The translations under genes and the position numbers were made by a program. A stretch of 64,000 nt of DNA from NCBI GenBank assembly GCA_024734495.1, contig JALMQS010000887.1, positions 1,701,228-1,765,227 on the forward strand, in the 5' to 3' direction. The notes beneath the pieces are model-generated. The model was not told the origin of the DNA, did no database searches, and worked only from the letters and a program-made list of their open reading frames with translations. This document shows positions 1 to 64,000 of this stretch, one piece after another. The DNA comes from Forficula auricularia. Its lineage: Eukaryota; Arthropoda; Insecta; Dermaptera; Forficulidae. How positions within the stretch are numbered: position 1 is the stretch's first letter; each line of letters starts with the position of its first letter.

Positions 1-65
1 TAATATTTTCAATATTAAAAAATGTTTCACCTTGAACCAACACCTATCTCCTTAAAAGTGTTTGT
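1..65 (+). repeat. Dispersed repeat fragment (TGTTTCACC family)
   Basis: A short segment built around ATGTTTCACC, then a variable stretch with CCAACACC and TCCTTAAAA. Related segments occur at about 43862-43904 and 44845-44885 in the same order. It is a fragment of a dispersed repeat whose full form I cannot define; the left part may lie outside the window. Confidence 0.35.
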
Positions 66-180
66 AGATTTAGATTAAAAATATATAATCAGTAATTCTC
101 ATCAGAATGAATGTTTCCAAATCAATTCTAGATTCTATTTCAAATACTTCAGATGCCATTCTATGAAAATGAATGGGAAC

Positions 181-471
181 CAGTGGCAGTGCCAGGGTTG
201 GGCGAGGTGCGGAGACCGGCCAGCCAAATTTGCCCTCGCCCAACCTGCTAAAATGCACAATTGAGCAAAAAAAATATTGAAACACCACACTGTCACAAAA
301 GAGAGGCTCACAGATTTAGGAATTTTGTACATTGACACAAATATTGTAAAAACATTGAACTTAGATTTAGTTGTAAATTCTTTTTGCCACTATAATTAAC
401 AATAATTTAATGATCTCTGTTGTAGAGGGGGGCAGAGGGGTAGTTAGTCTCGGCCCCCGGCACTACCACTG
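181..471. mobile_element. hAT-like MITE with CAGTGG termini
   Basis: The segment begins CAGTGGCAGTGCC and ends with the near-inverse GGCACTACCACTG, giving terminal inverted repeats of about 13 bp with one mismatch. CAGTGG-type ends are typical of non-autonomous hAT elements. No convincing 8-bp target duplication is visible, so it is old or the family call is approximate. There is no ORF with transposase motifs. Confidence 0.5.
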
Positions 472-746
472 TTAAATAAATTTTTGTACTAGTAAAATAT
501 ATTACTTATTAACTTATAAAAAAAAAAAAAAAAAAAATAGCATAATGAGGTAACAAATCATATTGAGTCACAGATTTATTTATTTTTTAAATAATAAAAA
601 TATTTTACAAATTGAAACATATAGTACTTTTATTTGTCCCAGCATTGAGGGGCCCGCTGGTTTGATTTTTGTCCCAGGGCCCGTAAGAGCTCTCCACGGT
701 CCTGCAATAATCATGTGTTTCTGTGTAAAATAAACTTTGAAATAAA
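472..746. other. No gene; poly(A) run and GC-richer patch
   Basis: A run of about 20 A lies at 518-537, and a GC-richer patch with repeated GTCCCAG/GGGCCCG words lies at about 637-705. The patch may be a decayed transposon end. I see no coding sequence. Confidence 0.4.
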
Positions 747-820
747 TATAATAATGAATGTATTTTGATAACCCAGTCCAAGATTCCAAAAAAGAGAGAT
801 AATTAAATCTATCTTTTTAC

Positions 821-872
821 TCAAAGCCGACATTTCGGAGGTAAATTTCCCTCCTTCTTCAGGGTTTTGAAA
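821..872 (-). ncRNA. Hammerhead ribozyme-like motif (left arm, palindrome 1)
   Basis: On the minus strand CTGAAGA (862-856) is followed by one extra A, a GGAGG...CCTCC stem II, then GAAA (836-833) and TGTC. This matches the order CUGANGA, stem II, GAAA, stem III, NUH. Stem III is less regular than in the opposite arm (AUGU instead of ACGU), so this copy is probably weaker or inactive. Confidence 0.5.
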
Positions 873-906
873 AGTCAGTTAAGGAAATACAAATCACTGA
901 CCTTTC

Positions 907-952
907 GAAACCCTGAAGAAGGAGGGAATCAACCTCCGAAACGTCGGCTTTG
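907..952 (+). ncRNA. Hammerhead ribozyme-like motif (right arm, palindrome 1)
   Basis: CTGAAGA at 913-919, an extra A at 920, stem II GGAGG...CCTCC, GAAA at 938-941, and cleavage triplet GTC at 943-945. Stem III is the self-complementary ACGU, which can pair only between two copies. Stem I pairs AAACC with GGCTT apart from one mismatch. The extra base after the core resembles the plus-strand hammerhead of chrysanthemum chlorotic mottle viroid. Activity is untested. Confidence 0.6.
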
Positions 953-1021
953 AATAAAAAAGATAGATTTAATTATATCTCTTTTTTGAATCTTGAACTG
1001 CCTTATCAAAATACATTCAAT

Positions 1022-1863
1022 TAACTTACCTGTCCGTCTCCAAAAACCACTTCAATCCTATTAAAAATAATTATTGTATCCAATTTTTTTAATTGTAGTT
1101 TGAATATCACAAATCAAGTATCTAGTTTATTACCCTGAAGTATTACACATATTTTCTGTCCAACCTAGAAATTTTTCTGCCGAGTGTCGCCCAACCGAAA
1201 AGAAAAGCTTGGCGCCTCCACGATGAGACCATTTATTAGCCTGGGAGACTTCGTCTGCCTGCCGGGCGGGCCTAGTATTGAATTCACTTTTTTTATGATT
1301 GTCTTGACAAATATGTGGAATGTGGAGAAAATCATTTACAACTAAACTGTATTTTGTTTTTCTTAAGACCATATTATTTCTAATTTAGTTTTTAAAGAAG
1401 TATTCTTACATTAAACAACAAAACACATTATATTCCTTTTTTTGTGGGTTTGAAAATGCATCTTCTAAATTTTCAAATAGGAGAAAAGTCCCTAAGTTTG
1501 ATGAAACTTCTTCTTATATATCGATATCTTTAGAAAAAAAAGCTCTGACCTCTGACGTCATGAAATTTGGGGTTTGGCTAAGCTTATTTCTCAATATTTT
1601 TCAAAACAAAAATTAACTAACGATTCTTCAATTGTTAGTATTCTTGATTGTAATGAATCTCATAATAATAAATAAATTTTCTTAATGGGAGAAGACAGAA
1701 GATGGGAATTTTATGAAATAAATTGAGGATGGGTAAACAAAAACCCGAAACATGTAAATAAATAAAGAAAAATAAAGAAAAGAAAATAATTTTTTGTATT
1801 TATTTTTCTCAAACTGATTGGAATGAAAATAATCTGACTTGTTCAGATGTGGCCATCCACTTG
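1022..1863. other. No recognisable gene
   Basis: AT-rich sequence with a GC-richer patch at about 1160-1280. Short ORFs here have no recognisable motifs. I see no repeat shared with the rest of the window except the lead-in to the next element (about 1835-1863), which is conserved in its other copies. Confidence 0.4.
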
Positions 1864-2531
1864 ACTTTACCATACAACCTGGCCCCTCACTTTTTTAATA
1901 TTTAATAAAATTATTTATAATCATGTAGGGGGGTTAGTTTTGCATTTTTAGTCTCCTGGGGGCCCACTGATTATGTATACAAAATTTGGTTGAGTTTGGT
2001 AAATGGCCAAGACTTTCATTTTTGCCCCCCCCCATTTTGGGCGGTTAGTTTTTGCATTTTTAGACTTCTGGCGGTCCACTGATTAGGTATACAACATTTG
2101 GTTGAGTTTTCTCAAATGGCCTAAATGTTTAATTTTTACCCCCCTCCACCCTTCTTAATTTTGGGTCGATATGCACCAAAATCCAATCAGCTCTTAATCT
2201 CAATGGACCAAAACTACGTGTGCAATTTGGTTTTGATATTCACACTAGTTTTTGAGCTAGCTCGTCCACAAAAATTTGGTAACGCACAGACAACCAGACA
2301 ACCAGACAGACTAACAGACATTTTGACAAAACAAATATTATCTCAAAAAATATAATTTTTTCGATGTTCACTTATTAGAGCTTTTTTGTAGACCGAAATG
2401 TTATGGTTTCGCTCAATTTTTTTTAATCAAAATAGTTTCAGCCGTTTTTGAGATATTTCAAAAAAAAGAAGGAAAAAAACACTTTTTTCATGCACGATTA
2501 CAATACTTGACCATACCCTGTATGGTAAAGT
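1864..2531 (+). mobile_element. TIR element ACTTTACCATACA, copy 1
   Basis: A 668-bp element bounded by 13-bp perfect inverted repeats ACTTTACCATACA and TGTATGGTAAAGT. Five more copies or partial copies lie at 3786-4475 (-), 23076-23615 (+), 29214-29782 (-), about 46533-47246 (-) and 58612-59379 (+). The interior has two tandem copies of a unit of about 90 bp (GCATTTTTAG...GGTTGAGTTT), then a conserved block TTTTTGAGCTAGCTCGTCCA followed by a CAGACAACC-rich stretch. Conserved short reading frames in the second block reflect repeat age rather than a shown protein. Confidence 0.7.
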
Positions 2532-3349
2532 AAAAAATAACTTTTCAAATGAATTAATTAAACATTGATTGATATTAAAAATTTTAAATTTTAATTTAAA
2601 TATACATACACTTGCTTATTATTACCAATTTTTTATAAAAGAGGCTTTATTTCGAAAGACAGTAGAGGTTATCTTTAAAACAAATTATAAAGGTATACTT
2701 AATATGACTAGGGGTAGTATAAAACAGTTGGGGGTGAATTGTTTCTTAAAGACTAACTATCCCTGTGGGTGGTGGTTCTTATTTGTGTCCCATGTGGATT
2801 TCTTAAAAGCGGAATTTCTGTAAAGTCTCTGCAAAGCTCAAGACCTATCAGTTTCACTTTGAATATAATCCTCCGCTGGTCCAGCCATCAGGGAGTTGCA
2901 GTCTCTTTAGCTTGTCTCCTTTCTTGGAACTCTACACCCATTGATATCATCTTTTAACTTCAAACTTCATAAAGACATGTTTTTCTACTAAACTTTGAGA
3001 ATGTCAAGTAGGAAGCTGTAACTAGAAATGAATAACAAAAACTACCTTCAATTTTTTTTTTAAAACATACCTTTAGTTAATTAAATTCTTTGAATTTTGA
3101 TACATAATATATTCATCAGTTTAATATAAATTATAGGGAAAAGTCATGTTTTTCAACTTTTTACAATCTCTGATAATTTACGTTTAAGGCTTTCTGAAAC
3201 AAATAAGAGTATATATCAACTAACGGTTTTACTATCGGAGTGTGGTAGCATGAGCTCAGAAACTGTACTAAATCTCAGGAAAATTAAATTTAAGATGCAA
3301 CAAATCAGAGGAAAAAAGGAACAATTAAATACCGTGTTAAATCATACGA
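2532..3349. other. No recognisable gene
   Basis: AT-rich sequence with short unsupported ORFs (2569-2823, 2769-2957). No motif, splice pattern or repeat that I can recognise. Confidence 0.4.
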
Positions 3350-3395
3350 CCAATTGCAACGTTTCGACAATTTATTGTGGGTTCATCAGGATCAA
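3350..3395 (-). ncRNA. Degenerate hammerhead-like motif
   Basis: On the minus strand CTGATGA (3389-3383) is followed by a stem-loop ACAAT-AA-ATTGT, then GAAAC (3365-3361) and GTT. The order matches a hammerhead, but the base of stem II has unpaired C residues, the triplet is GUU rather than GUC, and stem I is weak. It stands alone rather than in a palindrome. Probably a decayed relative. Confidence 0.35.
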
Positions 3396-3785
3396 TACAA
3401 AAAATAAATACAAATGAATTATTCACAATCATCAAAATCAACCCAGACATAATATAACATAATTATCTTGATCAAATTTTTAAGTACCTGGAGCCATCGA
3501 GCGATGATCGGTAACTTTTTGCTATACTATATTAATATTATTTTTAATTTAAAATTCTGACAAAAATACAAATATATATAGTACACGCCCCTGAGCCCTG
3601 GATCCCTCCCTGGACAACCCCCGAAAGTTCTGAATCTAGAAAGTTCCACATCTATTCACAGTTTTTCGTTTTGCAAAATCATATATATGTGTCACCAGAA
3701 TTAACTTTCTATTATTATCGTGAGTTTTGATATATCCATACACACATACAGACGTTTCAGACATTTCAAAATATGAATAATTTTT
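3396..3785. other. No recognisable gene
   Basis: AT-rich filler with a short GC-richer run at about 3583-3640 (CCCTGAGCCCTGGATCCCTC). No gene or repeat recognised. Confidence 0.35.
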
Positions 3786-4475
3786 ACTATACCATACAGG
3801 GTATAGTCAAGTATTGTAATCGTGCATGAAAAAAGTGGTTTTTTTCCTTCTTTTTTCGAAATATCTAAAAAACGGTAAAAAGTATTTTTATTAAAAAAAT
3901 TGAGCAAAGCCATGGCATTTCGCTCTACAAAAAAGCTCTAATAAGTGAACATCGAAAAAATTAAATTTTTCGAGATAATAATTGTTTTGTCAAAATGTCT
4001 GTTAGTTAGTTAGTCTGTCTGGTTGTCTGTCTGTTAGTCTGTGCGTTACCAAATTTTTGTGGACGAGCTAGCTCAAAAACTAGTGTGAATATCGAAACCA
4101 AATTTCACACGTCGTTTTGGTCCATTGAGATTAAGAGCTGATTAGATTTTGATGAATATCGACCCAAAATTAAGGGGGGTGGAGGGGCGGTTAAAAATTA
4201 AAAATCTAGGCCATTTGAGCAAACTCAACAAAATTTTGTATACATAAACAGTGGAACTATAAAAATGCAAAAACTAACCGGCCGAAATGGGGGGGGGGGT
4301 TAAAAAATGAAAATCTTGCGTCCTTGTACGAAACTCATCCAAATTTTATATACATAGTCCCTGGGCCCCCAGGAGACTAAAAATGTAAAAACTAACACCC
4401 TCCCCTCCCTAAATGATTTTAAATAATTTTATTAAATATTAAATATAAGTGAGGGGTCAGGTTGTATGGTAAAGT
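3786..4475 (-). mobile_element. TIR element ACTTTACCATACA, copy 2
   Basis: Same family as 1864-2531 in reverse orientation. Left terminus ACTATACCATACA (one mismatch) and right terminus TGTATGGTAAAGT. It keeps the GAGCTAGCTC block and two copies of the internal unit of about 90 bp with a G-run (4290-4301). Confidence 0.65.
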
Positions 4476-4549
4476 CAAGTGGATGGCCAAATCAGAACAC
4501 TTCAGCTTATTTTTTTTTCATTTTTGCTTAAATTCTGCAGTCCACTTGC

Positions 4550-4800
4550 CGAGTAATCTCAAAATGTTTATAAATTAAAGGAGACAATATAAGAGTGTGT
4601 CTTTTGCTGGAAAAATAAATTCTTAATTATTTATAACGAGACTATAGTTTCAAGGGCTTTTCGCTCTTCATCAGTCTATTACAATTGATTCACCGGACTA
4701 TATTCTCATTATAAATAAATTAAAAATTTATTTTTCCAGCAGAAGATACACTCTTTTAATGTCTACTTCAATTTATAAAAATTCTGCTACTCGGCAAAAA
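4550..4800. repeat. Hammerhead-bearing palindrome 2
   Basis: Imperfect palindrome with the GCTGGAAAAATAAATT word at about 4605 and its inverse near 4730. The outer parts match a GCCGAGTAGCAGA-type module also found next to palindromes near 34 and 35 kb. The left arm has a hammerhead-like motif (4634-4680, minus). In the right arm only a ruined trace remains (GGACTATATTCTC). Confidence 0.6.
4634..4680 (-). ncRNA. Hammerhead ribozyme-like motif (palindrome 2)
   Basis: Minus strand: CTGATGA (4674-4668), imperfect stem II with a GAAAA loop, GAAA (4651-4648), self-complementary ACTATAGT stem III and triplet GTC (4642-4640). Stem II has a mismatch and lacks the usual C before GAAA. Stem I begins AGA/TCG with two pairs. 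Likely decayed. Confidence 0.45.
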
Positions 4801-5157
4801 GAAACTTTCAATTTGCTTATAATTTGATGAAGTCTATTTTTGAGATTATACTTTTATTTTTCTCTTAGCATAATTGAAATTTTACATACAACTGTTAACA
4901 TTCCCTTAAATAAATATTTCCTTAGGAGTAAATCGATTCGAAATCTGGGTATAAGCTTGTCTAATGGCATCGAAAATAGAGTCCTACCATCTTGTCAAAT
5001 ATAACAAACTAATTCAGCCACTGATTAGGAATATATCTTACGTACCTAAGCAATGATGGATGACTTACTTATGTCCATCTTAGAATAGAGGAAATTCGAC
5101 CTTTCCTTATAGGTGAAAGGGCTAAGTAGATTTACGGCTCAAGGTTATAAACAGGTA
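4801..5157. other. No recognisable gene
   Basis: AT-rich sequence without a recognised gene or repeat. Confidence 0.35.
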
Positions 5158-5251
5158 TAATTATAGAGGTAGCGATTGGGTTAATAATAGTTTATTAGTA
5201 TAAAAATTGTAATTGTTAAATTAACAGCTGTCATTATTATAAATCAATAAA
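5158..5251 (+). repeat. Flank shared with 17875-17975
   Basis: This flank, with the first 150 bp of the following TIR element, reappears at about 17875-18125 with few differences. The shared flank shows that the two loci are copies of a larger unit, not independent insertions of the TIR element. Confidence 0.6.
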
Positions 5252-5855
5252 GGGGCCGTACTTAAATTAGGTAACAAATTTAAGGGCGGGGGCTCAAATG
5301 GGATTGTTACTATTTGTTATGGTACGAGGAGGAGGTACTTCAATGTCTCTACCTAATTTATCGAAATAAATATAAAATTTTCTGGTGATTAATATAAAAA
5401 TTTAAATTAAATTAAGTTATTTTTTATTTTAAATTTTAATATAATAAAAACAATAATATGACTAAATAATTTGTTAAGAAAAGATTATTTTGAATTTTTC
5501 TAAAAAAACTTTTCTATTATAAATTATGTTTCATTTTAAATTTTATTTTAATATTTTAAATACAATAATATAATTAAATAATTTATTAACAAAAGAATAA
5601 TAAAAAATATATTCGATTTTAATAAAAGAATATGTCATGACAATATTTAATCCCTTCCAATATATGTATACTATATATAGAGTCAATAATTATGAAAGGA
5701 ATGTAAACATGATATTCTAAAATTCCTAAAAATAAAAATAAAATATGTAAAATATAGGGGTGGGGGTTAATATTTTGTTACGATCTGTTATATAGTTGAG
5801 GGAGTAGGGGTTAAAAAGTCATTCTAAATGCGTTACGTAATTTAAGTACAGCCCC
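5252..5855. mobile_element. TIR element GGGGCCGTACTTAAATTA (MITE-like)
   Basis: A 604-bp AT-rich element with inverted ends GGGGCCGTACTTAAATTA at the left and TAATTTAAGTACAGCCCC at the right (two visible differences). No ORF inside. Left-end fragments recur at about 17812 and 17973. Confidence 0.65.
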
Positions 5856-6082
5856 AAACAGATTACAAAATAATAAAAATTTTCTGAATAATTTTAGAAT
5901 TTTGATATTTTTAATTGAATTTTGACATTTTTTCTCTATGATTCAGTGGGGCGCCGTTTCTCTTTTGAACGGAATCCTAAAAATGAATATTATTTGTAAT
6001 TGTAAATAAAATAAATATATGTCACTTTAATTGTATAATTCCATTCACCCTCTACACTAAATGAGGGGCGAAATGCGATCTA
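5856..6082. other. No recognisable gene
   Basis: AT-rich sequence between two MITE-like elements; nothing recognised. Confidence 0.35.
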
Positions 6083-6722
6083 TGTCCACATAGTGGTCCT
6101 TATTTTAGGTATTTCAAATTTTACGCTGACAGAGGCTCATATGGTTCGAAATAAATAAAAATAAATATCCCCCAAGTTTCAAGTCTCTATCTCAATTTAA
6201 CCTGTGCCCCCAGCGATATAAGTTTCCCATCTAAATAACATGTTTTTGGCATTGGACGATCAATTATATACAGACACAAAGTAATGGCTTAAAAATTTGA
6301 AACTCTGTAGACTTGATCCTTATAATAGTAGTGATTCTTCAGAATTTTTGCAGATTTTTAGCTATCATAAATTTGGAGTCTATAACTAACACTAAGATAT
6401 AGCAGTATTTTGATTTAGCTATAACTCCAAAATTATAATAGCTTAAAATCTGTAAAAATTCTGAAGAATATCTGCTATTACAAGGATAATGTCTGCATAG
6501 TTTCAAATTTTTTGAACCATTACTTTGGCCGGAATAAAAAATTGATTGTTCAATGCCGAAAACCCCATGTTATTTAAATGGGAAATGAGTGTGACACAGG
6601 TTAAAATTGAGATAGAGACTTGAAACTTTGATATTTTATTTATTTATTTCGATCTCTACATGAGCCTCTGCCAGCGTAAAAATTTGAAAATACCTAAAAT
6701 AAGGACCACTCTAATGTCCATA
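6083..6722. mobile_element. Foldback MITE, GTGGTCCTTATTTT family, copy 1
   Basis: A 640-bp element that is palindromic nearly throughout: AGTGGTCCTTATTTTAGGTA at the left and its inverse at about 6688-6710. Arms continue with CAGAGGCTCATATG, GTCTCTATCTCAATTT and CTCCAAAATTATAATAGCT words. A second full copy lies at 57902-58533. No coding capacity. Confidence 0.7.
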
Positions 6723-7768
6723 TACCTAATATTTAATAAATAAATTATAGGATGCCCTTTTACTTTTGAACGGAGGCCTAACAATTAATGCATAATTTCA
6801 AATATGTATATTAAATATACTTTCACTCATATTAGGTTCTCGAAAAAAAACTACATTTAATTTAATTTCCTGCGACTACCAATCCATCTCGATTAAGTTC
6901 TTTTACTTTGCTTTGCGTATTTGTATCTTTATTCGTCCCCACTTTCTCCATGTCTGAGGTTTTTCTTCCGTTCTCATTTTTTTCCCAACGTATTATTTGA
7001 GAGAACCGTCAGGTAATAGAATAAGAAGCGAATTTCAGTTATGTAAACGAGAAGTAAAAGATTTGAAAAATGAAGACACGCCGTCGTCTCCGTTTGTGTC
7101 TGCCATTGCCCTCGCTTTTCCCTCCACGATGGATTTAAAATGAATGGGAAAAGTAGAGAGACGATGAAATAATGTTTTCTTACTTGAGAAGAGAAAAAAA
7201 TGTATCTCTAGGTATGTGTGTACCTACAAAGGAAGGAGATTGAATCGCAACTTATATAATATTTACTTATTCTTTGGTATATATCAAAAAGTATATGCAT
7301 TGTTAAGATTTTTTATTTTCACAATTTAAATTTATTCAAGATTTGGATTATAGATAAAACCTACTGCTTACGGGTCCAAGATCCGGAGACTCCAACATCT
7401 CTATGTCTTCGGGCATTCCCGCTGATATTCGGGCACTTTCGCTGCAAATGAAGACCACGAGCATAGATTAGCATTAGATAATTGCTTTATATTTTCTTTC
7501 TAAAAGTAACTATTTTTCAAATTCCCATTGATAAAGGGAGAGTTTCGATAATAGTCGGTTGTATGTGAAACTTAAATAAGAGTTAATTAAAATACTAGGT
7601 AGGTTTCTCATAAGCCTCCTACCTTGCTGAAATTTATATGTCCAATTTAGAAAAAAATATTCTTATTTCTAATAATTTCTTTTTCGAACATATTATAATC
7701 TGGCGCAGATATGTGGATGACAATTTTGTCGTATGGCGAGACACTATTAGACAATTAGATTCATTTAA
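6723..7768. other. No recognisable gene; possibly single-copy intron DNA
   Basis: About 1 kb with a GC-richer stretch at 6880-7260. No ORF, splice pattern or repeat recognised. Conserved non-coding sequence cannot be excluded without a comparison. Confidence 0.35.
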
Positions 7769-7770
7769 TA

Positions 7771-8604
7771 CCAGGTGTGTTTGAAATGAACATTTTTTAT
7801 GAAAATAAAACACTTTTTTTTAAATAGGAAACAAAAAAATATTTTATTCAAAGTACTCTCCATCACTTTCTACTCATTTTGACCACCTTTCTGGCAATTG
7901 GTGGATCTCCTTCCAAAAAACTGCTGGTCTTTGGAAGAAAACCGTTCATTGACCCATTTTCGACTTCTTCGTAATTTTTGAAGTGCTGTTCTTCAAGTGC
8001 CTGGCCCATCGACAAAAACAGATGGTAGTCGGTCTTGTGAGTAAGCCGCATGGGGTAGCAATTCCCAGTTGAGTGCTTCCAGGTACGCTGGTATCCTGAA
8101 CCGTGTTTATGTGAAACAGCATTGTCATGAAGGAAAATCACTTTATGTTGCCTTTTTTGATATTCTGGCGGGTTTTCCTGAAATGCACGGTTCAAATCAA
8201 TTAATTGTTGGTATCGTTTAAAGTTTACAGTTTCAGCATATTTCAACTCATGATAGACGACACCTTTCTGGTCCCATCGTCATCGTTGAAATCATCTTTT
8301 GATTGTTGCTAATGATAGAGAATGACTACCATGAGCTTCTTCAAGCATTCGTTGAGATTCTGTCGCGTTTTTCTTTAAAACATAAAAATTTAATGCAGTC
8401 CGCATATAGTATGCTGTAGGCACAAAATTCGACATTTTTAACACGAAATAATTTTATGTTGTTGTGGTGCAAATCAAATTTCCAGCACTGAACGTTGTTG
8501 ATGCCAAAGCAATGAAAAAAAAATAAGGTTATGGTTCGTTCAAAATAAACATAACCTATACTACCATCAATCGTAAAAGGCTCATTTCATATGCATATAC
8601 CTGG
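7771..8604 (-). mobile_element. Deleted mariner element
   Basis: An 834-bp element flanked by TA on both sides, with ends CCAGGTGTGTTTGAAATGA at the left and, inverted, CCAGGTATATGCATATGAAA at the right. This matches the structure of Tc1/mariner elements. It holds a broken transposase on the minus strand and is shorter than a complete mariner of about 1.3 kb, so it is non-autonomous. Confidence 0.8.
7863..8435 (-). pseudogene. Mariner transposase pseudogene
   Basis: Minus-strand remnant of a mariner-family transposase, the DDD/D enzyme that cuts and pastes the element at TA sites. An N-terminal part beginning near 8435 (MSNFVPTAYYMRTAL) resembles the start of mariner transposases. It then jumps, through an internal deletion and stops near 8250-8290, to the catalytic part, where KVIFLHDNA carries one catalytic aspartate and DYHLF the region of the next. 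The order of conserved blocks is scrambled or shifted between them and a large N-terminal DNA-binding stretch is missing. It cannot encode active enzyme. Confidence 0.8.
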
Positions 8605-8799
8605 TAAAAATTAGCCTAAATTAAAATACTAAGTAGGTTTCACATACAGTTAAACCTACCTAGTACATATTTTAATAAACTCTTAATTTTTTCGATAACA
8701 TTTGGATTTATAATAAACGTTTTGAGATTGTTTTATAAAAGAGTATTATATTTATTCAATACAAAAAACAATCAATAAATTAATGGTGTTAATTTTACA
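8605..8799. other. No recognisable gene
   Basis: AT-rich spacer between the mariner and palindrome 3. The sequence AATACTAAGTAGGTTTCACAT near 8623-8645 resembles AATACTAGGTAGGTTTCTCAT near 7592, so the mariner may have inserted in a small repeat. Confidence 0.35.
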
Positions 8800-8942
8800 T
8801 GTCCATCGATATTTATTGATTTCACATTTTTATTTGAAATTATTTTTCCTAAAACTTGGCTTTTACGCATTAAATTATTATTTTAGGTTAAAAATAAAAT
8901 GAGAGGTCTTCTGTTTTTTAAATAAAATAATTTTTAATTATT

Positions 8943-8990
8943 TCTAGAGACTATAGTTTCGAAGGCATTGCCTTCATCATCAGTCTATCA
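8943..8990 (-). ncRNA. Hammerhead ribozyme-like motif (left arm, palindrome 3)
   Basis: Minus strand: CTGATGA (8983-8977), one extra T, stem II GAAGGC-AAT-GCCTTC, GAAA (8960-8957), self-complementary ACTATAGT stem III and GTC (8951-8949). Stem I pairs TAGA with TCTA. All core bases are present apart from the single insertion. Confidence 0.65.
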
Positions 8991-9215
8991 CAAATATTTT
9001 CAAATTAGTTACAAATTAAGATTTATACATTGAAAATTTTGAAAAATATATAATGTCTTTTTCTTCATGTTTCCTCTTGAGACATTAGAATATAACTATA
9101 ACTATAACTTGTTATATTCTAATGTCTCAAGAGGAAACATGAAGAAAAGACATTATATATTTTTCAAAATTTTCAATGTATAAATCTTAATTTGTAACTA
9201 ATTTGAAATATTTGT

Positions 9216-9262
9216 GATAGACTGATGATGAAGGCAATGCCTTCGAAACTATAGTCTCTAGA
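9216..9262 (+). ncRNA. Hammerhead ribozyme-like motif (right arm, palindrome 3)
   Basis: CTGATGA at 9222-9228, an extra T at 9229, six-pair stem II GAAGGC-AAT-GCCTTC, GAAA at 9245-9248, ACTATAGT stem III and GTC at 9254-9256. Stem I is TAGA (9218-9221) with TCTA (9257-9260). It is the mirror copy of 8943-8990. Confidence 0.65.
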
Positions 9263-9535
9263 AATAATTAAAAATTATTTTATTTAAAAACAGAAGACTC
9301 TCTCATTTTATTTTTAACCTAAAATAAAAACAATTCTGTTACCATCGACTAGTGAAATCTTTTATTCAACTAATAAATTATTATTGTTTGATAGGGCCTC
9401 CACCTCTCCATTTCAGCCCTTTCATCCTCTCTTATTATGATCTCATGATATAATAACATATTAATGCGTAAAAGCCAAATTTTAGGAAAATAATTTCAAC
9501 TAAATAGAAAAATCAATAAATATATAAAATGGAAA

Positions 9536-10243
9536 GCATGAGTTTTAATTAAAATTACTATATTCTCAACTCATTTAATAAATATTGAACTTGGAAGCAC
9601 ATTAGATTTCACTACTTTTTTGGGGACATGGTTTTTATTAATCGAACTTTTTTACATATTATGTGTTTTTTGTTGGGATACAATATACATAAGAGTATAT
9701 TAGTAGTAGAACCCTCAGTATGCGAGTTCGACTCCCACTTATCTGGAATTTTAATAAATGTTGAGAAAACATTAATAAAGATAATAAATTATATCATAAA
9801 TTTTTTATCAGTACCTAAAAAATCATAAAATAATGATAATATATTTTTTTCTAATGGCATTTCAAAGATAAAAATGGCATCTAACCCCTTGTGAAATATT
9901 ATATACTTCCAGTACAAATGATTGTTATTTTAATGGAGGCAATCGACAAAAGTAATTCATCAGTCTACTTTGATCAATTCAATTGTGCTCTTGAAATGGT
10001 TCACTTACTACACTTTATCTTTTATAAAAAATATCTCTCATGATATGAATTTAATACTCGTAAGTGATCCTCAAATCCATGCTCTTTCTCGGATTTAACA
10101 AACTTTCATTTTTTTTTGCTTCCTATTTCAATTCTTTTGGTATCGATCAGACTCATTTCTTAGGGTGGCCGAAATATTGAAAAGAAAAATGCCAAATAAC
10201 ATCTTCGCTCTATAAATATACTATTTTTAAGTTACTCATTATT
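9536..10243. other. No recognisable gene; possible SINE trace
   Basis: AT-rich. At 9704-9740 the words AACCCTCAGTATGCGAGTTCGACTCCC (in two parts: AACCCTCAGTATGC, GAGTTCGACTCCC) resemble a tRNA T-arm. A similar segment occurs at about 29992-30015. This may be a tRNA-derived SINE trace; nothing else recognised. Confidence 0.3.
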
Positions 10244-10915
10244 AGGGTCCGGATCGATATGCACTAAAAAACAGCAAAATAATCAATTAAAAAGGCCGAA
10301 ATATGCACTAAAAATATGCATTTTAAAAGGAAATATGCATTTAAAATATGCATTATAAACCCATAATATTTAGTGCTTGATATTTTTTAATCCGACTCAA
10401 GGAACTGATAAAAGAAGAAATAGTCAATGAATTCAATCTAAAATTTAAAGAAATTCGGCTTTTTTCAATTTTTTTAGCATAATATAACAATTGGGTGATT
10501 TATTTCTCTTTAAAAATTTAAGAAAATTTTAAGAAACAATTGCAAATTATTTAATATAAAATTAATGTTATCAAAGTTTATTTTTAAAAGAAATTTAATA
10601 TTTATTTATTTATTTATTTTAGAATAATTTTCATAAAAAATATTATTTTAAAATAAATATATTTTAATTATTTCCTTAAATTTTCTTGATTTGTTTGACA
10701 GAGAGAGGGGGCGGGGCCAAAAAAGTTTTGAAACTTGTCGCCTACCCTCTCTGTCACTAAAATTTTCTTCAATTTTTTTGATTTGCCAATAAACGAGGGA
10801 CAAAAATCAAACAAATATGCAAAATATAGCTTAAATCGCAAAATATGCACTTAAACTCCAAAATATGCATTTATATGCAAAATAAGATTTCTCTGGGTGG
10901 GTCCTGATACGCTAA
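10244..10915. repeat. Element with reiterated AATATGCA words
   Basis: AATATGCA-type octamers occur about nine times in two clusters (10255-10365 and 10810-10885) around a TA-rich middle. Both clusters have a GGGTCC word on the outer side (about 10246 and 10899). This looks like a single repeat element of unknown class. No ORF with recognisable motifs. Confidence 0.4.
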
Positions 10916-11530
10916 AACGCCCAGATACAAAAGATTAGAAGGATAGAAATCAAGGTAAAAACATGCATTATATGCAAAATCCGAATCTTAAGAGTATCAT
11001 AAAAGAGAAACAAAGAGGTTGTCCTCTGCTTGTCTGCTAAGTAAGAACAACAATTTTCAATATCCACGCGATACTGATCGCATAAATAATAATTTTTCTT
11101 TAAAAATTCGCTTAGTTTGTACAATAAGTTTTTCATCTAAACAACAAATTTAATTAGTATAATAATAAACATTGATTTATATATTCTAGTCAATTTTCCG
11201 ATTTAATTTTATATTAATTTATATTTCCAAATGGAAATTTTATTGGAACTTAAAAAAGTATGGAATGATCTTCATTCATTTAAAAGTCGTTATTATAAAA
11301 GTTTTATTATAACTTTTATTACAAAGCATGAAAGGTAGGAAAAATATTAAAAAGTATTAAAATAAAAAAATACGAATTTCATTGCCAGTTTGACATAATA
11401 AAATTTTCTATATCTACCTATATACTTAAATATAAAGTCAAGCAGAAGGAAGAACTAATTAATATTTTATTATATGTTGTATTGTTTTGAAATTTTTACT
11501 TCTCATTTCAATGATTTAAAAACGGTAGCT
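10916..11530. other. No gene; fragment of the hammerhead-associated module
   Basis: At 10998-11090 the words AAAGAGAAACAAAGAG, TTGTCCTCTGCTTG and TTTTCAATATCCA match the module next to palindrome 6 (35308-35520). No hammerhead core is seen here. The rest is AT-rich without recognisable content. Confidence 0.4.
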
Positions 11531-11673
11531 ACTGTGGCAGATTTCTGCACAGGCGCACGAGGCGCGCCTGGGGCCTAATTCATAAATCAACGTGGCTTCA
11601 AAATTCAGCTCTGAAAATAAAAAAAATATATTATATTTAATTAATAATAAAAATAATTAATAATTTTGCAGTG
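11531..11673. mobile_element. Left part of hAT-like element split by the LTR insertion
   Basis: Begins CTGTGGCAGATTTCTGCAC and continues with GGCGCGCCTGGGGCC. The right part at 17458-17577 ends GCCGAATCCGCCACTG, roughly the inverse, with GGCCTCTCGAG and CGCCTGGGGCC words. Joined, they would form a MITE of about 260 bp with CAGTGGCGG-type ends. The LTR element lies exactly between them. Confidence 0.5.
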
Positions 11674-11925
11674 AGTCACGTCAGGATATTGTGTTATCTA
11701 TTCCCACGCTGAGAGAGTTACAGACTCAGCATTTATCTAGTATATAAAGACGGATGTCCAGTGGGAACATTAAGGCTTGTCTTAGGCTCGTTTTGATCAC
11801 ATTCGACTTGAGACCTCCAATCTCCAAGTATAACCTGTTGTATTTTAAATTCTACTTAATAAAACCAATTTATTCAAAATTCATATCGTTTTTTTTTGAA
11901 ATCTACGATACCGAAGAATAAAATT
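11674..11925 (+). repeat. 5' LTR
   Basis: 252 bp, starting AGTCACGTCAGGATATT and ending GAATAAAATT. Contains TATATAAAG near 11741, a likely core promoter, and AATAAA near 11860 and 11918 as possible polyadenylation signals. Matches the 3' LTR (17206-17457) except A/T in the word GAAATCTACG versus GAAAACTACG. Confidence 0.9.
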
Positions 11926-11943
11926 GGCGGCAGTCGGTAGGAC
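11925..11943 (+). other. Primer-binding site (serine-tRNA-like)
   Basis: TGGCGGCAGTCGGTAGGAC directly follows the 5' LTR. It resembles the complement of the 3' end of insect serine tRNA used by 17.6/297-type errantiviruses, with one extra G. This would prime minus-strand synthesis. Confidence 0.65.
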
Positions 11944-12764
11944 AAAACCCAAAAACCCCGGATTTCGGTAGGCCAAAACCTAAAATTTCGAAAGCCACTT
12001 TGGGAATCGCCCGACGTCCGTGTCGCAGTGCCAACGGACGGTCAGCTCTTAAGCTGTTTACTAGCGAAAAACCTATCATCGCCTTGCCACGACAACCCGT
12101 TGACAACCGTCAGCCAACCGCCAACCAAATTGGAGCGATAGGAAGCCACCAGCCTTAACGAGGAGTGGACTTCGAGCTGCGGGACATCATACAAATACTG
12201 AGGAAGATACAGCCGAAACTTCCCAAGGGCGCAGTCAGCATCGTCAGCGGAGAATACAACACAAAGGTTAGAAACGAACAGACATCCTTCCGGTCAACCG
12301 TACTGTTACACGGCCCATAAATTGAACGTTAAAACTAAATAAATAAATAAAATAATAAAATAATTGTGAAAGTTAAATAATAATACAAATAAATGTTAAA
12401 TAAAGAAATAAATAAAGGTTAATGCATGAAAAGTGAATAAATAATTGTTAAATAAATAAATAAAATAATGAAATAATCGTGAAAGCACAAAGTAATAATA
12501 CAAATAAATAAATAAAGGTTAATGCATGAAATAAAATAATTGTGAAAGTCGCAAATAAAGTACAAGTAAATGCAACGTAAAGTTAATGCACGAGTTGAAA
12601 CAAATATTAAAGTAAATTGAGATAAATGAATAAATAAATAATTGTTGAAATAAATAAAAAATAAGATTATAAATAAAATAATACTAATATAAAATAATAG
12701 TAATTGCTTTAGAAAGATTTAACAGATTTAAATAAATAATAAATAATTATAAAAAGAATAAACA
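11944..12764 (+). other. Errantivirus-like leader, low complexity in its second half
   Basis: Untranslated leader between primer site and gag. 11944-12320 is GC-richer. 12330-12760 is dominated by AAATAAATAA-type and GTTAATGCATGAA words repeated several times, probably from slippage. Packaging signals are expected here from family knowledge but cannot be pointed to. Confidence 0.55.
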
Positions 12765-15503
12765 ATGGCTACATTATCCCATTCCGAACTTTTAAAATTG
12801 ATTCCTAAATATAACGGTTCCCCTGAATTATTGGAGGAATTTATTGAAAATACTGAGGCGATAGTAAGAAATTTTAGTGAAGTCCCTATTGATCAACAAA
12901 ATTTAATTTTATTACATATCAAGAATCAAATAATAGGAGAAGCTAGACATAAAATATTAGGCCATCATGTCAGAAATTGGGATGAATTAGTAATCTTATT
13001 AAGAAACTTATTCAAATCGCCAAAGAATGAAAATACAATTAAAGTAGAATTATTTTCCCTAACGAATAAAAATCTAGGTATTGAGAAAAATTATGTAGAA
13101 ATAAACAAATTAATGACCCAGTATAATTCCCGAATAAACGCTAGAAATATTGAAACAGATATTAAAACCGAATTAATTAAAGAATTTTCTAAAGATGCCA
13201 CACAAATTTTTATAAAAACATTAAAGGAACCCACAGCAAGCCAGGTTTTAGCACAAAATCTAGGTTCAGTATACGAGGTTTATGAGTACATTCTCAATAG
13301 AACGAATGCACTAACAGTTGAGGGCAAACCAAAAATAAATAATAATAATTATAATAATACAAATTACAGAAATTTTCAACCTAGGAATTTTCAACCTAGA
13401 CAGAATTTTCAACCCAGACCCCATTTTCAAAATTATCAAAATGGTTATCAAAACTCAAATAATTATAGAAATTATAATAATTACAGGCCCCCACGTCCAC
13501 AATATTTTAATCAAACCCCAATGTCCACACAGACAATTCAGAATCAATCAGGTCAGGAAAGAAGAGAAAATCATTTTTTTAGGAAGAGGCCCCCGAGAGA
13601 ACGAACTCACATAACACCCCAAATTAATTATAATAATTTCGAATATAGGGACAGTATAAATGAAAAATCATCGTTACCATATTTAGAGTGGATGAATTTA
13701 AAAGTTTTAATAGATACAGGATCTACTGTAAACTTAATAAAACCAGAGATAGCTAATTTATATACAAAGTTTAAAGAGGATAATTTTATAAAATCTATTA
13801 ATGGGTCCAGGAAAATAACAGAATACACATATGTAAAATTTTTAGGAAAGGAATATATAAAAACATTAATAATTGATTTTCATAAGGACTTCGATATTTT
13901 AATAGGGTTAGACGCAATCAAAAAATTAGAATTTGCGTGGAATTTTAAGGATGACGAAATTACATACGAGAATAAGAAATATAAAGTCAAATATCATATT
14001 AACGAGTTAGATAAGAAATTTTCCCACAAAAGTGATGATACGAGCAGTGATTCACTTAGTAGCCTAGACAAAGAGGAAATAGTAGACGATATTGTAACAG
14101 AGCCCACAGATGTTAAAAAGAAATATGAACCCTTAGATAGAGGCGAGGATAGCGAAAATAAAGATAACAAACCATGGGAAAAATTAAAGAGTAAGATTAA
14201 TATTGAAAATAAGGTCAATAAACCTGAGATAAATAATAGAATAATTAATAAAAAATACGTAGGTAAGGAAAAGAATGTTAGCCAGTTAACGAAAACAAAA
14301 GATCAGATGTTAAGGGATGAAAAACTAATTCATCAACCCACACACAAAAGAGTAAAAATTAAAATTAGGAAAGAAATTAAAAATACCCCAGAGAGAGTTA
14401 ATTTATGTCAGTATTCACATAGGGTAAAAGATGGAAAAAATTCAGAGGGTAAAGTGTCATTGAACGATCAATCAATAAATAATTTAAAGTCGGATTTAAA
14501 ATATGAAGTACACATAAACGAAATGGAAATCGATGAAATCATAAATAATGAGTTAGAATCTATTTTAGCAACAGCGGGTGGTAGTCAAATTAATGAAGAT
14601 TTAGAAACAGCACATTCCGCAGAAGAATCCCCTGCAGCAGGAATAAAAATTCTCGAAAATGTAGCAATTAATATTTTCAAAAACCAAATTATTTTAGATT
14701 CACATGATAATGACACAAAAGTAGAAAAATTAAAATTATTCAATAATAAAAATAGATTAATGATTACAATAAATAAACAAGAAATAGATTTCGAACTGAC
14801 GAAAATATTACTAGAATATATACATAGCAAGGAAAAATTTTATATCTATTTTAAAGATGAAACATTATTTATTCCCTTAAATAATTTAATTCAGCAAACA
14901 TTCAATAGTTTAAATATTTACAAGTGTAGTAAGATTTTAGAAGATATTGAGGATTTAGAACACAGGCTAAAAATATTGAAAGATATTCATGAAGGTATAA
15001 CTAATCACAGAGGTATAGCCGAAAATTATTTAGAAATAAAAAGAAAATATTATTGGCCCGCAATAAAGAAAGATATTCAGAAATATATAAATAATTGTGA
15101 AATTTGTTTAAAGGCAAAATACGAGAGAAACCCAATTAAAAATATTAATAAAACTGAAACCCCGAGTAAACCATTTCAAATAGTGAATATAGATGTATTT
15201 GAGATATATAAAACTAAGTTCATAACAATGGTAGACCAATTTTCGAAATTTGTAGAAGTAATACATATAAAGAATTTAACAGCAGTTGAGATTGTTAGGA
15301 AAATAGAAAAAATATTTAGTAGACTTCCGTTACCCCAAAAAGTAATTACCGATGCCGGGAATGAATTCAATAATGAATTACTTAAAAGCTTTTGTAGAAC
15401 AAATAATATAGAAATCCACTATACATGCATCGAAAACCCAAAATCGAATTCCCCGATAGAGAGGGTACACTCTACTATTTTAGAACATTTTACAAATAAT
15501 TAA
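12765..15503 (+). CDS. Gag-protease-integrase fusion without RT/RNase H
   Basis: A 912-residue ORF starting at an ATG in good context (AACAATGG). Residues 1 to about 190 resemble gypsy/17.6-type Gag, followed by a low-complexity N/Y/F/Q/R-rich tail (about 195-265). A retroviral-type aspartic protease has DTGS at 317-320 and LIGLD near 379-383. Residues 400-640 are a charged linker with no RT motifs (no YxDD) and no RNase H. Integrase follows: HHCC zinc finger H742, H748, C778, C781, then catalytic D810, D863, E899 with 35 residues between the last two. A normal errantivirus Pol carries RT and RNase H of roughly 550 residues between protease and integrase. The frame stays open across the missing part, so the fusion may be translatable. 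The integrase is cut short by a frameshift near 15490. Confidence 0.85.
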   Translation: MATLSHSELLKLIPKYNGSPELLEEFIENTEAIVRNFSEVPIDQQNLILLHIKNQIIGEARHKILGHHVRNWDELVILLRNLFKSPKNENTIKVELFSLTNKNLGIEKNYVEINKLMTQYNSRINARNIETDIKTELIKEFSKDATQIFIKTLKEPTASQVLAQNLGSVYEVYEYILNRTNALTVEGKPKINNNNYNNTNYRNFQPRNFQPRQNFQPRPHFQNYQNGYQNSNNYRNYNNYRPPRPQYFNQTPMSTQTIQNQSGQERRENHFFRKRPPRERTHITPQINYNNFEYRDSINEKSSLPYLEWMNLKVLIDTGSTVNLIKPEIANLYTKFKEDNFIKSINGSRKITEYTYVKFLGKEYIKTLIIDFHKDFDILIGLDAIKKLEFAWNFKDDEITYENKKYKVKYHINELDKKFSHKSDDTSSDSLSSLDKEEIVDDIVTEPTDVKKKYEPLDRGEDSENKDNKPWEKLKSKINIENKVNKPEINNRIINKKYVGKEKNVSQLTKTKDQMLRDEKLIHQPTHKRVKIKIRKEIKNTPERVNLCQYSHRVKDGKNSEGKVSLNDQSINNLKSDLKYEVHINEMEIDEIINNELESILATAGGSQINEDLETAHSAEESPAAGIKILENVAINIFKNQIILDSHDNDTKVEKLKLFNNKNRLMITINKQEIDFELTKILLEYIHSKEKFYIYFKDETLFIPLNNLIQQTFNSLNIYKCSKILEDIEDLEHRLKILKDIHEGITNHRGIAENYLEIKRKYYWPAIKKDIQKYINNCEICLKAKYERNPIKNINKTETPSKPFQIVNIDVFEIYKTKFITMVDQFSKFVEVIHIKNLTAVEIVRKIEKIFSRLPLPQKVITDAGNEFNNELLKSFCRTNNIEIHYTCIENPKSNSPIERVHSTILEHFTNN

Positions 15504-15768
15504 CCAGAATATAGAATTTAAAAATTATAATATAAAAAGAAAAATGAATTTAATAGTGAAAGCGTATAATAATACTATTCATTCAACAATAGGAAAAAGT
15601 CCGTTTGAAGTTTTATATGGGAGAGATAATTTACAAATAAATAACGAAATAATAGATTCGGAAGTAATAAATCAGTATAGTCAGGAAAAAGACTTAATGT
15701 TTAAATTAATTAAAACAAATATTGAAAATAAGAAAAAGGAGGTCAGGAGAGAAAAACCCCTCTAAGTT
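15504..15768 (+). pseudogene. Integrase C-terminal part, out of frame
   Basis: Continuation of the integrase after a frame change close to 15490. It includes the block YNNTIHSTIGKSPFEVLYG, typical of the region after the catalytic glutamate in gypsy-type integrases. It ends at a stop near 15765. The break is a small indel rather than a large deletion. Whether another copy has the intact frame cannot be seen here. Confidence 0.75.
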
Positions 15769-16160
15769 ACCTAATACTTTATTTTTGAAAAGAAGAAAAG
15801 AAAGCCTAAGGGAACACCAAATTTTTCAGAAATTAGACTTAAAGAATATGATCAAATTTTAGGAAAAATAAAAGACAGGAGTGGATGGACGAGGATAGGC
15901 AACACTATGATTATATTCTATCCAAATTAACAAAAAAATCAAAAGGGAATTACAATCGCAGAATAATCTAATATTAAAATCAAATAAAGAGCTTATATTA
16001 GAATTAAATCGAAAAATTCACGAAATAAGTATAAATGAAAAAATATTTTTGGAAACTAGGAACGAATTTGTTAATAATAAAATATTAACAGAGATTCTCT
16101 TAACACACTTGAAACCATTTATTGAATTAATAGACTCAAATCCAGGTAGCTCTCACTTTC
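15769..16160 (+). pseudogene. Pol 3' end remnant
   Basis: Short open stretches in changing frames rich in K, E, N and I, for example around 15940-16140. Position and composition fit the poorly conserved end of pol, or the start of env, in an errantivirus. No firm motif is visible and several indels or stops interrupt it. Confidence 0.4.
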
Positions 16161-16440
16161 TGTAATTTTCCACATCCTACACGGAAGTATAATTTTTCGT
16201 TTTTAGAGATTTAAAACGCCTAGTTGATAATTGCTCAAATCAAAATAAAATTCGTACAAAATTTTCGGGAAGCCACACAGTTCGTGAAACCAATTTGCCA
16301 AAATTGTACCAATCCACTCGTAGACGTAATTTTAAAAATAACCTGAGTATATAAATACGAACGCATCAGTTGATTCAATTCATTCCTTTACCAATATTTT
16401 ATAATAAACAAAATTACATAATTAACGAAACAAAACAGGA
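16161..16440 (+). other. Pol-env interval without clear coding
   Basis: No open frame of note. TATATAAATACG occurs near 16349 and could be a promoter-like word, but this is weak evidence. Confidence 0.3.
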
Positions 16441-17151
16441 CCTCATTAAAAATAAATAACGAATTAAGTACCGCCAGAAATTGTTTATTCCCTAATGAAA
16501 TTTATTATTGCAAAATATCAAACTTTAAAATAAGTCCATGCATTTGCGGACTTATCGAAGAAAATAAGATTGAACATTGTAGATTATATAAATTAAAATT
16601 TTACCCTGGAATGCGTATAATTCCTGATACAAATAATATAATCATCTTTATAAGAAATAATGAAACAACCTTACTAGAATGTAAAAACTTATCAAAAATA
16701 TTTGTATAATGGCGTGTATCTAGTGAAAAATAATGATTGTACAATAAATAGTAACAAAATAATTACCTATGAAAAAATTCAGAAATTTAGTGATTTACCT
16801 GTGCCTAAAATAATTATAAAGCCAGAATTAATAGACAATAAAAGTGAAGTGTCAGTGATTAATTTTAATGATTTGAAAATAAAGCAAATAGACGAAGTAG
16901 ACTTGAATTTATGGCCTAGCCATCAAAATCAATATATAATAGTAATAATCATAATCATAATAATATTGTTAATTATATTGTACGTATTAAATAAATATAA
17001 AATAAAAATTGTTGATATAATTAAATGTAATAAATTAAGAAATAATATGGATTGTAATGATATAAATAATGATTGTTCAAATGATTGTAATATAAATAAT
17101 ATGAATTCAAATGATTGTAATCCAAATAACAATGTAAACTCGATATTTTAA
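16441..17151 (+). pseudogene. Env-like remnant with transmembrane segment
   Basis: Two frame-shifted pieces. The first (about 16441-16708) has several cysteines (CKI, CICGLI, ECKNL spacing). The second (about 16698-17151) ends with a hydrophobic run at about 16933-16985 coding mostly I, V and L, followed by a basic stretch and an N/D/C-rich tail. A single C-terminal membrane anchor close to the 3' LTR fits the envelope-like third ORF of errantiviruses. The N-terminal two thirds, including any cleavage site or fusion segment, is not present as an open frame. Non-functional in this copy. Confidence 0.6.
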
Positions 17152-17190
17152 ATTGTGAAGAAATTTCATATAAACATAATGAAATTTCTC

Positions 17191-17205
17191 CCCGGAGGAA
17201 GGAGG
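17191..17205 (+). other. Polypurine tract
   Basis: CCCGGAGGAAGGAGG lies directly before the 3' LTR start (17206). Its purine-rich part is the expected plus-strand primer. Confidence 0.75.
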
Positions 17206-17457
17206 AGTCACGTCAGGATATTGTGTTATCTATTCCCACGCTGAGAGAGTTACAGACTCAGCATTTATCTAGTATATAAAGACGGATGTCCAGTGGGAAC
17301 ATTAAGGCTTGTCTTAGGCTCGTTTTGATCACATTCGACTTGAGACCTCCAATCTCCAAGTATAACCTGTTGTATTTTAAATTCTACTTAATAAAACCAA
17401 TTTATTCAAAATTCATATCGTTTTTTTTTGAAAACTACGATACCGAAGAATAAAATT
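17206..17457 (+). repeat. 3' LTR
   Basis: 252 bp, same ends and length as the 5' LTR with one visible base difference. It is followed by AGTG, the second copy of the 4-bp target duplication. Confidence 0.9.
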
Positions 17458-17577
17458 AGTGTTCCCTAAATTACATTGACAAATGAACGGTAAGGTGTAG
17501 GGTAGTGAAAATATTTAGAGGGGGCCTCAAAATTGAATTCCGCCTGGGGCCTCTCGAGTGCCGAATCCGCCACTGGG
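17458..17577. mobile_element. Right part of hAT-like element split by the LTR insertion
   Basis: Complement of the left part at 11531-11673: ends GCCGAATCCGCCACTG and has CGCCTGGGGCCTCTCGAG inside. This older element was the target of the LTR insertion. Confidence 0.5.
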
Positions 17578-17587
17578 TGTCGGCATA

Positions 17588-17630
17588 TTACTGGATAAAA
17601 GGAAAATTTCTCCCGAAACGTTTGGATTTT
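17588..17630 (+). ncRNA. Decayed hammerhead-like motif
   Basis: CTGGATA (17594-17600) stands where CTGANGA would be, followed by GG...CTCCC and an intact GAAACGTT. The core A6 is replaced, so it should be dead. The spacing and the CCCGAAACGTT word link it to the same family. Confidence 0.3.
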
Positions 17631-17811
17631 TAATAAACAATTTAAGCTATGTTGTAGTTAAGAACTTTTCCTAAGGGAGCAGCCGGGCAGCTGATTAGCC
17701 ACCACAAGGTTTCAATTTCGATAATCCGATTAGAGATCAACTAACTTTTTAGTAGAATTGACAGATTTTGGAAGTAACGACATAATTTAATGAGAAATAT
17801 ATAAGGGGCCG

Positions 17812-18125
17812 TACTTAAATTACCTAACAAATTTAAGGGCGGAGGGGTTCAAATCAGATTATTACAGGGGAGGGGATCCTTCAATTATAGAGGAGGCGAT
17901 TAGGATAATAATAGTTTATTAGTATAAAAATTGTAATTGTTAAATTAACAGCTATCATTATTAGAAATCAATTAAGGGGCCGTACTTAAATTACGTAACA
18001 AATTTAAGGGCGGGGGCTCAAATGGGATTGTTACTATTTGTTATGGTACGGGGAGGAGGTACTTCAATGTCTCTACGTAATTTATCGAAATAAATATAAA
18101 ATTTTCTGGTGATTAATAAAAAAAT
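17812..18125 (+). mobile_element. Two left-end fragments of the GGGGCCGTACTTAAATTA element
   Basis: One end fragment at 17812-17875, then a flank matching 5158-5251, then a second end at 17973-18125 matching the first 150 bp of 5252-5855. Both right ends are missing. The second fragment stops about 115 bp before the LINE. Confidence 0.6.
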
Positions 18126-18317
18126 TTTAATTAAATTAAGATATTTTTATTTTAAATTTTGAAATAATATTCAAATAATTTTTCAAATTTCATTTTTTTC
18201 ATTTCATATAAATGAATTTTTATTTAGTTATTAATAAGATTATTTATTCAAATCAATAATATACTTCTGTGGCTTGGGCCCGTAGCCCGAGTCCCTGTGG
18301 TCGCCAGCCTTTTGGCT

Positions 18318-18815
18318 AATGGTCCTGAAATTTTCACATTTATCCGCGCCTGTCTTTTTGGGAAGTGTGACTATTTTGTTTTTTTCGAAATCTTTTGGGA
18401 TGATTCCCAATTTATAGATTTTGCTAATTAGTTCAAAAAGTTTGTCACGTGCCTTTTCTCCAGAGTTCTTTAGGATTTCAGCTTGTATATTGTCTATTCC
18501 GGGTCCTCTATTATTTTTTAGTTCCTTCAAAGCTGTCTCGAATTCTGACCTGAGTATGGGGTCTCCTAATTCGTTTTCGTCCACAGATTCTTCTTCTTCT
18601 ATTGGGTTCATTGTTTTTTCTTCTCCATAGAGTTCTTCTAGGTGTTCCTTCCATCTATTTGCCTGTTCGTTTTCGTTTAGAATAATGTGGCCTCCTTTAT
18701 CTCTTATGTTCTTGCTTTTTGGCTTGTCTTCTTGAAAATTTCTTTTTATTGCCCTATAGGCTACATCAACTTTTCCCAATACTAGATTTTCGTTGACTTC
18801 TTTACATTTTCTTGA
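18318..18815 (-). pseudogene. RT domain fragment of the RTE LINE
   Basis: Carries KNNRGPGIDNIQAEILK, typical of the start of RTE reverse transcriptase (fingers region), followed by KIYKLGIIPKDF and LPKKTGADKCENFRTIS. The protein leaves the RT pattern right after FRTIS, where the rest of the palm domain with its YADD active site should follow. A frame break separates it from the endonuclease ORF near 18815-18830. No catalytic RT activity is possible. Confidence 0.75.
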
Positions 18816-18816
18816 A

Positions 18817-20040
18817 TCATTTTTCTTTTGCTTTTCTACATTCTCTTATAACTTTCCATCTTAATTTTTTATATGTTTCTTTCCCTTCTTCGTCTTTTCT
18901 GTTCTTAAATTTTCTTCGTTCGTCAATCAGTTGCAGTATTTCGTCTGTTACCCATGGCTTTTTAATTTCGTTTTTCTTTGATTGAAGGACTTCGTTAGCT
19001 GTTTCGGTCAGGCTTGATTTCATGTCATTCCATTCTTGTTCGATTTCATCTTCTTTATTATTTGTGTGTGTTTTTTCTTCCAGTTTCTTATTCATTACGT
19101 TTTCGAAGAGTTTTTGGGTTTCCTTATTTTTTAATTTAGATATATCCCAGTTTTTTCGCGACCGCCCCTTTTTTATTAGTTTTTTAAATTTTAGTTGGCA
19201 TTTCATCGCAATTAGATTGTGATCACTAGCTATATCAGCCCCAGGATAACTTTTGCAGTCCTTTAATTGATTTCTGAATCTTTGTCTGACTAATATGTAA
19301 TCTATTTGAAATCTCCCCTTGTCTAACGGCATTTTCCACGTGTAGATCCTTCTTGGATGGTGTTGGAAGAGTGTGTTTGCTACTACTAGACTGTGCTTAC
19401 TGCAAAATTCAATTAATCTTTCGCCCCTTTCATTCCTATTTCCTAGACCGTGTTCGCCCACCACTTTTCCTTCTTTGCCTTTTCCTACTCTTGCATTCCA
19501 ATCCCCCATAATTATTAAATTTTCATCCCCTTTAACGCGCTTCATCAGGTTTTCAATTTGTTCGTACATTTCTTCTATATCTTGGTCCTCATATGATGTA
19601 GTAGGCATGTATACCTGGATTATCACAGTATCTTTCGGTTTCGAATCCACTGTAATCATAACAATCCTTTCGCTTACCTGTAGATAATTCTTTACCCTTT
19701 GCCCTATTTTTTTATTCATAATAATGCCCACTCCTGCCCTCCCATTCTGCCCCCCCGTGTGAATGATTCTATGGCTGTTTTCGAACCAAAAATCTCCCTC
19801 TTCTGGATATCTCATTTCACTAATCCCAATAATGTCCAATTTGTGTCTATCCATTTCCCGCTTTAAATTCACTAGTTTATCGTCTCCCCTTAGCGTCTTA
19901 ACATTCCACGCTCCGACTCGTAGAAAGTCATTATTTATTTTTCCCTTTATGATGGTCTCTCCTCGGGTAGCCCCTTCCCGGAGATCCGAACGAGGGGCTA
20001 GTTTACCTCCGGAATTCTTTACTCGAAGAGAAATCGTCAT
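18817..20040 (-). pseudogene. RTE-type endonuclease ORF
   Basis: 407 codons with an apurinic-type endonuclease that nicks target DNA for target-primed reverse transcription. Catalytic and metal-binding positions are visible: N46 in WNVKTL, E75 in ISEMRY, D180 and N182 in MGDWNAR, and D273-H274 in ASDHN. The order and the SYPGADIASDHN block are typical of RTE-clade LINEs and of host proteins described as craniofacial-development-protein-2-like, which are usually RTE copies. The endonuclease looks intact although the RT behind it is broken, so the stretch is classed as pseudogene. Confidence 0.8.
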
Positions 20041-20310
20041 GTTGCATATTCTCGGGATTTGTAATGTGGTGGTTTCCCGTTGCCTTCCACATGTTGAAGA
20101 GAAGAAAAATGAAAAAGGAAATCAACTCCTAGCCCTCGAAAACCTAATAGCGTCGGAGTCGGTAAAAAAAAAAACAAGAGTTGGCCAAGGGAGGCCGTAT
20201 AGGAGAGAGAAAAAGAGAAGCCTGACACAAGTAAGTGGAAGCAATGTCAGACTTAGCTCGGATAACCCCGTGGTCGCAATCCACGTACTCATCAGAAATG
20301 AGTTCCTGAG

Positions 20311-20576
20311 GTATATCATTTTAATTGTTATATTATATAATCGTATATTTAAGTATATTAAATTTGGATATGTGAAATAATATAAAATTAGTATAAGATT
20401 ATAGGTGAAAAATAATCCATAAAAAATGTGTGAGATTCCCTCTGAGAGTCTCTCATGGCGATAGGCTTGCGTCCCAGAGCAGCCTCTCGATTAAACAAAC
20501 AAATATAAATATAAATGAGAAAGAAATTTCACACCAACAGGTGCCGTGATATCCACCGATTTCAACTGCTTTCGAT
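20311..20576. other. No gene; LINE 5' flank
   Basis: AT-rich sequence, then TTGCGTCCCAGAGC at about 20468, which begins a segment repeated at 21264. No gene. Confidence 0.35.
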
Positions 20577-21345
20577 TCAAAAAATTATTTGATTAATAAT
20601 TTAGAGCATAGATGAGCTTTTTAAATGTAAATTCATTAATATTCTTTTTGAAAATAAAAATGATTTTTCAAATATAATATTTTCGGTTTCGGGTAAAGGG
20701 TTGTTTCCTTTAATATCCAAAATTTTTTTAGCGAAATCCGTGACATCAACTTTTTTGGATTCAAAATATTATTTGATCAAATCATTGGTCTTGAATATTC
20801 AGACTAAATTTTATCAACTGATGCAATATCATTTTAATTATTCATCGTAGAGCTCTGAGTGTAATAGACATTTTTGTTTATAATTTAATTTACTTTAACA
20901 AAGGTATTATACAAAGTTGTGTATTTCAAAGGGTTATGCAAAAATGGTGAAAAATATGTTTCATTTCAAATTTGATCTCTTATATAAGCAAAAGTAAGTC
21001 ACCTACACAAAAAGTTACATGAAACAATTTTTAGAGATTTAAATGTACTACAAAAAATTCTATAAACTTAATTTGTCTACGACCAATAATTTAGAAGATA
21101 GACAAAGATTTTAAATTTATATTCACGAATTTTTTTTAATGAAAATAAAAATAATTTTTTAAAAATATTAACTTTTTCTGGTAAAGGGTTGTTTCTTTTA
21201 ATATCCCAAAATTTTTTAGCCTAATCAGTGACATCAACCGAATTCCACTTTTATTCCATTTGATGCCTTGCGTCCCAGAGCCTCTCGATAAAAAAGAAAT
21301 AATTATAAATGAGAAAGAAATTGATCTTATTTTATCCAATTCATC
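20577..21345 (+). repeat. Diverged direct duplication
   Basis: 20577-20751 is repeated at about 21081-21238 (shared words GGTAAAGGGTTGTTTC and GTGACATCAAC). The segment with TTGCGTCCCAGAGC and AATGAGAAAGAAATT at 20468-20530 is repeated at 21264-21325. The copies are several hundred bases apart and moderately diverged. No coding content. Confidence 0.6.
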
Positions 21346-21574
21346 TATCTGAAGGTTCACAGTATGTCTATTATATAAGAAAATATCATTTTGATTAAGA
21401 ATTTTTTAGTTTAAAAGAAATTATATGAAAAGATTCAATTTCTTCTCTCTGGGAGCGAATCAACTAGAAATGGCATAAAGTTTTATTTTTTTTGTCATTA
21501 GATATTTATTCAAATCTATTGAAATAATATATCTGTTTGTTATTTAATTTTGTCTTTTATATTAAATATTCATT

Positions 21575-22090
21575 ATTAGGATATTTGCATTTTAAAGGAG
21601 TAGTTTATTTGAAGTCCAATTTGAAAAAACTATAATAACTCCATTTAAATTTTTTTGAAAAATATGAAACTAATCAATATTATAAAACAATTAATTATTA
21701 ATAATTTAATTCAATTTTGAACGAAATCGATTCAGTACTTTTTGAGAAAATTGTCAAATACCCCCAAAACCGTCTATGAAAGGCCGTTTTAGAAGCATTT
21801 TAAAATTCAGCTCCATGTCACAAGTCAATATTTCGTTTCATATGACTTTTTCAAAGGCATCTCGTGCTTTCAAAAAACATCGTTTTTTAAACGGTTCAGA
21901 TGGTTTTTGACCATTTTCTCAAAAAGTACTACATCGATTTCGTTCAAAATTGAATTAATATATTAATTATTAATTGTTTTATAATATCTATTAATTTTAT
22001 ATTTAAAAAAAAATTCAACGGAGTTATTAGCTTTAAATTAGACTTCAAATAAACTACCCTTTAAAAGGCAAATATCCTAATAAAAATAAT
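21575..22090. repeat. Inverted-repeat (foldback) element of about 515 bp
   Basis: The left word GGAGTAGTTTATTTGAAGTC (21598) has its inverse at about 22040-22060. Inner arms continue with CTCAAAAAGTACT-type, TCGATTTCGTTCAAAATTGA and TTAATTATTAATTGTTTTAT words in inverse orientation. Centre near 21830. No ORF. Confidence 0.65.
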
Positions 22091-22185
22091 TTGATATAAA
22101 AGATAAATGTAAACTGTCTTTAAAAGAGCTCAATCATATCATAAGATTATTCTGAAGACTTAGCAAATACTGTGATTTTTTGGGT

Positions 22186-22240
22186 GAGGTCCACTGAAGA
22201 AGGAATCTTGTATAAGATTTACGAAATATCTGGATAAATT
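22186..22240 (+). ncRNA. Stand-alone hammerhead ribozyme-like motif
   Basis: CTGAAGA at 22194-22200, an extra A, stem II AATCTT-GTAT-AAGATT with a small internal mismatch, GAAA at 22223-22226, self-complementary ATAT stem III and triplet ATC (22228-22230). Stem I pairs GTCCA (22189-22193) with TGGAT (22231-22235): four Watson-Crick pairs plus a G-U. Unlike most others it is not in a palindrome arm. The co-varying AUAU stem III and AUC triplet argue for a real family member. Confidence 0.6.
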
Positions 22241-23075
22241 AAAAAAAAAACACCATTTAAAATTAAAAAACTGCTGAAAAATAAGCTTTTCACTTAATAC
22301 TTACATATTTATGTTGTATTTTGCTTTAAACGAAACATATTTATAAACAATTTTTAAATTGCCATCTGATCATTTCATAAAAAAACTTCTTTTTATTTAA
22401 TAATTTATTAATCTTTCACTTTTACCCTTCCTTCTTTTTTTACTTTATTTTCTCTAAATAAATTTCTCCAAAACATACAAAATATTGGCTTGTAACACTT
22501 GAAGCGTAAAAAAAGTTGTCGCTAGTGTGGAAAAAATCGTATGTTCTTTTACAGTCAAGAAATGTGCGTGGGGGAATAAAAGCGAGAAGGGCATAACGAG
22601 TCTTTAATGCCGGATAGAAAAGTTACACTGCCCTTCTACGCCCTATATCGTAAACAGCCGTAACGAAAGAAAAGAAACTGATCTTAGAGGAGACTAAAGT
22701 AGCTAGGGGGCTGAGGGGGGGTTGAAGGGGGCGGGTAACGATCACCAATGTTTCTCCAATTGAACAAACTTTTATTTTTTATTTTATTTTATTTTATTTT
22801 TTCTTGCTTAGCGAACACACACACTGTGCGCCTTGGATTCTTTGCGGTTTGTTAACCCCAAAAGGGGCTCGAAAAAACAGTAGGTGTGTGAACGCGCGGA
22901 TAAAGGTGCGTGCCTAGCATGGAAAAACATCTCAGCGAAATGAAACGCACACACATTTCAATTTTTTCAATAAAAGAATCGACACTAACCGGGTTTTTAT
23001 AACTTTTCAATTTCGATTATATATATTAAAGTGTATTAAAATAAGCTGACGTGTTCTGATGTGGCCACCCACCTG
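22241..23075. other. No recognisable gene; GC-richer single-copy stretch
   Basis: 22480-22980 is richer in GC than its surroundings, with a G-run near 22708-22735 and a (TTTTA) microsatellite at 22770-22801. No ORF or splice pattern that I can support. Confidence 0.35.
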
Positions 23076-23615
23076 ACTTTACCATACAACCTGGCCTCTA
23101 AAATTATTTATAATCATGTAAGGGGTCCCACTGATTATGTATACAAAATTTGGTTGAGTTTGGTAAATGGCCAAGATTTTCATTTTTTGACCCTATACCC
23201 CCACCCCCACCACATTTTAGGAGGTTATTTTTTGCACCCCCCTTAATTTTGGATCCAAAATCTAATCAGCTTTTAATCTCAATGGACCAAAACTATCTGT
23301 GAAATTTGGTTTCGATATTCACACTAGTTTTTGAGCTAGCTCGTCCACAACAATTTGGTAACGCACAGACAGCCAGACAACCAGACAACCAGACTAACAG
23401 ACATTTTGACAAAACAATTATTATCTCGAAAAATATAATTTTTTCGATGTTCACTCATTTGAGCTTTTTTGTAGAGCGAAATGCGATGGTTTCTCTCAAT
23501 TTTTTAAATCAAAATAGTTTCAGCCGTTTTTTAGATATTTCGAAAAAAAGAATGAAAAAAACCACCTTTTTTCATGCACTATTAGAATACTTGACCATAC
23601 CCTGTATGGTAAAGT
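23076..23615 (+). mobile_element. TIR element ACTTTACCATACA, copy 3
   Basis: 540 bp with the same ends ACTTTACCATACA and TGTATGGTAAAGT. It has one internal unit of about 90 bp instead of two or three, and keeps the GAGCTAGCTC block and CAGACAACC repeats. Confidence 0.7.
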
Positions 23616-24223
23616 AAAAAAACAATAGAATAACCAACTTTATAATTAATAATTGTAAACATCATTAAGTACACAGTTCTACGACTGGTTTGACACAATC
23701 ACCACTTGGCCATGCCAAGTTGCTGTGTACCATGCCAATTCTTTGACCTCTCTAGATAGATAGATAGATTATTTTATTTGTTCTGAACAAATAGTTTTGC
23801 ATTATTTTCTAGATTATTTTATCAAATAAATGAAAATAGTTCATTGAAACAGACAGAACACAAAAAATACATATAGATCAATAGCGATCAAATGGACAAT
23901 CAGAGAGAACAACAAGATAATTCACAGATACAAGAAAAAATATGAAAAAGCAACCATAAACAAATACAATGTGAAATAAACAAAAATCGAAAATAAACAA
24001 ATAAAAACCAAAATGTACAGGAAATCAAAAAAATAAATTAATATAATACAAAGTGTAGAAAAATCAAAAATAAATAAACATAATTGAAAAATGTACAGAA
24101 ATTGGAAAAATAAATAAAGGTACAGGGTACAGACCCTTATTAAGTTGATTGAGAATTTCCAGAAAAAAAAATATTAATTTTCAAAAAACTAAACGAATTT
24201 TAAATAATATATTTTATATAGAA
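23616..24223. other. No recognisable gene
   Basis: AT-rich sequence with a short TAGA repeat (23754-23770) and A-rich, AAATAAA-type low complexity at 23930-24120. Nothing coding recognised. Confidence 0.35.
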
Positions 24224-24235
24224 CAAGCTACGTCA

Positions 24236-24254
24236 GGCGTGCCTCCGGCACGCC
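24236..24254 (-). other. Helitron 3' terminal hairpin
   Basis: GGCGTGCC-TCC-GGCACGCC, eight perfect pairs with a 3-base loop, next to further GC-rich sequence up to 24310 that recurs at 41200-41275 and in part at 35946-35990. Confidence 0.65.
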
Positions 24255-24613
24255 ATCTGCACCTTGGCCCTCCGGGCAGGTGGCCCTGGCGGGCAGCGTC
24301 TCGAGACGGCCAAAAGTTTGTTTGCAATATAATTTTGTTCAACTGTATTTTAATTAAATATACTCGTATTTTATTAATTAAAAATCAGCTTCAAGAAATA
24401 ATCTAACACATTGCGAAAGCAAAATAAAAAATTCTGAGTGTGTCAAGCTTACGCACGACGGAAGTGAAACTTCTAGTATTCCTCTCTTCTTTTCATTTCA
24501 TTCTCTCTTTTTTTCTCTCTTATGTTAGTTTGAAGATTATAGGTTAAATAATTCAACGACGAAGCATAGATTTACTCTTTCTAATATTTTCTTATACATG
24601 AATGAATTTTGAT

Positions 24614-25345
24614 TTATGTACAGTTCCAAAAATTCTTTTTAATGTTACATACAGCATTTTCATTTGTTTGAATGTTCAATAATAATTTTAGTGTTGAATG
24701 TGCTGTTTTTCCTCCGTCTAATAAAGTGGCAGCAATTCCAGATGATGTCATTTGTGCCAATATGAGCGAAATTAAAAATGTTTCCCTGTTCCACCTGGTG
24801 CATCCAAAAAAAGAAACCATCTTCTTGAGCAGCGACTGCATGCATAATTTTTGTTCTGGTAACAATTTTGGTTCATTTGCTTGAACATATGCATTTAAAC
24901 CATCAACATTGTACGATTGTTCACGTTGCATATCGCGATTAAATAAATCACTTACTGGCCGATTAACTGATGGCATCCCTAATTTAATTAGTGGTTGATT
25001 CGAAATGATCATGCATAAATCTTCCAACTTAATCAAAGATTCATTATATATTTCTGGCGAGAAATTTATATCTGGATCTCCTCGAATTCTACGTAGAGCA
25101 TGTAATACATCTTCACTCATTGAAGCCTTATATTTTCCCCATAATTTAGGCGGGTTAGTTGGAAAACACGTTGTCAATAAAATGGCAAACAAACATCGTA
25201 TTTGATGTGGCGATGAACCGAGAGCAGCATGGGCAAGAGTTGTATCCCAATGCGAATCTTCTTCTAACAATCGTAATGCTAGGCATGCACCATGATTCGT
25301 TGTATGTAATGCACTGAGATACTGGGAAATGTATTTATAATAAGA
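24614..25345 (-). pseudogene. Helitron PIF1-like helicase fragment
   Basis: The reading frame is open on the minus strand from about 25345 to 24614, extending upstream of the first methionine (25270) with an in-frame segment ending LALRLLEEDSHWD. This segment and the following block on ...SPHQIRCLFAILLTTC... match the region before and around the start of the PIF1-type helicase of animal Helitron RepHel proteins. The frame continues through a glycine-rich LLDGGKTAHSTLKL block, a usual helicase neighbour, and then loses similarity. The Rep endonuclease and the helicase motifs beyond this point are absent. A full RepHel is well over 1000 residues, so this is a fragment. Confidence 0.7.
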
Positions 25346-25671
25346 AACATTGATTAAGATTTGGAATGTTTCTTTCCGACAGGCTCAGGTTAGCCAACTA
25401 ATAACAATAAAATAATCACATTTAATAATATAAATTTTTCTTTTTACTTAAGAGAGAATGGTGTGTTTCTGTGAAACAGTTTTAATTCTAAAGTTTAGGG
25501 AAAACAAAATATATCTATAATATAATCATAATACTTCTTCAAGGCCTTTGAGAACAATGAATTAACCCACACCCATTGTCTGCCTGGGTACAAAAGAAAA
25601 GATAAACCTTTTTTAAAACCCCAATTGGCATTCTACCTGAGAATAATTAATTTAATTATGTAAAATCGTGT

Positions 25672-26198
25672 GAAATCAAATCAAACCGATTTGGCCCAAA
25701 ATTTAGATAAACCATCTGGAGCACTAAACAAACATATGGTGTGAATATGGTTTCGATACGTTCAGTGGTTTAGGCATGGGTCGATCACGCACATACATAC
25801 TAAGGATTATATATATATATAAAATTAAATTTACAAATTATGTCTGTATTCAAAATAGATTTTATTATCTTAAAAAAAAGTTTCTGAAATTTTGATCTGA
25901 CTACCTGTATACCCCTTTCTTTTGTTAGAGGGGTTTCATTGTTTAAGACCTGACCTTTCAGGGTAGGGATAATGTATTGTTTGCTTGGCCCTTTTAGAGG
26001 CTCTATTTCTATAGATCTTATCTGTCAATCAATTAAATATAAAAATAAAAAATAAAATCAAACCGATTTGGCTCAAAATTTAGATAAACCATCCCCAGCA
26101 CTAAGCAAACATATGGTGTGAATATGGTTTCGATACGTTCAGTGGTTTAGGCGTGGGTCGATCGCGTACATACACACAAAGGATTTTATATATATAGA
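25672..26198 (-). repeat. Duplicated Helitron 5'-end segment
   Basis: About 150 bp at 25672-25825 is repeated at 26050-26198 with few differences (AACCGATTTGG, CATATGGTGTGAATATGG and GTTCAGTGGTTTAGGC words). Both copies end in a TATATATA stretch on the right. Confidence 0.65.
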
Positions 26199-26782
26199 TT
26201 AAAAGAGTATATTTTCGTTTGAATATATATCAAAAAAATTATTTTTAAACCTCTCTTGGAAGGCTAATTGGGACCCTTATTAAATTTTTTGAAAATTTCC
26301 AGAAAAAATGCTGGTAACACTATTTTATAGGTGCCCATCTCTCCCCTTTTTATTAATAATTTCATTAAAAGAGCCATCGTGGTTTCAAGTGGCACTCTCT
26401 TAATCTTTATAAACTTATTTTTCCTATTTAAGTAAATATCCTTATGAATAGGAATGCTTACTGGTCAAAAAGCTAAAAGACCAGTTGCCAGCTTCACCCT
26501 TTATTTATATTAATTTCATATAAATGATACATTTCCCTTGCAAGTGTGTCTTATAATAAAAAATTGAATGTTCATTGATTCGGAGGACAAATTGATCGAC
26601 TGCCCCCTGTGTTTATATTGAAAGATTATATTAATGACTCTCCGTTCCCTTGACATAAACTTTTACGAATAGGCCACAGCTCACAGAAAATATAGAAAGA
26701 TTTAATAAAGGTAATTTTCTAGTTGAATATAAAAAGAAGATTTTATTCTTTGCTAAATCATTAATTTGGATTCACAACAATG
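26199..26782. other. No recognisable gene
   Basis: AT-rich; no gene or repeat recognised. Confidence 0.35.
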
Positions 26783-27272
26783 TCAAGGGTAGAAAAAATA
26801 ACTTTTTTCGAGTTTCTTTGACGAAATTATAATTTCCTATATCTTTATAAAATACTCTACTAGAAATAAGTATAATCCCGTCTAAATTCAAATATTAATT
26901 TTCTAAAAAAATTGGAAAACTGATAATAAGGGGGGAGTATTATCAACATTCTCATAAAATTCAGGGGTAGAAAAATTAACTTTTTTCAAGTTTCTTTGAC
27001 GAAATAATAATTTCTTATATGTTTATAAAATCCTCTACTAGAAATAAGTATAATCCTGTCTAAATTTAAATATTAATTTTCTAAAAAATTGGAAAATTGA
27101 TGATAAGGAGGGAGTATTATCATCATTCTCATAAAATTCAAGGGTAGAAAAAGTAACTTTTTTCGAGTTTCTTTGACGAAATTATAATTTATTATAAGTA
27201 TCTTTATAAAACACTCTACTAGAAATAAGTATAATCTCATCTAAATTCAAATATTAATTTTCTAAAAAAATC
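26783..27272 (+). repeat. Tandem repeat, unit about 178 bp, 2.75 copies
   Basis: Units begin TCAAGGGTAGAAAAA at 26783, 26961 (TCAGGGGTAG) and 27138. Each contains GAGTTTCTTTGACGAAAT or a close variant and CTCTACTAGAAATAAGTATA. The third unit is truncated. Unit length near a nucleosome repeat is typical of satellite DNA, but three copies do not make an array. Confidence 0.8.
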
Positions 27273-28114
27273 AATGCAGGCATACTGTATGTAAAAAGCG
27301 CTCTCTTGTATAAAAGCCTTCTTACCGCTATATTTGTATTATAATTTAATTACCTAACAGTCAATTAGACTATAGGGTTCGTTAGAACTAATGAATTTTA
27401 ACCCTTCTATTTTCTCGTCGCTATTAAAACACTTAATAAAAAGAACATCAAGAAATTTGAATTCATATGAGAAAACATCAAAACGCTTTTATCAGAAGCT
27501 TTTTAAAAACTAAATGGGTTAAATTAAATTAAAACGACAAAAAAGTTATCTTTAAATAATAAATAAGGATGTACCTAAAATTTACAATTGAATTAAGTGT
27601 GATAAATTTTTTAAAAATTTATAAAATTCCAACGTGCATCAAAATATAATCAAGTCAATATCAAAATTTTTACGAATTCGACATTTTCCAGAATTTCATT
27701 TTAATTTCTACTACTATAAATTATATTCAACCACAGGCGTGGTAAGTTTTGAGTACATTCTGCCCTACCCGAGCATGAGCCTGCTACTTTGTTATCACTA
27801 GACAATTGATTGTTTTAAAATGACTGTTTGGACATTTTTCGGTGATTTTTGTACCACTTCATTTTTAATAAAATATTTAAATTAAAATTATAAAAAATCC
27901 TATAATTCAGTCATTTCGACATTATAATCGACAAATAAGTATAAATTTGATATCTCAAGTAGTTTGGAAAATATAATCGATAGTGTCTGTGAGATATCCC
28001 AAATCTCAGGTGCTAAAATGGAAAACAACATATAAGTCAGAACCATTTTTTATTTTTTTATATTCTTATAATTTTTTTTAATATTAAATATAAATAATCA
28101 TGAAAAAACTTGTT
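27273..28114. other. No recognisable gene
   Basis: AT-rich sequence with no gene or repeat recognised. Confidence 0.35.
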
Positions 28115-28195
28115 TTTCAAGGGTAGCATAGTTGGTTGCTGATTTATAAGAAGAAATCAATCAGGTTGATGCAAATAAACATCCATACCTATAAT
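28115..28195 (+). repeat. Hammerhead-associated flanking module
   Basis: Contains GTAGCATAGTTGGTTGCTGA, AAATCAATCAGGTTG and GATGCAAATAAACAT. Related segments occur at about 34085, 35285 and 56723, and partly at 10998 and 4785. Here it lies just left of palindrome 4. Confidence 0.5.
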
Positions 28196-28200
28196 TGATA

Positions 28201-28563
28201 GTAATGGAATTCAGCCCAGGGGTAAGGAAAGAAAAAAATTAACACCTATTCAAATAAAGTGTAATTTATTGGATTCCTTCCTCCTTTCCAAACCGAAGAA
28301 AAAGTGGATAAATAAAAAAAAAAGATTGTTTTTCTATGGTTTTTGCTAAGGAAGGAAAAGTACAAAACACTACTGTGGAGAAAGGAAAGAAGAGCATTTT
28401 ATTTGTTTCCTTCATTGACCCTGTAAAACCCTGAAGAAGGAGAGAAGAATCCTCCAAAACGTCGGTTTGAAAGAAAAGGAGGAAGGAATCCAATAAATTA
28501 CCCTTATTTGGATATGTCATTAATTTTTCTTTCCTCACTACCTCTGGGCTGCCTTCCATTACT
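28201..28563. repeat. Hammerhead-bearing palindrome 4
   Basis: Left arm words CAGCCCAGGGGTAAGGAAAG and TTTATTGGATTCCTTCCTCC have inverted counterparts at about 28540-28560 and 28475-28498. The right arm carries a hammerhead with a mutated core (28425-28470). In the left arm only CCGAAGAAAAAG remains of the mirrored motif. Confidence 0.65.
28425..28470 (+). ncRNA. Hammerhead-like motif with G12 substitution
   Basis: CTGAAGA at 28431-28437, an extra A, GGAG...CTCC stem II, then AAAA where GAAA is required (28456-28459), ACGT stem III and GTC at 28461-28463. Stem I AAACC/GGTTT is perfect over five pairs. Loss of G12, the presumed general base, predicts an inactive ribozyme. Closely related to 907-952. 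Confidence 0.5.
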
Positions 28564-28739
28564 TTCAATCAAAAGTTCTACCAGTCCGTCTCTCAAAGAA
28601 AATTTCGTGCAAATAAATTCATACCTATAATTTTTAACAACTCCTACTCCTAGAAATTCCTCCCGACTCCGACTCGGACCCGAAGCATTGATTATAATTT
28701 TATAAATTAAAGGGTTTATTTAGTCCGGTAAAATCAATA

Positions 28740-28985
28740 AATCGACTAATTGTAACTTATTTATTTGATAGATTTACTAAACAGTTTCGGTCACTCTGGT
28801 AGAACCATCATCAATAGTACTGAAAATCGAAACATTTTTCATATATACAATTACACAAAATAAAAGCCATAAAATTTCACATTCATACATACAATTATTT
28901 CCGTCAAGATTTGGAATATGTCACTCTGCATAATATATAACTGTTTAGTAAATCTATCAAATAAATAATGTTAATTAACTAAAAT
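28740..28985. repeat. Inverted-repeat element with decayed hammerhead trace
   Basis: Left arm ATTTATTTGATAGATTTACT and right arm AGTAAATCTATCAAATAAAT (about 28950) are perfect inverses. On the minus strand at about 28825-28790, TTGATGATGGTTC...GACCGAAACTG mimics CUGANGA...GAAA with C3 replaced by T. Probably a dead member of the same family. Confidence 0.5.
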
Positions 28986-29213
28986 GAAACTATTTATTTA
29001 TTTTATATGACTAACTAATTCCTTTAATTTATAAAATTTAATTCTACAAGCAACTTAATTTTTAGAAGAATCTTAGAAAGAAAAAAAAATCGTCGCCTCA
29101 GAGTGTAAACCTGCTAACTCACAACAAGGAAATTTTACAGGGCAGAGAAAAAACAAACAAAATTTAATATTGTTGTTATTAAAAAACTAGTTTTCACATT
29201 TTTACTTTACCAT
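28986..29213. other. No recognisable gene
   Basis: AT-rich spacer; nothing recognised. Confidence 0.3.
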
Positions 29214-29782
29214 ACGGGGTATGGTCAAGTATTGTGAAAAAAAGTTGGGTTTTTTCCTTCTTTTTTTTCGAAATATCTCAAAAACGCCTATAACTATTTT
29301 GATTAAAAAAATTGAGCCATGAAACTATGGCATTTCGCTCTACAAAAAAGCCCTATTAAGTGAACATCGAAAAAAATATATTTTCGAGATAATAATTGTT
29401 TTGTCAAAATGTCTGTTAGTTAGGGCCGGTTGTATGTCGCTTTGTTAAGGCCTTGGTAATGGTAATCAGCTTTTAGACCGGCCGATTTCGCAAATGTTCG
29501 TTGTATAAGAAAGAATTCTCAGAAAACAAGTCATTTACATTGTGGAACCCCAGAAGTCTATGAATGCAAAAACTAACCACCCACAATGGGTGGGTGGGGG
29601 GGGAAGAGGAGTCAAAAAATGAAAATATAGGCTCTTGTACCAAACTCAACCAAATTTTGTATACATAATCGCTGGGCCCCTAGGAGTTTAAAAATGCACT
29701 AACTAACCACCTCCCCTACATGATTATAAATAATTTTATTAAATATTAAATATAAGTGAGGGTCCAGGTTGTATGGTATAGT
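29214..29782 (-). mobile_element. TIR element ACTTTACCATACA, copy 4, rearranged
   Basis: Left end ACTTTACCATACG and right end TGTATGGTATAGT. The middle (about 29424-29560) is replaced by sequence starting GGGCCGGTTGTATGTCG, which matches the terminus of the MITE at 50917-51059. The GAGCTAGCTC block is therefore lost in this copy. Confidence 0.6.
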
Positions 29783-31537
29783 AAAGTGGATGGCCACATC
29801 AGAACAGGTCAGCTTATTTTTCTACAACTTACGATCGTAATTTTAAGTAGCAGTTTTACTTGGACGATACTGCATTTCTGTTTTTTTCTAACGGTATTAA
29901 TATGTCATATATGATAAAAAATGGATTTAGCATGTTTACACTCTAAGGCGACAAAATTGATTATAATATATGGAATGAATATGGAATCCTTGGTATGCGA
30001 GCCCGAGTCACACTTGGCCAGGTTATTTAAGTCTTTTTAACAGCTACTTGAGCTTTAAAAGGTTATATAAGAAACTTTGATTTAATGGATAGAAAAAACA
30101 TGAGAGAAGTTGAAAATGTGTGTCTAAGTATATGTGTGTGTATGTGTGAGAAGGACAAGGTGGTGGTAAAGGGGCAGTGGCAGTTCAAGTGGCTGTGGAA
30201 GGATTTCGAGCGAAAACTCGCCCCGCTTTGACGTGAAAAGTAATAGCCACCCCGTATCACTTGTTATCCGTTCAATCAGAAATAAGCCCCGAGATCCATC
30301 TTGAGGTCTTGAGGTCCGTCAAAGGGCAAACGATTGCGTTTCCGGCCGATGCTCATCTCAGGTGGTGATCTCCTCATTACACAACGAAGACCAGAGGGTC
30401 TGCGTTTGACGTTATCGAAGCAAGCCTGTCCGAATCAAACGGGTTGCGTCAAACACCAGTAAACCATTAGCCTCCCCAATTATCAATTGCAAACCGACAA
30501 AGCGACGACCTCTGTTCATCCCCAATTCCGAAAATAACACTTATTCTATTTTAAACCAATATAAATACAAAATTATTAATAGGTGTAGCAATTCCAACAT
30601 CAATACAATTCAATAAATCTATAAGGTTAAATATTTCCGCTTTCTCCCGGCTGGCACTAGCGTTGAACAGATGCTTTATTTCAAACTTAAAGTTATATTG
30701 TATGGCAAGGGCGAGTTAGGAATATCCGATAAGCGAGAGTTGCAACATGAGCTGAGAGCTTCTAGTGCATTCACCTGAGTACGAGTTTGAATCAAACACA
30801 CTAGAGACAAGGCAAGTACCTAAACCTGAATGTATATACTTGAAGCGAATGCCGTATCCTTGATTGTCTTCTGTTGTCTTCTGTTTTAAAATAAACACTT
30901 TTGAAAAAATTCAATTTTTTTTAGAATTTTTAAAAATTTTATATTTTAAAAATTCTTATAAAATCGCTATTTTAAATTTTTTAAAAATCCACACTTTTGA
31001 AAAAATTCACTTTTATGAAAATTTTGGACAAATTTGATTATTTGAAAATTATGAAAAAATACACCCGTTTGAAAAAATCACTTTTTTTAAATACTCTTTA
31101 AAAAATGTATCTTGAAAAAGGAGGGACGATCCACCGAACCTCGGGTTTTTTAAGAGATTGAAATTAATAAATTATTTTATAAAAAATTCCTACTTAAATA
31201 AATTTATAAATTATAAATTTTATTAAACCATTTATTTTACATGAATTTATGCATACATTGTTTTTGAGCTTCGACTCCGGAGATTACTTCTCCACCATCG
31301 AATGTCCTTGATCATCTTTTAGTCCTTGTTTTAAATAAGAGGAAAAACTAATTAAAGAAAAAAACCTCTTTTCCGATAATTATTCCAATTCCATATTAAT
31401 CCTATTCATTCTAAATTTTCTTAAATAAATTTCCATATTTTAAAATATAGATAATAATATTTATAATGAACTATTGTTGGGTTTTAAAATTTAAAAACCA
31501 GTTAATTAATAAAAGGTATTGAAAAAAAGTATAATTA
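29783..31537. other. No supported gene; GC-richer stretch 30060-30560
   Basis: 30060-30560 is GC-richer and has no ORF longer than 65 codons, splice pattern or known repeat; it may be single-copy intron or regulatory DNA. 30900-31150 is repetitive TTTTAAAAAT/TTTGAAAAA sequence ending near a degenerate GAAAAAGGAGG...ACCGAACC trace. Confidence 0.35.
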
Positions 31538-32885
31538 TATCAAGGAGATAGGGATTGAGCATATGGCTAGAAAAGTGTCGCCTGCCTACGTCATCGCTGA
31601 CTCACATTCCGCCATCTTGAGGCGATCAAAAAATTGAGATTTCAATATCGTCCTATACTAAAATATATATAATTTTACCTTCGATTTTCAAAATTATAAG
31701 GTCTCCTAAATAAAAAAACTAATAAAAGAACTATTTTAAATTATAGTTTTTTGATTTTTACTGATATCTAGAGTAAATTGAAATTAAAATGAGCAAATAT
31801 AAATTTTTTTATTGGATGACAAAATATTCTTAAAAACTCCAAATATTCTTAATTAAAGCGGTATAAATTATTTTACTAACAAAAATAGAAATAAAAACCC
31901 CTCTAATAAAGTATATATTATATTAAAGACTGGTCGTTAAAAATTAAATTTTTCCGACGCCCTCTAAAAACTTCCTTTTGATTAAAACACCAGAGGTAAT
32001 TTTTTTTATTAAAAACATGTGCCACAAGACGATCTAAGTGCATTTTTTGGTAAAATCATGTTTTTTTGGAAATTTCTTATCACATATAGTATTTTTCCTG
32101 GAATATAATATATAATATAGTCAATGATTTGTACAGTACAACTAAGAGAAATTTCGTGACACGTGACATATATTTTATAGAAACTATAGACGTATGAAAG
32201 CGTCGGTAATTTAATAAATATAGATAACGATTTTAAATTATCCTGCTAACTAAGTTAACGATATGAAATTTACTTGGGAAATTAGTTTAAATTTATTGAT
32301 GAAAATAATGATAATAATAATGTAACATTGTTAATAATATGCAAATTATAAAAAATTATTATTGCTTATAAAATAAGAAATTTCCAAAAAAAAATGATTT
32401 TACCAAAAAATGAACTTAGATTATGAAATTTTCCATCTTTATAAAAGCTTGAAAAAAAAACTCACTTTAAAAATATTAGTTCAATGCACATGTTTTACCA
32501 GAAATAAATAATTTGTTTAGAAAATATCTGTTTAAAAGTAAAAAAATAAAATAAAAGTCTGTTAATCTCAAATCAATTGTCAAAACAACTTTAGAATACT
32601 CACTTATTAAGTTAAAAAATATAAAATTATTTCACATTAAAATAAGATGAATATACACAAAACAGTCCTAGGAACATATACTGTATTTTATATTAAAGAA
32701 AAACGTGCTTATATGAGATTATTAGCTCTTTGTAAAACAGATATTTCTCAATTGATAACGTTGTGTTTGGAAATCTTTTGATCAAGACGAGATGGCGGTC
32801 GAGCTTCCTCTTCTCACCGCTTCAGGGGACAATTTCCTCACATATAAGTCCTAAGCTTACATGGACTCCCTATCTCCCTGAATTA
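31538..32885. mobile_element. Inverted-repeat element, about 1.35 kb
   Basis: Outer words ATATCAAGGAGATAGGGA (left) and TCCCTATCTCCCTGA (right) are inverted. Inner arms at about 32040-32090 and 32370-32425 share TTTTTTGGTAAAATCAT and GGAAATTTCTTAT in inverse orientation. GC-richer blocks sit just inside each end (31575-31625, 32785-32835). No ORF. Confidence 0.55.
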
Positions 32886-33785
32886 TATAAATATTTATTG
32901 ACACAACCATTTAATTAAGAAAAAAACGATCAAATTAAAGTTATCTGAAGATGAGATCCTGACATATTGAATTGCCATCCCCAAAACCAACTAAACCTTG
33001 ATTTTCATCGAAATCGTAGGAGCCGTTTTCGAGAAATCAATTATACCATTGTTTTCATTATTCTTTTTGTTTATCAACATTAATCCAGTCTTTTTTTGAA
33101 AAATTACATAACAACAAAACATAAACACGACTAATTTTCTAAACAATCACGATTCTTTACTCCCTATGTTAAAATAACAACAAAAAAAAGTCTGAAATAA
33201 ATCTAGAAAAACATATAATGTAAACACAGTCAAAAAGTTTAAGAAAACAGAGTAGGATTCTGCCTGTTTTCTTTGTACTTTTCTTGTTGGATCTATATAT
33301 ATATAAACTTGGTCCATATTTAAATATCAAGTAGTTAATTACTCGGGTCGCGTTTTCTTGTAATGGGGAATTATTTGGTAATAGAAGACGAATCAGTGGA
33401 GTTGTTAAAAAGGACGAGGGGTTGAGTGGGGGTGGAATAGCCTAGGGGTGGAGAATATTCAATGTTATTTCAAGCAAAAACTTGTTTCAACTTGTGAATT
33501 TTCGTATCGTTTTAAATTACACAGTAATGAAACGAGAGTTGGAGTGAAATGAAACAGACTACGAAATTTCTATATCTCTATGTCTATATGAGGGATATTT
33601 AAGGAACATTTTGCCCTTTTGCGTCCGGTTTCCGTGCTATAATTATATTATTTCATATCGATTTCGCGTTTGCTTCCTCCAGTCGGGTCAAAGATACCAA
33701 CGAAGTAACTACCAGCCCAAACCCCTGACGGCCACATCACCATTGCCCCCACCATCTAAAACTCAAACCTTATTGCTTCCTTAAA
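32886..33785. other. No recognisable gene; GC-richer 33340-33760
   Basis: 33340-33760 shows mixed composition with several C-rich and G-rich words and no repeat match elsewhere in the window. No ORF or splice pattern supported. Confidence 0.35.
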
Positions 33786-34084
33786 ACGAAATATTCATAA
33801 TTAACCACAAACTTAATTAGGTTATTGTATAAACCTCGACATTAAATTAATATTTAACTTTTCCGAAAGGGAAAAATGTCTTGGCAATGAGTTTCGGTTC
33901 CATTAAATATACAATAAAAACTTTTTTCTCAATTTATAAATTAGGAAGATATACATATATAAATTATGATATTTTAATTAGAGTAGTAAAGCATAAAGTC
34001 AAGTGGATCATTTAAAAATATGATAATAAAAGATAAGAATAAAAGATTACAGGGATGTTTTGAAATTATAATTTACAATATATT

Positions 34085-34145
34085 GCTAAGTCATGAGGAG
34101 AAATCAATGAGGTTATCCTGTGCTTGATGAAAATTCATATACAAT
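34085..34145 (+). repeat. Hammerhead-associated flanking module
   Basis: Words AGAAATCAATGAGGTT and CTGTGCTTGATG match the module at 28115 and 35285, placed immediately left of palindrome 5. Confidence 0.45.
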
Positions 34146-34259
34146 ATACGTACATATATACCTATATAGTAAAGTATATGACGAAAATAAATATGTATAT
34201 ATAGTAATAGGAATAGCTGGGAATTGGCCAAAATTAAAAACACAGAGTTTTTATTAAAT

Positions 34260-34308
34260 GGGCCAAACGTTTCGTCAATTTATTTTGACTTCCTCAGTGG
34301 TCCATTTT
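34260..34308 (-). ncRNA. Hammerhead ribozyme-like motif (left arm, palindrome 5)
   Basis: Minus strand: CTGAGGA (34297-34291), an extra A, stem II GTCAA...TTGAC, GAAA (34273-34270), ACGT stem III and triplet GTT. Stem I pairs AAATGGACCA with TGGCCCATTT at nine of ten positions. The mirror copy has GUC; the GUU triplet usually cleaves less well. Confidence 0.65.
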
Positions 34309-34385
34309 ATCACTCTTTGACAAAAAACAATTTCATGTTGTTGATGTTTTGTAGTATAGTAAAAAAAATTTTGACAAAGAGTGAA

Positions 34386-34437
34386 AAATGGACCACTGAG
34401 GAAGTCAAAATAAATTGACGAAACGTCTGGTCCATTT
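34386..34437 (+). ncRNA. Hammerhead ribozyme-like motif, best copy (palindrome 5)
   Basis: Stem I AAATGGACCA (34386-34395) pairs perfectly over ten bases with TGGTCCATTT (34428-34437). Core CTGAGGA at 34396-34402, an extra A at 34403, stem II GTCAA/TTGAC (34404-34408, 34415-34419), GAAA at 34420-34423, ACGT stem III and cleavage triplet GTC at 34425-34427. All conserved core bases are present. Stem III cannot form a hairpin because there is no loop, so a dimer is required. Activity is an inference. Confidence 0.75.
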
Positions 34438-34664
34438 AATAAAAACTCCGTGTTTTTAATTTTGTCCAATTCCCTGCTATTCCTGTAACACATTTACTAT
34501 TGATGCGTATGATACAACTGGATATAATTTATTTATTAATACTATAGTTTCGAAAGTTTGACCTTTGCTATTTATTTAAATTTAGAATCACTAGAGAGCA
34601 AAATTTTACAAATAAAGATTTCGATCTTTGAGTGAAATATTTAGCACAATATACATATTTCAGA

Positions 34665-34800
34665 GGGGTTCACCTCACTGGCTAGCCAATTGGCCCGGAT
34701 TGGTAATTTTGGCACTCAGGTTCAATTCCGAGAGACTAAAAACAACCCTTCTGACATATAATTAAAAATAATTCATTCCATCCTGGATATAATAAATGAC
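34665..34800 (+). mobile_element. tRNA-derived SINE copy
   Basis: CTGGCTAGCCAATTGGCCC holds a tRNA-like A-box region and CAGGTTCAATTCC a B box. A tail ACAACCCTTCTGACATATAA follows. Related copies: 37966-38068 (-), 38362-38463 (-), 38564-38637 (+, tail only), 55782-55925 (+), 47600-47700 (-). Confidence 0.6.
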
Positions 34801-35409
34801 AACTTCTTGTGATTTTTTTATAAAATTAAATATTCATAGTTAACCACAAACTTAATTAGGCTATTGTATAAACCTCAACATTAAATTTATATTTGACTTT
34901 TCTGAAAGAGAAAATGTCTTGGAAAGAACTTTCTGTTCTATTAAATAAACAATAAAAACTTTTTCCTTAATTTATATAGTAAATTACGAAGATATATTAA
35001 TAAATATTTTACGATATTTTAATTCAAGCACTAAAGTATAAAGTCAAATGGGTCCTTAAAAAATATTAATAATAAAAAGGATTGAAGATACATTTTGAGA
35101 TCAAATTTCTTAATTGATGATTACAATAAGCATTTTCGGAATTTAGTAAGTTTTCTTCATTAATATACTAAGATCAAATAAATTTCTCCTACATTCAAAC
35201 TTGTAATTTTCATTCTTTATGAGCACTCCCTTTTCAAATCATAGGAACAAAGTAATGATTCTATTTCATTGAAAAGTTTTTGTTTTGCCGAGAGTAGCAG
35301 AGTTGTTGATTCACAAAGAGAAACAAAGAGATTGTACCTCTGCTTGATGCAAATAAACATATACACATATATATCAAGATGATATATCTGTATATATATT
35401 ATTTATTTG

Positions 35410-35455
35410 TTTGAGACTATAGTTTCGAGACTTGGTCTTCATCATCAGTCTTTCT
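35410..35455 (-). ncRNA. Hammerhead ribozyme-like motif (left arm, palindrome 6)
   Basis: Minus strand: CTGATGA (35448-35442), an extra T, stem II GAAGAC-CAA-GTCTC with one base missing, GAAA (35426-35423), ACTATAGT stem III and GTC (35417-35415). Stem I is weak (AGA/TC). Likely weaker than the right-arm copy. Confidence 0.55.
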
Positions 35456-35557
35456 TCAATTATAAATGTTTTTCATGGAGCTTTCCAGTGACGAAGGAAC
35501 ACCAAGTTTTCAATATCCATATGATATTGACTCCATGAAAAACATTTATAATTGAAG

Positions 35558-35602
35558 AAAGACTGATGATGAAGACCAAGTCTTCGAAACTATAGTCTCA
35601 AC
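35558..35602 (+). ncRNA. Hammerhead ribozyme-like motif (right arm, palindrome 6)
   Basis: CTGATGA at 35563-35569, an extra T, six-pair stem II GAAGAC-CAA-GTCTTC, GAAA at 35586-35589, ACTATAGT stem III and GTC at 35595-35597. Stem I has only two clear pairs (GA/TC). Confidence 0.6.
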
Positions 35603-35702
35603 AAATAAATAATATATATACAGATATATCATCTTGATATATATGTGTATATGTTTATTTGCATCAAGCAGAGGACAATCTCTTTGTTTCTCTTTGTGAT
35701 TC

Positions 35703-35940
35703 TATTTCAGCCACTCTCTCTTATTTTTAATAAAAAATCGACTTTAAAATAAAAGTTAAAATTTACAAATGCAATGAAATTGCGATTCATGGTATAATTT
35801 AATTTTAATTGATAATGGTTCCCAAAATAATAAAAAAATAAATAAATCAAATCATTTAATGAAAGTTTTGATGTTAATAAATGATTTATTTGAAATGCCA
35901 TTTCATCACTTTATCAATTCCAAAACAATTATGTAGATTT
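35703..35940. other. No recognisable gene
   Basis: AT-rich sequence. Part of it (TAAAATTTACAAATGCAATG, about 35757) vaguely resembles 49385-49410 but no element can be defined. Confidence 0.3.
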
Positions 35941-35944
35941 TATA

Positions 35945-36235
35945 TCGGCCCGGCGTCACCTAGCCCTTGGCGGGTAGCGTCTCGTTGATACCAATTTAAT
36001 AATTGAAATTTAAAATGATACTGTAAGTATTGAAAGAACTTGCTGAATGAAATTGATTCAACAATAAGATACAATAAGGAAAGATTTATTTAACACATTG
36101 GCTAAGCACGATCACTATCTGACCAATCAGAATCGTTCTAATAATTTAACGATTTGCCATTGGCTATGCACTGCCCAATCAGATCGTTTGGATCATACAA
36201 ACATATATACATACTTTATATATATATATATATAT
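35945..36235 (-). mobile_element. Possible short Helitron-like element
   Basis: The left GC-rich block with TTGGCGGGTAGCGTCTCG matches the 3'-end region of the Helitrons at 24224 and 41283. The right end has a TATATATA stretch next to CATACTTTATAT as at Helitron 5' ends. The 3' hairpin is incomplete. Orientation minus; decayed. Confidence 0.4.
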
Positions 36236-37634
36236 AACTTCCCATACGAATAGAATAAAATAAGCACAGTTCAATCAACTACAAGTTAGCAAATACAATA
36301 AAATCTATATCATGTAGGATATTTGAATACTTCTGTATCGTTTCCTGGGTTAACTGCAACCATCTTGACTGGGAGATTTTAATGATCGAAAAAAATTGTT
36401 CAGAAAATACAAAAAAACATTCATTTTCAATTAAAAATTTTCCAAATCATAATTCAAATTCTGTTTGCATTATAATTTTGTAGGTAATTCTTTTAGATAA
36501 AAAAAATTTCTAATAAAATACATACTTCGAGCTATTCACATAAAACATTTTTTTACTTAATTAGTTTGATTTTCAATACTAATAGAAATTATTCAAATAT
36601 ATCATATACCTACCTACAATATTAAAAAAATCATTTTCAAATATAAATGAATAAATAAATAATATTATTAATATTTATTTAGATTCAATGAACTTTAAAG
36701 AGCTGTTATTAATGAAAATAAAACGAAGAACGAACGCCACAGGGTGTTTAAAATAATTATTATATTTTAATTTCAAATTAATTTTTATTTCAGCCAATAT
36801 ACCAATATAAATCGCATATGATAATTATGTATATATGTCAAATACTAAAATTAATTTAGGTATATATTTACATAATTTTATACATTTTATCTATATCTAG
36901 CTAAACTAAAGTAATATATAATAAAGGGAACGTAAAATTTATATTAATTAATTTTATGTATTCATTTTCAAAATGAAACATACGATATTTCATTTTATTT
37001 TACAAGGGAGGATATTTAATTACTGTTATTATTATTAATATTTTATGGACTTTTAGCCTCTTGACCTTCTTTATTCAATACTCTTTAAAACATTTTTTGC
37101 TTATTCTATATTTTACTTTATTTTTTTTTACTTCTAGATTAGATTTCTCTCATGATATTTGAATAATTTTAAAAAATACTGTTATATTAAACAAAATATT
37201 TATTTTCATCTTCATGCACTGCGGTACAAATAATAATTAACAAAAAAATGTTTGATTTTAACACATTACCTATATCATTCTGCAAAATACGACTTGTTTA
37301 TGATAACAAATTTCAAAAATAATTTATTGATTTATCCTACCAAAAAAAAGGTTTATTTTTCATTTAGTCAAAATTATCTTGCTAGGTTTAAATTCTTATA
37401 GTCAGGAGTAACCCTCCCCTTCAGTTTTATGAAAAGTAACCACCACCCCCTTATAGATAGAAAAATAAAAGTAGGCTTACTCTAAAACTTCTTTCCTAGG
37501 AAAAAGTAATTCTGTATTTCGCTGTCATTACATCACAAACTATTTTGGAAATATTTCGGAAAATTACCGGATTAGAAACGAGTTAGATAAATATGACGCA
37601 ACAATATAAATTCAGTGGTTTAGTATTTAAAAAT
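36236..37634. other. No recognisable gene
   Basis: 1.4 kb of AT-rich DNA with no supported ORF, splice pattern or match to the repeat families in this window. May be single-copy intron. Confidence 0.35.
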
Positions 37635-37965
37635 AACCATTCTAACTTTTAAATACATATAGTGAGGTTAGGTTATGGCACAAATTACTTTGGACATATT
37701 CGGAAAATTTCGCATAATCTCGTGAAATGAGATGAATTGTAAAGATATAACGTCATAATGTTAATTTAAAGAATTCTCAGATCATATTTATCAAGAAAAT
37801 ATTATTTTTAAATAATTAACATAACATATTAAACCAAATAGTAGTAAAAGGTAATAATAACCTGAAAGATATTAATTTGCCGATGGTAATAGATTCAAAT
37901 TTACTAGAAAATCATAAGATGGTGTCATCTATTAGATTCGATGGAATGGAATATTTTTAATTATA

Positions 37966-38068
37966 TGTCAGAGGGGTTGTTTTTCACCCCCTCGGGAATC
38001 GAACCCGAGTGCCAGTAACAGCAATCCGGGCCACCTGGCTCACCTGCGGGATACGAACCTCTCTGACA
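37966..38068 (-). mobile_element. tRNA-derived SINE copy with inverted ends
   Basis: Minus strand: GTGAGCCAGGTGGC resembles a tRNA A box and CGGGTTCGATTCCCG a T arm with B box. It is bounded by ATGTCAGAGGGG and CCTCTCTGACAT, so the ends are inverted. Same family as 34665-34800. Confidence 0.6.
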
Positions 38069-38361
38069 TATGCAAACGCGTAAAATATTTTACTCAAAGA
38101 TTGTTATCTTAATTTGTAAAATTTCGCGATATAGTGATTCTAAATTTAAACATATAGCCATGCCATATAATTTAAATAAAGGTGGTTGAGTGTTTCGAAT
38201 TTTGAAGAAATTCAAAATTCGAAGGGCAATGGAATGACTTTTCCTAATTTAATATGAAAGATATTAATTTGCCGATGGTAATAGATTCAAATTTACTAGA
38301 AAATCATAAGATGGTGTCATCTATTAGATTCGATGGAATGGAATATTTTTAATTATATGTC

Positions 38362-38463
38362 AGAGGGGTTGTTTTTCACCCCTCGGGAATCGAACCCGAG
38401 TGCCAGTAACAGCAATCCGGGCCACCTGGCTCACCTGCGGGATACGAACCTCTCTCTGACATA
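38362..38463 (-). mobile_element. tRNA-derived SINE copy (duplicated with its flanks)
   Basis: Second copy of 37966-38068 within the 310-bp duplication. It differs by one C in the C-run and an extra TC before GACATATG, so it was copied with its host unit and not inserted again. Confidence 0.6.
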
Positions 38464-39091
38464 TGCAAACGCGTAAAATATTTTACTCAAAGATTGTTAT
38501 CTTAATTTGTAAAATTTCGCGATATAGTGATTCTAAATTTAAACATATAGCCATGCCATATAACCCCTCTGACATATAATTAAAAATATTCCATTCCATC
38601 GAATCTAATAGATGACACCATCTTATGATTTTCTAGTAATAATAACCATTCTGACTTTTAAATTCTTATAGTGAGGTTAGGTTATGGCACAAATTACTTT
38701 GGACATATTCGGAAAATTTCGCATAATCTCGTGAAATGAGATGAATTGTAAAGATATAACGTCATAATGTTAATTTAAAGAATTCTCAGATCATATTTAT
38801 CAAGAAAATATTATTTTTAAATAATTAACATAACATATTAAACCAAATAGTAGTAAAAGGTAATAATAACCATTCTGACTTTTAAATTCTTATAGTGAGG
38901 TTAGGTTATGGCACAAATTACTTTGGACATATTCGGAAAATTTCGCATAATCTCGTGAAATGAGATGAATTGTAAAGATATAACGTCATAATGTTAATTT
39001 AAGAAATTCTCAGATCATATTTATGTGACTCAAGAAAAGTTTATTTTTAAATAATTAACATAACATTAAACCAAATAAATCGAATGTTTCC

Positions 39092-39123
39092 TACATTTGA
39101 TTCGCGATTGAATCAAATGTAGG
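39092..39123. other. Short perfect hairpin
   Basis: CCTACATTTGATTC and GAATCAAATGTAGG are perfect inverses around GCGATT, 14 pairs. Role unknown; might be the end of a decayed element. Confidence 0.45.
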
Positions 39124-39196
39124 TAATTTTTGTCAAATGTTGAGTGAAAATAATATCTTAACTTATATATTTCTAACTTGAAATAATGATGTTAAA

Positions 39197-39436
39197 TAAA
39201 ATTTTTATAATTTTTCTCATTAATATATCAAAGAATAATTGATATATTAACGAGAGTTGTTTTGACCGCTTTTTCGAAAAAGATATGTTTCGCGAGACTA
39301 CTGCGGATGACGCTATTGGAGTCTGCGGAGTCCTAAGTATCTCGCGAAATATATCTTTTTCAAAAAAGCGCGGTTAAATCAACTCTCGTTAATATATCAA
39401 TTATTCTTTGATATATTAATGAGAAAAATTTTATTA
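39197..39436. mobile_element. Foldback MITE, about 240 bp
   Basis: Arms of about 100 bp including CTCATTAATATATCAAAGAA and its inverse TTCTTTGATATATTAATGAG, then AACGAGAGTTG and AAAAGATAT...TTCGCGAGA in inverse pairs. The centre near 39315 is GC-richer. It splits the last 224-bp unit: the unit's final word ACCAAATAGTAGTAAAAGGT resumes at about 39438. Confidence 0.7.
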
Positions 39437-40460
39437 AACCAAATAGTAGTAAAAGGTAATAAGCAATTTATTGAACAATTTACCGAACCTTTTTATAAAT
39501 GTTGTACATGGGCAATAAAAATTTTTCTATTTACTTTACTTGCCAATCTTCCATTATAAAGACATATTTCAAATTTTTTTGTTATTTTCTTTTCAAATAA
39601 TTTAAAACTATTGAATATATTAAAATTGAATATTTCCCTAGTGAATTAGATAGAATATTATGTTTATTTTTCTATTTATTTTTACCCTTCGTACGAAACA
39701 CAAAAACAACTTTTGTCCAATGTTTATTGTTTATTCTTCTCTCTCGTTTGCTTCGTCAACCCTCCAATTTTACTTTTTAGTATTAAATCTATATATTCCA
39801 TCAATAGATTCATCAATTCAAATTGAAACAAAGAGTATAGAAACAAATAGAGAATCATGTAATAGTGATAATCATATATTTAATGTGAAGAAAGAACAAA
39901 GGGGTTGGTTGATATAGATACGAGGATCATATAGATATAGAACGAGAGTCGTTTGTTCGACGACGTTGTCCTGGCAAATGTTCATTCTTTCTTTGTAGAG
40001 GCGGATGAAAGGGGTTTGTAGAGGGTAGAGGGGTTCAAAGGGGTTGCTGAGGGGACAAATAGCGAGACGACCGCTGTGGGTATTAGGCAACTCAGCCGAT
40101 ACATAATGATAGCAGAGGAAAAACCCTCCAAAATTGGGAGCAATAACTTGGGGGTGAAGAGACCAAGCAGAACGAGCAAGGCGCCCGCTTGGGGCACAAC
40201 GACCCTACAACTCTTTTCTTCATTACATAAACTACGATTACTGGAAGGAGAGAAAAAGAAGATGAAAAAATAAAAAAATAAACAAAGAATGCTGGACACT
40301 AAAGGTCCATTGTCAAGATGCAAGGAATTGCTTTCGAATCCTAATAACATAAAAATTTATTTATTAGTTTTAATATTATTTAAAGAAAATATCACATCAA
40401 GTGGATAAATTTATCAACATTTTGAATTCTGATATTATAAAAAAAATAATATTTTTTTAA
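39437..40460. other. No supported gene; GC-richer 39900-40290
   Basis: ORFs of 65-122 codons overlap on both strands at 39872-40350, but none shows a motif, splice pattern or protein-like composition I can defend. May be single-copy regulatory or intron DNA. Confidence 0.35.
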
Positions 40461-41283
40461 TCTATATATATAAAAGCCATTGTCAGACAGTACCCGTGGC
40501 GCAGCAAGGAACATGTGGGAGAAAAAGCAACTAATATTCAATGACAGTTGTTATATTGTCAAATTTTACAAATAAAACATATCTATTCTCTATATTATAT
40601 ATCTATAATATCTCTATATATTAATATATTCCTCTATATATAGCTTAGAATATTAGATTTACGGCGTGTCTCATTTGAAATTTTAGTAGACAAATTTATT
40701 AATTTTAAATATATTATATATTAATATATATTTATTTTTTGTAAATAATTCATACCGCGAAAATTATTTTTTTTTTTTGAATTTAAGAAAAATATAAATT
40801 CTTAAAATTTTAGTAGACAAATTAATTTTAAAATATATATATATATTATATTTATTTAATTTATAATATAAGTTTTAATGAGATATGATTTAATGGGATA
40901 ATGAGATTAATTCTTAATTTATTACTGCGCGGGTCATTTGAAATTTTAGTAGATAAATTAATTTTAAAATTATTATATATAATTAATTTAGAGACACTTT
41001 TTAGATAAATTTAAATATTGAAATGTATTATTAAAAGAAATAGGTTTCCAACCGATCGGGAATTTCGAGAGAAATGGTTGCATGCTCTAATAAAATATTT
41101 ATAAAGCATTTAAAGATATTTTTTCATCTTTCTTTGATCAATATTCATTATTCAAAAAATATTTTTTTCAAAAACATATAATTACGGACAGCTAATAATC
41201 ACATCTCGAGACGCTGCCCGCCAGGGTCACCAGCCCGGAGAGCCGAGCGGTTCCGGGCTTGCCATAGGCACGCCAGGTACTCG
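40461..41283 (+). mobile_element. Non-autonomous Helitron
   Basis: Starts TCTATATATATAAAAGCC directly after A and ends with hairpin GGCTTGCC-ATA-GGCACGCC (one mismatch) and nine more bases ending CTCG before T. 823 bp, AT-rich inside with three diverged repeats of the word GAAATTTTAGTAGA. No coding capacity. The 3' GC-rich block (41200-41275) matches that of 24224-26198. Confidence 0.6.
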
Positions 41284-41354
41284 TATTAAAATAAATTACA
41301 TTTTATAAATATGACACTAGATGAGAAAAATTATCTTAGCTAGAAAAAACAATT
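41284..41354. other. Spacer
   Basis: Short AT-rich spacer between the Helitron end and the foldback element. Confidence 0.3.
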
Positions 41355-41765
41355 ACTATATATACCGGGGGAGTTTTTTATCTTGAGACAGCCTTATAAC
41401 CCCAAAACAGCGCATTGTATGAAAAAAGTTTCAAATAAAAGTTTATTTATATCGAGGGAGAAACTAAACTAAGCTATTGTTTGTCGATCTAGAAAGAGCT
41501 TTCATGGGTATTTTAAGGTCAAATTCTGTTTTTTAAATAGAAACCTATATATTTCCTTACATATTCATAATCTACAACAAAAAACTGAACAACTTTTATA
41601 AGAACTATTTTTATATCCGACATCAAATAAACAAAATATTAAATCAATTATTAGATCTCAAAAAAATCCTAATAATTATTTTTAACAATTATTTAACTTA
41701 ATTATCAAATAATAATGATTAAATAATTAATTATTAAATAAATATTTATTAAATCGAAAGGTCAC

Positions 41766-43564
41766 AACAATGAAAATAAGTGTTTATAATGATTTTAAAA
41801 CTTCGTTATACACAGATTTAAGAGATTATTTTTTACTTAATAGAACTATTTAAAATTATTTAGCTTAAAAAAGTTTATTTCTCGTGTCAATCCAGTAGAT
41901 AGTTTTATCAAATTATCACAGTAAAAATGCAGCATTTTTTGTTGAAGAGAGAATTGAAATGGACTTAATTTATGGTGAATGTGGAAGAAGTTAAAATGGT
42001 AACAGCCCATTTTAGCACATTGTTGAACAAAGAATCAAATTTAGAAGTATGTTTTTTTTATGCATAGTAGAGTTAATAAATCTTAACTTTTTCATATTTT
42101 ATTAATTTAATATCTTAAAAATAGGAAAGAAATTAACCAGACAAGCTAAATATAGAATAAAATTCGTAAAAATTAGTTTATTTTTCATATTTAAAGAGAA
42201 GTCGGCCAAAGCCGGGATTATCTAAAGTCATTCGTGGTATATGAGCTTTAAGGCCCAGTTCTGAATACAGTCGGGAGGGTGAGGCAAGACAGGGTTCAAA
42301 CACCCTCATATAATAGAATAGAACGCTATGATTGGCGATGTACCTTAGAAGGGGTAAAAAACGGAGAATCGTATGAAAACGTGGCCTCCACCCGCCGAAG
42401 AGACACGATTGGAAATGCATAAAAGGACCAACACGAAGAAATAGAATCTCTCTACATTATTATATTACTCTCTCTCTACACTCTCTCTACATTATATTAC
42501 TCTCTCTGCTCTATTTTCCCTTCTATACTTCTCTATTCTCTATCACGTTCTTATCATTGAAATTATCGCTCTGCATCTGTACACCTCATTTACATCGCTA
42601 TTGTCAAATATTCACGGCGACTACATCATTTCGATATCACGAGCATATTTCTTCTTCCTGGAGCCGTTTTTGCGGGCATTTGCATTCATGCACTTGCTAG
42701 CCCCTTGATCGGCACTTATATCATTAGCACGATAGCTAATTGAACATCACGGGCAAGAATATCTGTCCGGCACTCGTGAAGACACCACGGAAGCTTACAA
42801 AAAGGCGAGACTCCTGGAACATTACGTACTCTTCGACGTGGCAGTCTACGGAACCTGAGCGAGAGGTGGCCACGGCACAGCTATCGCTGTTTGAATTATT
42901 TAAACCGGCCAGCGCACTTCGAGAACAAACGTAAATAATCATAATTTCTTTGAACGATCTCCGTTCACCCATTAAAGCCATCAAATTATTCAATTCTTTC
43001 TGACTGTTAAATTCACAAAGGACCTTAATAAATCATATATTGTAAATTATATTTTTGATTATCATTTACTGTTAAGAAAATTTCCCCATTCTCCTTTGCA
43101 GCTAGAATTCATTCAATTATTTTTATTTTTGCCTATTTAAAATTATTTTTTTTTATTTTTTTGTAAATTCATTGCATGAGATTACCTTCAATAACGTAAA
43201 ATTTGAAAAATAAGAGTAAATTCAGTAGTTTATCGAAATAGTACAACGAGATACACTGAGTTACACACCACCACCACGTCTAAAAAGGTTAGTATTCTCA
43301 CACTCAGCAATATTCCCCTTAAAAGTACCCTTTAAGAGCCCATTTCCATACCCCTCCAACCACCTACCCTCCCTAACCCCATTGAAAAGTGTTATGGGGC
43401 TGCCATTGAAATGGATGCCGAGCGTTTTCCTTTTTCTCACAAGCTTCATTTTATCATGAAAAAAAAGCTACGAAGAAACTAAAAACAGGCTAAAAAACGA
43501 AATTGGAACTGGAATTCATCCAGATGACTTGAGATAACATTTTGGAATGTCACAGAACAGTGTT
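41766..43564. other. Interior of the large foldback element
   Basis: Holds a CTCTCTCTAC minisatellite at about 42448-42512, a GC-richer block to about 42990, and low-complexity T-rich sequence after 43130. The longest ORFs are 80-85 codons (42178-42420, 42736-42993, both minus) without motifs. Possibly a remnant of an LTR or other captured element. I cannot assign a function. Confidence 0.4.
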
Positions 43565-43729
43565 GAAAATTTTTTAAATTATTTATTTAATAATTAAATA
43601 TTTAATCATTATTATTTGATAATTAAGTTGAATAATTGTTACAAATAATTATTAGGATTTTTTTAGATCTATTAATTGATTCAATATTTTGTTTATTTGA
43701 TGTCGGATAAAAAAATAGTTCTTATAAAC

Positions 43730-43904
43730 TAAAGGGTGTGTAGTTTCACAGTGAATGAAATAAAACTCAAACAGGTTTATACAAACTCAAGTTTGTATAA
43801 ACTTCTTTGAGTTTTATTTCATTCATGTGAAACTACACACCCTTTACTCTATTAACTAACATCATGTTTCACCTAAAACCTACACCACTTTCCATAAGTA
43901 AAAA
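43730..43904 (+). mobile_element. Palindromic insertion with 13-bp target duplication
   Basis: AGTTCTTATAAAC stands on both sides (43717-43729 and 43905-43917). The other arm of the host foldback shows the uninterrupted site near 41600. The insert is a 124-bp palindrome (AAAGGGTGTGTAGTTTCAC and its inverse) plus an asymmetric tail with ATCATGTTTCACC like that at window position 22. A long target duplication suggests retroposition. Confidence 0.75.
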
Positions 43905-44165
43905 AGTTCTTATAAACGTTGTTCAGTTTTTTTTTTTTTTGTAGATTAAGTAGACCTAATAAAAAATATAGGGTTCCATTTAAAAAACATAACTTCACCT
44001 TGAAAACTTGTTCTAGGACGACAAAAAATAGCGTAGTTTAGTTTCCCCTTCAATATAAATAAACTTTTATTTGTATCTTTTTTATACAATGCACTGTTTT
44101 TGAGTTATAAGACTGTCTCAAGATAAAAAAAAACTCACACGGTGTATTTACTATATATACATATA

Positions 44166-44400
44166 TATATATTTTTTTGTATTTAACAAGAGTCAAACAT
44201 CAGAGGGAATTTTTAAATAAAAGAAATACCAAAAGCTGAATGACTCTTTATAGAACGCTTGTTAAATATAATAAAAAAAAACACAGCTATAACAATGAAA
44301 ATGTATGTACCTATATTTTTGTGCTATATTTATACAAAAATAACTTTCTATAACTCAGGTCTGTGAAATTTAACTTTTGAAAAGTTGTTGTTATTTAAAG
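44166..44400. other. No recognisable gene
   Basis: AT-rich; nothing recognised. Confidence 0.3.
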
Positions 44401-44728
44401 CAGTGGTTCTTAACAATTTTAAGCTGCGACTCAAATTTGAGAAATGTGTTCTGCCGCGACCCCCCCCCCCTGTCAAAAAAAATTAATTACCTTTTTTTAG
44501 ACGATACTTGAGAAATTTACTTCAATTTTCAATTATGACTTTTTTAACTCACATATAATATTATTTTGTAACAATTAAGATAACCAAAGGTACTTTTCGT
44601 GAATAAATCAAAATATATTTTTCAACTTATAATAATAAGTAAAATATTTGATAAACGATTCCGCGCGACCCAAAGAATATGCTTTGCGATGCAATTTTAG
44701 GTCGCGACCCATAAGTTAAGAACCACTG
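44401..44728. mobile_element. hAT-type MITE
   Basis: Perfect 14-bp inverted ends CAGTGGTTCTTAAC and GTTAAGAACCACTG, typical of non-autonomous hAT elements. 328 bp, with a C-run at 44460-44470 and GCGACC words near both ends. Flanks ATTTAAAG and ATTTAGAA could be a diverged 8-bp target duplication. Confidence 0.8.
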
Positions 44729-45453
44729 ATTTAGAAAATAAATTCTACACATTCTTCATACACCCAAATTCAGTAGAAATAGGTATTCCAAATAATTATT
44801 GGATAAAAAATACTTGGTAGGTTTCACATAAGATAATAATTTTAAAAAATGTTTCACCAAGATCCAACACCAAATTCCTTAAAAACTATTTCAAATAATT
44901 CTATCACATCACAGTTTTATGATACAAGTTGAAATATTCCATTTTTTCTAATTTTTTCATTCATTTCAAACCCTCACAAATTACTTAAAAATTAAAATTT
45001 TGCTATTTTCTTTTTTTATCTTTCAATGCGAAATAGATATTAAAAAAAAAATATATTTTTATAGTCCAAAAAAAGACGGCCCCATTTCCATTCATTTTTC
45101 ATTTTTCAAACCCCTAAAACTTAGTCAAAAATTAAAATTTTGTTATTTTTTTATACTTCAATGCCATGAATAGATATGGTATAAAAAAATTCTAAAAACC
45201 ATAACAGATAGAAGTTTTTTTACAGGCTAAAACAGAGAAGCCCTTTGCTGTCATGAATTTTTACTTTGTGAAAAATTGTGATGTGATATGCAAAAAAGAA
45301 ATTTATTTTCGGATTCAGTAACATAAAATCTTGAATATCCCATAAATTTATTTGAACAGCTTTTTCGTTGGATACCTGTATAATTGGAAAAAATCACGAG
45401 ATTACCTTAAACTGTATTCGAGTTGTAATCGATGATTTTTATTATATGTTAGA
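44729..45453. other. No gene; fragment of TGTTTCACC repeat
   Basis: 44845-44885 matches the repeat at window start. 44935-45245 contains a diverged internal duplication (TTTTCAAACCCCTAAAAC-like and AAAATTAAAATTTTG words twice). No gene. Confidence 0.4.
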
Positions 45454-45575
45454 AGGGATCATTTCCCGAGCGGGTGAATTCAATCTGTATCTGAGTTGTT
45501 ATGGATGTTTTCTATTATATATCAGAGGGGTCGAATTTGGCCCCTCGGGAAATGAGTCCTTCTGACATATAATAA
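45454..45575. repeat. Inverted-repeat copy related to the SINE ends
   Basis: TTATATGTTAGAAGGGATCA at the left faces GTCCTTCTGACATATAA at the right, and ATTTCCCGAG faces CTCGGGAAAT. The outer words match the tail of the tRNA-derived SINE family (34665). The tRNA-like core is not recognisable here. Confidence 0.5.
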
Positions 45576-46439
45576 AAATTGTTTATAATACAAAATGAAC
45601 TCTATTAGTTGTGACGTCATAATGGTAGTTCCGTGATTTATAAGTTCAAAAATGCGCCATTTTTGAACTGTTTGCAAATCAAATAGAATGCGTTAATCCA
45701 CTTATTAGGGCTTAAATTATATATATAACCAACTTTTACTAGAGTTTCACTTTAACAGAATATCAATTTGTAATTCAACCGAATTGCTAAGTTTGAGTTG
45801 GAAGTTTTCTTGATGCACACATACAAGGGCTTGTTCACTTGATATTATACAGAGCACCTACTAAATGTAGAGATGCAGAGTGAATTAAAGCTGAGAGCGA
45901 GCAATCCGTTAACAAGGTGTAGGGATGGTGATAGAAAAAGAGACCGTGCACCCCCATCGAGTTTGTCAAATGTGAGAGTTCCACCTAGAAATAATAGATG
46001 GAGATGAAATTTTACACGAATCGTTGCACACATATATTGGACATTGTCTGGATATGCAGGCTCAAATCTAGGTTGGTCTATATATATATATATATATACA
46101 GTGTGGGGTGGTGTTTTAATAGAAGGGAGGATACGATGAATAAACTTGCATTACAAAATACGTCAATAGAATTCCCTCACAATGCGAATCCAAACCGAGA
46201 GGGAGGCTAGCAACAAGTTAGCTAGATCACATTTGTATGTAGAAGTATGTTAGTTAGCGAGTTGGGATAATTCAGTGAAATTTAATTCTGAACTTATTTA
46301 TTATTTATTAATTATTTTATGGAACGATAATTTTAATAAGTTGGATCCAATTCATAAAGCTTTTATTCATACATTTAATTTAAGTTTGAATAGAAAATAT
46401 TATTTAAAATTGGTGTTGTAATCGTCCATGATGAATATT
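45576..46439. other. No recognisable gene
   Basis: Contains a short hairpin at about 45632-45670 (AGTTCAAAAATG...CATTTTTGAACT) and a TA microsatellite at 46079-46097. No supported gene. Confidence 0.35.
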
Positions 46440-46504
46440 TTTCTTTGTGGCTTTTTTATTGGTTACTTGGTCTTAAAATAAAACTAGAAGTTAAATTTTC
46501 AAGT

Positions 46505-46540
46505 TGTTGCTACGTTTCGCTGTATATTTTTCTGCTTCCT
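46505..46540 (-). ncRNA. Broken hammerhead-like motif (left arm, palindrome 7)
   Basis: Minus strand: ATGAGGA where CTGAGGA is expected, then an extra A, GCAG...CAGC and GAAACGTA. The core is cut where the TIR element joins, so it is presumably dead. Confidence 0.4.
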
Positions 46541-47246
46541 CATACATGGTATAGTCAAGTATTGTAATCGTGCACGAAAAAAGTGTTTTTTTTGTTTCTT
46601 TTTTTTCGAAATATCCCGAAAACAGTTTGAAACTATTTTGATTAAAAAAATTGGGCGAAACCATGATATTTCGGTCTACAAAAAAGCTCTAATAAGTAAA
46701 GATCGAAAAAATTATATTTTTCGAGATAATAACTGTTTTGTCAAAATGTCTGTTAGTACGTGCGTTACCAAATTTTGAGGACGAGCTAGCTCAAAAACTA
46801 GTATGAATATCAAAACTAAATTTCACACGTAGTTTTGGTGACTGAGATTAGGAACTGATTAGATTTTGGTGCATATTGAAACAAAATTAAGGGTGGGGAG
46901 AGGGGTTAAAATTTTAAAATTATAATATTTTCAAACTAAAAAAAAACAAGAAAAATGAAATATACTATAAAATGGACCTTCAATAAAGAAAATATTTTTT
47001 TCACTGCCTCCAAAATATAAAAATCTAGGCCATTTGAGGAAACTCAACCAAATTTTGTATACATAATCAGTGGGCTCCCAGAACTTTAAAAATGCAAAAA
47101 CAGACCGCCCAAAATGGGGGGCTGGGTTGTCAAAAAATAAAAATCTAGGCTCTTGGACCAAACTCAACCAAATTTTATATACAAAATCAGTGGGCTACCA
47201 GAAGACTAAAAATGCAAAAACTAACCGCCCAAAATCTGGGGGTGGG
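46533..47246 (-). mobile_element. TIR element ACTTTACCATACA, copy 5, partial
   Basis: Starts ATACATGGTATAGTCAAG, keeps GACGAGCTAGCTCAAAAAC and two to three internal 90-bp-type units (46990-47240). An unrelated insert of about 90 bp sits at 46920-47010. The right terminal repeat is missing. Confidence 0.55.
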
Positions 47247-47269
47247 TTGAAGAGGAGGTTAATTCAAAT

Positions 47270-47315
47270 ATTGCCTGAGGAAGCAGAAAAATATACTGCG
47301 AAACGTAACAACAAT
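47270..47315 (+). ncRNA. Hammerhead ribozyme-like motif (right arm, palindrome 7)
   Basis: CTGAGGA at 47275-47281, an extra A, stem II GCAG...CTGC, GAAA at 47300-47303, ACGT stem III and triplet GTA (47305-47307). Stem I starts with a C-A mismatch, then GTT/AAC-type pairs. Core intact. Confidence 0.5.
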
Positions 47316-47375
47316 TTGAAAATTTAACTTCTTATTTTATTTCAAGTCCAAGTACCCAATAACCAGCCACAAAGA

Positions 47376-47599
47376 ATTATTTAAAATGCTTGTTCTAGTT
47401 TTTAGTTGAATAAACAGGGTTTTTTCTGTAGAGGGGAGACGAAGTGGATAAAAAAATTATGATAGAAATCGAGTGAGTTTTTCAATTAAAAAGAAAAATG
47501 TTTTTTTTTTTTTTTTTTTTATTTAACGTCCCTAGAGGCTTTTCGATAAATTATTTAATTATTTAAAAAATTTAAGATTTTAGTAGGTATATTTTATTC
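47376..47599. other. No recognisable gene; poly(T) run
   Basis: A T-run of about 18 lies at 47502-47520, perhaps the tail of a small retroposon. Nothing else. Confidence 0.3.
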
Positions 47600-47700
47600 A
47601 TGTCAGAAGGGACCGCTCCCCCTCAGGTGTCGAACACATTGGCCAAATATGTTTTTCGGACAGTTGGTTTAACCCTAGAAACGATAGCCTTATGACATAT
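47600..47700 (-). mobile_element. Decayed tRNA-derived SINE copy
   Basis: Bounded by ATGTCAGAAGGG and CTTATGACATAT. CCTCAGGTGTCGAACAC resembles the T-arm region of 37966-38068 with mutations. Confidence 0.4.
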
Positions 47701-48887
47701 ACCTAGATATGCGCGAAGGAAGAAACTTTTATTTAAGTAATAACAAAATTAAATATAAAATTATGGTAACTACTGCATTAATGAAAAAGGCTGTATTGAA
47801 TTTTCGGATTGAAATCAAGTGAGTTTTTCAATTTTTATATAAGATGGGGGTTTTTTTTAAATACGTCACTAGAAGCTAATTTCTCCAAATCGTCACACTT
47901 CTGACATGAATACTAAGATCTTTGATTTTCACTCTTAAATTTCTTGGTAAATAATTTATTTGAAAAATCAGAGTATTTTTATTTTAATAGTGAATTAAAA
48001 TTTACTGAAATAATACACTTTTCTTTGAGCAAAGCAAAAAAAAAACTCTTTCATAATGAAAATTTCATGATAGACTTCCAAATTTTTCAAAAACAAACAT
48101 TTTTGACATTATTTAATTAAATTCATCTTAATTTCAAGATACCGAAAATAGCAAAAATATATATCAAACGTAATTAAAAATTAAAATAATTATATTTTTA
48201 AAATAAGTAAATAAATTACTTTTAAAGGCCCTATAAAAATTTTAAAATAATTTATTTTTTGAAGTCGAGTCAAAAGATGTGACATCAGAGGACTACTTGA
48301 ACATGTTTTCTTATATGTGAAGTGTTCAAAGGAATTATCAGATGAATGAAATTTGGGTTCAAATTTTAAAATACCTTTCCTATAAACTAATAATTTTTGA
48401 GTTCGTATAGTCTAATTCCCCAGGTGTGATATAATCATAATTATAAGCAAATTTTATCTCAAATTTTATCTAAACGAGAAATGACATTTACTCATCTTTA
48501 TTGTGGTTGTGGTCTTCTTATCAGATGTATAGTTGTTTCCAAAAGTCTTATCAAATAGTGTCCATCAAAAATAAGATACTTAGTAGTGCCTGTGGGATCT
48601 TTCTTGTCAGCTGTCCAAGACGCCAGTTTTCCTGAGAGAATACCCGATGGTGGCCACAAGTGGCTGTCTATCACATCCCAGGAAATATTTGACTTAAAGC
48701 CGCCCTATAGGCTAATTATTCCGGATAAGATTAAGTTTGCTAGATGGGGAGAGTGAAAGAACAAGATACAAAGACCAGCAAGTCTTTTCAAGAAAAAATT
48801 GGTGTTTAATTTATTCTAAGCCTCAATAGAATCCACTCTTTTATAAAAATATACCTGAGATTATTATTTATTAATTGAATTCTTAGA
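47701..48887. other. No recognisable gene
   Basis: AT-rich, with a GC-richer stretch at 48580-48770 that has no supported ORF. Possibly single-copy intron sequence. Confidence 0.35.
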
Positions 48888-49190
48888 CAATGAAATATAT
48901 AGACACGCCCTCTGCTACTCTCCACTCAGAGTGAAGTGAGGCCAACATCGCCTACAGATGACGTCACGTTCTCGCATAAATATTTTGGTAATATTAATAT
49001 AATATTAATTTTCGATTATTGGAATCCAAAATAAATAATCTAAACCACGATAAATTTATCTCAATGTATAATAATTCCTATAGTGGCCATGCTATTTCTG
49101 GGTGTTCCTACCTACAGATGACGTCACATTCTCTAGTTGATGTTGGCCTCACCAAATCGACACAGGGCGTGTCTATATATTTCATGGTCT
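48888..49190. mobile_element. MITE with GAAATATATAGACACGCCCT ends
   Basis: GAAATATATAGACACGCCCT at the left and AGGGCGTGTCTATATATTTC at the right are perfect 20-bp inverses. Inner words CTACAGATGACGTCAC occur in the same orientation on both sides of the middle, so the interior also has a direct repeat. About 300 bp, no ORF. Confidence 0.75.
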
Positions 49191-49828
49191 AAGGTTGAAT
49201 TAATAAAAATAAACATCTAAATTTATTTTCTTTGAAAAAATTTGTATAAAGCGAATAATTATTTCTTTCAAAAGCTTTATTGACAGAAATCAATAAAAAA
49301 TTTAAACTGTCAACCCACATGCAATTAAAAAATAATTTTTAATAAAAAAAAATAATAATAAAAAAGAAATAATTGACTAAATCAAGTATGCAAATGCAGC
49401 GAAATGATGATTCATGGTATTTCATTAATTCATTTATTAGATTTACTATTCGCTATTCGGTATATCTGTTTTCTAAAGTTTTTTTTGAATATATTTTGAT
49501 GAAATAATATTTGTTGATCGAATACAATTTTTTCAAAAAATCCTTTCCACATAATTTTATTTAATACAGTCAAATTTGTCACTCTATCTCAAATTTCCCG
49601 GGACGATCAATAAAGATGATAGCCCCTCAAAAAAACAAATTGAAAAATAATTTAATTTCAGTTTTGTTTAAAATTGTTTAGTTTTTATAATGTAAATCTT
49701 TATAGTCATCACCTTTAAGATAGCTCATTTCCTTTGTTTATATATTTTCATGAAAAATAATACTCATATTTTGTTGAATTAAAAAATGTCTGTTATTATA
49801 ATGGAATGTCTTTTTTGATTTGTTTCAG
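49191..49828. other. Intron upstream of the exon
   Basis: AT-rich intron sequence. A pyrimidine-rich tract TGTCTTTTTTGATTTGTTTC precedes the AG at 49827-49828. Confidence 0.5.
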
Positions 49829-49941
49829 GTGTTGGCTCTGCGTTCCAACCGGAATTTGTTGAACCAATTACAAATCTGACAGTTCCTGTTGGACGAGACG
49901 CTACATTTAAATGTGTAGTCGGACACCTTGGAGGATACAGG
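49829..49941 (+). CDS. Exon of an immunoglobulin-domain adhesion protein (lachesin/DIP type)
   Basis: A 113-bp internal exon. After two leading bases the frame reads 37 codons starting VGSAFQPEFVEP. The motif PITNLTVPVGRDATFKCVV is the beginning of an Ig domain (strands A', B) with its first cysteine, followed by HLGGYR, after which the intron begins. In the Dpr-interacting-protein / lachesin group of insect cell-surface proteins the first Ig domain starts with this pattern and an intron falls just before the conserved V-x-W. Consensus splice signals are visible: polypyrimidine-AG at 49827-49828 and GTGAGT from 49942. These proteins sit on the neuronal surface and mediate cell recognition. 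The partner exons lie outside the window or were not recognised. Exact paralogue not determined. Confidence 0.85.
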
Positions 49942-50916
49942 GTGAGTCATGTTACTTTTAGCCATCTCATAATAAAAATAAAAATCTTGTTTGAACCACG
50001 AAAACTATAGTCAGTCTACTTAACATAATCTGGCCATATGGGGATTCAAATATTGGTAAATGGTAAGTGTGATGTTGCCCCATGTGGTAGAAATTGTGAT
50101 GTCATATGCATAATCAAAGAATATAATTTAAAAAATAGGTTTGGTTTTTTTTATATGTCATTTAAACACTAATCAATCAACTTTCAGAAGACCCAATGGA
50201 GAGAGTTCAAGCTTTCACCACCAGTTGGCGTATCTGCAATTTCCAGATAACAATAGCTCTGAAAAATAATGACGTCATGTGCTCTCGATCTCGAATAATA
50301 AGAATAATGTCGATTTATTTCTTATTTGTTGAGAGTCCATGCCGCCATTATGTTTCCAAAAACTTATACACTTGAGTCCTCGTATGGCCAGACTATGTTA
50401 TAATGAAAATCAAGCTAGTTTTTCTAATATATTCTTGGAAATCCTAGAATGAGGATTAGTTTATGTATATATTTATAAATTTCGGTCACAAAAGTCCTAA
50501 AAATTTCGATTTTTCACGGGGATAACATATAACTAAAAATGTTGTTGAGATATTTAAAAACAGTTCAAATAGAATTTCTGAGAAATATTTTTTATATGTT
50601 ATAATATTATAGGTATATATTTCCAAAATTATACCATTTAATTATTAAATTGCTCTTAAGATAATTTAAATTATGGTGTTCTAAAATAGGCAAGGCTGTT
50701 CATTATTAATATTTAATACAATAATATTGGCGTTTAATTTTTTGTGTTTCGGAACTTTAATAAGAAAAATAAAGTAAAAAAATGTTACCAGGGGATTTGA
50801 TATTATTATTACAAAATTCATCGACAATGAAATAATATTATAAATCATTCAGGATACACATTTAAATTTTCGATAAATTGTTACTAAATATTCATTAAAA
50901 ATTATACACTACTATG
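49942..50916. other. Intron downstream of the exon
   Basis: AT-rich intron sequence with GC-richer patches at 50020-50110 and 50180-50290. No second exon recognised. Confidence 0.45.
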
Positions 50917-51059
50917 GGCTGGTTGTATGTGGCAGTTAATGCTTTTACCACTAACACAGGTAGATGGTAAATGGAGGGATTGGGATGGCCAATCCCTCCA
51001 TTTACCATCTACCCTGTGTTAGTGGTAAAAAGCATTTACTTTGCGACATACAACCGGCA
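50917..51059. mobile_element. Foldback MITE with GGTTGTATGT ends
   Basis: A 143-bp, almost fully palindromic element: GGTTGTATGTGGC at the left, GCGACATACAACC at the right, and the long inner pair GGTAGATGGTAAATGGAGGG with its inverse around TTGGGATGGCCAA. The same terminus occurs inside copy 4 of the ACTTTACCATACA element at 29424. Confidence 0.75.
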
Positions 51060-51227
51060 CTTAGACTTGCCAAATGGGTATGTCAGCCAAGGCCAAAATA
51101 ATAAATTAAATAGATTCTGTTATCAATAATAATTTGCTATGCCATGATAAAGTATCGCAACAACTGTCTTCTTGAATACAATCTTAAATAGAATGAAAAA
51201 TAACTTAATTAATAAAGTTATTCAGGA
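51060..51227. other. Spacer
   Basis: AT-rich intron sequence; nothing recognised. Confidence 0.3.
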
Positions 51228-51672
51228 GATAGAAAGAGGTATTCTTAGAAATTTCATCCCTTTTCAAATAAATATAATGTTAATTAAATTAATTAAATAT
51301 GTATAAGAAACTTTTTAACCCCTTTAATAGATACCCATTGTTTTATTTTTTCATCCATTTCAGAAGTATTTTACTATCCGAAATATGTATTGGAAACTGA
51401 TTTATAAAAAGAACTAATACCTAAGCATAAAATAAAAATATATTAAAAAAGAGATAGAAAGAGGTATTCTTAGAAATTTCATCCCTTTTCAAATAAATAT
51501 AATGTTAATTAAATTAATTAAATATGTATAAGAAACTTTTAACCCCTTTAATAGATACCCATTGTTTTATTTTTCATCCATTTCAGAAGTATTTTACTAT
51601 CCGAAATATGTATTGGAAACTGATTTATAAAAAGAACTAATACCTAAGCATAAAATAAAAATATATTAAAAA
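51228..51672 (+). repeat. Tandem duplication, unit about 222 bp
   Basis: Two head-to-tail copies starting GAGATAGAAAGAGGTATTCT at about 51228 and 51451, identical except for a few single-base indels in T runs. A very recent duplication. Confidence 0.85.
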
Positions 51673-52158
51673 ACAGGTTTTTATTTTCAAAGTAATTTTT
51701 TTTAGGACTTTTAACTGTAAAATTAATTAAAATAAGAGCCTATGCTTTTATTTTTAGTTATGTGAGTAAGTACATTTTTAGAGAAACAAAGAAGAATTTA
51801 TTTTTTTTGTTTTTTATTGTATTTGGAAATAAAAGTGTATTTAAATTAATAAAAATATTTTTGTAAATATGTATTTGAGGCATTCCACGCCACGGTTTGA
51901 ACAATTTTAATTTTTGATTTCCTTCATTTTTTGACATTTTTTAGTACCCATCAAAAAACTCTTCATGGTAAATTTTGAAATTTTTTTGATCACCGGTTTA
52001 AAAGATATCGAATTTCTGTTTTTCGCTCAAACTTCTTAAAAATGGTCCAAATTCAAACATTTTTTTTTACTTACACACTTATTAGAAAAAAATACAAAAA
52101 ATTATTTAAAGTTTAAATTTAGGGAACGAAGACAAGATTAATTTTATTACAGACAAAA

Positions 52159-52253
52159 GGATCAACCGGGGCTCGAACCCGGGATCTTTGCATGTGTACT
52201 GCAATGCTTTGTCATAAGAGTTTTATCTCCTATATCCACTAAGCTACTGATCC
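52159..52253 (-). tRNA. tRNA-like segment, copy 1 (probably pseudo)
   Basis: On the minus strand a 7-bp acceptor-like stem GGATCAG/TTGATCC encloses TAGCTTAGTGGATA (A box), a region with a possible long variable arm TGCA...TGCA, and a perfect T arm CCGGGTTCGAGCCCCGG with B box. The D and anticodon stems do not fold in the standard way over 95 bases. A tRNA-derived sequence or degenerate tRNA; I do not assign an anticodon. Confidence 0.5.
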
Positions 52254-52520
52254 CTGAACCCAAACTAATACCTTTTTGTCTATATGAATTATGGAATTTC
52301 TTTTTTAATCCTCTCCTCGTTCATTTTTCACAGCGTAGGCCTTGATTCATTAATTAAACAATTAAATATTCCAGCGCCTCCCAATCGATCGCAGACCCCA
52401 AAGATTGAAAATAATTTTCTCTTCACCCGGGGCGCTACCACAACGAGGCCGTGTAAAGACAATTAATAACAAATTTAAATTTAAGGAACGAAGACAAGAT
52501 TAATTTTATTACAGACAAAA

Positions 52521-52615
52521 GGATCAGCCGGGGCTCGAACCCGGATCTTTGCATGTGTACTGCAATGCTTTGTCATAAGAGTTTTATCTCCTATATCCAC
52601 TAAGCTACTGATTCC
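52521..52615 (-). tRNA. tRNA-like segment, copy 2 (probably pseudo)
   Basis: Same structure as 52159-52253 with a mutated 5' end (GGAATCAG instead of GGATCAG on the minus strand) and a one-base loss in the T arm. Confidence 0.45.
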
Positions 52616-53158
52616 TGAACCCAAACTAATACCTTTTTGTCTATATGAATTATGGAATTTATTTTTTAATCCTCTCCTCGTTCATTTTTCGCAGCGTAGG
52701 CCTTGATTAATTAATTAAACAAATAAATATTCCAGTGCTCTCCCAATCGATCGCAGACCATGAAATTTTCATCACAGAAGCACATAACGAGGCCGTGAAA
52801 AGACAATTAATAACAAATTTAAATTTAGGGAACGAAGACAAGATTAATTTTATGACAAAGGATCGATGGGGCTCGAACCCGAGATCTTTTGCATGTGTAC
52901 TAAGATCCCGGGTTCGAGCCCCGGCTGATCCTTTTGTCTGTAATAAAATTAATCTTGTCTTGGTTCCCTAAATTTAAATTTGTTATTAATTGTCTTTACA
53001 CGGCCTCGTTGTGGTCGCGCCCCGGGTGAAGAGAAAATTATTTTCAATCTTTGGGGTCTGCGATCGATTGGGAGGCGCTGGAATATTTAATTGATTATTT
53101 AAAGTGTTTTTATATGCGATTTTTGAGTTTAAAAATTTTAATCTTGTTTTTGAAACTG

Positions 53159-54995
53159 CTTTTTTTTTTTTTTTTTTTTTTTTATAAAGATACTGATACA
53201 AGAAGAAGTTGCACCAAGAAGGTACAACCTCTGTAGTCCGTGGTGGACCCTTGTAACGTGAAGATAAGGGGAGATTTAGTGATTGGGTAGAAGTCGAAGG
53301 TATCTGTGGATGCTGGTCTTGAAAGATTGAAGGTCATAAGTTGCTGGAAAGACGGTCGGGGGAAGAGAGTTCCAGTCTCTAGATGTCATGGGGATAAATG
53401 AATTGGCGAATGCGTTTGTTCGATTAGTATCCAGTTTAAGCGCGTAGGGGTGTTGAGTTTTAGAAAATCGTGTATTCCGCGCAAATGAAGCCCTTGGTGG
53501 GATTATCGATTTAATTTCGTCAGAACAAAAGCCATGGTAGTATCTATAAAAAGGGAAAGGGCGGAGACAGATCTACGATGGGCTAGGGAGTCGAGAGTGT
53601 CAGTTAATGTAGGATCGCCTATCAGTCTGATAGCTCGTCTCTGAATTGCGTCCAGGGTTTCAAGAGAATACTTGGAGGACCCTCTCCACAAATGCGAGCA
53701 ATATTCAAGACAGGGGCGAATTTGAGCCTTGTATAATATAAGGAGTTGAGTGGGGGTGAAAAATCGTTTGGTTCGGAAAAGAAAGCCAAGCTTACATGCT
53801 GCAGCCTTTGCTACTGAGATAATATGGTCATTCCAAGAGAGGTCAGAACCTAAGGAGACACCTAACAATGATATTTTATTACGAAATTCCAATGAGCTCG
53901 AATCAAAGGAAATGTCCGGAAGGTTCCTATCTGCGCGCCTAGAAATTAGGCAGCATTGTGTTTTACCAGCATTAAAGTTTACCAAGTTGTGAGATCCCCA
54001 TTTTTTTAGCATGCTTAAGTCTGAATTTATTGAGGAGGCTATGTTTGCGCGATCGTCTAGTAAGGATTGAGCGTTGTGGAGGGTGCTATCGTCAGCGTAA
54101 CAATGTATTGGATTGGAGGGCAGATTTAATAGGTCATTAATATAGATAATAAAGAGCGTGGGAGAAATGACTGAGCCCTGAGGAACTCCAGCATTAGTAT
54201 TAAAGGACGAGGATGATATTCCGTCAACCTCGACTTTAATAGAGCGGTTTGAGAGAAAGCTCTCAGCCAACTTGCAGAGGCTCGGGGAGGCCAAATGCAG
54301 GTAATTTGGCAAGAAGATTTTTGTGCCAGACTTGATCGAAGGCCTTTGAAATGTCTAAGCCTATTACGAAAGTCTCTTTACCAGTCTCTAGTGCTTTATT
54401 CCACATATGAGTTATATATGCTAAAATGTCGCCGGTGGACCGAGATTGTCTAAAGCCGTATTGACTATCATGGATTAGTTTATTAGATTCTAAATGGTGA
54501 AGAACTTGCTCATTAATTATTTTTTCCATGATTTTGGAAAGAACCGAAGTTATAGCGATCGGACGATAATTGGCTACATTTGAAGAATCTCCTTTTTTTT
54601 TATTGGTTGAATTCTTGCAGTTTTCCAGCTCCCTGAAATGAGCCAGTGGTATAAGAATGTTTGTAAATTTTTGAGAGAATAGGAGCAAGTTCAGGCGCGC
54701 AATTTTTGATTATACTGGTGGGAATGTTGTCTGGGCCAGCGGCTGAATCAACATTTAGGTTTTTGATTATCTTTAATATTTTTGGTATTCTGAATTTAAT
54801 ATCCGACATAATATTGGTGCTAGGGTATAGGGCGGGGGGTCAAGTCTCTTGTCGTCTAGGGTGGCATTGGTTGCGAAGAATGAAGCGAATGCTTCAGCTT
54901 TAGAGAGGGCCTCAGTGGCTATTGAGTCGCTGGGAAGATTAAGGGGGGAAACGCAGATTTGGAGGAGTTCGTAGTTAATTTCTTGTAGTCTTTGA
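53159..54995 (-). mobile_element. 5'-truncated jockey-like LINE with poly(A) tail
   Basis: A T-run at 53159-53183 on the plus strand is the poly(A) tail; 3' untranslated sequence and RT coding follow to the right. The 5' end stops near 54995 within coding sequence, typical of incomplete target-primed reverse transcription. It sits in the inner left arm of the foldback element. Confidence 0.8.
53503..54990 (-). pseudogene. Jockey-like reverse transcriptase pseudogene
   Basis: Minus-strand non-LTR retrotransposon RT. Recognisable blocks in order: DSAAGPDNIPTSIIKN (early fingers), SSNVANYRPIAITSVLSKIM, QYGFRQSRST, FVIGLDISKAFDQVWH (first catalytic aspartate), NAGVPQGSVISPTLFIIYIN, and CYADDSTLH with the YADD active site (near 54100). 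Then a thumb/C-terminal region with CLEYCSHLW and RRAIRLIGD. At least two or three frame changes break it: around the A-run at 54592-54601, near 54610-54640, and near 54300. The endonuclease and ORF1 are missing through 5' truncation. The catalytic residues themselves are kept. Confidence 0.85.
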
Positions 54996-55781
54996 TTTTT
55001 TTGATAATTTTTTTATTTTAAACTTCTATTCAATCTAGAAATTTTAATACCGGGTTGATAGTGGGCCAATGATAATTACTATTTTTTTCGATTTTTGATT
55101 TTGATTTTCTTTCAACAAACTAAAATATAAATTATTTATTTTAAACAGTTGTTAATGATAAAAAAATCAATTCAAAATAACTAAAAAAAGAGAACCTAAT
55201 AGTAAAAAGTGGTTTTATAAATGATTAATAGCGAATAAATTTTTTTCGAAATTTTCAAAAAATCAAAAAAAAAATAGTAATTCTCATAGTGCCACTATCA
55301 TCCTAGTCTTAAAATTTGTAGAATGTATATAAGTTTAAAATAAAAAATTATTAAAAAAATTGAAGAGTGCCCTAGGAGCACAATGTTTCAAACTATATAG
55401 TAACTATATAGTTCCTATATTGATTCTGAAAAATACATATAGTATCAAAAACTAGATTAAATTTTTCAAACTCAAAAATCGCATATAAAAACAATTTAAA
55501 TAATTTTTTGTATTTTTTTTCTAAAAAGTATGTAGAAAAACAAAAATTTCAAAAGAAATTTTGAATTTGGACCATTTTTGAAGAAGTTATGAGCGAAAAA
55601 ACCGAAATTCAATATCTTTTAAAATTTACCAGGAAGAGTTTTTTGATGGATACTAAAAAATGTTAAAAAATGAAGGAATTCAAAAATTAAAATTGTTTAA
55701 ACCATTCTATTTGGCGTGGAATGCCCCATTTATAGTTATTAAATAAGAGTACGAATTGCTCATTGATCTCGATACATGGCA

Positions 55782-55925
55782 GGGATTTACTCACAGGACA
55801 TCCAATTTGCCCGGTTAATTTTGGAACTCGGATTCGATTCCTGAGGGGGTTAAAAACAACCCTTCTGACATAAAATAATTCATCTAGGATTTAATAGATG
55901 ACATCACTCTTGTGATATTCTTAGA
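55782..55925 (+). mobile_element. tRNA-derived SINE copy
   Basis: GGACATCCAATTTGCCCGG and CTCGGATTCGATTCCTGAG (B box) followed by ACAACCCTTCTGACATAAAA and ATTTAATAGATGACATCA. Same family as 34665-34800 and 37966-38068. Confidence 0.55.
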
Positions 55926-56719
55926 TATATTTTATTAGTTGCTGAGATTAATCACACAGAAATTTCATGTGCTACAGTTTCACTATTTTGTCCTGAATTA
56001 TCCCACAAATTTAACCATTTCGCTGTCAAAAGTTAATGAATGGATTGTAGTTTGTTACAAAATGAATGGATTAAATATTCGACCAGGCTTTGATTTGCAA
56101 CGATGTCGTTACAAGCGAAGGGAACGAACCTTTAAGCCCTTTTGACTTGCAATAAAAAACCGATCGCCACTTAGCCTCTGGGTCTTGGGCGATTTATCTA
56201 AGTAGCGAGCACCGGGCCACCCCTTACATTCACCCCTGCACCCCTATACCCAAACCCACTCCACCTCTTTTAAAGAGAAGACCAAAGTAACTCAGCAAAT
56301 AAATATAAGCGTAAGTAAGAATAAAGCAGCCAAGTACGATTAGGACTAGCAGACCGAGGTTTCCGTAGCTAATAAATAAATATTTTAGAAGGATTCTTAA
56401 TTAAACATAATTTTCAGAAGATTTAACTGATTAAAAAATTAATTATTGCGTAGTATTATTCAAAATTCCTACTGTCAAACAGATTTAATATTAAACATGG
56501 GTGCCCATAGGGGGGATATATCTCCAAAAGGGTGGCATATTGATCCCAAGATAGATCGAATATTTGCATTTATCAATTATAAATTTGGACAAGAATCTTA
56601 TGAAGAGAATTTTTATGGAAACCCCTTAAAGTTATGCAACCGATTTGGTTTCCTTGTGCATCCTATGCCTACCCTATATATTCAAGGTGTAAAATCATAC
56701 TAATTAAAATTATTTTATT
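55926..56719. other. No supported gene
   Basis: GC-richer at 56150-56370. A short plus-strand ORF (56446-56703, 85 codons) has no recognised motif. I do not call it a gene. Confidence 0.35.
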
Positions 56720-56800
56720 TTGCCGAGGTTAACAGAGTTGTCGATTCATAAAGAGAAATCAGTCAGGCTGTCCTCTGCTTGAAGCAAAAAACATACATAA
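56720..56800 (+). repeat. Hammerhead-associated flanking module without ribozyme
   Basis: TGCCGAGGTTAACAGAGTTG, ATTCATAAAGAGAAATCAGT and GTCCTCTGCTTGAAGC match the module at 35285. No hammerhead core is seen within the following 150 bp. Confidence 0.5.
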
Positions 56801-57901
56801 TGTATATACCATAATTCAGAGAGTTGATTGAAAATAAAAAAGCCATTTGATTTTTTTGTCCGCAACGTCCAATGTGGTGTTAAGTATTCTCAATTAAAGA
56901 GAAGTACTGGAGGACCAAGCTTTTTTTATTTTAATATTGTTTATTTAATCATTTTCATGTTTTGTTTTGATTCAACCACCTTTTTTTCAACCACGTGTTA
57001 ATAATTAGTTTAATTAAAAAATCTATCAAAAAAATTTTTTCCTAAAATTTAGAAAATGGTTATATAATATAATATGTATTTTAAAATAAATTCTCGATTA
57101 TTTTTTATTATATGAAATCAGGGATGCAGACAGAGGGGAGGGGGTTAAGACGTAGACTGCCTCATTGAAATTTCTGGGAGGGGGTTAGAAAATTCTTGCA
57201 AAATCAGCATTATATGTTAAAATAAAAACTTTTTCTAATTTTTTAGAACTAAATAAAATATACTATTCAACTAGTAGACCTAAAATTGTAATGATAGTTA
57301 GCGAAACACATTTGCTTGTAACTAAGTGTATTTTGTTCTTATTGGAAATACCACAGCACTTTTTACTCGGGAATAAGTTTTAGAATAGTACTACTGCTAT
57401 TTCTCTATTTTTAAGGGGGGGGGGGCGGTACTTTTCATGAGGTTGGGGAGATTCGAAATTGGTGGGGGTTAATTTTAATGAAACGGGAGGGGGGTATTAT
57501 ACCAAATCGATATATATATATATATATTTCTGATTTCAATAAATAAGTGAGTAGTAGATGAGGAGGTTTTATTCCCCTTAAGGCCAGCATCTTAAAGTAC
57601 CTATTTTTTGCTTTTGGTTATCCTCCTACTTTTATAGCTCTTTAGTCCCTTAAAAAAAATTTATTGACTCTCTATAAATCTTTTCTTTTGTGTTTGCCAA
57701 CTTGAATGAACTAGTACATATAGGTATTACGAGAAAATCCGAAAACAGTCGAACACAAAATGCGAGAACGGAGGGGTGAACCGCGACCTAATATCATGTA
57801 CACCTACTTCCACTTCCACTTTCATTTCCAAGTAGAATACAATAGATGAAGGGGCATTATCTACTGAATTCAAAATAATTTCACATAGTAATTCCAAAGA
57901 C
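56801..57901. other. No recognisable gene
   Basis: AT-rich with G-runs at 57415-57427 and 57455-57495 and a TA microsatellite at 57512-57526. Nothing coding. Confidence 0.35.
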
Positions 57902-58533
57902 GTGTACACTAGGACGGTCGTTATTTTTGTTATTTTCAGGTGGACAAGAGATCATATGGTTCTAAATAAATACAAAAAGGATCCCCGAAGTTTCAAGAAT
58001 CTATTCAATTATAACCTGTTCCCCCAGCGATTTAATTTTTCTCATATAAATAGCATGAAGTTTTTGCCATTGAATGATCAATTTTTTATTTCGTCCAAAG
58101 ATATTGTTCAAAAAATTTGAAACTATGTAAACTTTATACTTATAATAGTAGCTATTTCTCAGAATATTTACAGATTTTTAGATATTATAATTTTGGAGTT
58201 ATAGCTAGATAAAATACTGCCTTAACTTAGTGTTACTACGTTATAGACTCCAAAATTATAATGGCTAAAAATCTGTAAAAATTTTGGGAAATAGCTAGTA
58301 TTATAAGTATAAAGTTTACAGAGTTTCAAATTTTTTGAACCATTACTTTGGCCGAAATAAAAAATTGATCTTTCAATTGCAAAAACCTCATGCTATTTAG
58401 CTGGGGCACAGGTTATAATTGAGATAGAGACTTGAAACTTGGGGATATTTTTTTTATTTATTTCGAACCCATATGAGCCCTTTGTCCCCGAAAAATTCGA
58501 AAATACCAAAAATAAGGACCACCCTAGTGTACA
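57902..58533. mobile_element. Foldback MITE, GTGGTCCTTATTTT family, copy 2
   Basis: Outer ends GTGTACACTAGGACGG and CCACCCTAGTGTACAC are inverted. Inner words CATATGGTTC, TCAAGTCTCTATCTCAATT-type and CTCCAAAATTATAATGGCT occur in both arms. Same family as 6083-6722, and better preserved at the ends. Confidence 0.75.
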
Positions 58534-58611
58534 CCTATAATTCCAATCGCGGTTCTCCCCGCGGCAAGAACCAATCAAACAAAAGAAATAAGCTGGCTGA
58601 CCAACCACTTG
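58534..58611. other. Spacer
   Basis: Short spacer ending in AAATAAGCTG, the conserved lead-in of the next element. Confidence 0.3.
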
Positions 58612-59379
58612 ACTTTAACATACAACCTGGCCCCTAAAATTACTTATAATCATGTAAGGGGGGATTAGTTTTTGCATTTTTAAACTTCTGGGTTCCCACT
58701 GATTATGTATACAAAATTTGGTTGAGTTTGGTAAATGGCCAATATTTTCAATTGTTGACCCCTTTCCCCATTTTGGGCAGTTATTTTTTGCATTTTTAAA
58801 CTTCTGGGGTCCCACTGATTATGTTTAAAAAAATTTGGTTGAGTTTGGTAAATGGCCAAGATTTTCAATTTTCGAACCCCCCTCCCCATTTTTGGCGGTT
58901 AGTTTTTGCATTTTTAGACTTCTGGGGGTCCACTGATTATGGATACAAAATTTGGCTGAGTTTGCTCAAATGGCCTAGATTTTTAATTTTTCACCCCTCC
59001 ACTCCCCTTAATTTTGGGTCGATATGCATCAAAATCTAATCAGCTCTTAATCTCAATGGACCAAAACTATGAGTGAAATTTGGTTTCGATATTCAAACTA
59101 GTTTTTGAGCTAGCTCGTCCACAAAAATTTGGTAACGCACAAACTAACTAACAAACAACCTGACTAAATAACAGACATTTTGACAAAACAATTATTATCT
59201 CGAAAATATATAATTTTTTCGATGTTTACTTATTAGAGTTTTTTTGTAGAGTGAAATGCCATGGTTTCGCTCAATTTTTTTAATCAAAATAGTTTCAGCC
59301 GTTTTTGAGATTTTTTTTTGAGAAAAAAAAACACTTTTTTCATGCACGATTACAATACTTGACCATAGGTAATGTAAAA
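58612..59379 (+). mobile_element. TIR element ACTTTACCATACA, copy 6, three internal units
   Basis: Left end ACTTTAACATACA (one mismatch). The right end is damaged (TTGACCATAGGTAATGTAAA). Three tandem internal units of about 120 bp (58664-58970) with GCATTTTTA and GGTTGAGTTTG words, then the GAGCTAGCTC block. Confidence 0.6.
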
Positions 59380-60152
59380 AGCCGCTGTTCGATGCGCCCT
59401 TAACTTACCACGAATTCCCACGTCTTTTTTGGCACTGACCAATCCTTTTTAGGGGTTTGCATCGCTACAATTATCAGGTTGATGATATTAAAAATATTAA
59501 TAATAATAAGATAAAACATAAAGTAAATTAAATCTATCAAGAAAAAAATAGAGTTCCCTGAAATTCTCACTTAGACATGGGTTGTACTATAATTCCCTTA
59601 CGAGTAAATTACTTAAATTAAAATGTTATTTGTAATTAAAGGGGTGGCAGGGGGACAAGGGGACCAAATGGAACTCATGTAGTATGTAGACCAGTTAATT
59701 CAATTTATTTTCTATTTATTCTGTATATTTATTTATTAATGTCTAGATTATTTATTTATACCCAGACAGGTCGTTAATTTAATATTTGTTATTCGTTTTA
59801 ATTTATTTCCATTGTGGAACTTTACCTACTAATGCTTCCTTTCTATATATGTGTAATGGATATTTCAATAGAATGTAGTGTCTATTATCGAGCTGATGTT
59901 ACTCTTTCTTTTTATTATATGTAATTACCTATATAGAAAATTACTTTTCCTCGGCTTTAGTATAAACCGTCTCCATATAAATAGAGCATGTAATACGTTA
60001 AGTTAATACGCTTGTTGGCTCGAAATATCAATAAAAGGCAAAATATTCGTCGGATATTTATTATTGACATTAAAATTGCACCATATAAATAGAAAATGTG
60101 TTTTCTAAAAAGTGACTAATTTCTATTACAGAATGAAAGCAAGATTTTTTAA
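59380..60152. other. No recognisable gene
   Basis: AT-rich sequence; nothing recognised. Confidence 0.35.
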
Positions 60153-60969
60153 CCGACTACAAAAAAGGAGGAGGTTCTCAATACGACTGAATTTTTTTGT
60201 ATCTATTTTACCTGATATCTTCGCCAATTGTGAACCGATTTTGATGATTTTTTTGCATTGGGTTCAGTCTAGTTTCCGATTGGTAAAAATATAAAGTTCA
60301 TTAGTATTGGACCTTTTTTGTTATGTTTGTTCAGGCATAACCTCTTTGTTTATGAACCGATTTTTTTCATTCTTTCTGTGTTTGGATCAGTATAGCTCCA
60401 AGATAGTCAAGATACCTAACTATATATTTATTTATTTATTTTATGTATATTCATCAAGAACTTGGACTGATTTCGATGATTCTTTTTTTATTTGAAAGCG
60501 GGCAGCTTAGGGGTGGTCCCATATTAATTTGGTCAAGTGATGATATGATCAATGATGAAATAACGTAAATCTCCAATTCTTATGAGCAAATAATCGAAAT
60601 TATAATAAATAAAATCTTTTATAAAATAAACTGCAACGGATCGTTGCTAAACTTTATCCAAATTCATTTGAAATATTAATATGTTCTTAAGTAAAGTACA
60701 TTAAAATATAATTTTACTAAAAACTTTATTTAACCTTTTTTGTGGTCCCCAAGGTACTTAATTAGGATATTAAATTTCATCAAAATTGGTTAAGTCATTT
60801 TCAAGATATTTAGAAAAAACTAAAAAAGTACTGAAATAAAGTACTAATGTTAGTGGACCGATATGTACCAAAAACTAATCAGCGCTTCATTTTGTTAAAC
60901 TAATAGTAGGTTTTCAATTTCATTTCAATCAGCGCAAAGGTGTGGAAAAAATCGTGGACGAAAAAAACG

Positions 60970-61010
60970 ATAACACACACACACACATACATCCATCCAT
61001 CCGCACGCAC
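60970..61010 (+). repeat. CA/CATC microsatellite
   Basis: ACACACACACACACATACATCCATCCATCC-type run (two short motifs in series). Simple repeat inside the foldback interior. Confidence 0.6.
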
Positions 61011-61389
61011 TTCCAAAAAAAATGGCACTTTTTGGCATCTCGACGTGATTCCAGGTAATTTTTGGCAAAACCGTCACGTGCTAAAATTCAATCTCATTGA
61101 ATACTTCAATTTGTGACCTTAATTGAGTCTATGGGTTCCGTAGTCTTTACCTGAGGACCCCTTTGAAGTCGCGCTTGCCTCGAGAGCGATTCCAATACTT
61201 TCTCCCATGCTTCGCATTGGATAAAGTAAAAATCTTAAAACATTCATTTAAAACCCACTAACGTTTCGAGATAATTTTTCTATTAGGAATTGAATTTTAT
61301 TATCAATTTCTGATTCATTCGCTCGAATCCTTCTCTTACGAGATGCATACAAGATATTATCATAAGTCACTATTGTTAACATCACTAAA

Positions 61390-62790
61390 AAGAGAAAAAT
61401 AAATATAATTTTTAGAAAAAAAACCTACTTCAAAAAATAAAATGCAACAAATAAAATAATAAGAACTCAAAAATCAAATAAAAGGCACTAAAAGATATAA
61501 AATAATTATCTTATTTAATTACAATTAAACGATGAAATTGTTACATGAAATTACATTTTGAAGTCGGTTCCAAACAAACTACGCAGTGGTTATTGTGATA
61601 ATGGATGTTTGTGATTTTGATGGTGGATATGAGGCTTGGATGTGAGGTGACTTGGAGTTGCTCTTATAGCAAGGGTTTTCTTAAATGGTGGTGGGTGTTT
61701 CTCAGAGTGGCTGCTCTCAATGCTTAAAGTCTAGAATTATTAAATTTAAAATAATCTACTTTACTGAATGTAAGTTATAAAATGAATTTAAATTAAAAAA
61801 TGCAGATAAAACAAAAAGGATGGATGTGTGGGTTTTCAACAATAGTAAAGTTTTTGTTTTGAGAATTATTAAATTTAAATATGTGATTTTTTTTTTTTTG
61901 TTTTATCAATAATTGAATTGAACAGTATTAAATGGGTTTATTAAGAATATATATGTGACGATATTACACTCCTCGTGGACCAAAGGTATAGGATTATCCC
62001 TCCTTCCGTCGCCTGGACTCCGCTTATAATTCAGGCACCAATCTTGGGATTTTTAGGTGCGCCTGTATGGAATTATCGGCGTCTGGCAGATTCGGCGCGA
62101 TGAAGTCCCAATTATTCCGTTCGCTTCCTTCATGGTAGCGAGTTAGCTCCAATTAATCTATGTAGAGCGAGCGCCTCGGACATATATATATGAAGGCAAT
62201 TGTAAGATGCTCTGCGTAGAGAAGTATGGAAAAATCTAAAAAATGAAATCTAAAATATTATTTTAACCCTTATTTTTCAATTCGTCTCTTTTTGCAATTT
62301 CATTATCGGATATACCCGTGGGTATATTGTAACTATATAAGCGGGCTTACGCGATTTTGTCTTCATTACAGGCCAAACGTACTAAGATCCGTCGAGTTCG
62401 ATTCATAAAATGTATGTTTGGCACCGACTTCAAAAAGTAATTTCATTTAACAATTTCATCGTTTAGTTGTAACTAAATAAGATAATTATTTTATATCTTT
62501 TAGTGCATTTGATTTGATTTTTGAGTTCTTATTATTTTTTTTTTTTTTTTTTTTTGGCTTTTCGGCCTTTCTAACCATAAGCCAATTTACGATTCTATAT
62601 ATTTTTTAAATTTTGTCTCTACCCCGGGGGTCAGATTTTAGCCGAATGCCTCGAGTCGGATTCGAACCCGGGTCCACTTGGTTAGCAGGATGATACGCTA
62701 CCGACTAGCCTATCTGACTCCCACTATTTTATTTGTTGAATTTAATTTTTTTGAAGTCGGTTTTTTTTCTAAAAATTATATTTATTATCA
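61390..62790. repeat. Inner inverted pair with GAAGTCGGT ends
   Basis: 61390-61575 and 62410-62790 are inverse (TTTTGAAGTCGGTTCCAAAC and GTTTGGCACCGACTTCAAAA; AAGATAATTATTTTATAT words). The right partner is split by the SINE at 62534-62721. Interior 61575-62410 has GC-richer sequence at 61960-62170 with no gene. Confidence 0.65.
62534..62721 (-). mobile_element. tRNA-derived SINE with poly(A) tail
   Basis: Minus strand: begins GGAGTCAGATAGGCTAGTCG (A-box-like TAGGCTAGTCGG), contains CCGGGTTCGAATCCG (T arm, B box) at 62661-62675, then a tRNA-unrelated body, and ends in a long poly(A) seen as a T-run at 62535-62555. 188 bp. Inserted into the GAAGTCGGT repeat arm. Confidence 0.75.
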
Positions 62791-62906
62791 ATAAATACAC
62801 TTTTATTTAATTAACATCCTCGTTTATTTCACAGGATTTTAGGATTTTGTCTTTTTTTTTTATGGATCAAAATGTATTTTTTGAAAGTAGTTTTAAGAAA
62901 ATAATA

Positions 62907-63224
62907 CCCCCTCCGTCCCAAATTAGTTGCTACATTTGGTTCGAGAATTGAGTTCTGATTTAAATCATGCATTTCAATATTTTTTTATTTTTTATTTTTT
63001 TTTTATTTTCTAATTTTCATAAATGTAGATTTTATTTTTGGAGAAATTTTTCGAAGCAACATTTTTAAACTAATTTGGCATGGAGGGAGTACTTGTCAAG
63101 GTAATATTAATGATTGATCGACATAAAATCTCTGAAAAATATTAAAACAAAATTATAAAATCATCAGTACCAATAATCAGTAGAAAATTTTTCAAATGTA
63201 GCAACTAATTTGGGATGGATGGAG
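62907..63224. mobile_element. Stowaway-like MITE
   Basis: Flanked by TA on both sides. Left end CCCCTCCGTCCCAAATTAG, right end CTAATTTGGGATGGATGGAG. The inner ATTAGTTGCTACATTTG is repeated in inverse at 63193. A third partial end GGCATGGAGGGAGTA lies inside at 63078. The ends resemble the CTCCCTCCGTCCC type described for Stowaway elements (Tc1/mariner superfamily), best known from plants. Confidence 0.6.
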
Positions 63225-63374
63225 TATAATTTTTCTATATATAAAATATCCTATTAAAATAAATATTCTACTCGAGAAAATAAAATAATATTTTTTACAT
63301 AAGAACCCCCTTTGCAACAATTTCTTCTAAATGATATATATCGTATTTACGTTTAAAAATAATTTTTAAGAAAA

Positions 63375-63765
63375 AAATAAATCCGACTTCAAAAAAATTA
63401 AATGCAACGAATAAAATACACTAAAAGGTATAAAAAAATAATTATCTAATTTCGTTACAACTAAACGACGAAAGATTGACATGAAATTACTTTTTGAAGT
63501 CGGTGCCAAACAAACTATACCTATAAGCGAGCGTACCCGCCAAACGTACTAAGTAAGATCCGTCGAGTGCGATTCATAAAAGGTATATGTTTGGCACCAA
63601 CTTCAAAAAGTAATTTCATGTTAATATTTCGTCGTTTAGTTGTAACGAAATAAGATAATTATTATTTTATACCTTTTAGTGTATTTTATTTGTTGCATTT
63701 AATTTTTGAAGTCGGTTTTTATTTTTTTCTTAAAAATTATTTTTATTTTTCTCTTTTTAGTGATG
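63375..63765. repeat. Second inner inverted pair with GAAGTCGGT ends
   Basis: 63375-63515 and 63590-63765 are inverse (AATCCGACTTCAAAAAAATT, TTTTTGAAGTCGGTGCCAAA and their inverses). Related to the pair at 61390-62790. Confidence 0.65.
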
Positions 63766-64000
63766 TTATTAATAGTGATCATATCATCAGAACTTGACCA
63801 AATTAATATGACACCATCCCTAAGACACCCCCTTTCGGATAAAAAAAGAACCATCGAATTCGGTTCATAAACAAAGAGGTTAGGTCTAAACAAACCTAAT
63901 AAAAAAGGTCTAATACCTATGAAAAAAAAAACGAAAAAAAAATCGGACCAATCGGAAGCTAGACTGGACCCAATGCAAAAAAATTTTCAAAATCGGTTGA

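Follow-up and report, generated by a model that had tools for sequence, protein, structure and literature searches.

The DNA analysed here, a window of 64,000 nt from Forficula auricularia (GCA_024734495.1, contig JALMQS010000887.1, positions 1,701,228-1,765,227 of the forward strand), contains long palindromes whose arms carry motifs resembling hammerhead ribozymes, which raises the question of what these palindromes are and how their arms came to lie head to head. Our preferred answer, to which we assign a probability of about 0.6, is that the arms are hammerhead-bearing leaders of Penelope-like elements (PLEs), and that the palindromes are separate short insertions resulting from priming at both DNA ends.

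Hammerhead-type motifs in the window palindromes

Five palindromes (p1 to p5) are present approximately where the initial annotation had placed them, and in all five one motif per arm was seen in the outward orientation, confirming the head-to-head packaging that had been proposed; the left copy in p5 reads ATGAGGA rather than CTGAGGA. Three further palindromes (p6, p7 and p8) contain the motif on one arm only. The 12 model-supported sites are spread over seven window palindromes, while 12 other palindromes inspected in the window displayed no hammerhead-like motif. The motif family is real, but its size, originally put at about 16 matches, is nearer 13-15, comprising 12 sites used to train a covariance model, one more identified by that model and two recognized by eye. 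The features are as follows, with the means of detection of each candidate core in brackets.

749..1023, palindrome p1, head-to-head, arm identity 88.6%
829..862, minus strand, p1 left-arm hammerhead core, C3 to H17 (covariance model)
913..945, plus strand, p1 right-arm hammerhead core (covariance model)
1723..1756, plus strand, possible lone hammerhead (model match 1711-1762, E 0.026)
3358..3389, minus strand, possible lone hammerhead (by eye; missed by the covariance model)
4546..4797, palindrome p7, motif on left arm only, tail on both arms by eye
4640..4674, minus strand, p7 hammerhead core (covariance model)
8809..9523, palindrome p2, right arm with extra DNA
8949..8983, minus strand, p2 left-arm hammerhead core (covariance model)
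9222..9256, plus strand, p2 right-arm hammerhead core (covariance model)
28194..28569, palindrome p6, motif on one arm only, left arm starting 2 bases ahead of the predicted cut
28431..28463, plus strand, p6 hammerhead core, AAAA in place of GAAA (covariance model)
28691..29042, palindrome p8, decayed, motif on one arm only
28780..28814, minus strand, p8 hammerhead-like copy, decayed (by eye; missed by the covariance model)
34187..34504, palindrome p3, arm identity 89.9%
34266..34297, minus strand, p3 left-arm hammerhead core (covariance model)
34396..34427, plus strand, p3 right-arm hammerhead core, stem I of 10 bp (covariance model)
35256..35268, p4 target duplication, left copy, 13/13
35269..35311, minus strand, p4 tail, 43 nt, left arm only
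35308..35702, palindrome p4, family followed genome-wide
35415..35448, minus strand, p4 left-arm hammerhead core (covariance model)
35563..35597, plus strand, p4 right-arm hammerhead core (covariance model)
35697..35709, p4 target duplication, right copy
46399..46410 and 47376..47387, p5 12/12 repeat
46441..47376, palindrome p5, arms separated by 733 nt
46511..46543, minus strand, p5 left-arm hammerhead core, C3 lost (covariance model)
47275..47307, plus strand, p5 right-arm hammerhead core (covariance model)
56713..56807, minus strand, lone 3' fragment with p4-like tail, motif not seen

The window sites follow the order CUGANGA, stem II, GAAA, NUH, with a constant extra base separating CUGANGA from stem II, a one-base offset from the canonical hammerhead. 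When the exact core with a stem II of at least 4 bp was sought at set offsets after CUGANGA, eight window sites had stem II one base past the heptamer, whereas 200 dinucleotide shuffles averaged 0.07 sites and never exceeded 1. No window site had stem II immediately after CUGANGA (the canonical position, after A9) or two bases on, and eight permuted heptamers, included as a control, gave 0 or 1 sites each. Between loci stems I and II covary and are kept through compensatory change, as the initial annotation had anticipated for a structured RNA, although stem I is weak in p4 and p7.

The proposed covariance search gave a divided answer. A model trained on the 12 window sites recovered them with E values of 4e-9 to 2e-5 and identified one site beyond its training set (1711-1762, E 0.026), the next match having an E value of 0.35. 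The Rfam hammerhead models, in contrast, had no match in the window at the curated cut-off or up to E 10, in a search run without a known PLE hammerhead as positive control. Pattern matches at 12198, 19510 and 22194 were rejected as hammerheads (covariance-model E of at least 0.97), Rfam near-matches to miRNA families were read as long palindrome hairpins, and the motif patterns gave 0 matches against viral and prokaryote collections.

Stem III is short, and is self-complementary at 13 of the 15 sites. Folding of the monomer RNAs provides neither proof nor refutation, as the MFE structure pairs the core differently, with z-scores of -1.5 to -5.0; p2 and p4 have a competing RNA fold. Three cases only bear on whether the RNA template had been cleaved: relative to the predicted cut, the left arm of p6 starts 2 bases before it and the short arms of p7 and p8 start 7 to 9 bases before it. 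The window motifs look like real, minimal type I hammerheads poor in stem III, and are presumably catalytic. It is unlikely that a palindrome functions as a working ribozyme dimer, because a self-complementary stem III pairs same-sense copies, as in tandem PLE arrays, where putatively active hammerheads could dimerize through stem III.

Relationship of the arms to Penelope-like elements

In the 40 ORFs examined, out of 73 of at least 75 aa in the window, no PLE coding sequence was found. Outside the window, the same genome contains tandem PLEs with RT and GIY-YIG frames. The pLTR lying between such frames shows a 98% match to the p4 arm over 203 nt, hammerhead included, and agrees with the p4 tail at 62/62 positions. 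RVT_1 and a C-terminal GIY-YIG were present in all four frames examined, and at 25 of 30 loci a same-strand hammerhead lies 0.5-1 kb downstream of GIY-YIG. The tandem array on C563 comprises two 858-aa frames and part of a third, its GIY-YIG matches being about 2909 nt apart. The link to PLEs suspected at the outset is borne out by these matching leaders, and on sequence grounds the palindrome units are the pLTRs, or leaders, of endonuclease-containing PLEs. The suggestion that they form an undescribed class of small unit is not upheld; inverted head-to-head pLTRs of PLEs are already known from the available part of PMC3846280. Most p4 copies, however, have leader variants not seen in any of the four PLE loci examined in detail, the distances between arms do not suffice to tell sources apart, and none of the frames of at least 110 aa in loci L001-L064 read, by eye, as PLE.

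Membership of a PLE with RT and endonuclease argues against the view that the palindromes are retrozymes, small non-autonomous retroelements that spread via hammerhead-made circular RNA. Such elements share with the units described here a small size and the type I order of core elements; however, in the window palindromes and 30 p4 copies the arms are inverted, and no hammerhead-bounded unit was seen in direct repetition. A retrozyme origin is therefore scarcely credible.

Tails, target duplications and junctions

The p4 family was followed through the 30 copies that best match the full palindrome, which include three duplicate pairs and thus 27 independent copies. In all 30 the 43-nt tail is present on exactly one arm, as it is in nine of ten further p4-family matches, the exception (L040) being a partial match from which the tail is absent; p7, which by eye appears to be two-tailed, would be a counter-example to this rule. 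Target duplications, mostly of at least 12 nt, exceed the 95% point of the null in 29 of the 30 copies. Short arms start at unit positions 38-89, and tail-less arms terminate at positions 223-232 in every copy. Among the non-p4 palindromes examined, 3 of 13 had duplications past the 95% point. Within the window, p4, p5 and p6 of the eight palindromes passed this point when the geometry took the tail into account, none exceeding the null's maximum, and 0 of 9 tests passed it when duplications were sought without knowledge of the tail. The PLE membership of p4, its target duplications, single tail and variable junctions can be read directly from sequence, as can the covariation of the motif.

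It could be argued that a MITE-like or foldback element is copied as a whole palindrome. Indeed, full-length p4 palindromes recur at no fewer than 40 scored places, with target duplications, and it was this recurrence that first prompted such a reading. Alignment of the junctions, however, overturned it: the centre varies from one insertion to another, the tail may sit on either arm relative to that centre, and the arms consist of PLE leader sequence. We thus disfavour whole-palindrome copying, which we regard as very improbable.

Self-priming, in which the end of a cDNA folds back and primes its own copy to generate the second arm, was proposed for Adineta Penelopes, there on an antisense template, in the portion of PMC3846280 available. 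It would explain why the palindromes are head-to-head, and why the two arms of a p4 copy agree in shared variants at four internal positions. In 10 of the 30 copies, however, the tail sits on the shorter arm and the longer arm is tail-less (nine when one duplicate is removed, with L030 among them ambiguous), which speaks against self-priming because copying the longer arm cannot add a tail. Furthermore, a chance stop would not yield the constant end of the tail-less arms in 30 of 30 copies. Self-priming is thus improbable.

A template switch, by which one continuous cDNA begun on a sense leader RNA carries on at the 3' end of an antisense counterpart, would produce palindromes of this geometry, with the tail on either arm and the junction unconstrained; bidirectional transcription of PLEs is discussed in the accessible text of PMC3846280. 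This route requires an antisense RNA ending at unit positions 1 and ~228, for which the present analyses offer no support, and the extension of both DNA strands in vitro (PMC11167929) also argues against it. We consider a template switch doubtful, although conceivable.

Proposed mechanism of insertion

Priming from two DNA ends at two internal starts of one leader RNA fits the p4 data better than self-priming or MITE-like copying. The agreement of shared variants between the two arms of a copy, at four internal positions, is in keeping with it as well. We infer that RT began at the outer ends of the palindromes, that the RNA 5' end set the limit of the long arm and that the two DNA ends primed on the same RNA. 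Each palindrome would represent a separate short insertion, in which the PLE protein, with its RT and GIY-YIG endonuclease, would make cuts in the two DNA strands about 12 nt apart, and each DNA end would prime copying within the leader of the element RNA. One end would prime at the distal start, generating the 43-nt tail, and the other ~43 nt closer to the RNA 5' end. One cDNA would reach that 5' end, the other would stop short, and the two would be joined head to head. In vitro, a PLE protein has been shown to cut both strands and to extend them, beginning at two neighbouring internal sites (PMC11167929).

There is perhaps an even chance that a more general proposal holds: that target-primed reverse transcription from both DNA ends yields each head-to-head PLE palindrome as its end product, that the two ends start at different internal sites of the same leader RNA and so leave exactly one tail, that inverted pLTRs of endonuclease-containing PLEs generally have this origin, and that the abundant short palindromes arose when nothing beyond the 5' leader of the element's own mRNA was copied. 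The palindromes bear on how a little-understood class of element inserts. In the reconstituted system both-strand cutting and extension were achieved, the later steps of insertion being described as yet to be validated (PMC11167929). Because both ends and both arms are preserved in short young insertions, together with junction and target duplication, insertion models can be evaluated by counting such features in the sequence. The single tail of each insertion and the occurrence of tails on shorter arms already argue against self-priming. In addition, the several hammerhead families amount to a natural data set in which covariation of the minimal, dimer-type ribozyme can be traced.

Comparison with known systems

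Metazoan retrozymes, in the part of PMC7229834 available, resemble the present units in being small, non-coding and equipped with type I hammerheads, but they are direct tandem repeats that lead to circular RNA, whereas the units described here are inverted PLE leaders. The minimal dimer-type PLE hammerheads (Luense et al. 2017, Cervera and de la Pena 2014; as relayed in the accessible parts of PMC7761336 and PMC6466107) share the type I order, an almost absent and self-complementary stem III, dispersed copies and location in PLE pLTRs. A possible point of difference is the constant extra base before stem II in the motif described here.

The endonuclease-containing Penelopes of Adineta vaga, as presented in the available part of PMC3846280, also have junction palindromes and solo pLTRs, an optional tail on one inverted pLTR, and target duplications that are either 8-10 bp long or lacking; the word 'hammerhead' is absent from the main text as available. 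In contrast with these elements, many insertions here comprise two head-to-head leaders and nothing else, and the p4 family has one tail as a rule, allows it on the shorter arm and has mostly longer duplications. In the open-licence literature we have not found one tail, shorter-arm tails, duplications and free junctions reported together as a regularity.

The Anolis carolinensis Poseidon PLE, PAc (PMC11167929), differs in that its insertion ends were obtained from short reads and from products made in vitro, a joined two-arm product not being described. Similar to the F. auricularia elements, PAc has a hammerhead at the pLTR-ORF junction, tandem copies and, as proposed here, an internal RT start that uses two neighbouring sites, between which the tail lies. 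Its predicted cut lies 85-92 nt from the RT start (derived from the numbers in PMC11167929), close to the 69-107 nt (140 nt in p2) that separate the predicted cut from the outer edge of the palindromes reported here.

Hammerhead motifs of the window palindromes

The five palindromes reported in the initial annotation agree in position with those delimited here (p1, 749-1023; p2, 8809-9523; p3, 34187-34504; p4, 35308-35702; p5, 46441-47376), and in every arm the outward order is CUGANGA, stem II, GAAA, a very short stem III, then NUH. The exact core with a stem II of at least 4 bp occurs at 8 window sites, against a mean of 0.07 in shuffled sequence; in all eight a single unpaired base separates CUGANGA from stem II, and at none does stem II occupy its canonical place. 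The Rfam hammerhead models, proposed earlier as a check, gave zero matches in the window. A covariance model trained on 12 window sites from seven palindromes recovered its training sites and one extra (E 0.026), and missed two further hammerhead-like copies spotted by eye. Three other pattern matches in the window scored at chance level. A partial hammerhead unit of the CTATAGTC type, its 3' half, adjoins the right edge of p3 at 34509-34553 on the minus strand.

The proposal that the motifs represent a structured RNA is supported by pairing within loci. When each of 9 loci was taken as a single row, with a null in which partners were dealt among loci, 38 of 45 stem II cells pair versus 25.9 when dealt, a value reached by 0 of 20000 shuffles, and 32 of 45 stem I cells pair versus 19.5 (P 0.00115). 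In a 12-row alignment (11 rows distinct) stem II scored 0.673 versus 0.201 in shuffled alignments and no more than 0.200 after sliding; two-sided pair changes (40/500 shuffles) and further pair types (160/500) were unremarkable in this alignment. Counting against a structured RNA, besides the Rfam result, are a weak stem I in p4 and in p7 (4546-4797) and a competing fold for p2 and p4. Of 15 sites, 13 have a self-complementary A15.1-U16.1 segment (ACGU, ACUAUAGU or ACAUGU), and thus two same-sense copies could share one stem III.

At least 12 further window palindromes lack a hammerhead-like motif (for example 39206-39433, 43724-43852 and 63354-63745) and are probably foldback or MITE-type elements. 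Two tRNA-like sequences on the minus strand, 52158-52253 and 52520-52614, exceed the Rfam tRNA gathering score in bits, have 46% and 45% GC, lie within a set of inverted repeats and look like a tRNA-derived SINE. Between the p5 arms lies a member of a repeat family (46579-47248) whose internal units measure about 120 bp, with relatives near 1826-2539, 3778-4513, 23256-23622 and 58770-59330; it may be PLE leader or a later insertion. The window also holds coding remnants of other elements.

Coding remnants in the window
7863-8279, minus strand, mariner-like transposase remnant
12762-15503, plus strand, LTR-type remnant with integrase
18240-20121, minus strand, LINE-like remnant
24614-25384, minus strand, PIF1 helicase remnant
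53503-54709, minus strand, LINE-like remnant

Relationship to Penelope-like elements

Searching the 1.06-Gb genome that contains the window for GIY-YIG domains (150 scored of 3423 candidates) placed 8 of the 150 matches in open frames of 825-864 aa. Two of the eight, each in a frame of 858 aa, lie in a tandem array on contig C563 with a third match in a 427-aa frame, the three being spaced about 2909 nt. The pseudo-LTR (pLTR) between the tandem frames is 98% identical to the p4 arm over 203 nt, hammerhead included, which upholds the suggested link to Penelope-like elements (PLEs), and is followed by the tail, the 43-nt piece found beyond one palindrome arm (62/62 identical, in two full array copies). 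Under a strict pattern, a same-strand hammerhead, from one of several stem-different families, lies 0.5-1 kb past the GIY-YIG match start in 25 of 30 fetched loci (duplicates kept), and none follows in L065, L066, L069, L070 and L083. Loci L096 and L098 contain an inverted tail near the frame start, a position that a full-length element would show if its 5' arm were inverted. As judged from these sequences, the window motifs are PLE hammerheads, given the pLTR match, the hammerheads after GIY-YIG and the inverted tails. The association of hammerheads with PLEs is already known (PMC11167929, PMC7761336, PMC6155905 and PMC7229834).

Tails and junctions of palindrome copies

With p4 minus its tail as the query, 40 of 1854 candidates were scored, and these held 82 matches. 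In all 30 fetched copies (27 independent, the pairs L002/3, L023/24 and L025/26 being duplicates) exactly one arm bears a tail (11 left, 19 right, none both, none neither); ten additional copies comprise nine with a single tail and one, only a partial match, without any. Target repeats of the 30 span 8-15 nt (at least 12 nt in 26), and exceed the null's 95% point in 29 and its maximum in 3. When arms were mapped onto a 270-nt unit, tail-less arms terminated at unit 223-232 in 30/30, long arms started at 1-15 in 29 copies and at 25 in one, and short-arm starts were scattered over 38-89, which argues that the junction forms anew at each insertion. In 20 copies the long arm is the one with the tail; in the other 10, among them L030 with its unclear centre, it is the short arm. 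Self-priming, proposed as the origin of such palindromes in PMC3846280, cannot put a tail on the shorter arm when the longer arm has none, and we regard it as very improbable. At four internal positions the arms of a copy share their variant in 13/13, 9/9, 5/6 and 5/6 informative copies; at a fifth, on the outer alignment edge, they disagree in 4/4. This pattern points to a single source RNA or locus for each insertion.

Genome-wide, the hammerhead-like pattern gave 604 matches versus 110 for its reverse. Among 20 sites hand-picked from 100 matches listed of the 604, only 4 have a stem II of at least 4 bp, and 16 have an inverted partner that covers the motif or lies close to it (weak in three). 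A tail-aware repeat test of 13 loci (null 95% point 11, maximum 16) found repeats above the 95% point in L060 (13/13), L051 (14/14) and L046, each fitting one long and one short side; that of L049 has the same fit and only equals 11, the remaining nine do not stand out from chance, and no repeat goes beyond 16. By eye, L045, L048 and L060, relatives of p7, have one tail each (decayed in L045), but p7 itself is apparently two-tailed.

Proposed origin of the palindromes and possible role of the ribozyme

In vitro, both strands are cut and extended by a PLE protein, whose starts lie at two adjacent sites inside the RNA (PMC11167929). The two DNA ends may likewise prime on the leader, each using a different start site, and the two resulting cDNAs would then be joined; if so, the features of the p4 family would follow. 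That the cDNA instead switches to an antisense leader RNA seems to us unlikely. For two-ended priming, the template could be either the mRNA leader of an autonomous PLE or a separate small RNA; leader variants of most p4 copies are absent from the PLEs examined here, despite the 98% likeness of arm and pLTR. On the sense strand of L095 (about 4039-4133) the PLE frame, preceded by TGA, starts within a base or two of the tail start, and about 52 nt separate the tail end from the first Met; unless splicing adds an upstream exon, the palindrome template would thus be leader.

The initial annotation did not recognise the head-to-head arrangement as a described class; PMC3846280 already reports inverted head-to-head pLTRs in which a tail is optional. 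Searches of open-licence papers turned up no description of solo leader palindromes or of a one-tail rule. From the sequence, we do not think that a palindrome serves as a functional ribozyme dimer, because a transcript contains the ribozyme sense in one arm only, which the other arm can mask. Same-sense tandem pLTRs, as on C563, are where a dimer could work; according to PMC6466107, the ribozyme needs both to be arranged in tandem and to have a palindromic stem III loop.

Both arms cross the predicted cut in the 30 p4 copies, which were selected by full-length match, so the template would have been uncut there, in agreement with the PLE of PMC11167929. The outer edges of the window palindromes lie 69-107 nt beyond the predicted cut (140 nt in p2), comparable to the 85-92 nt derived from the numbers of that study.
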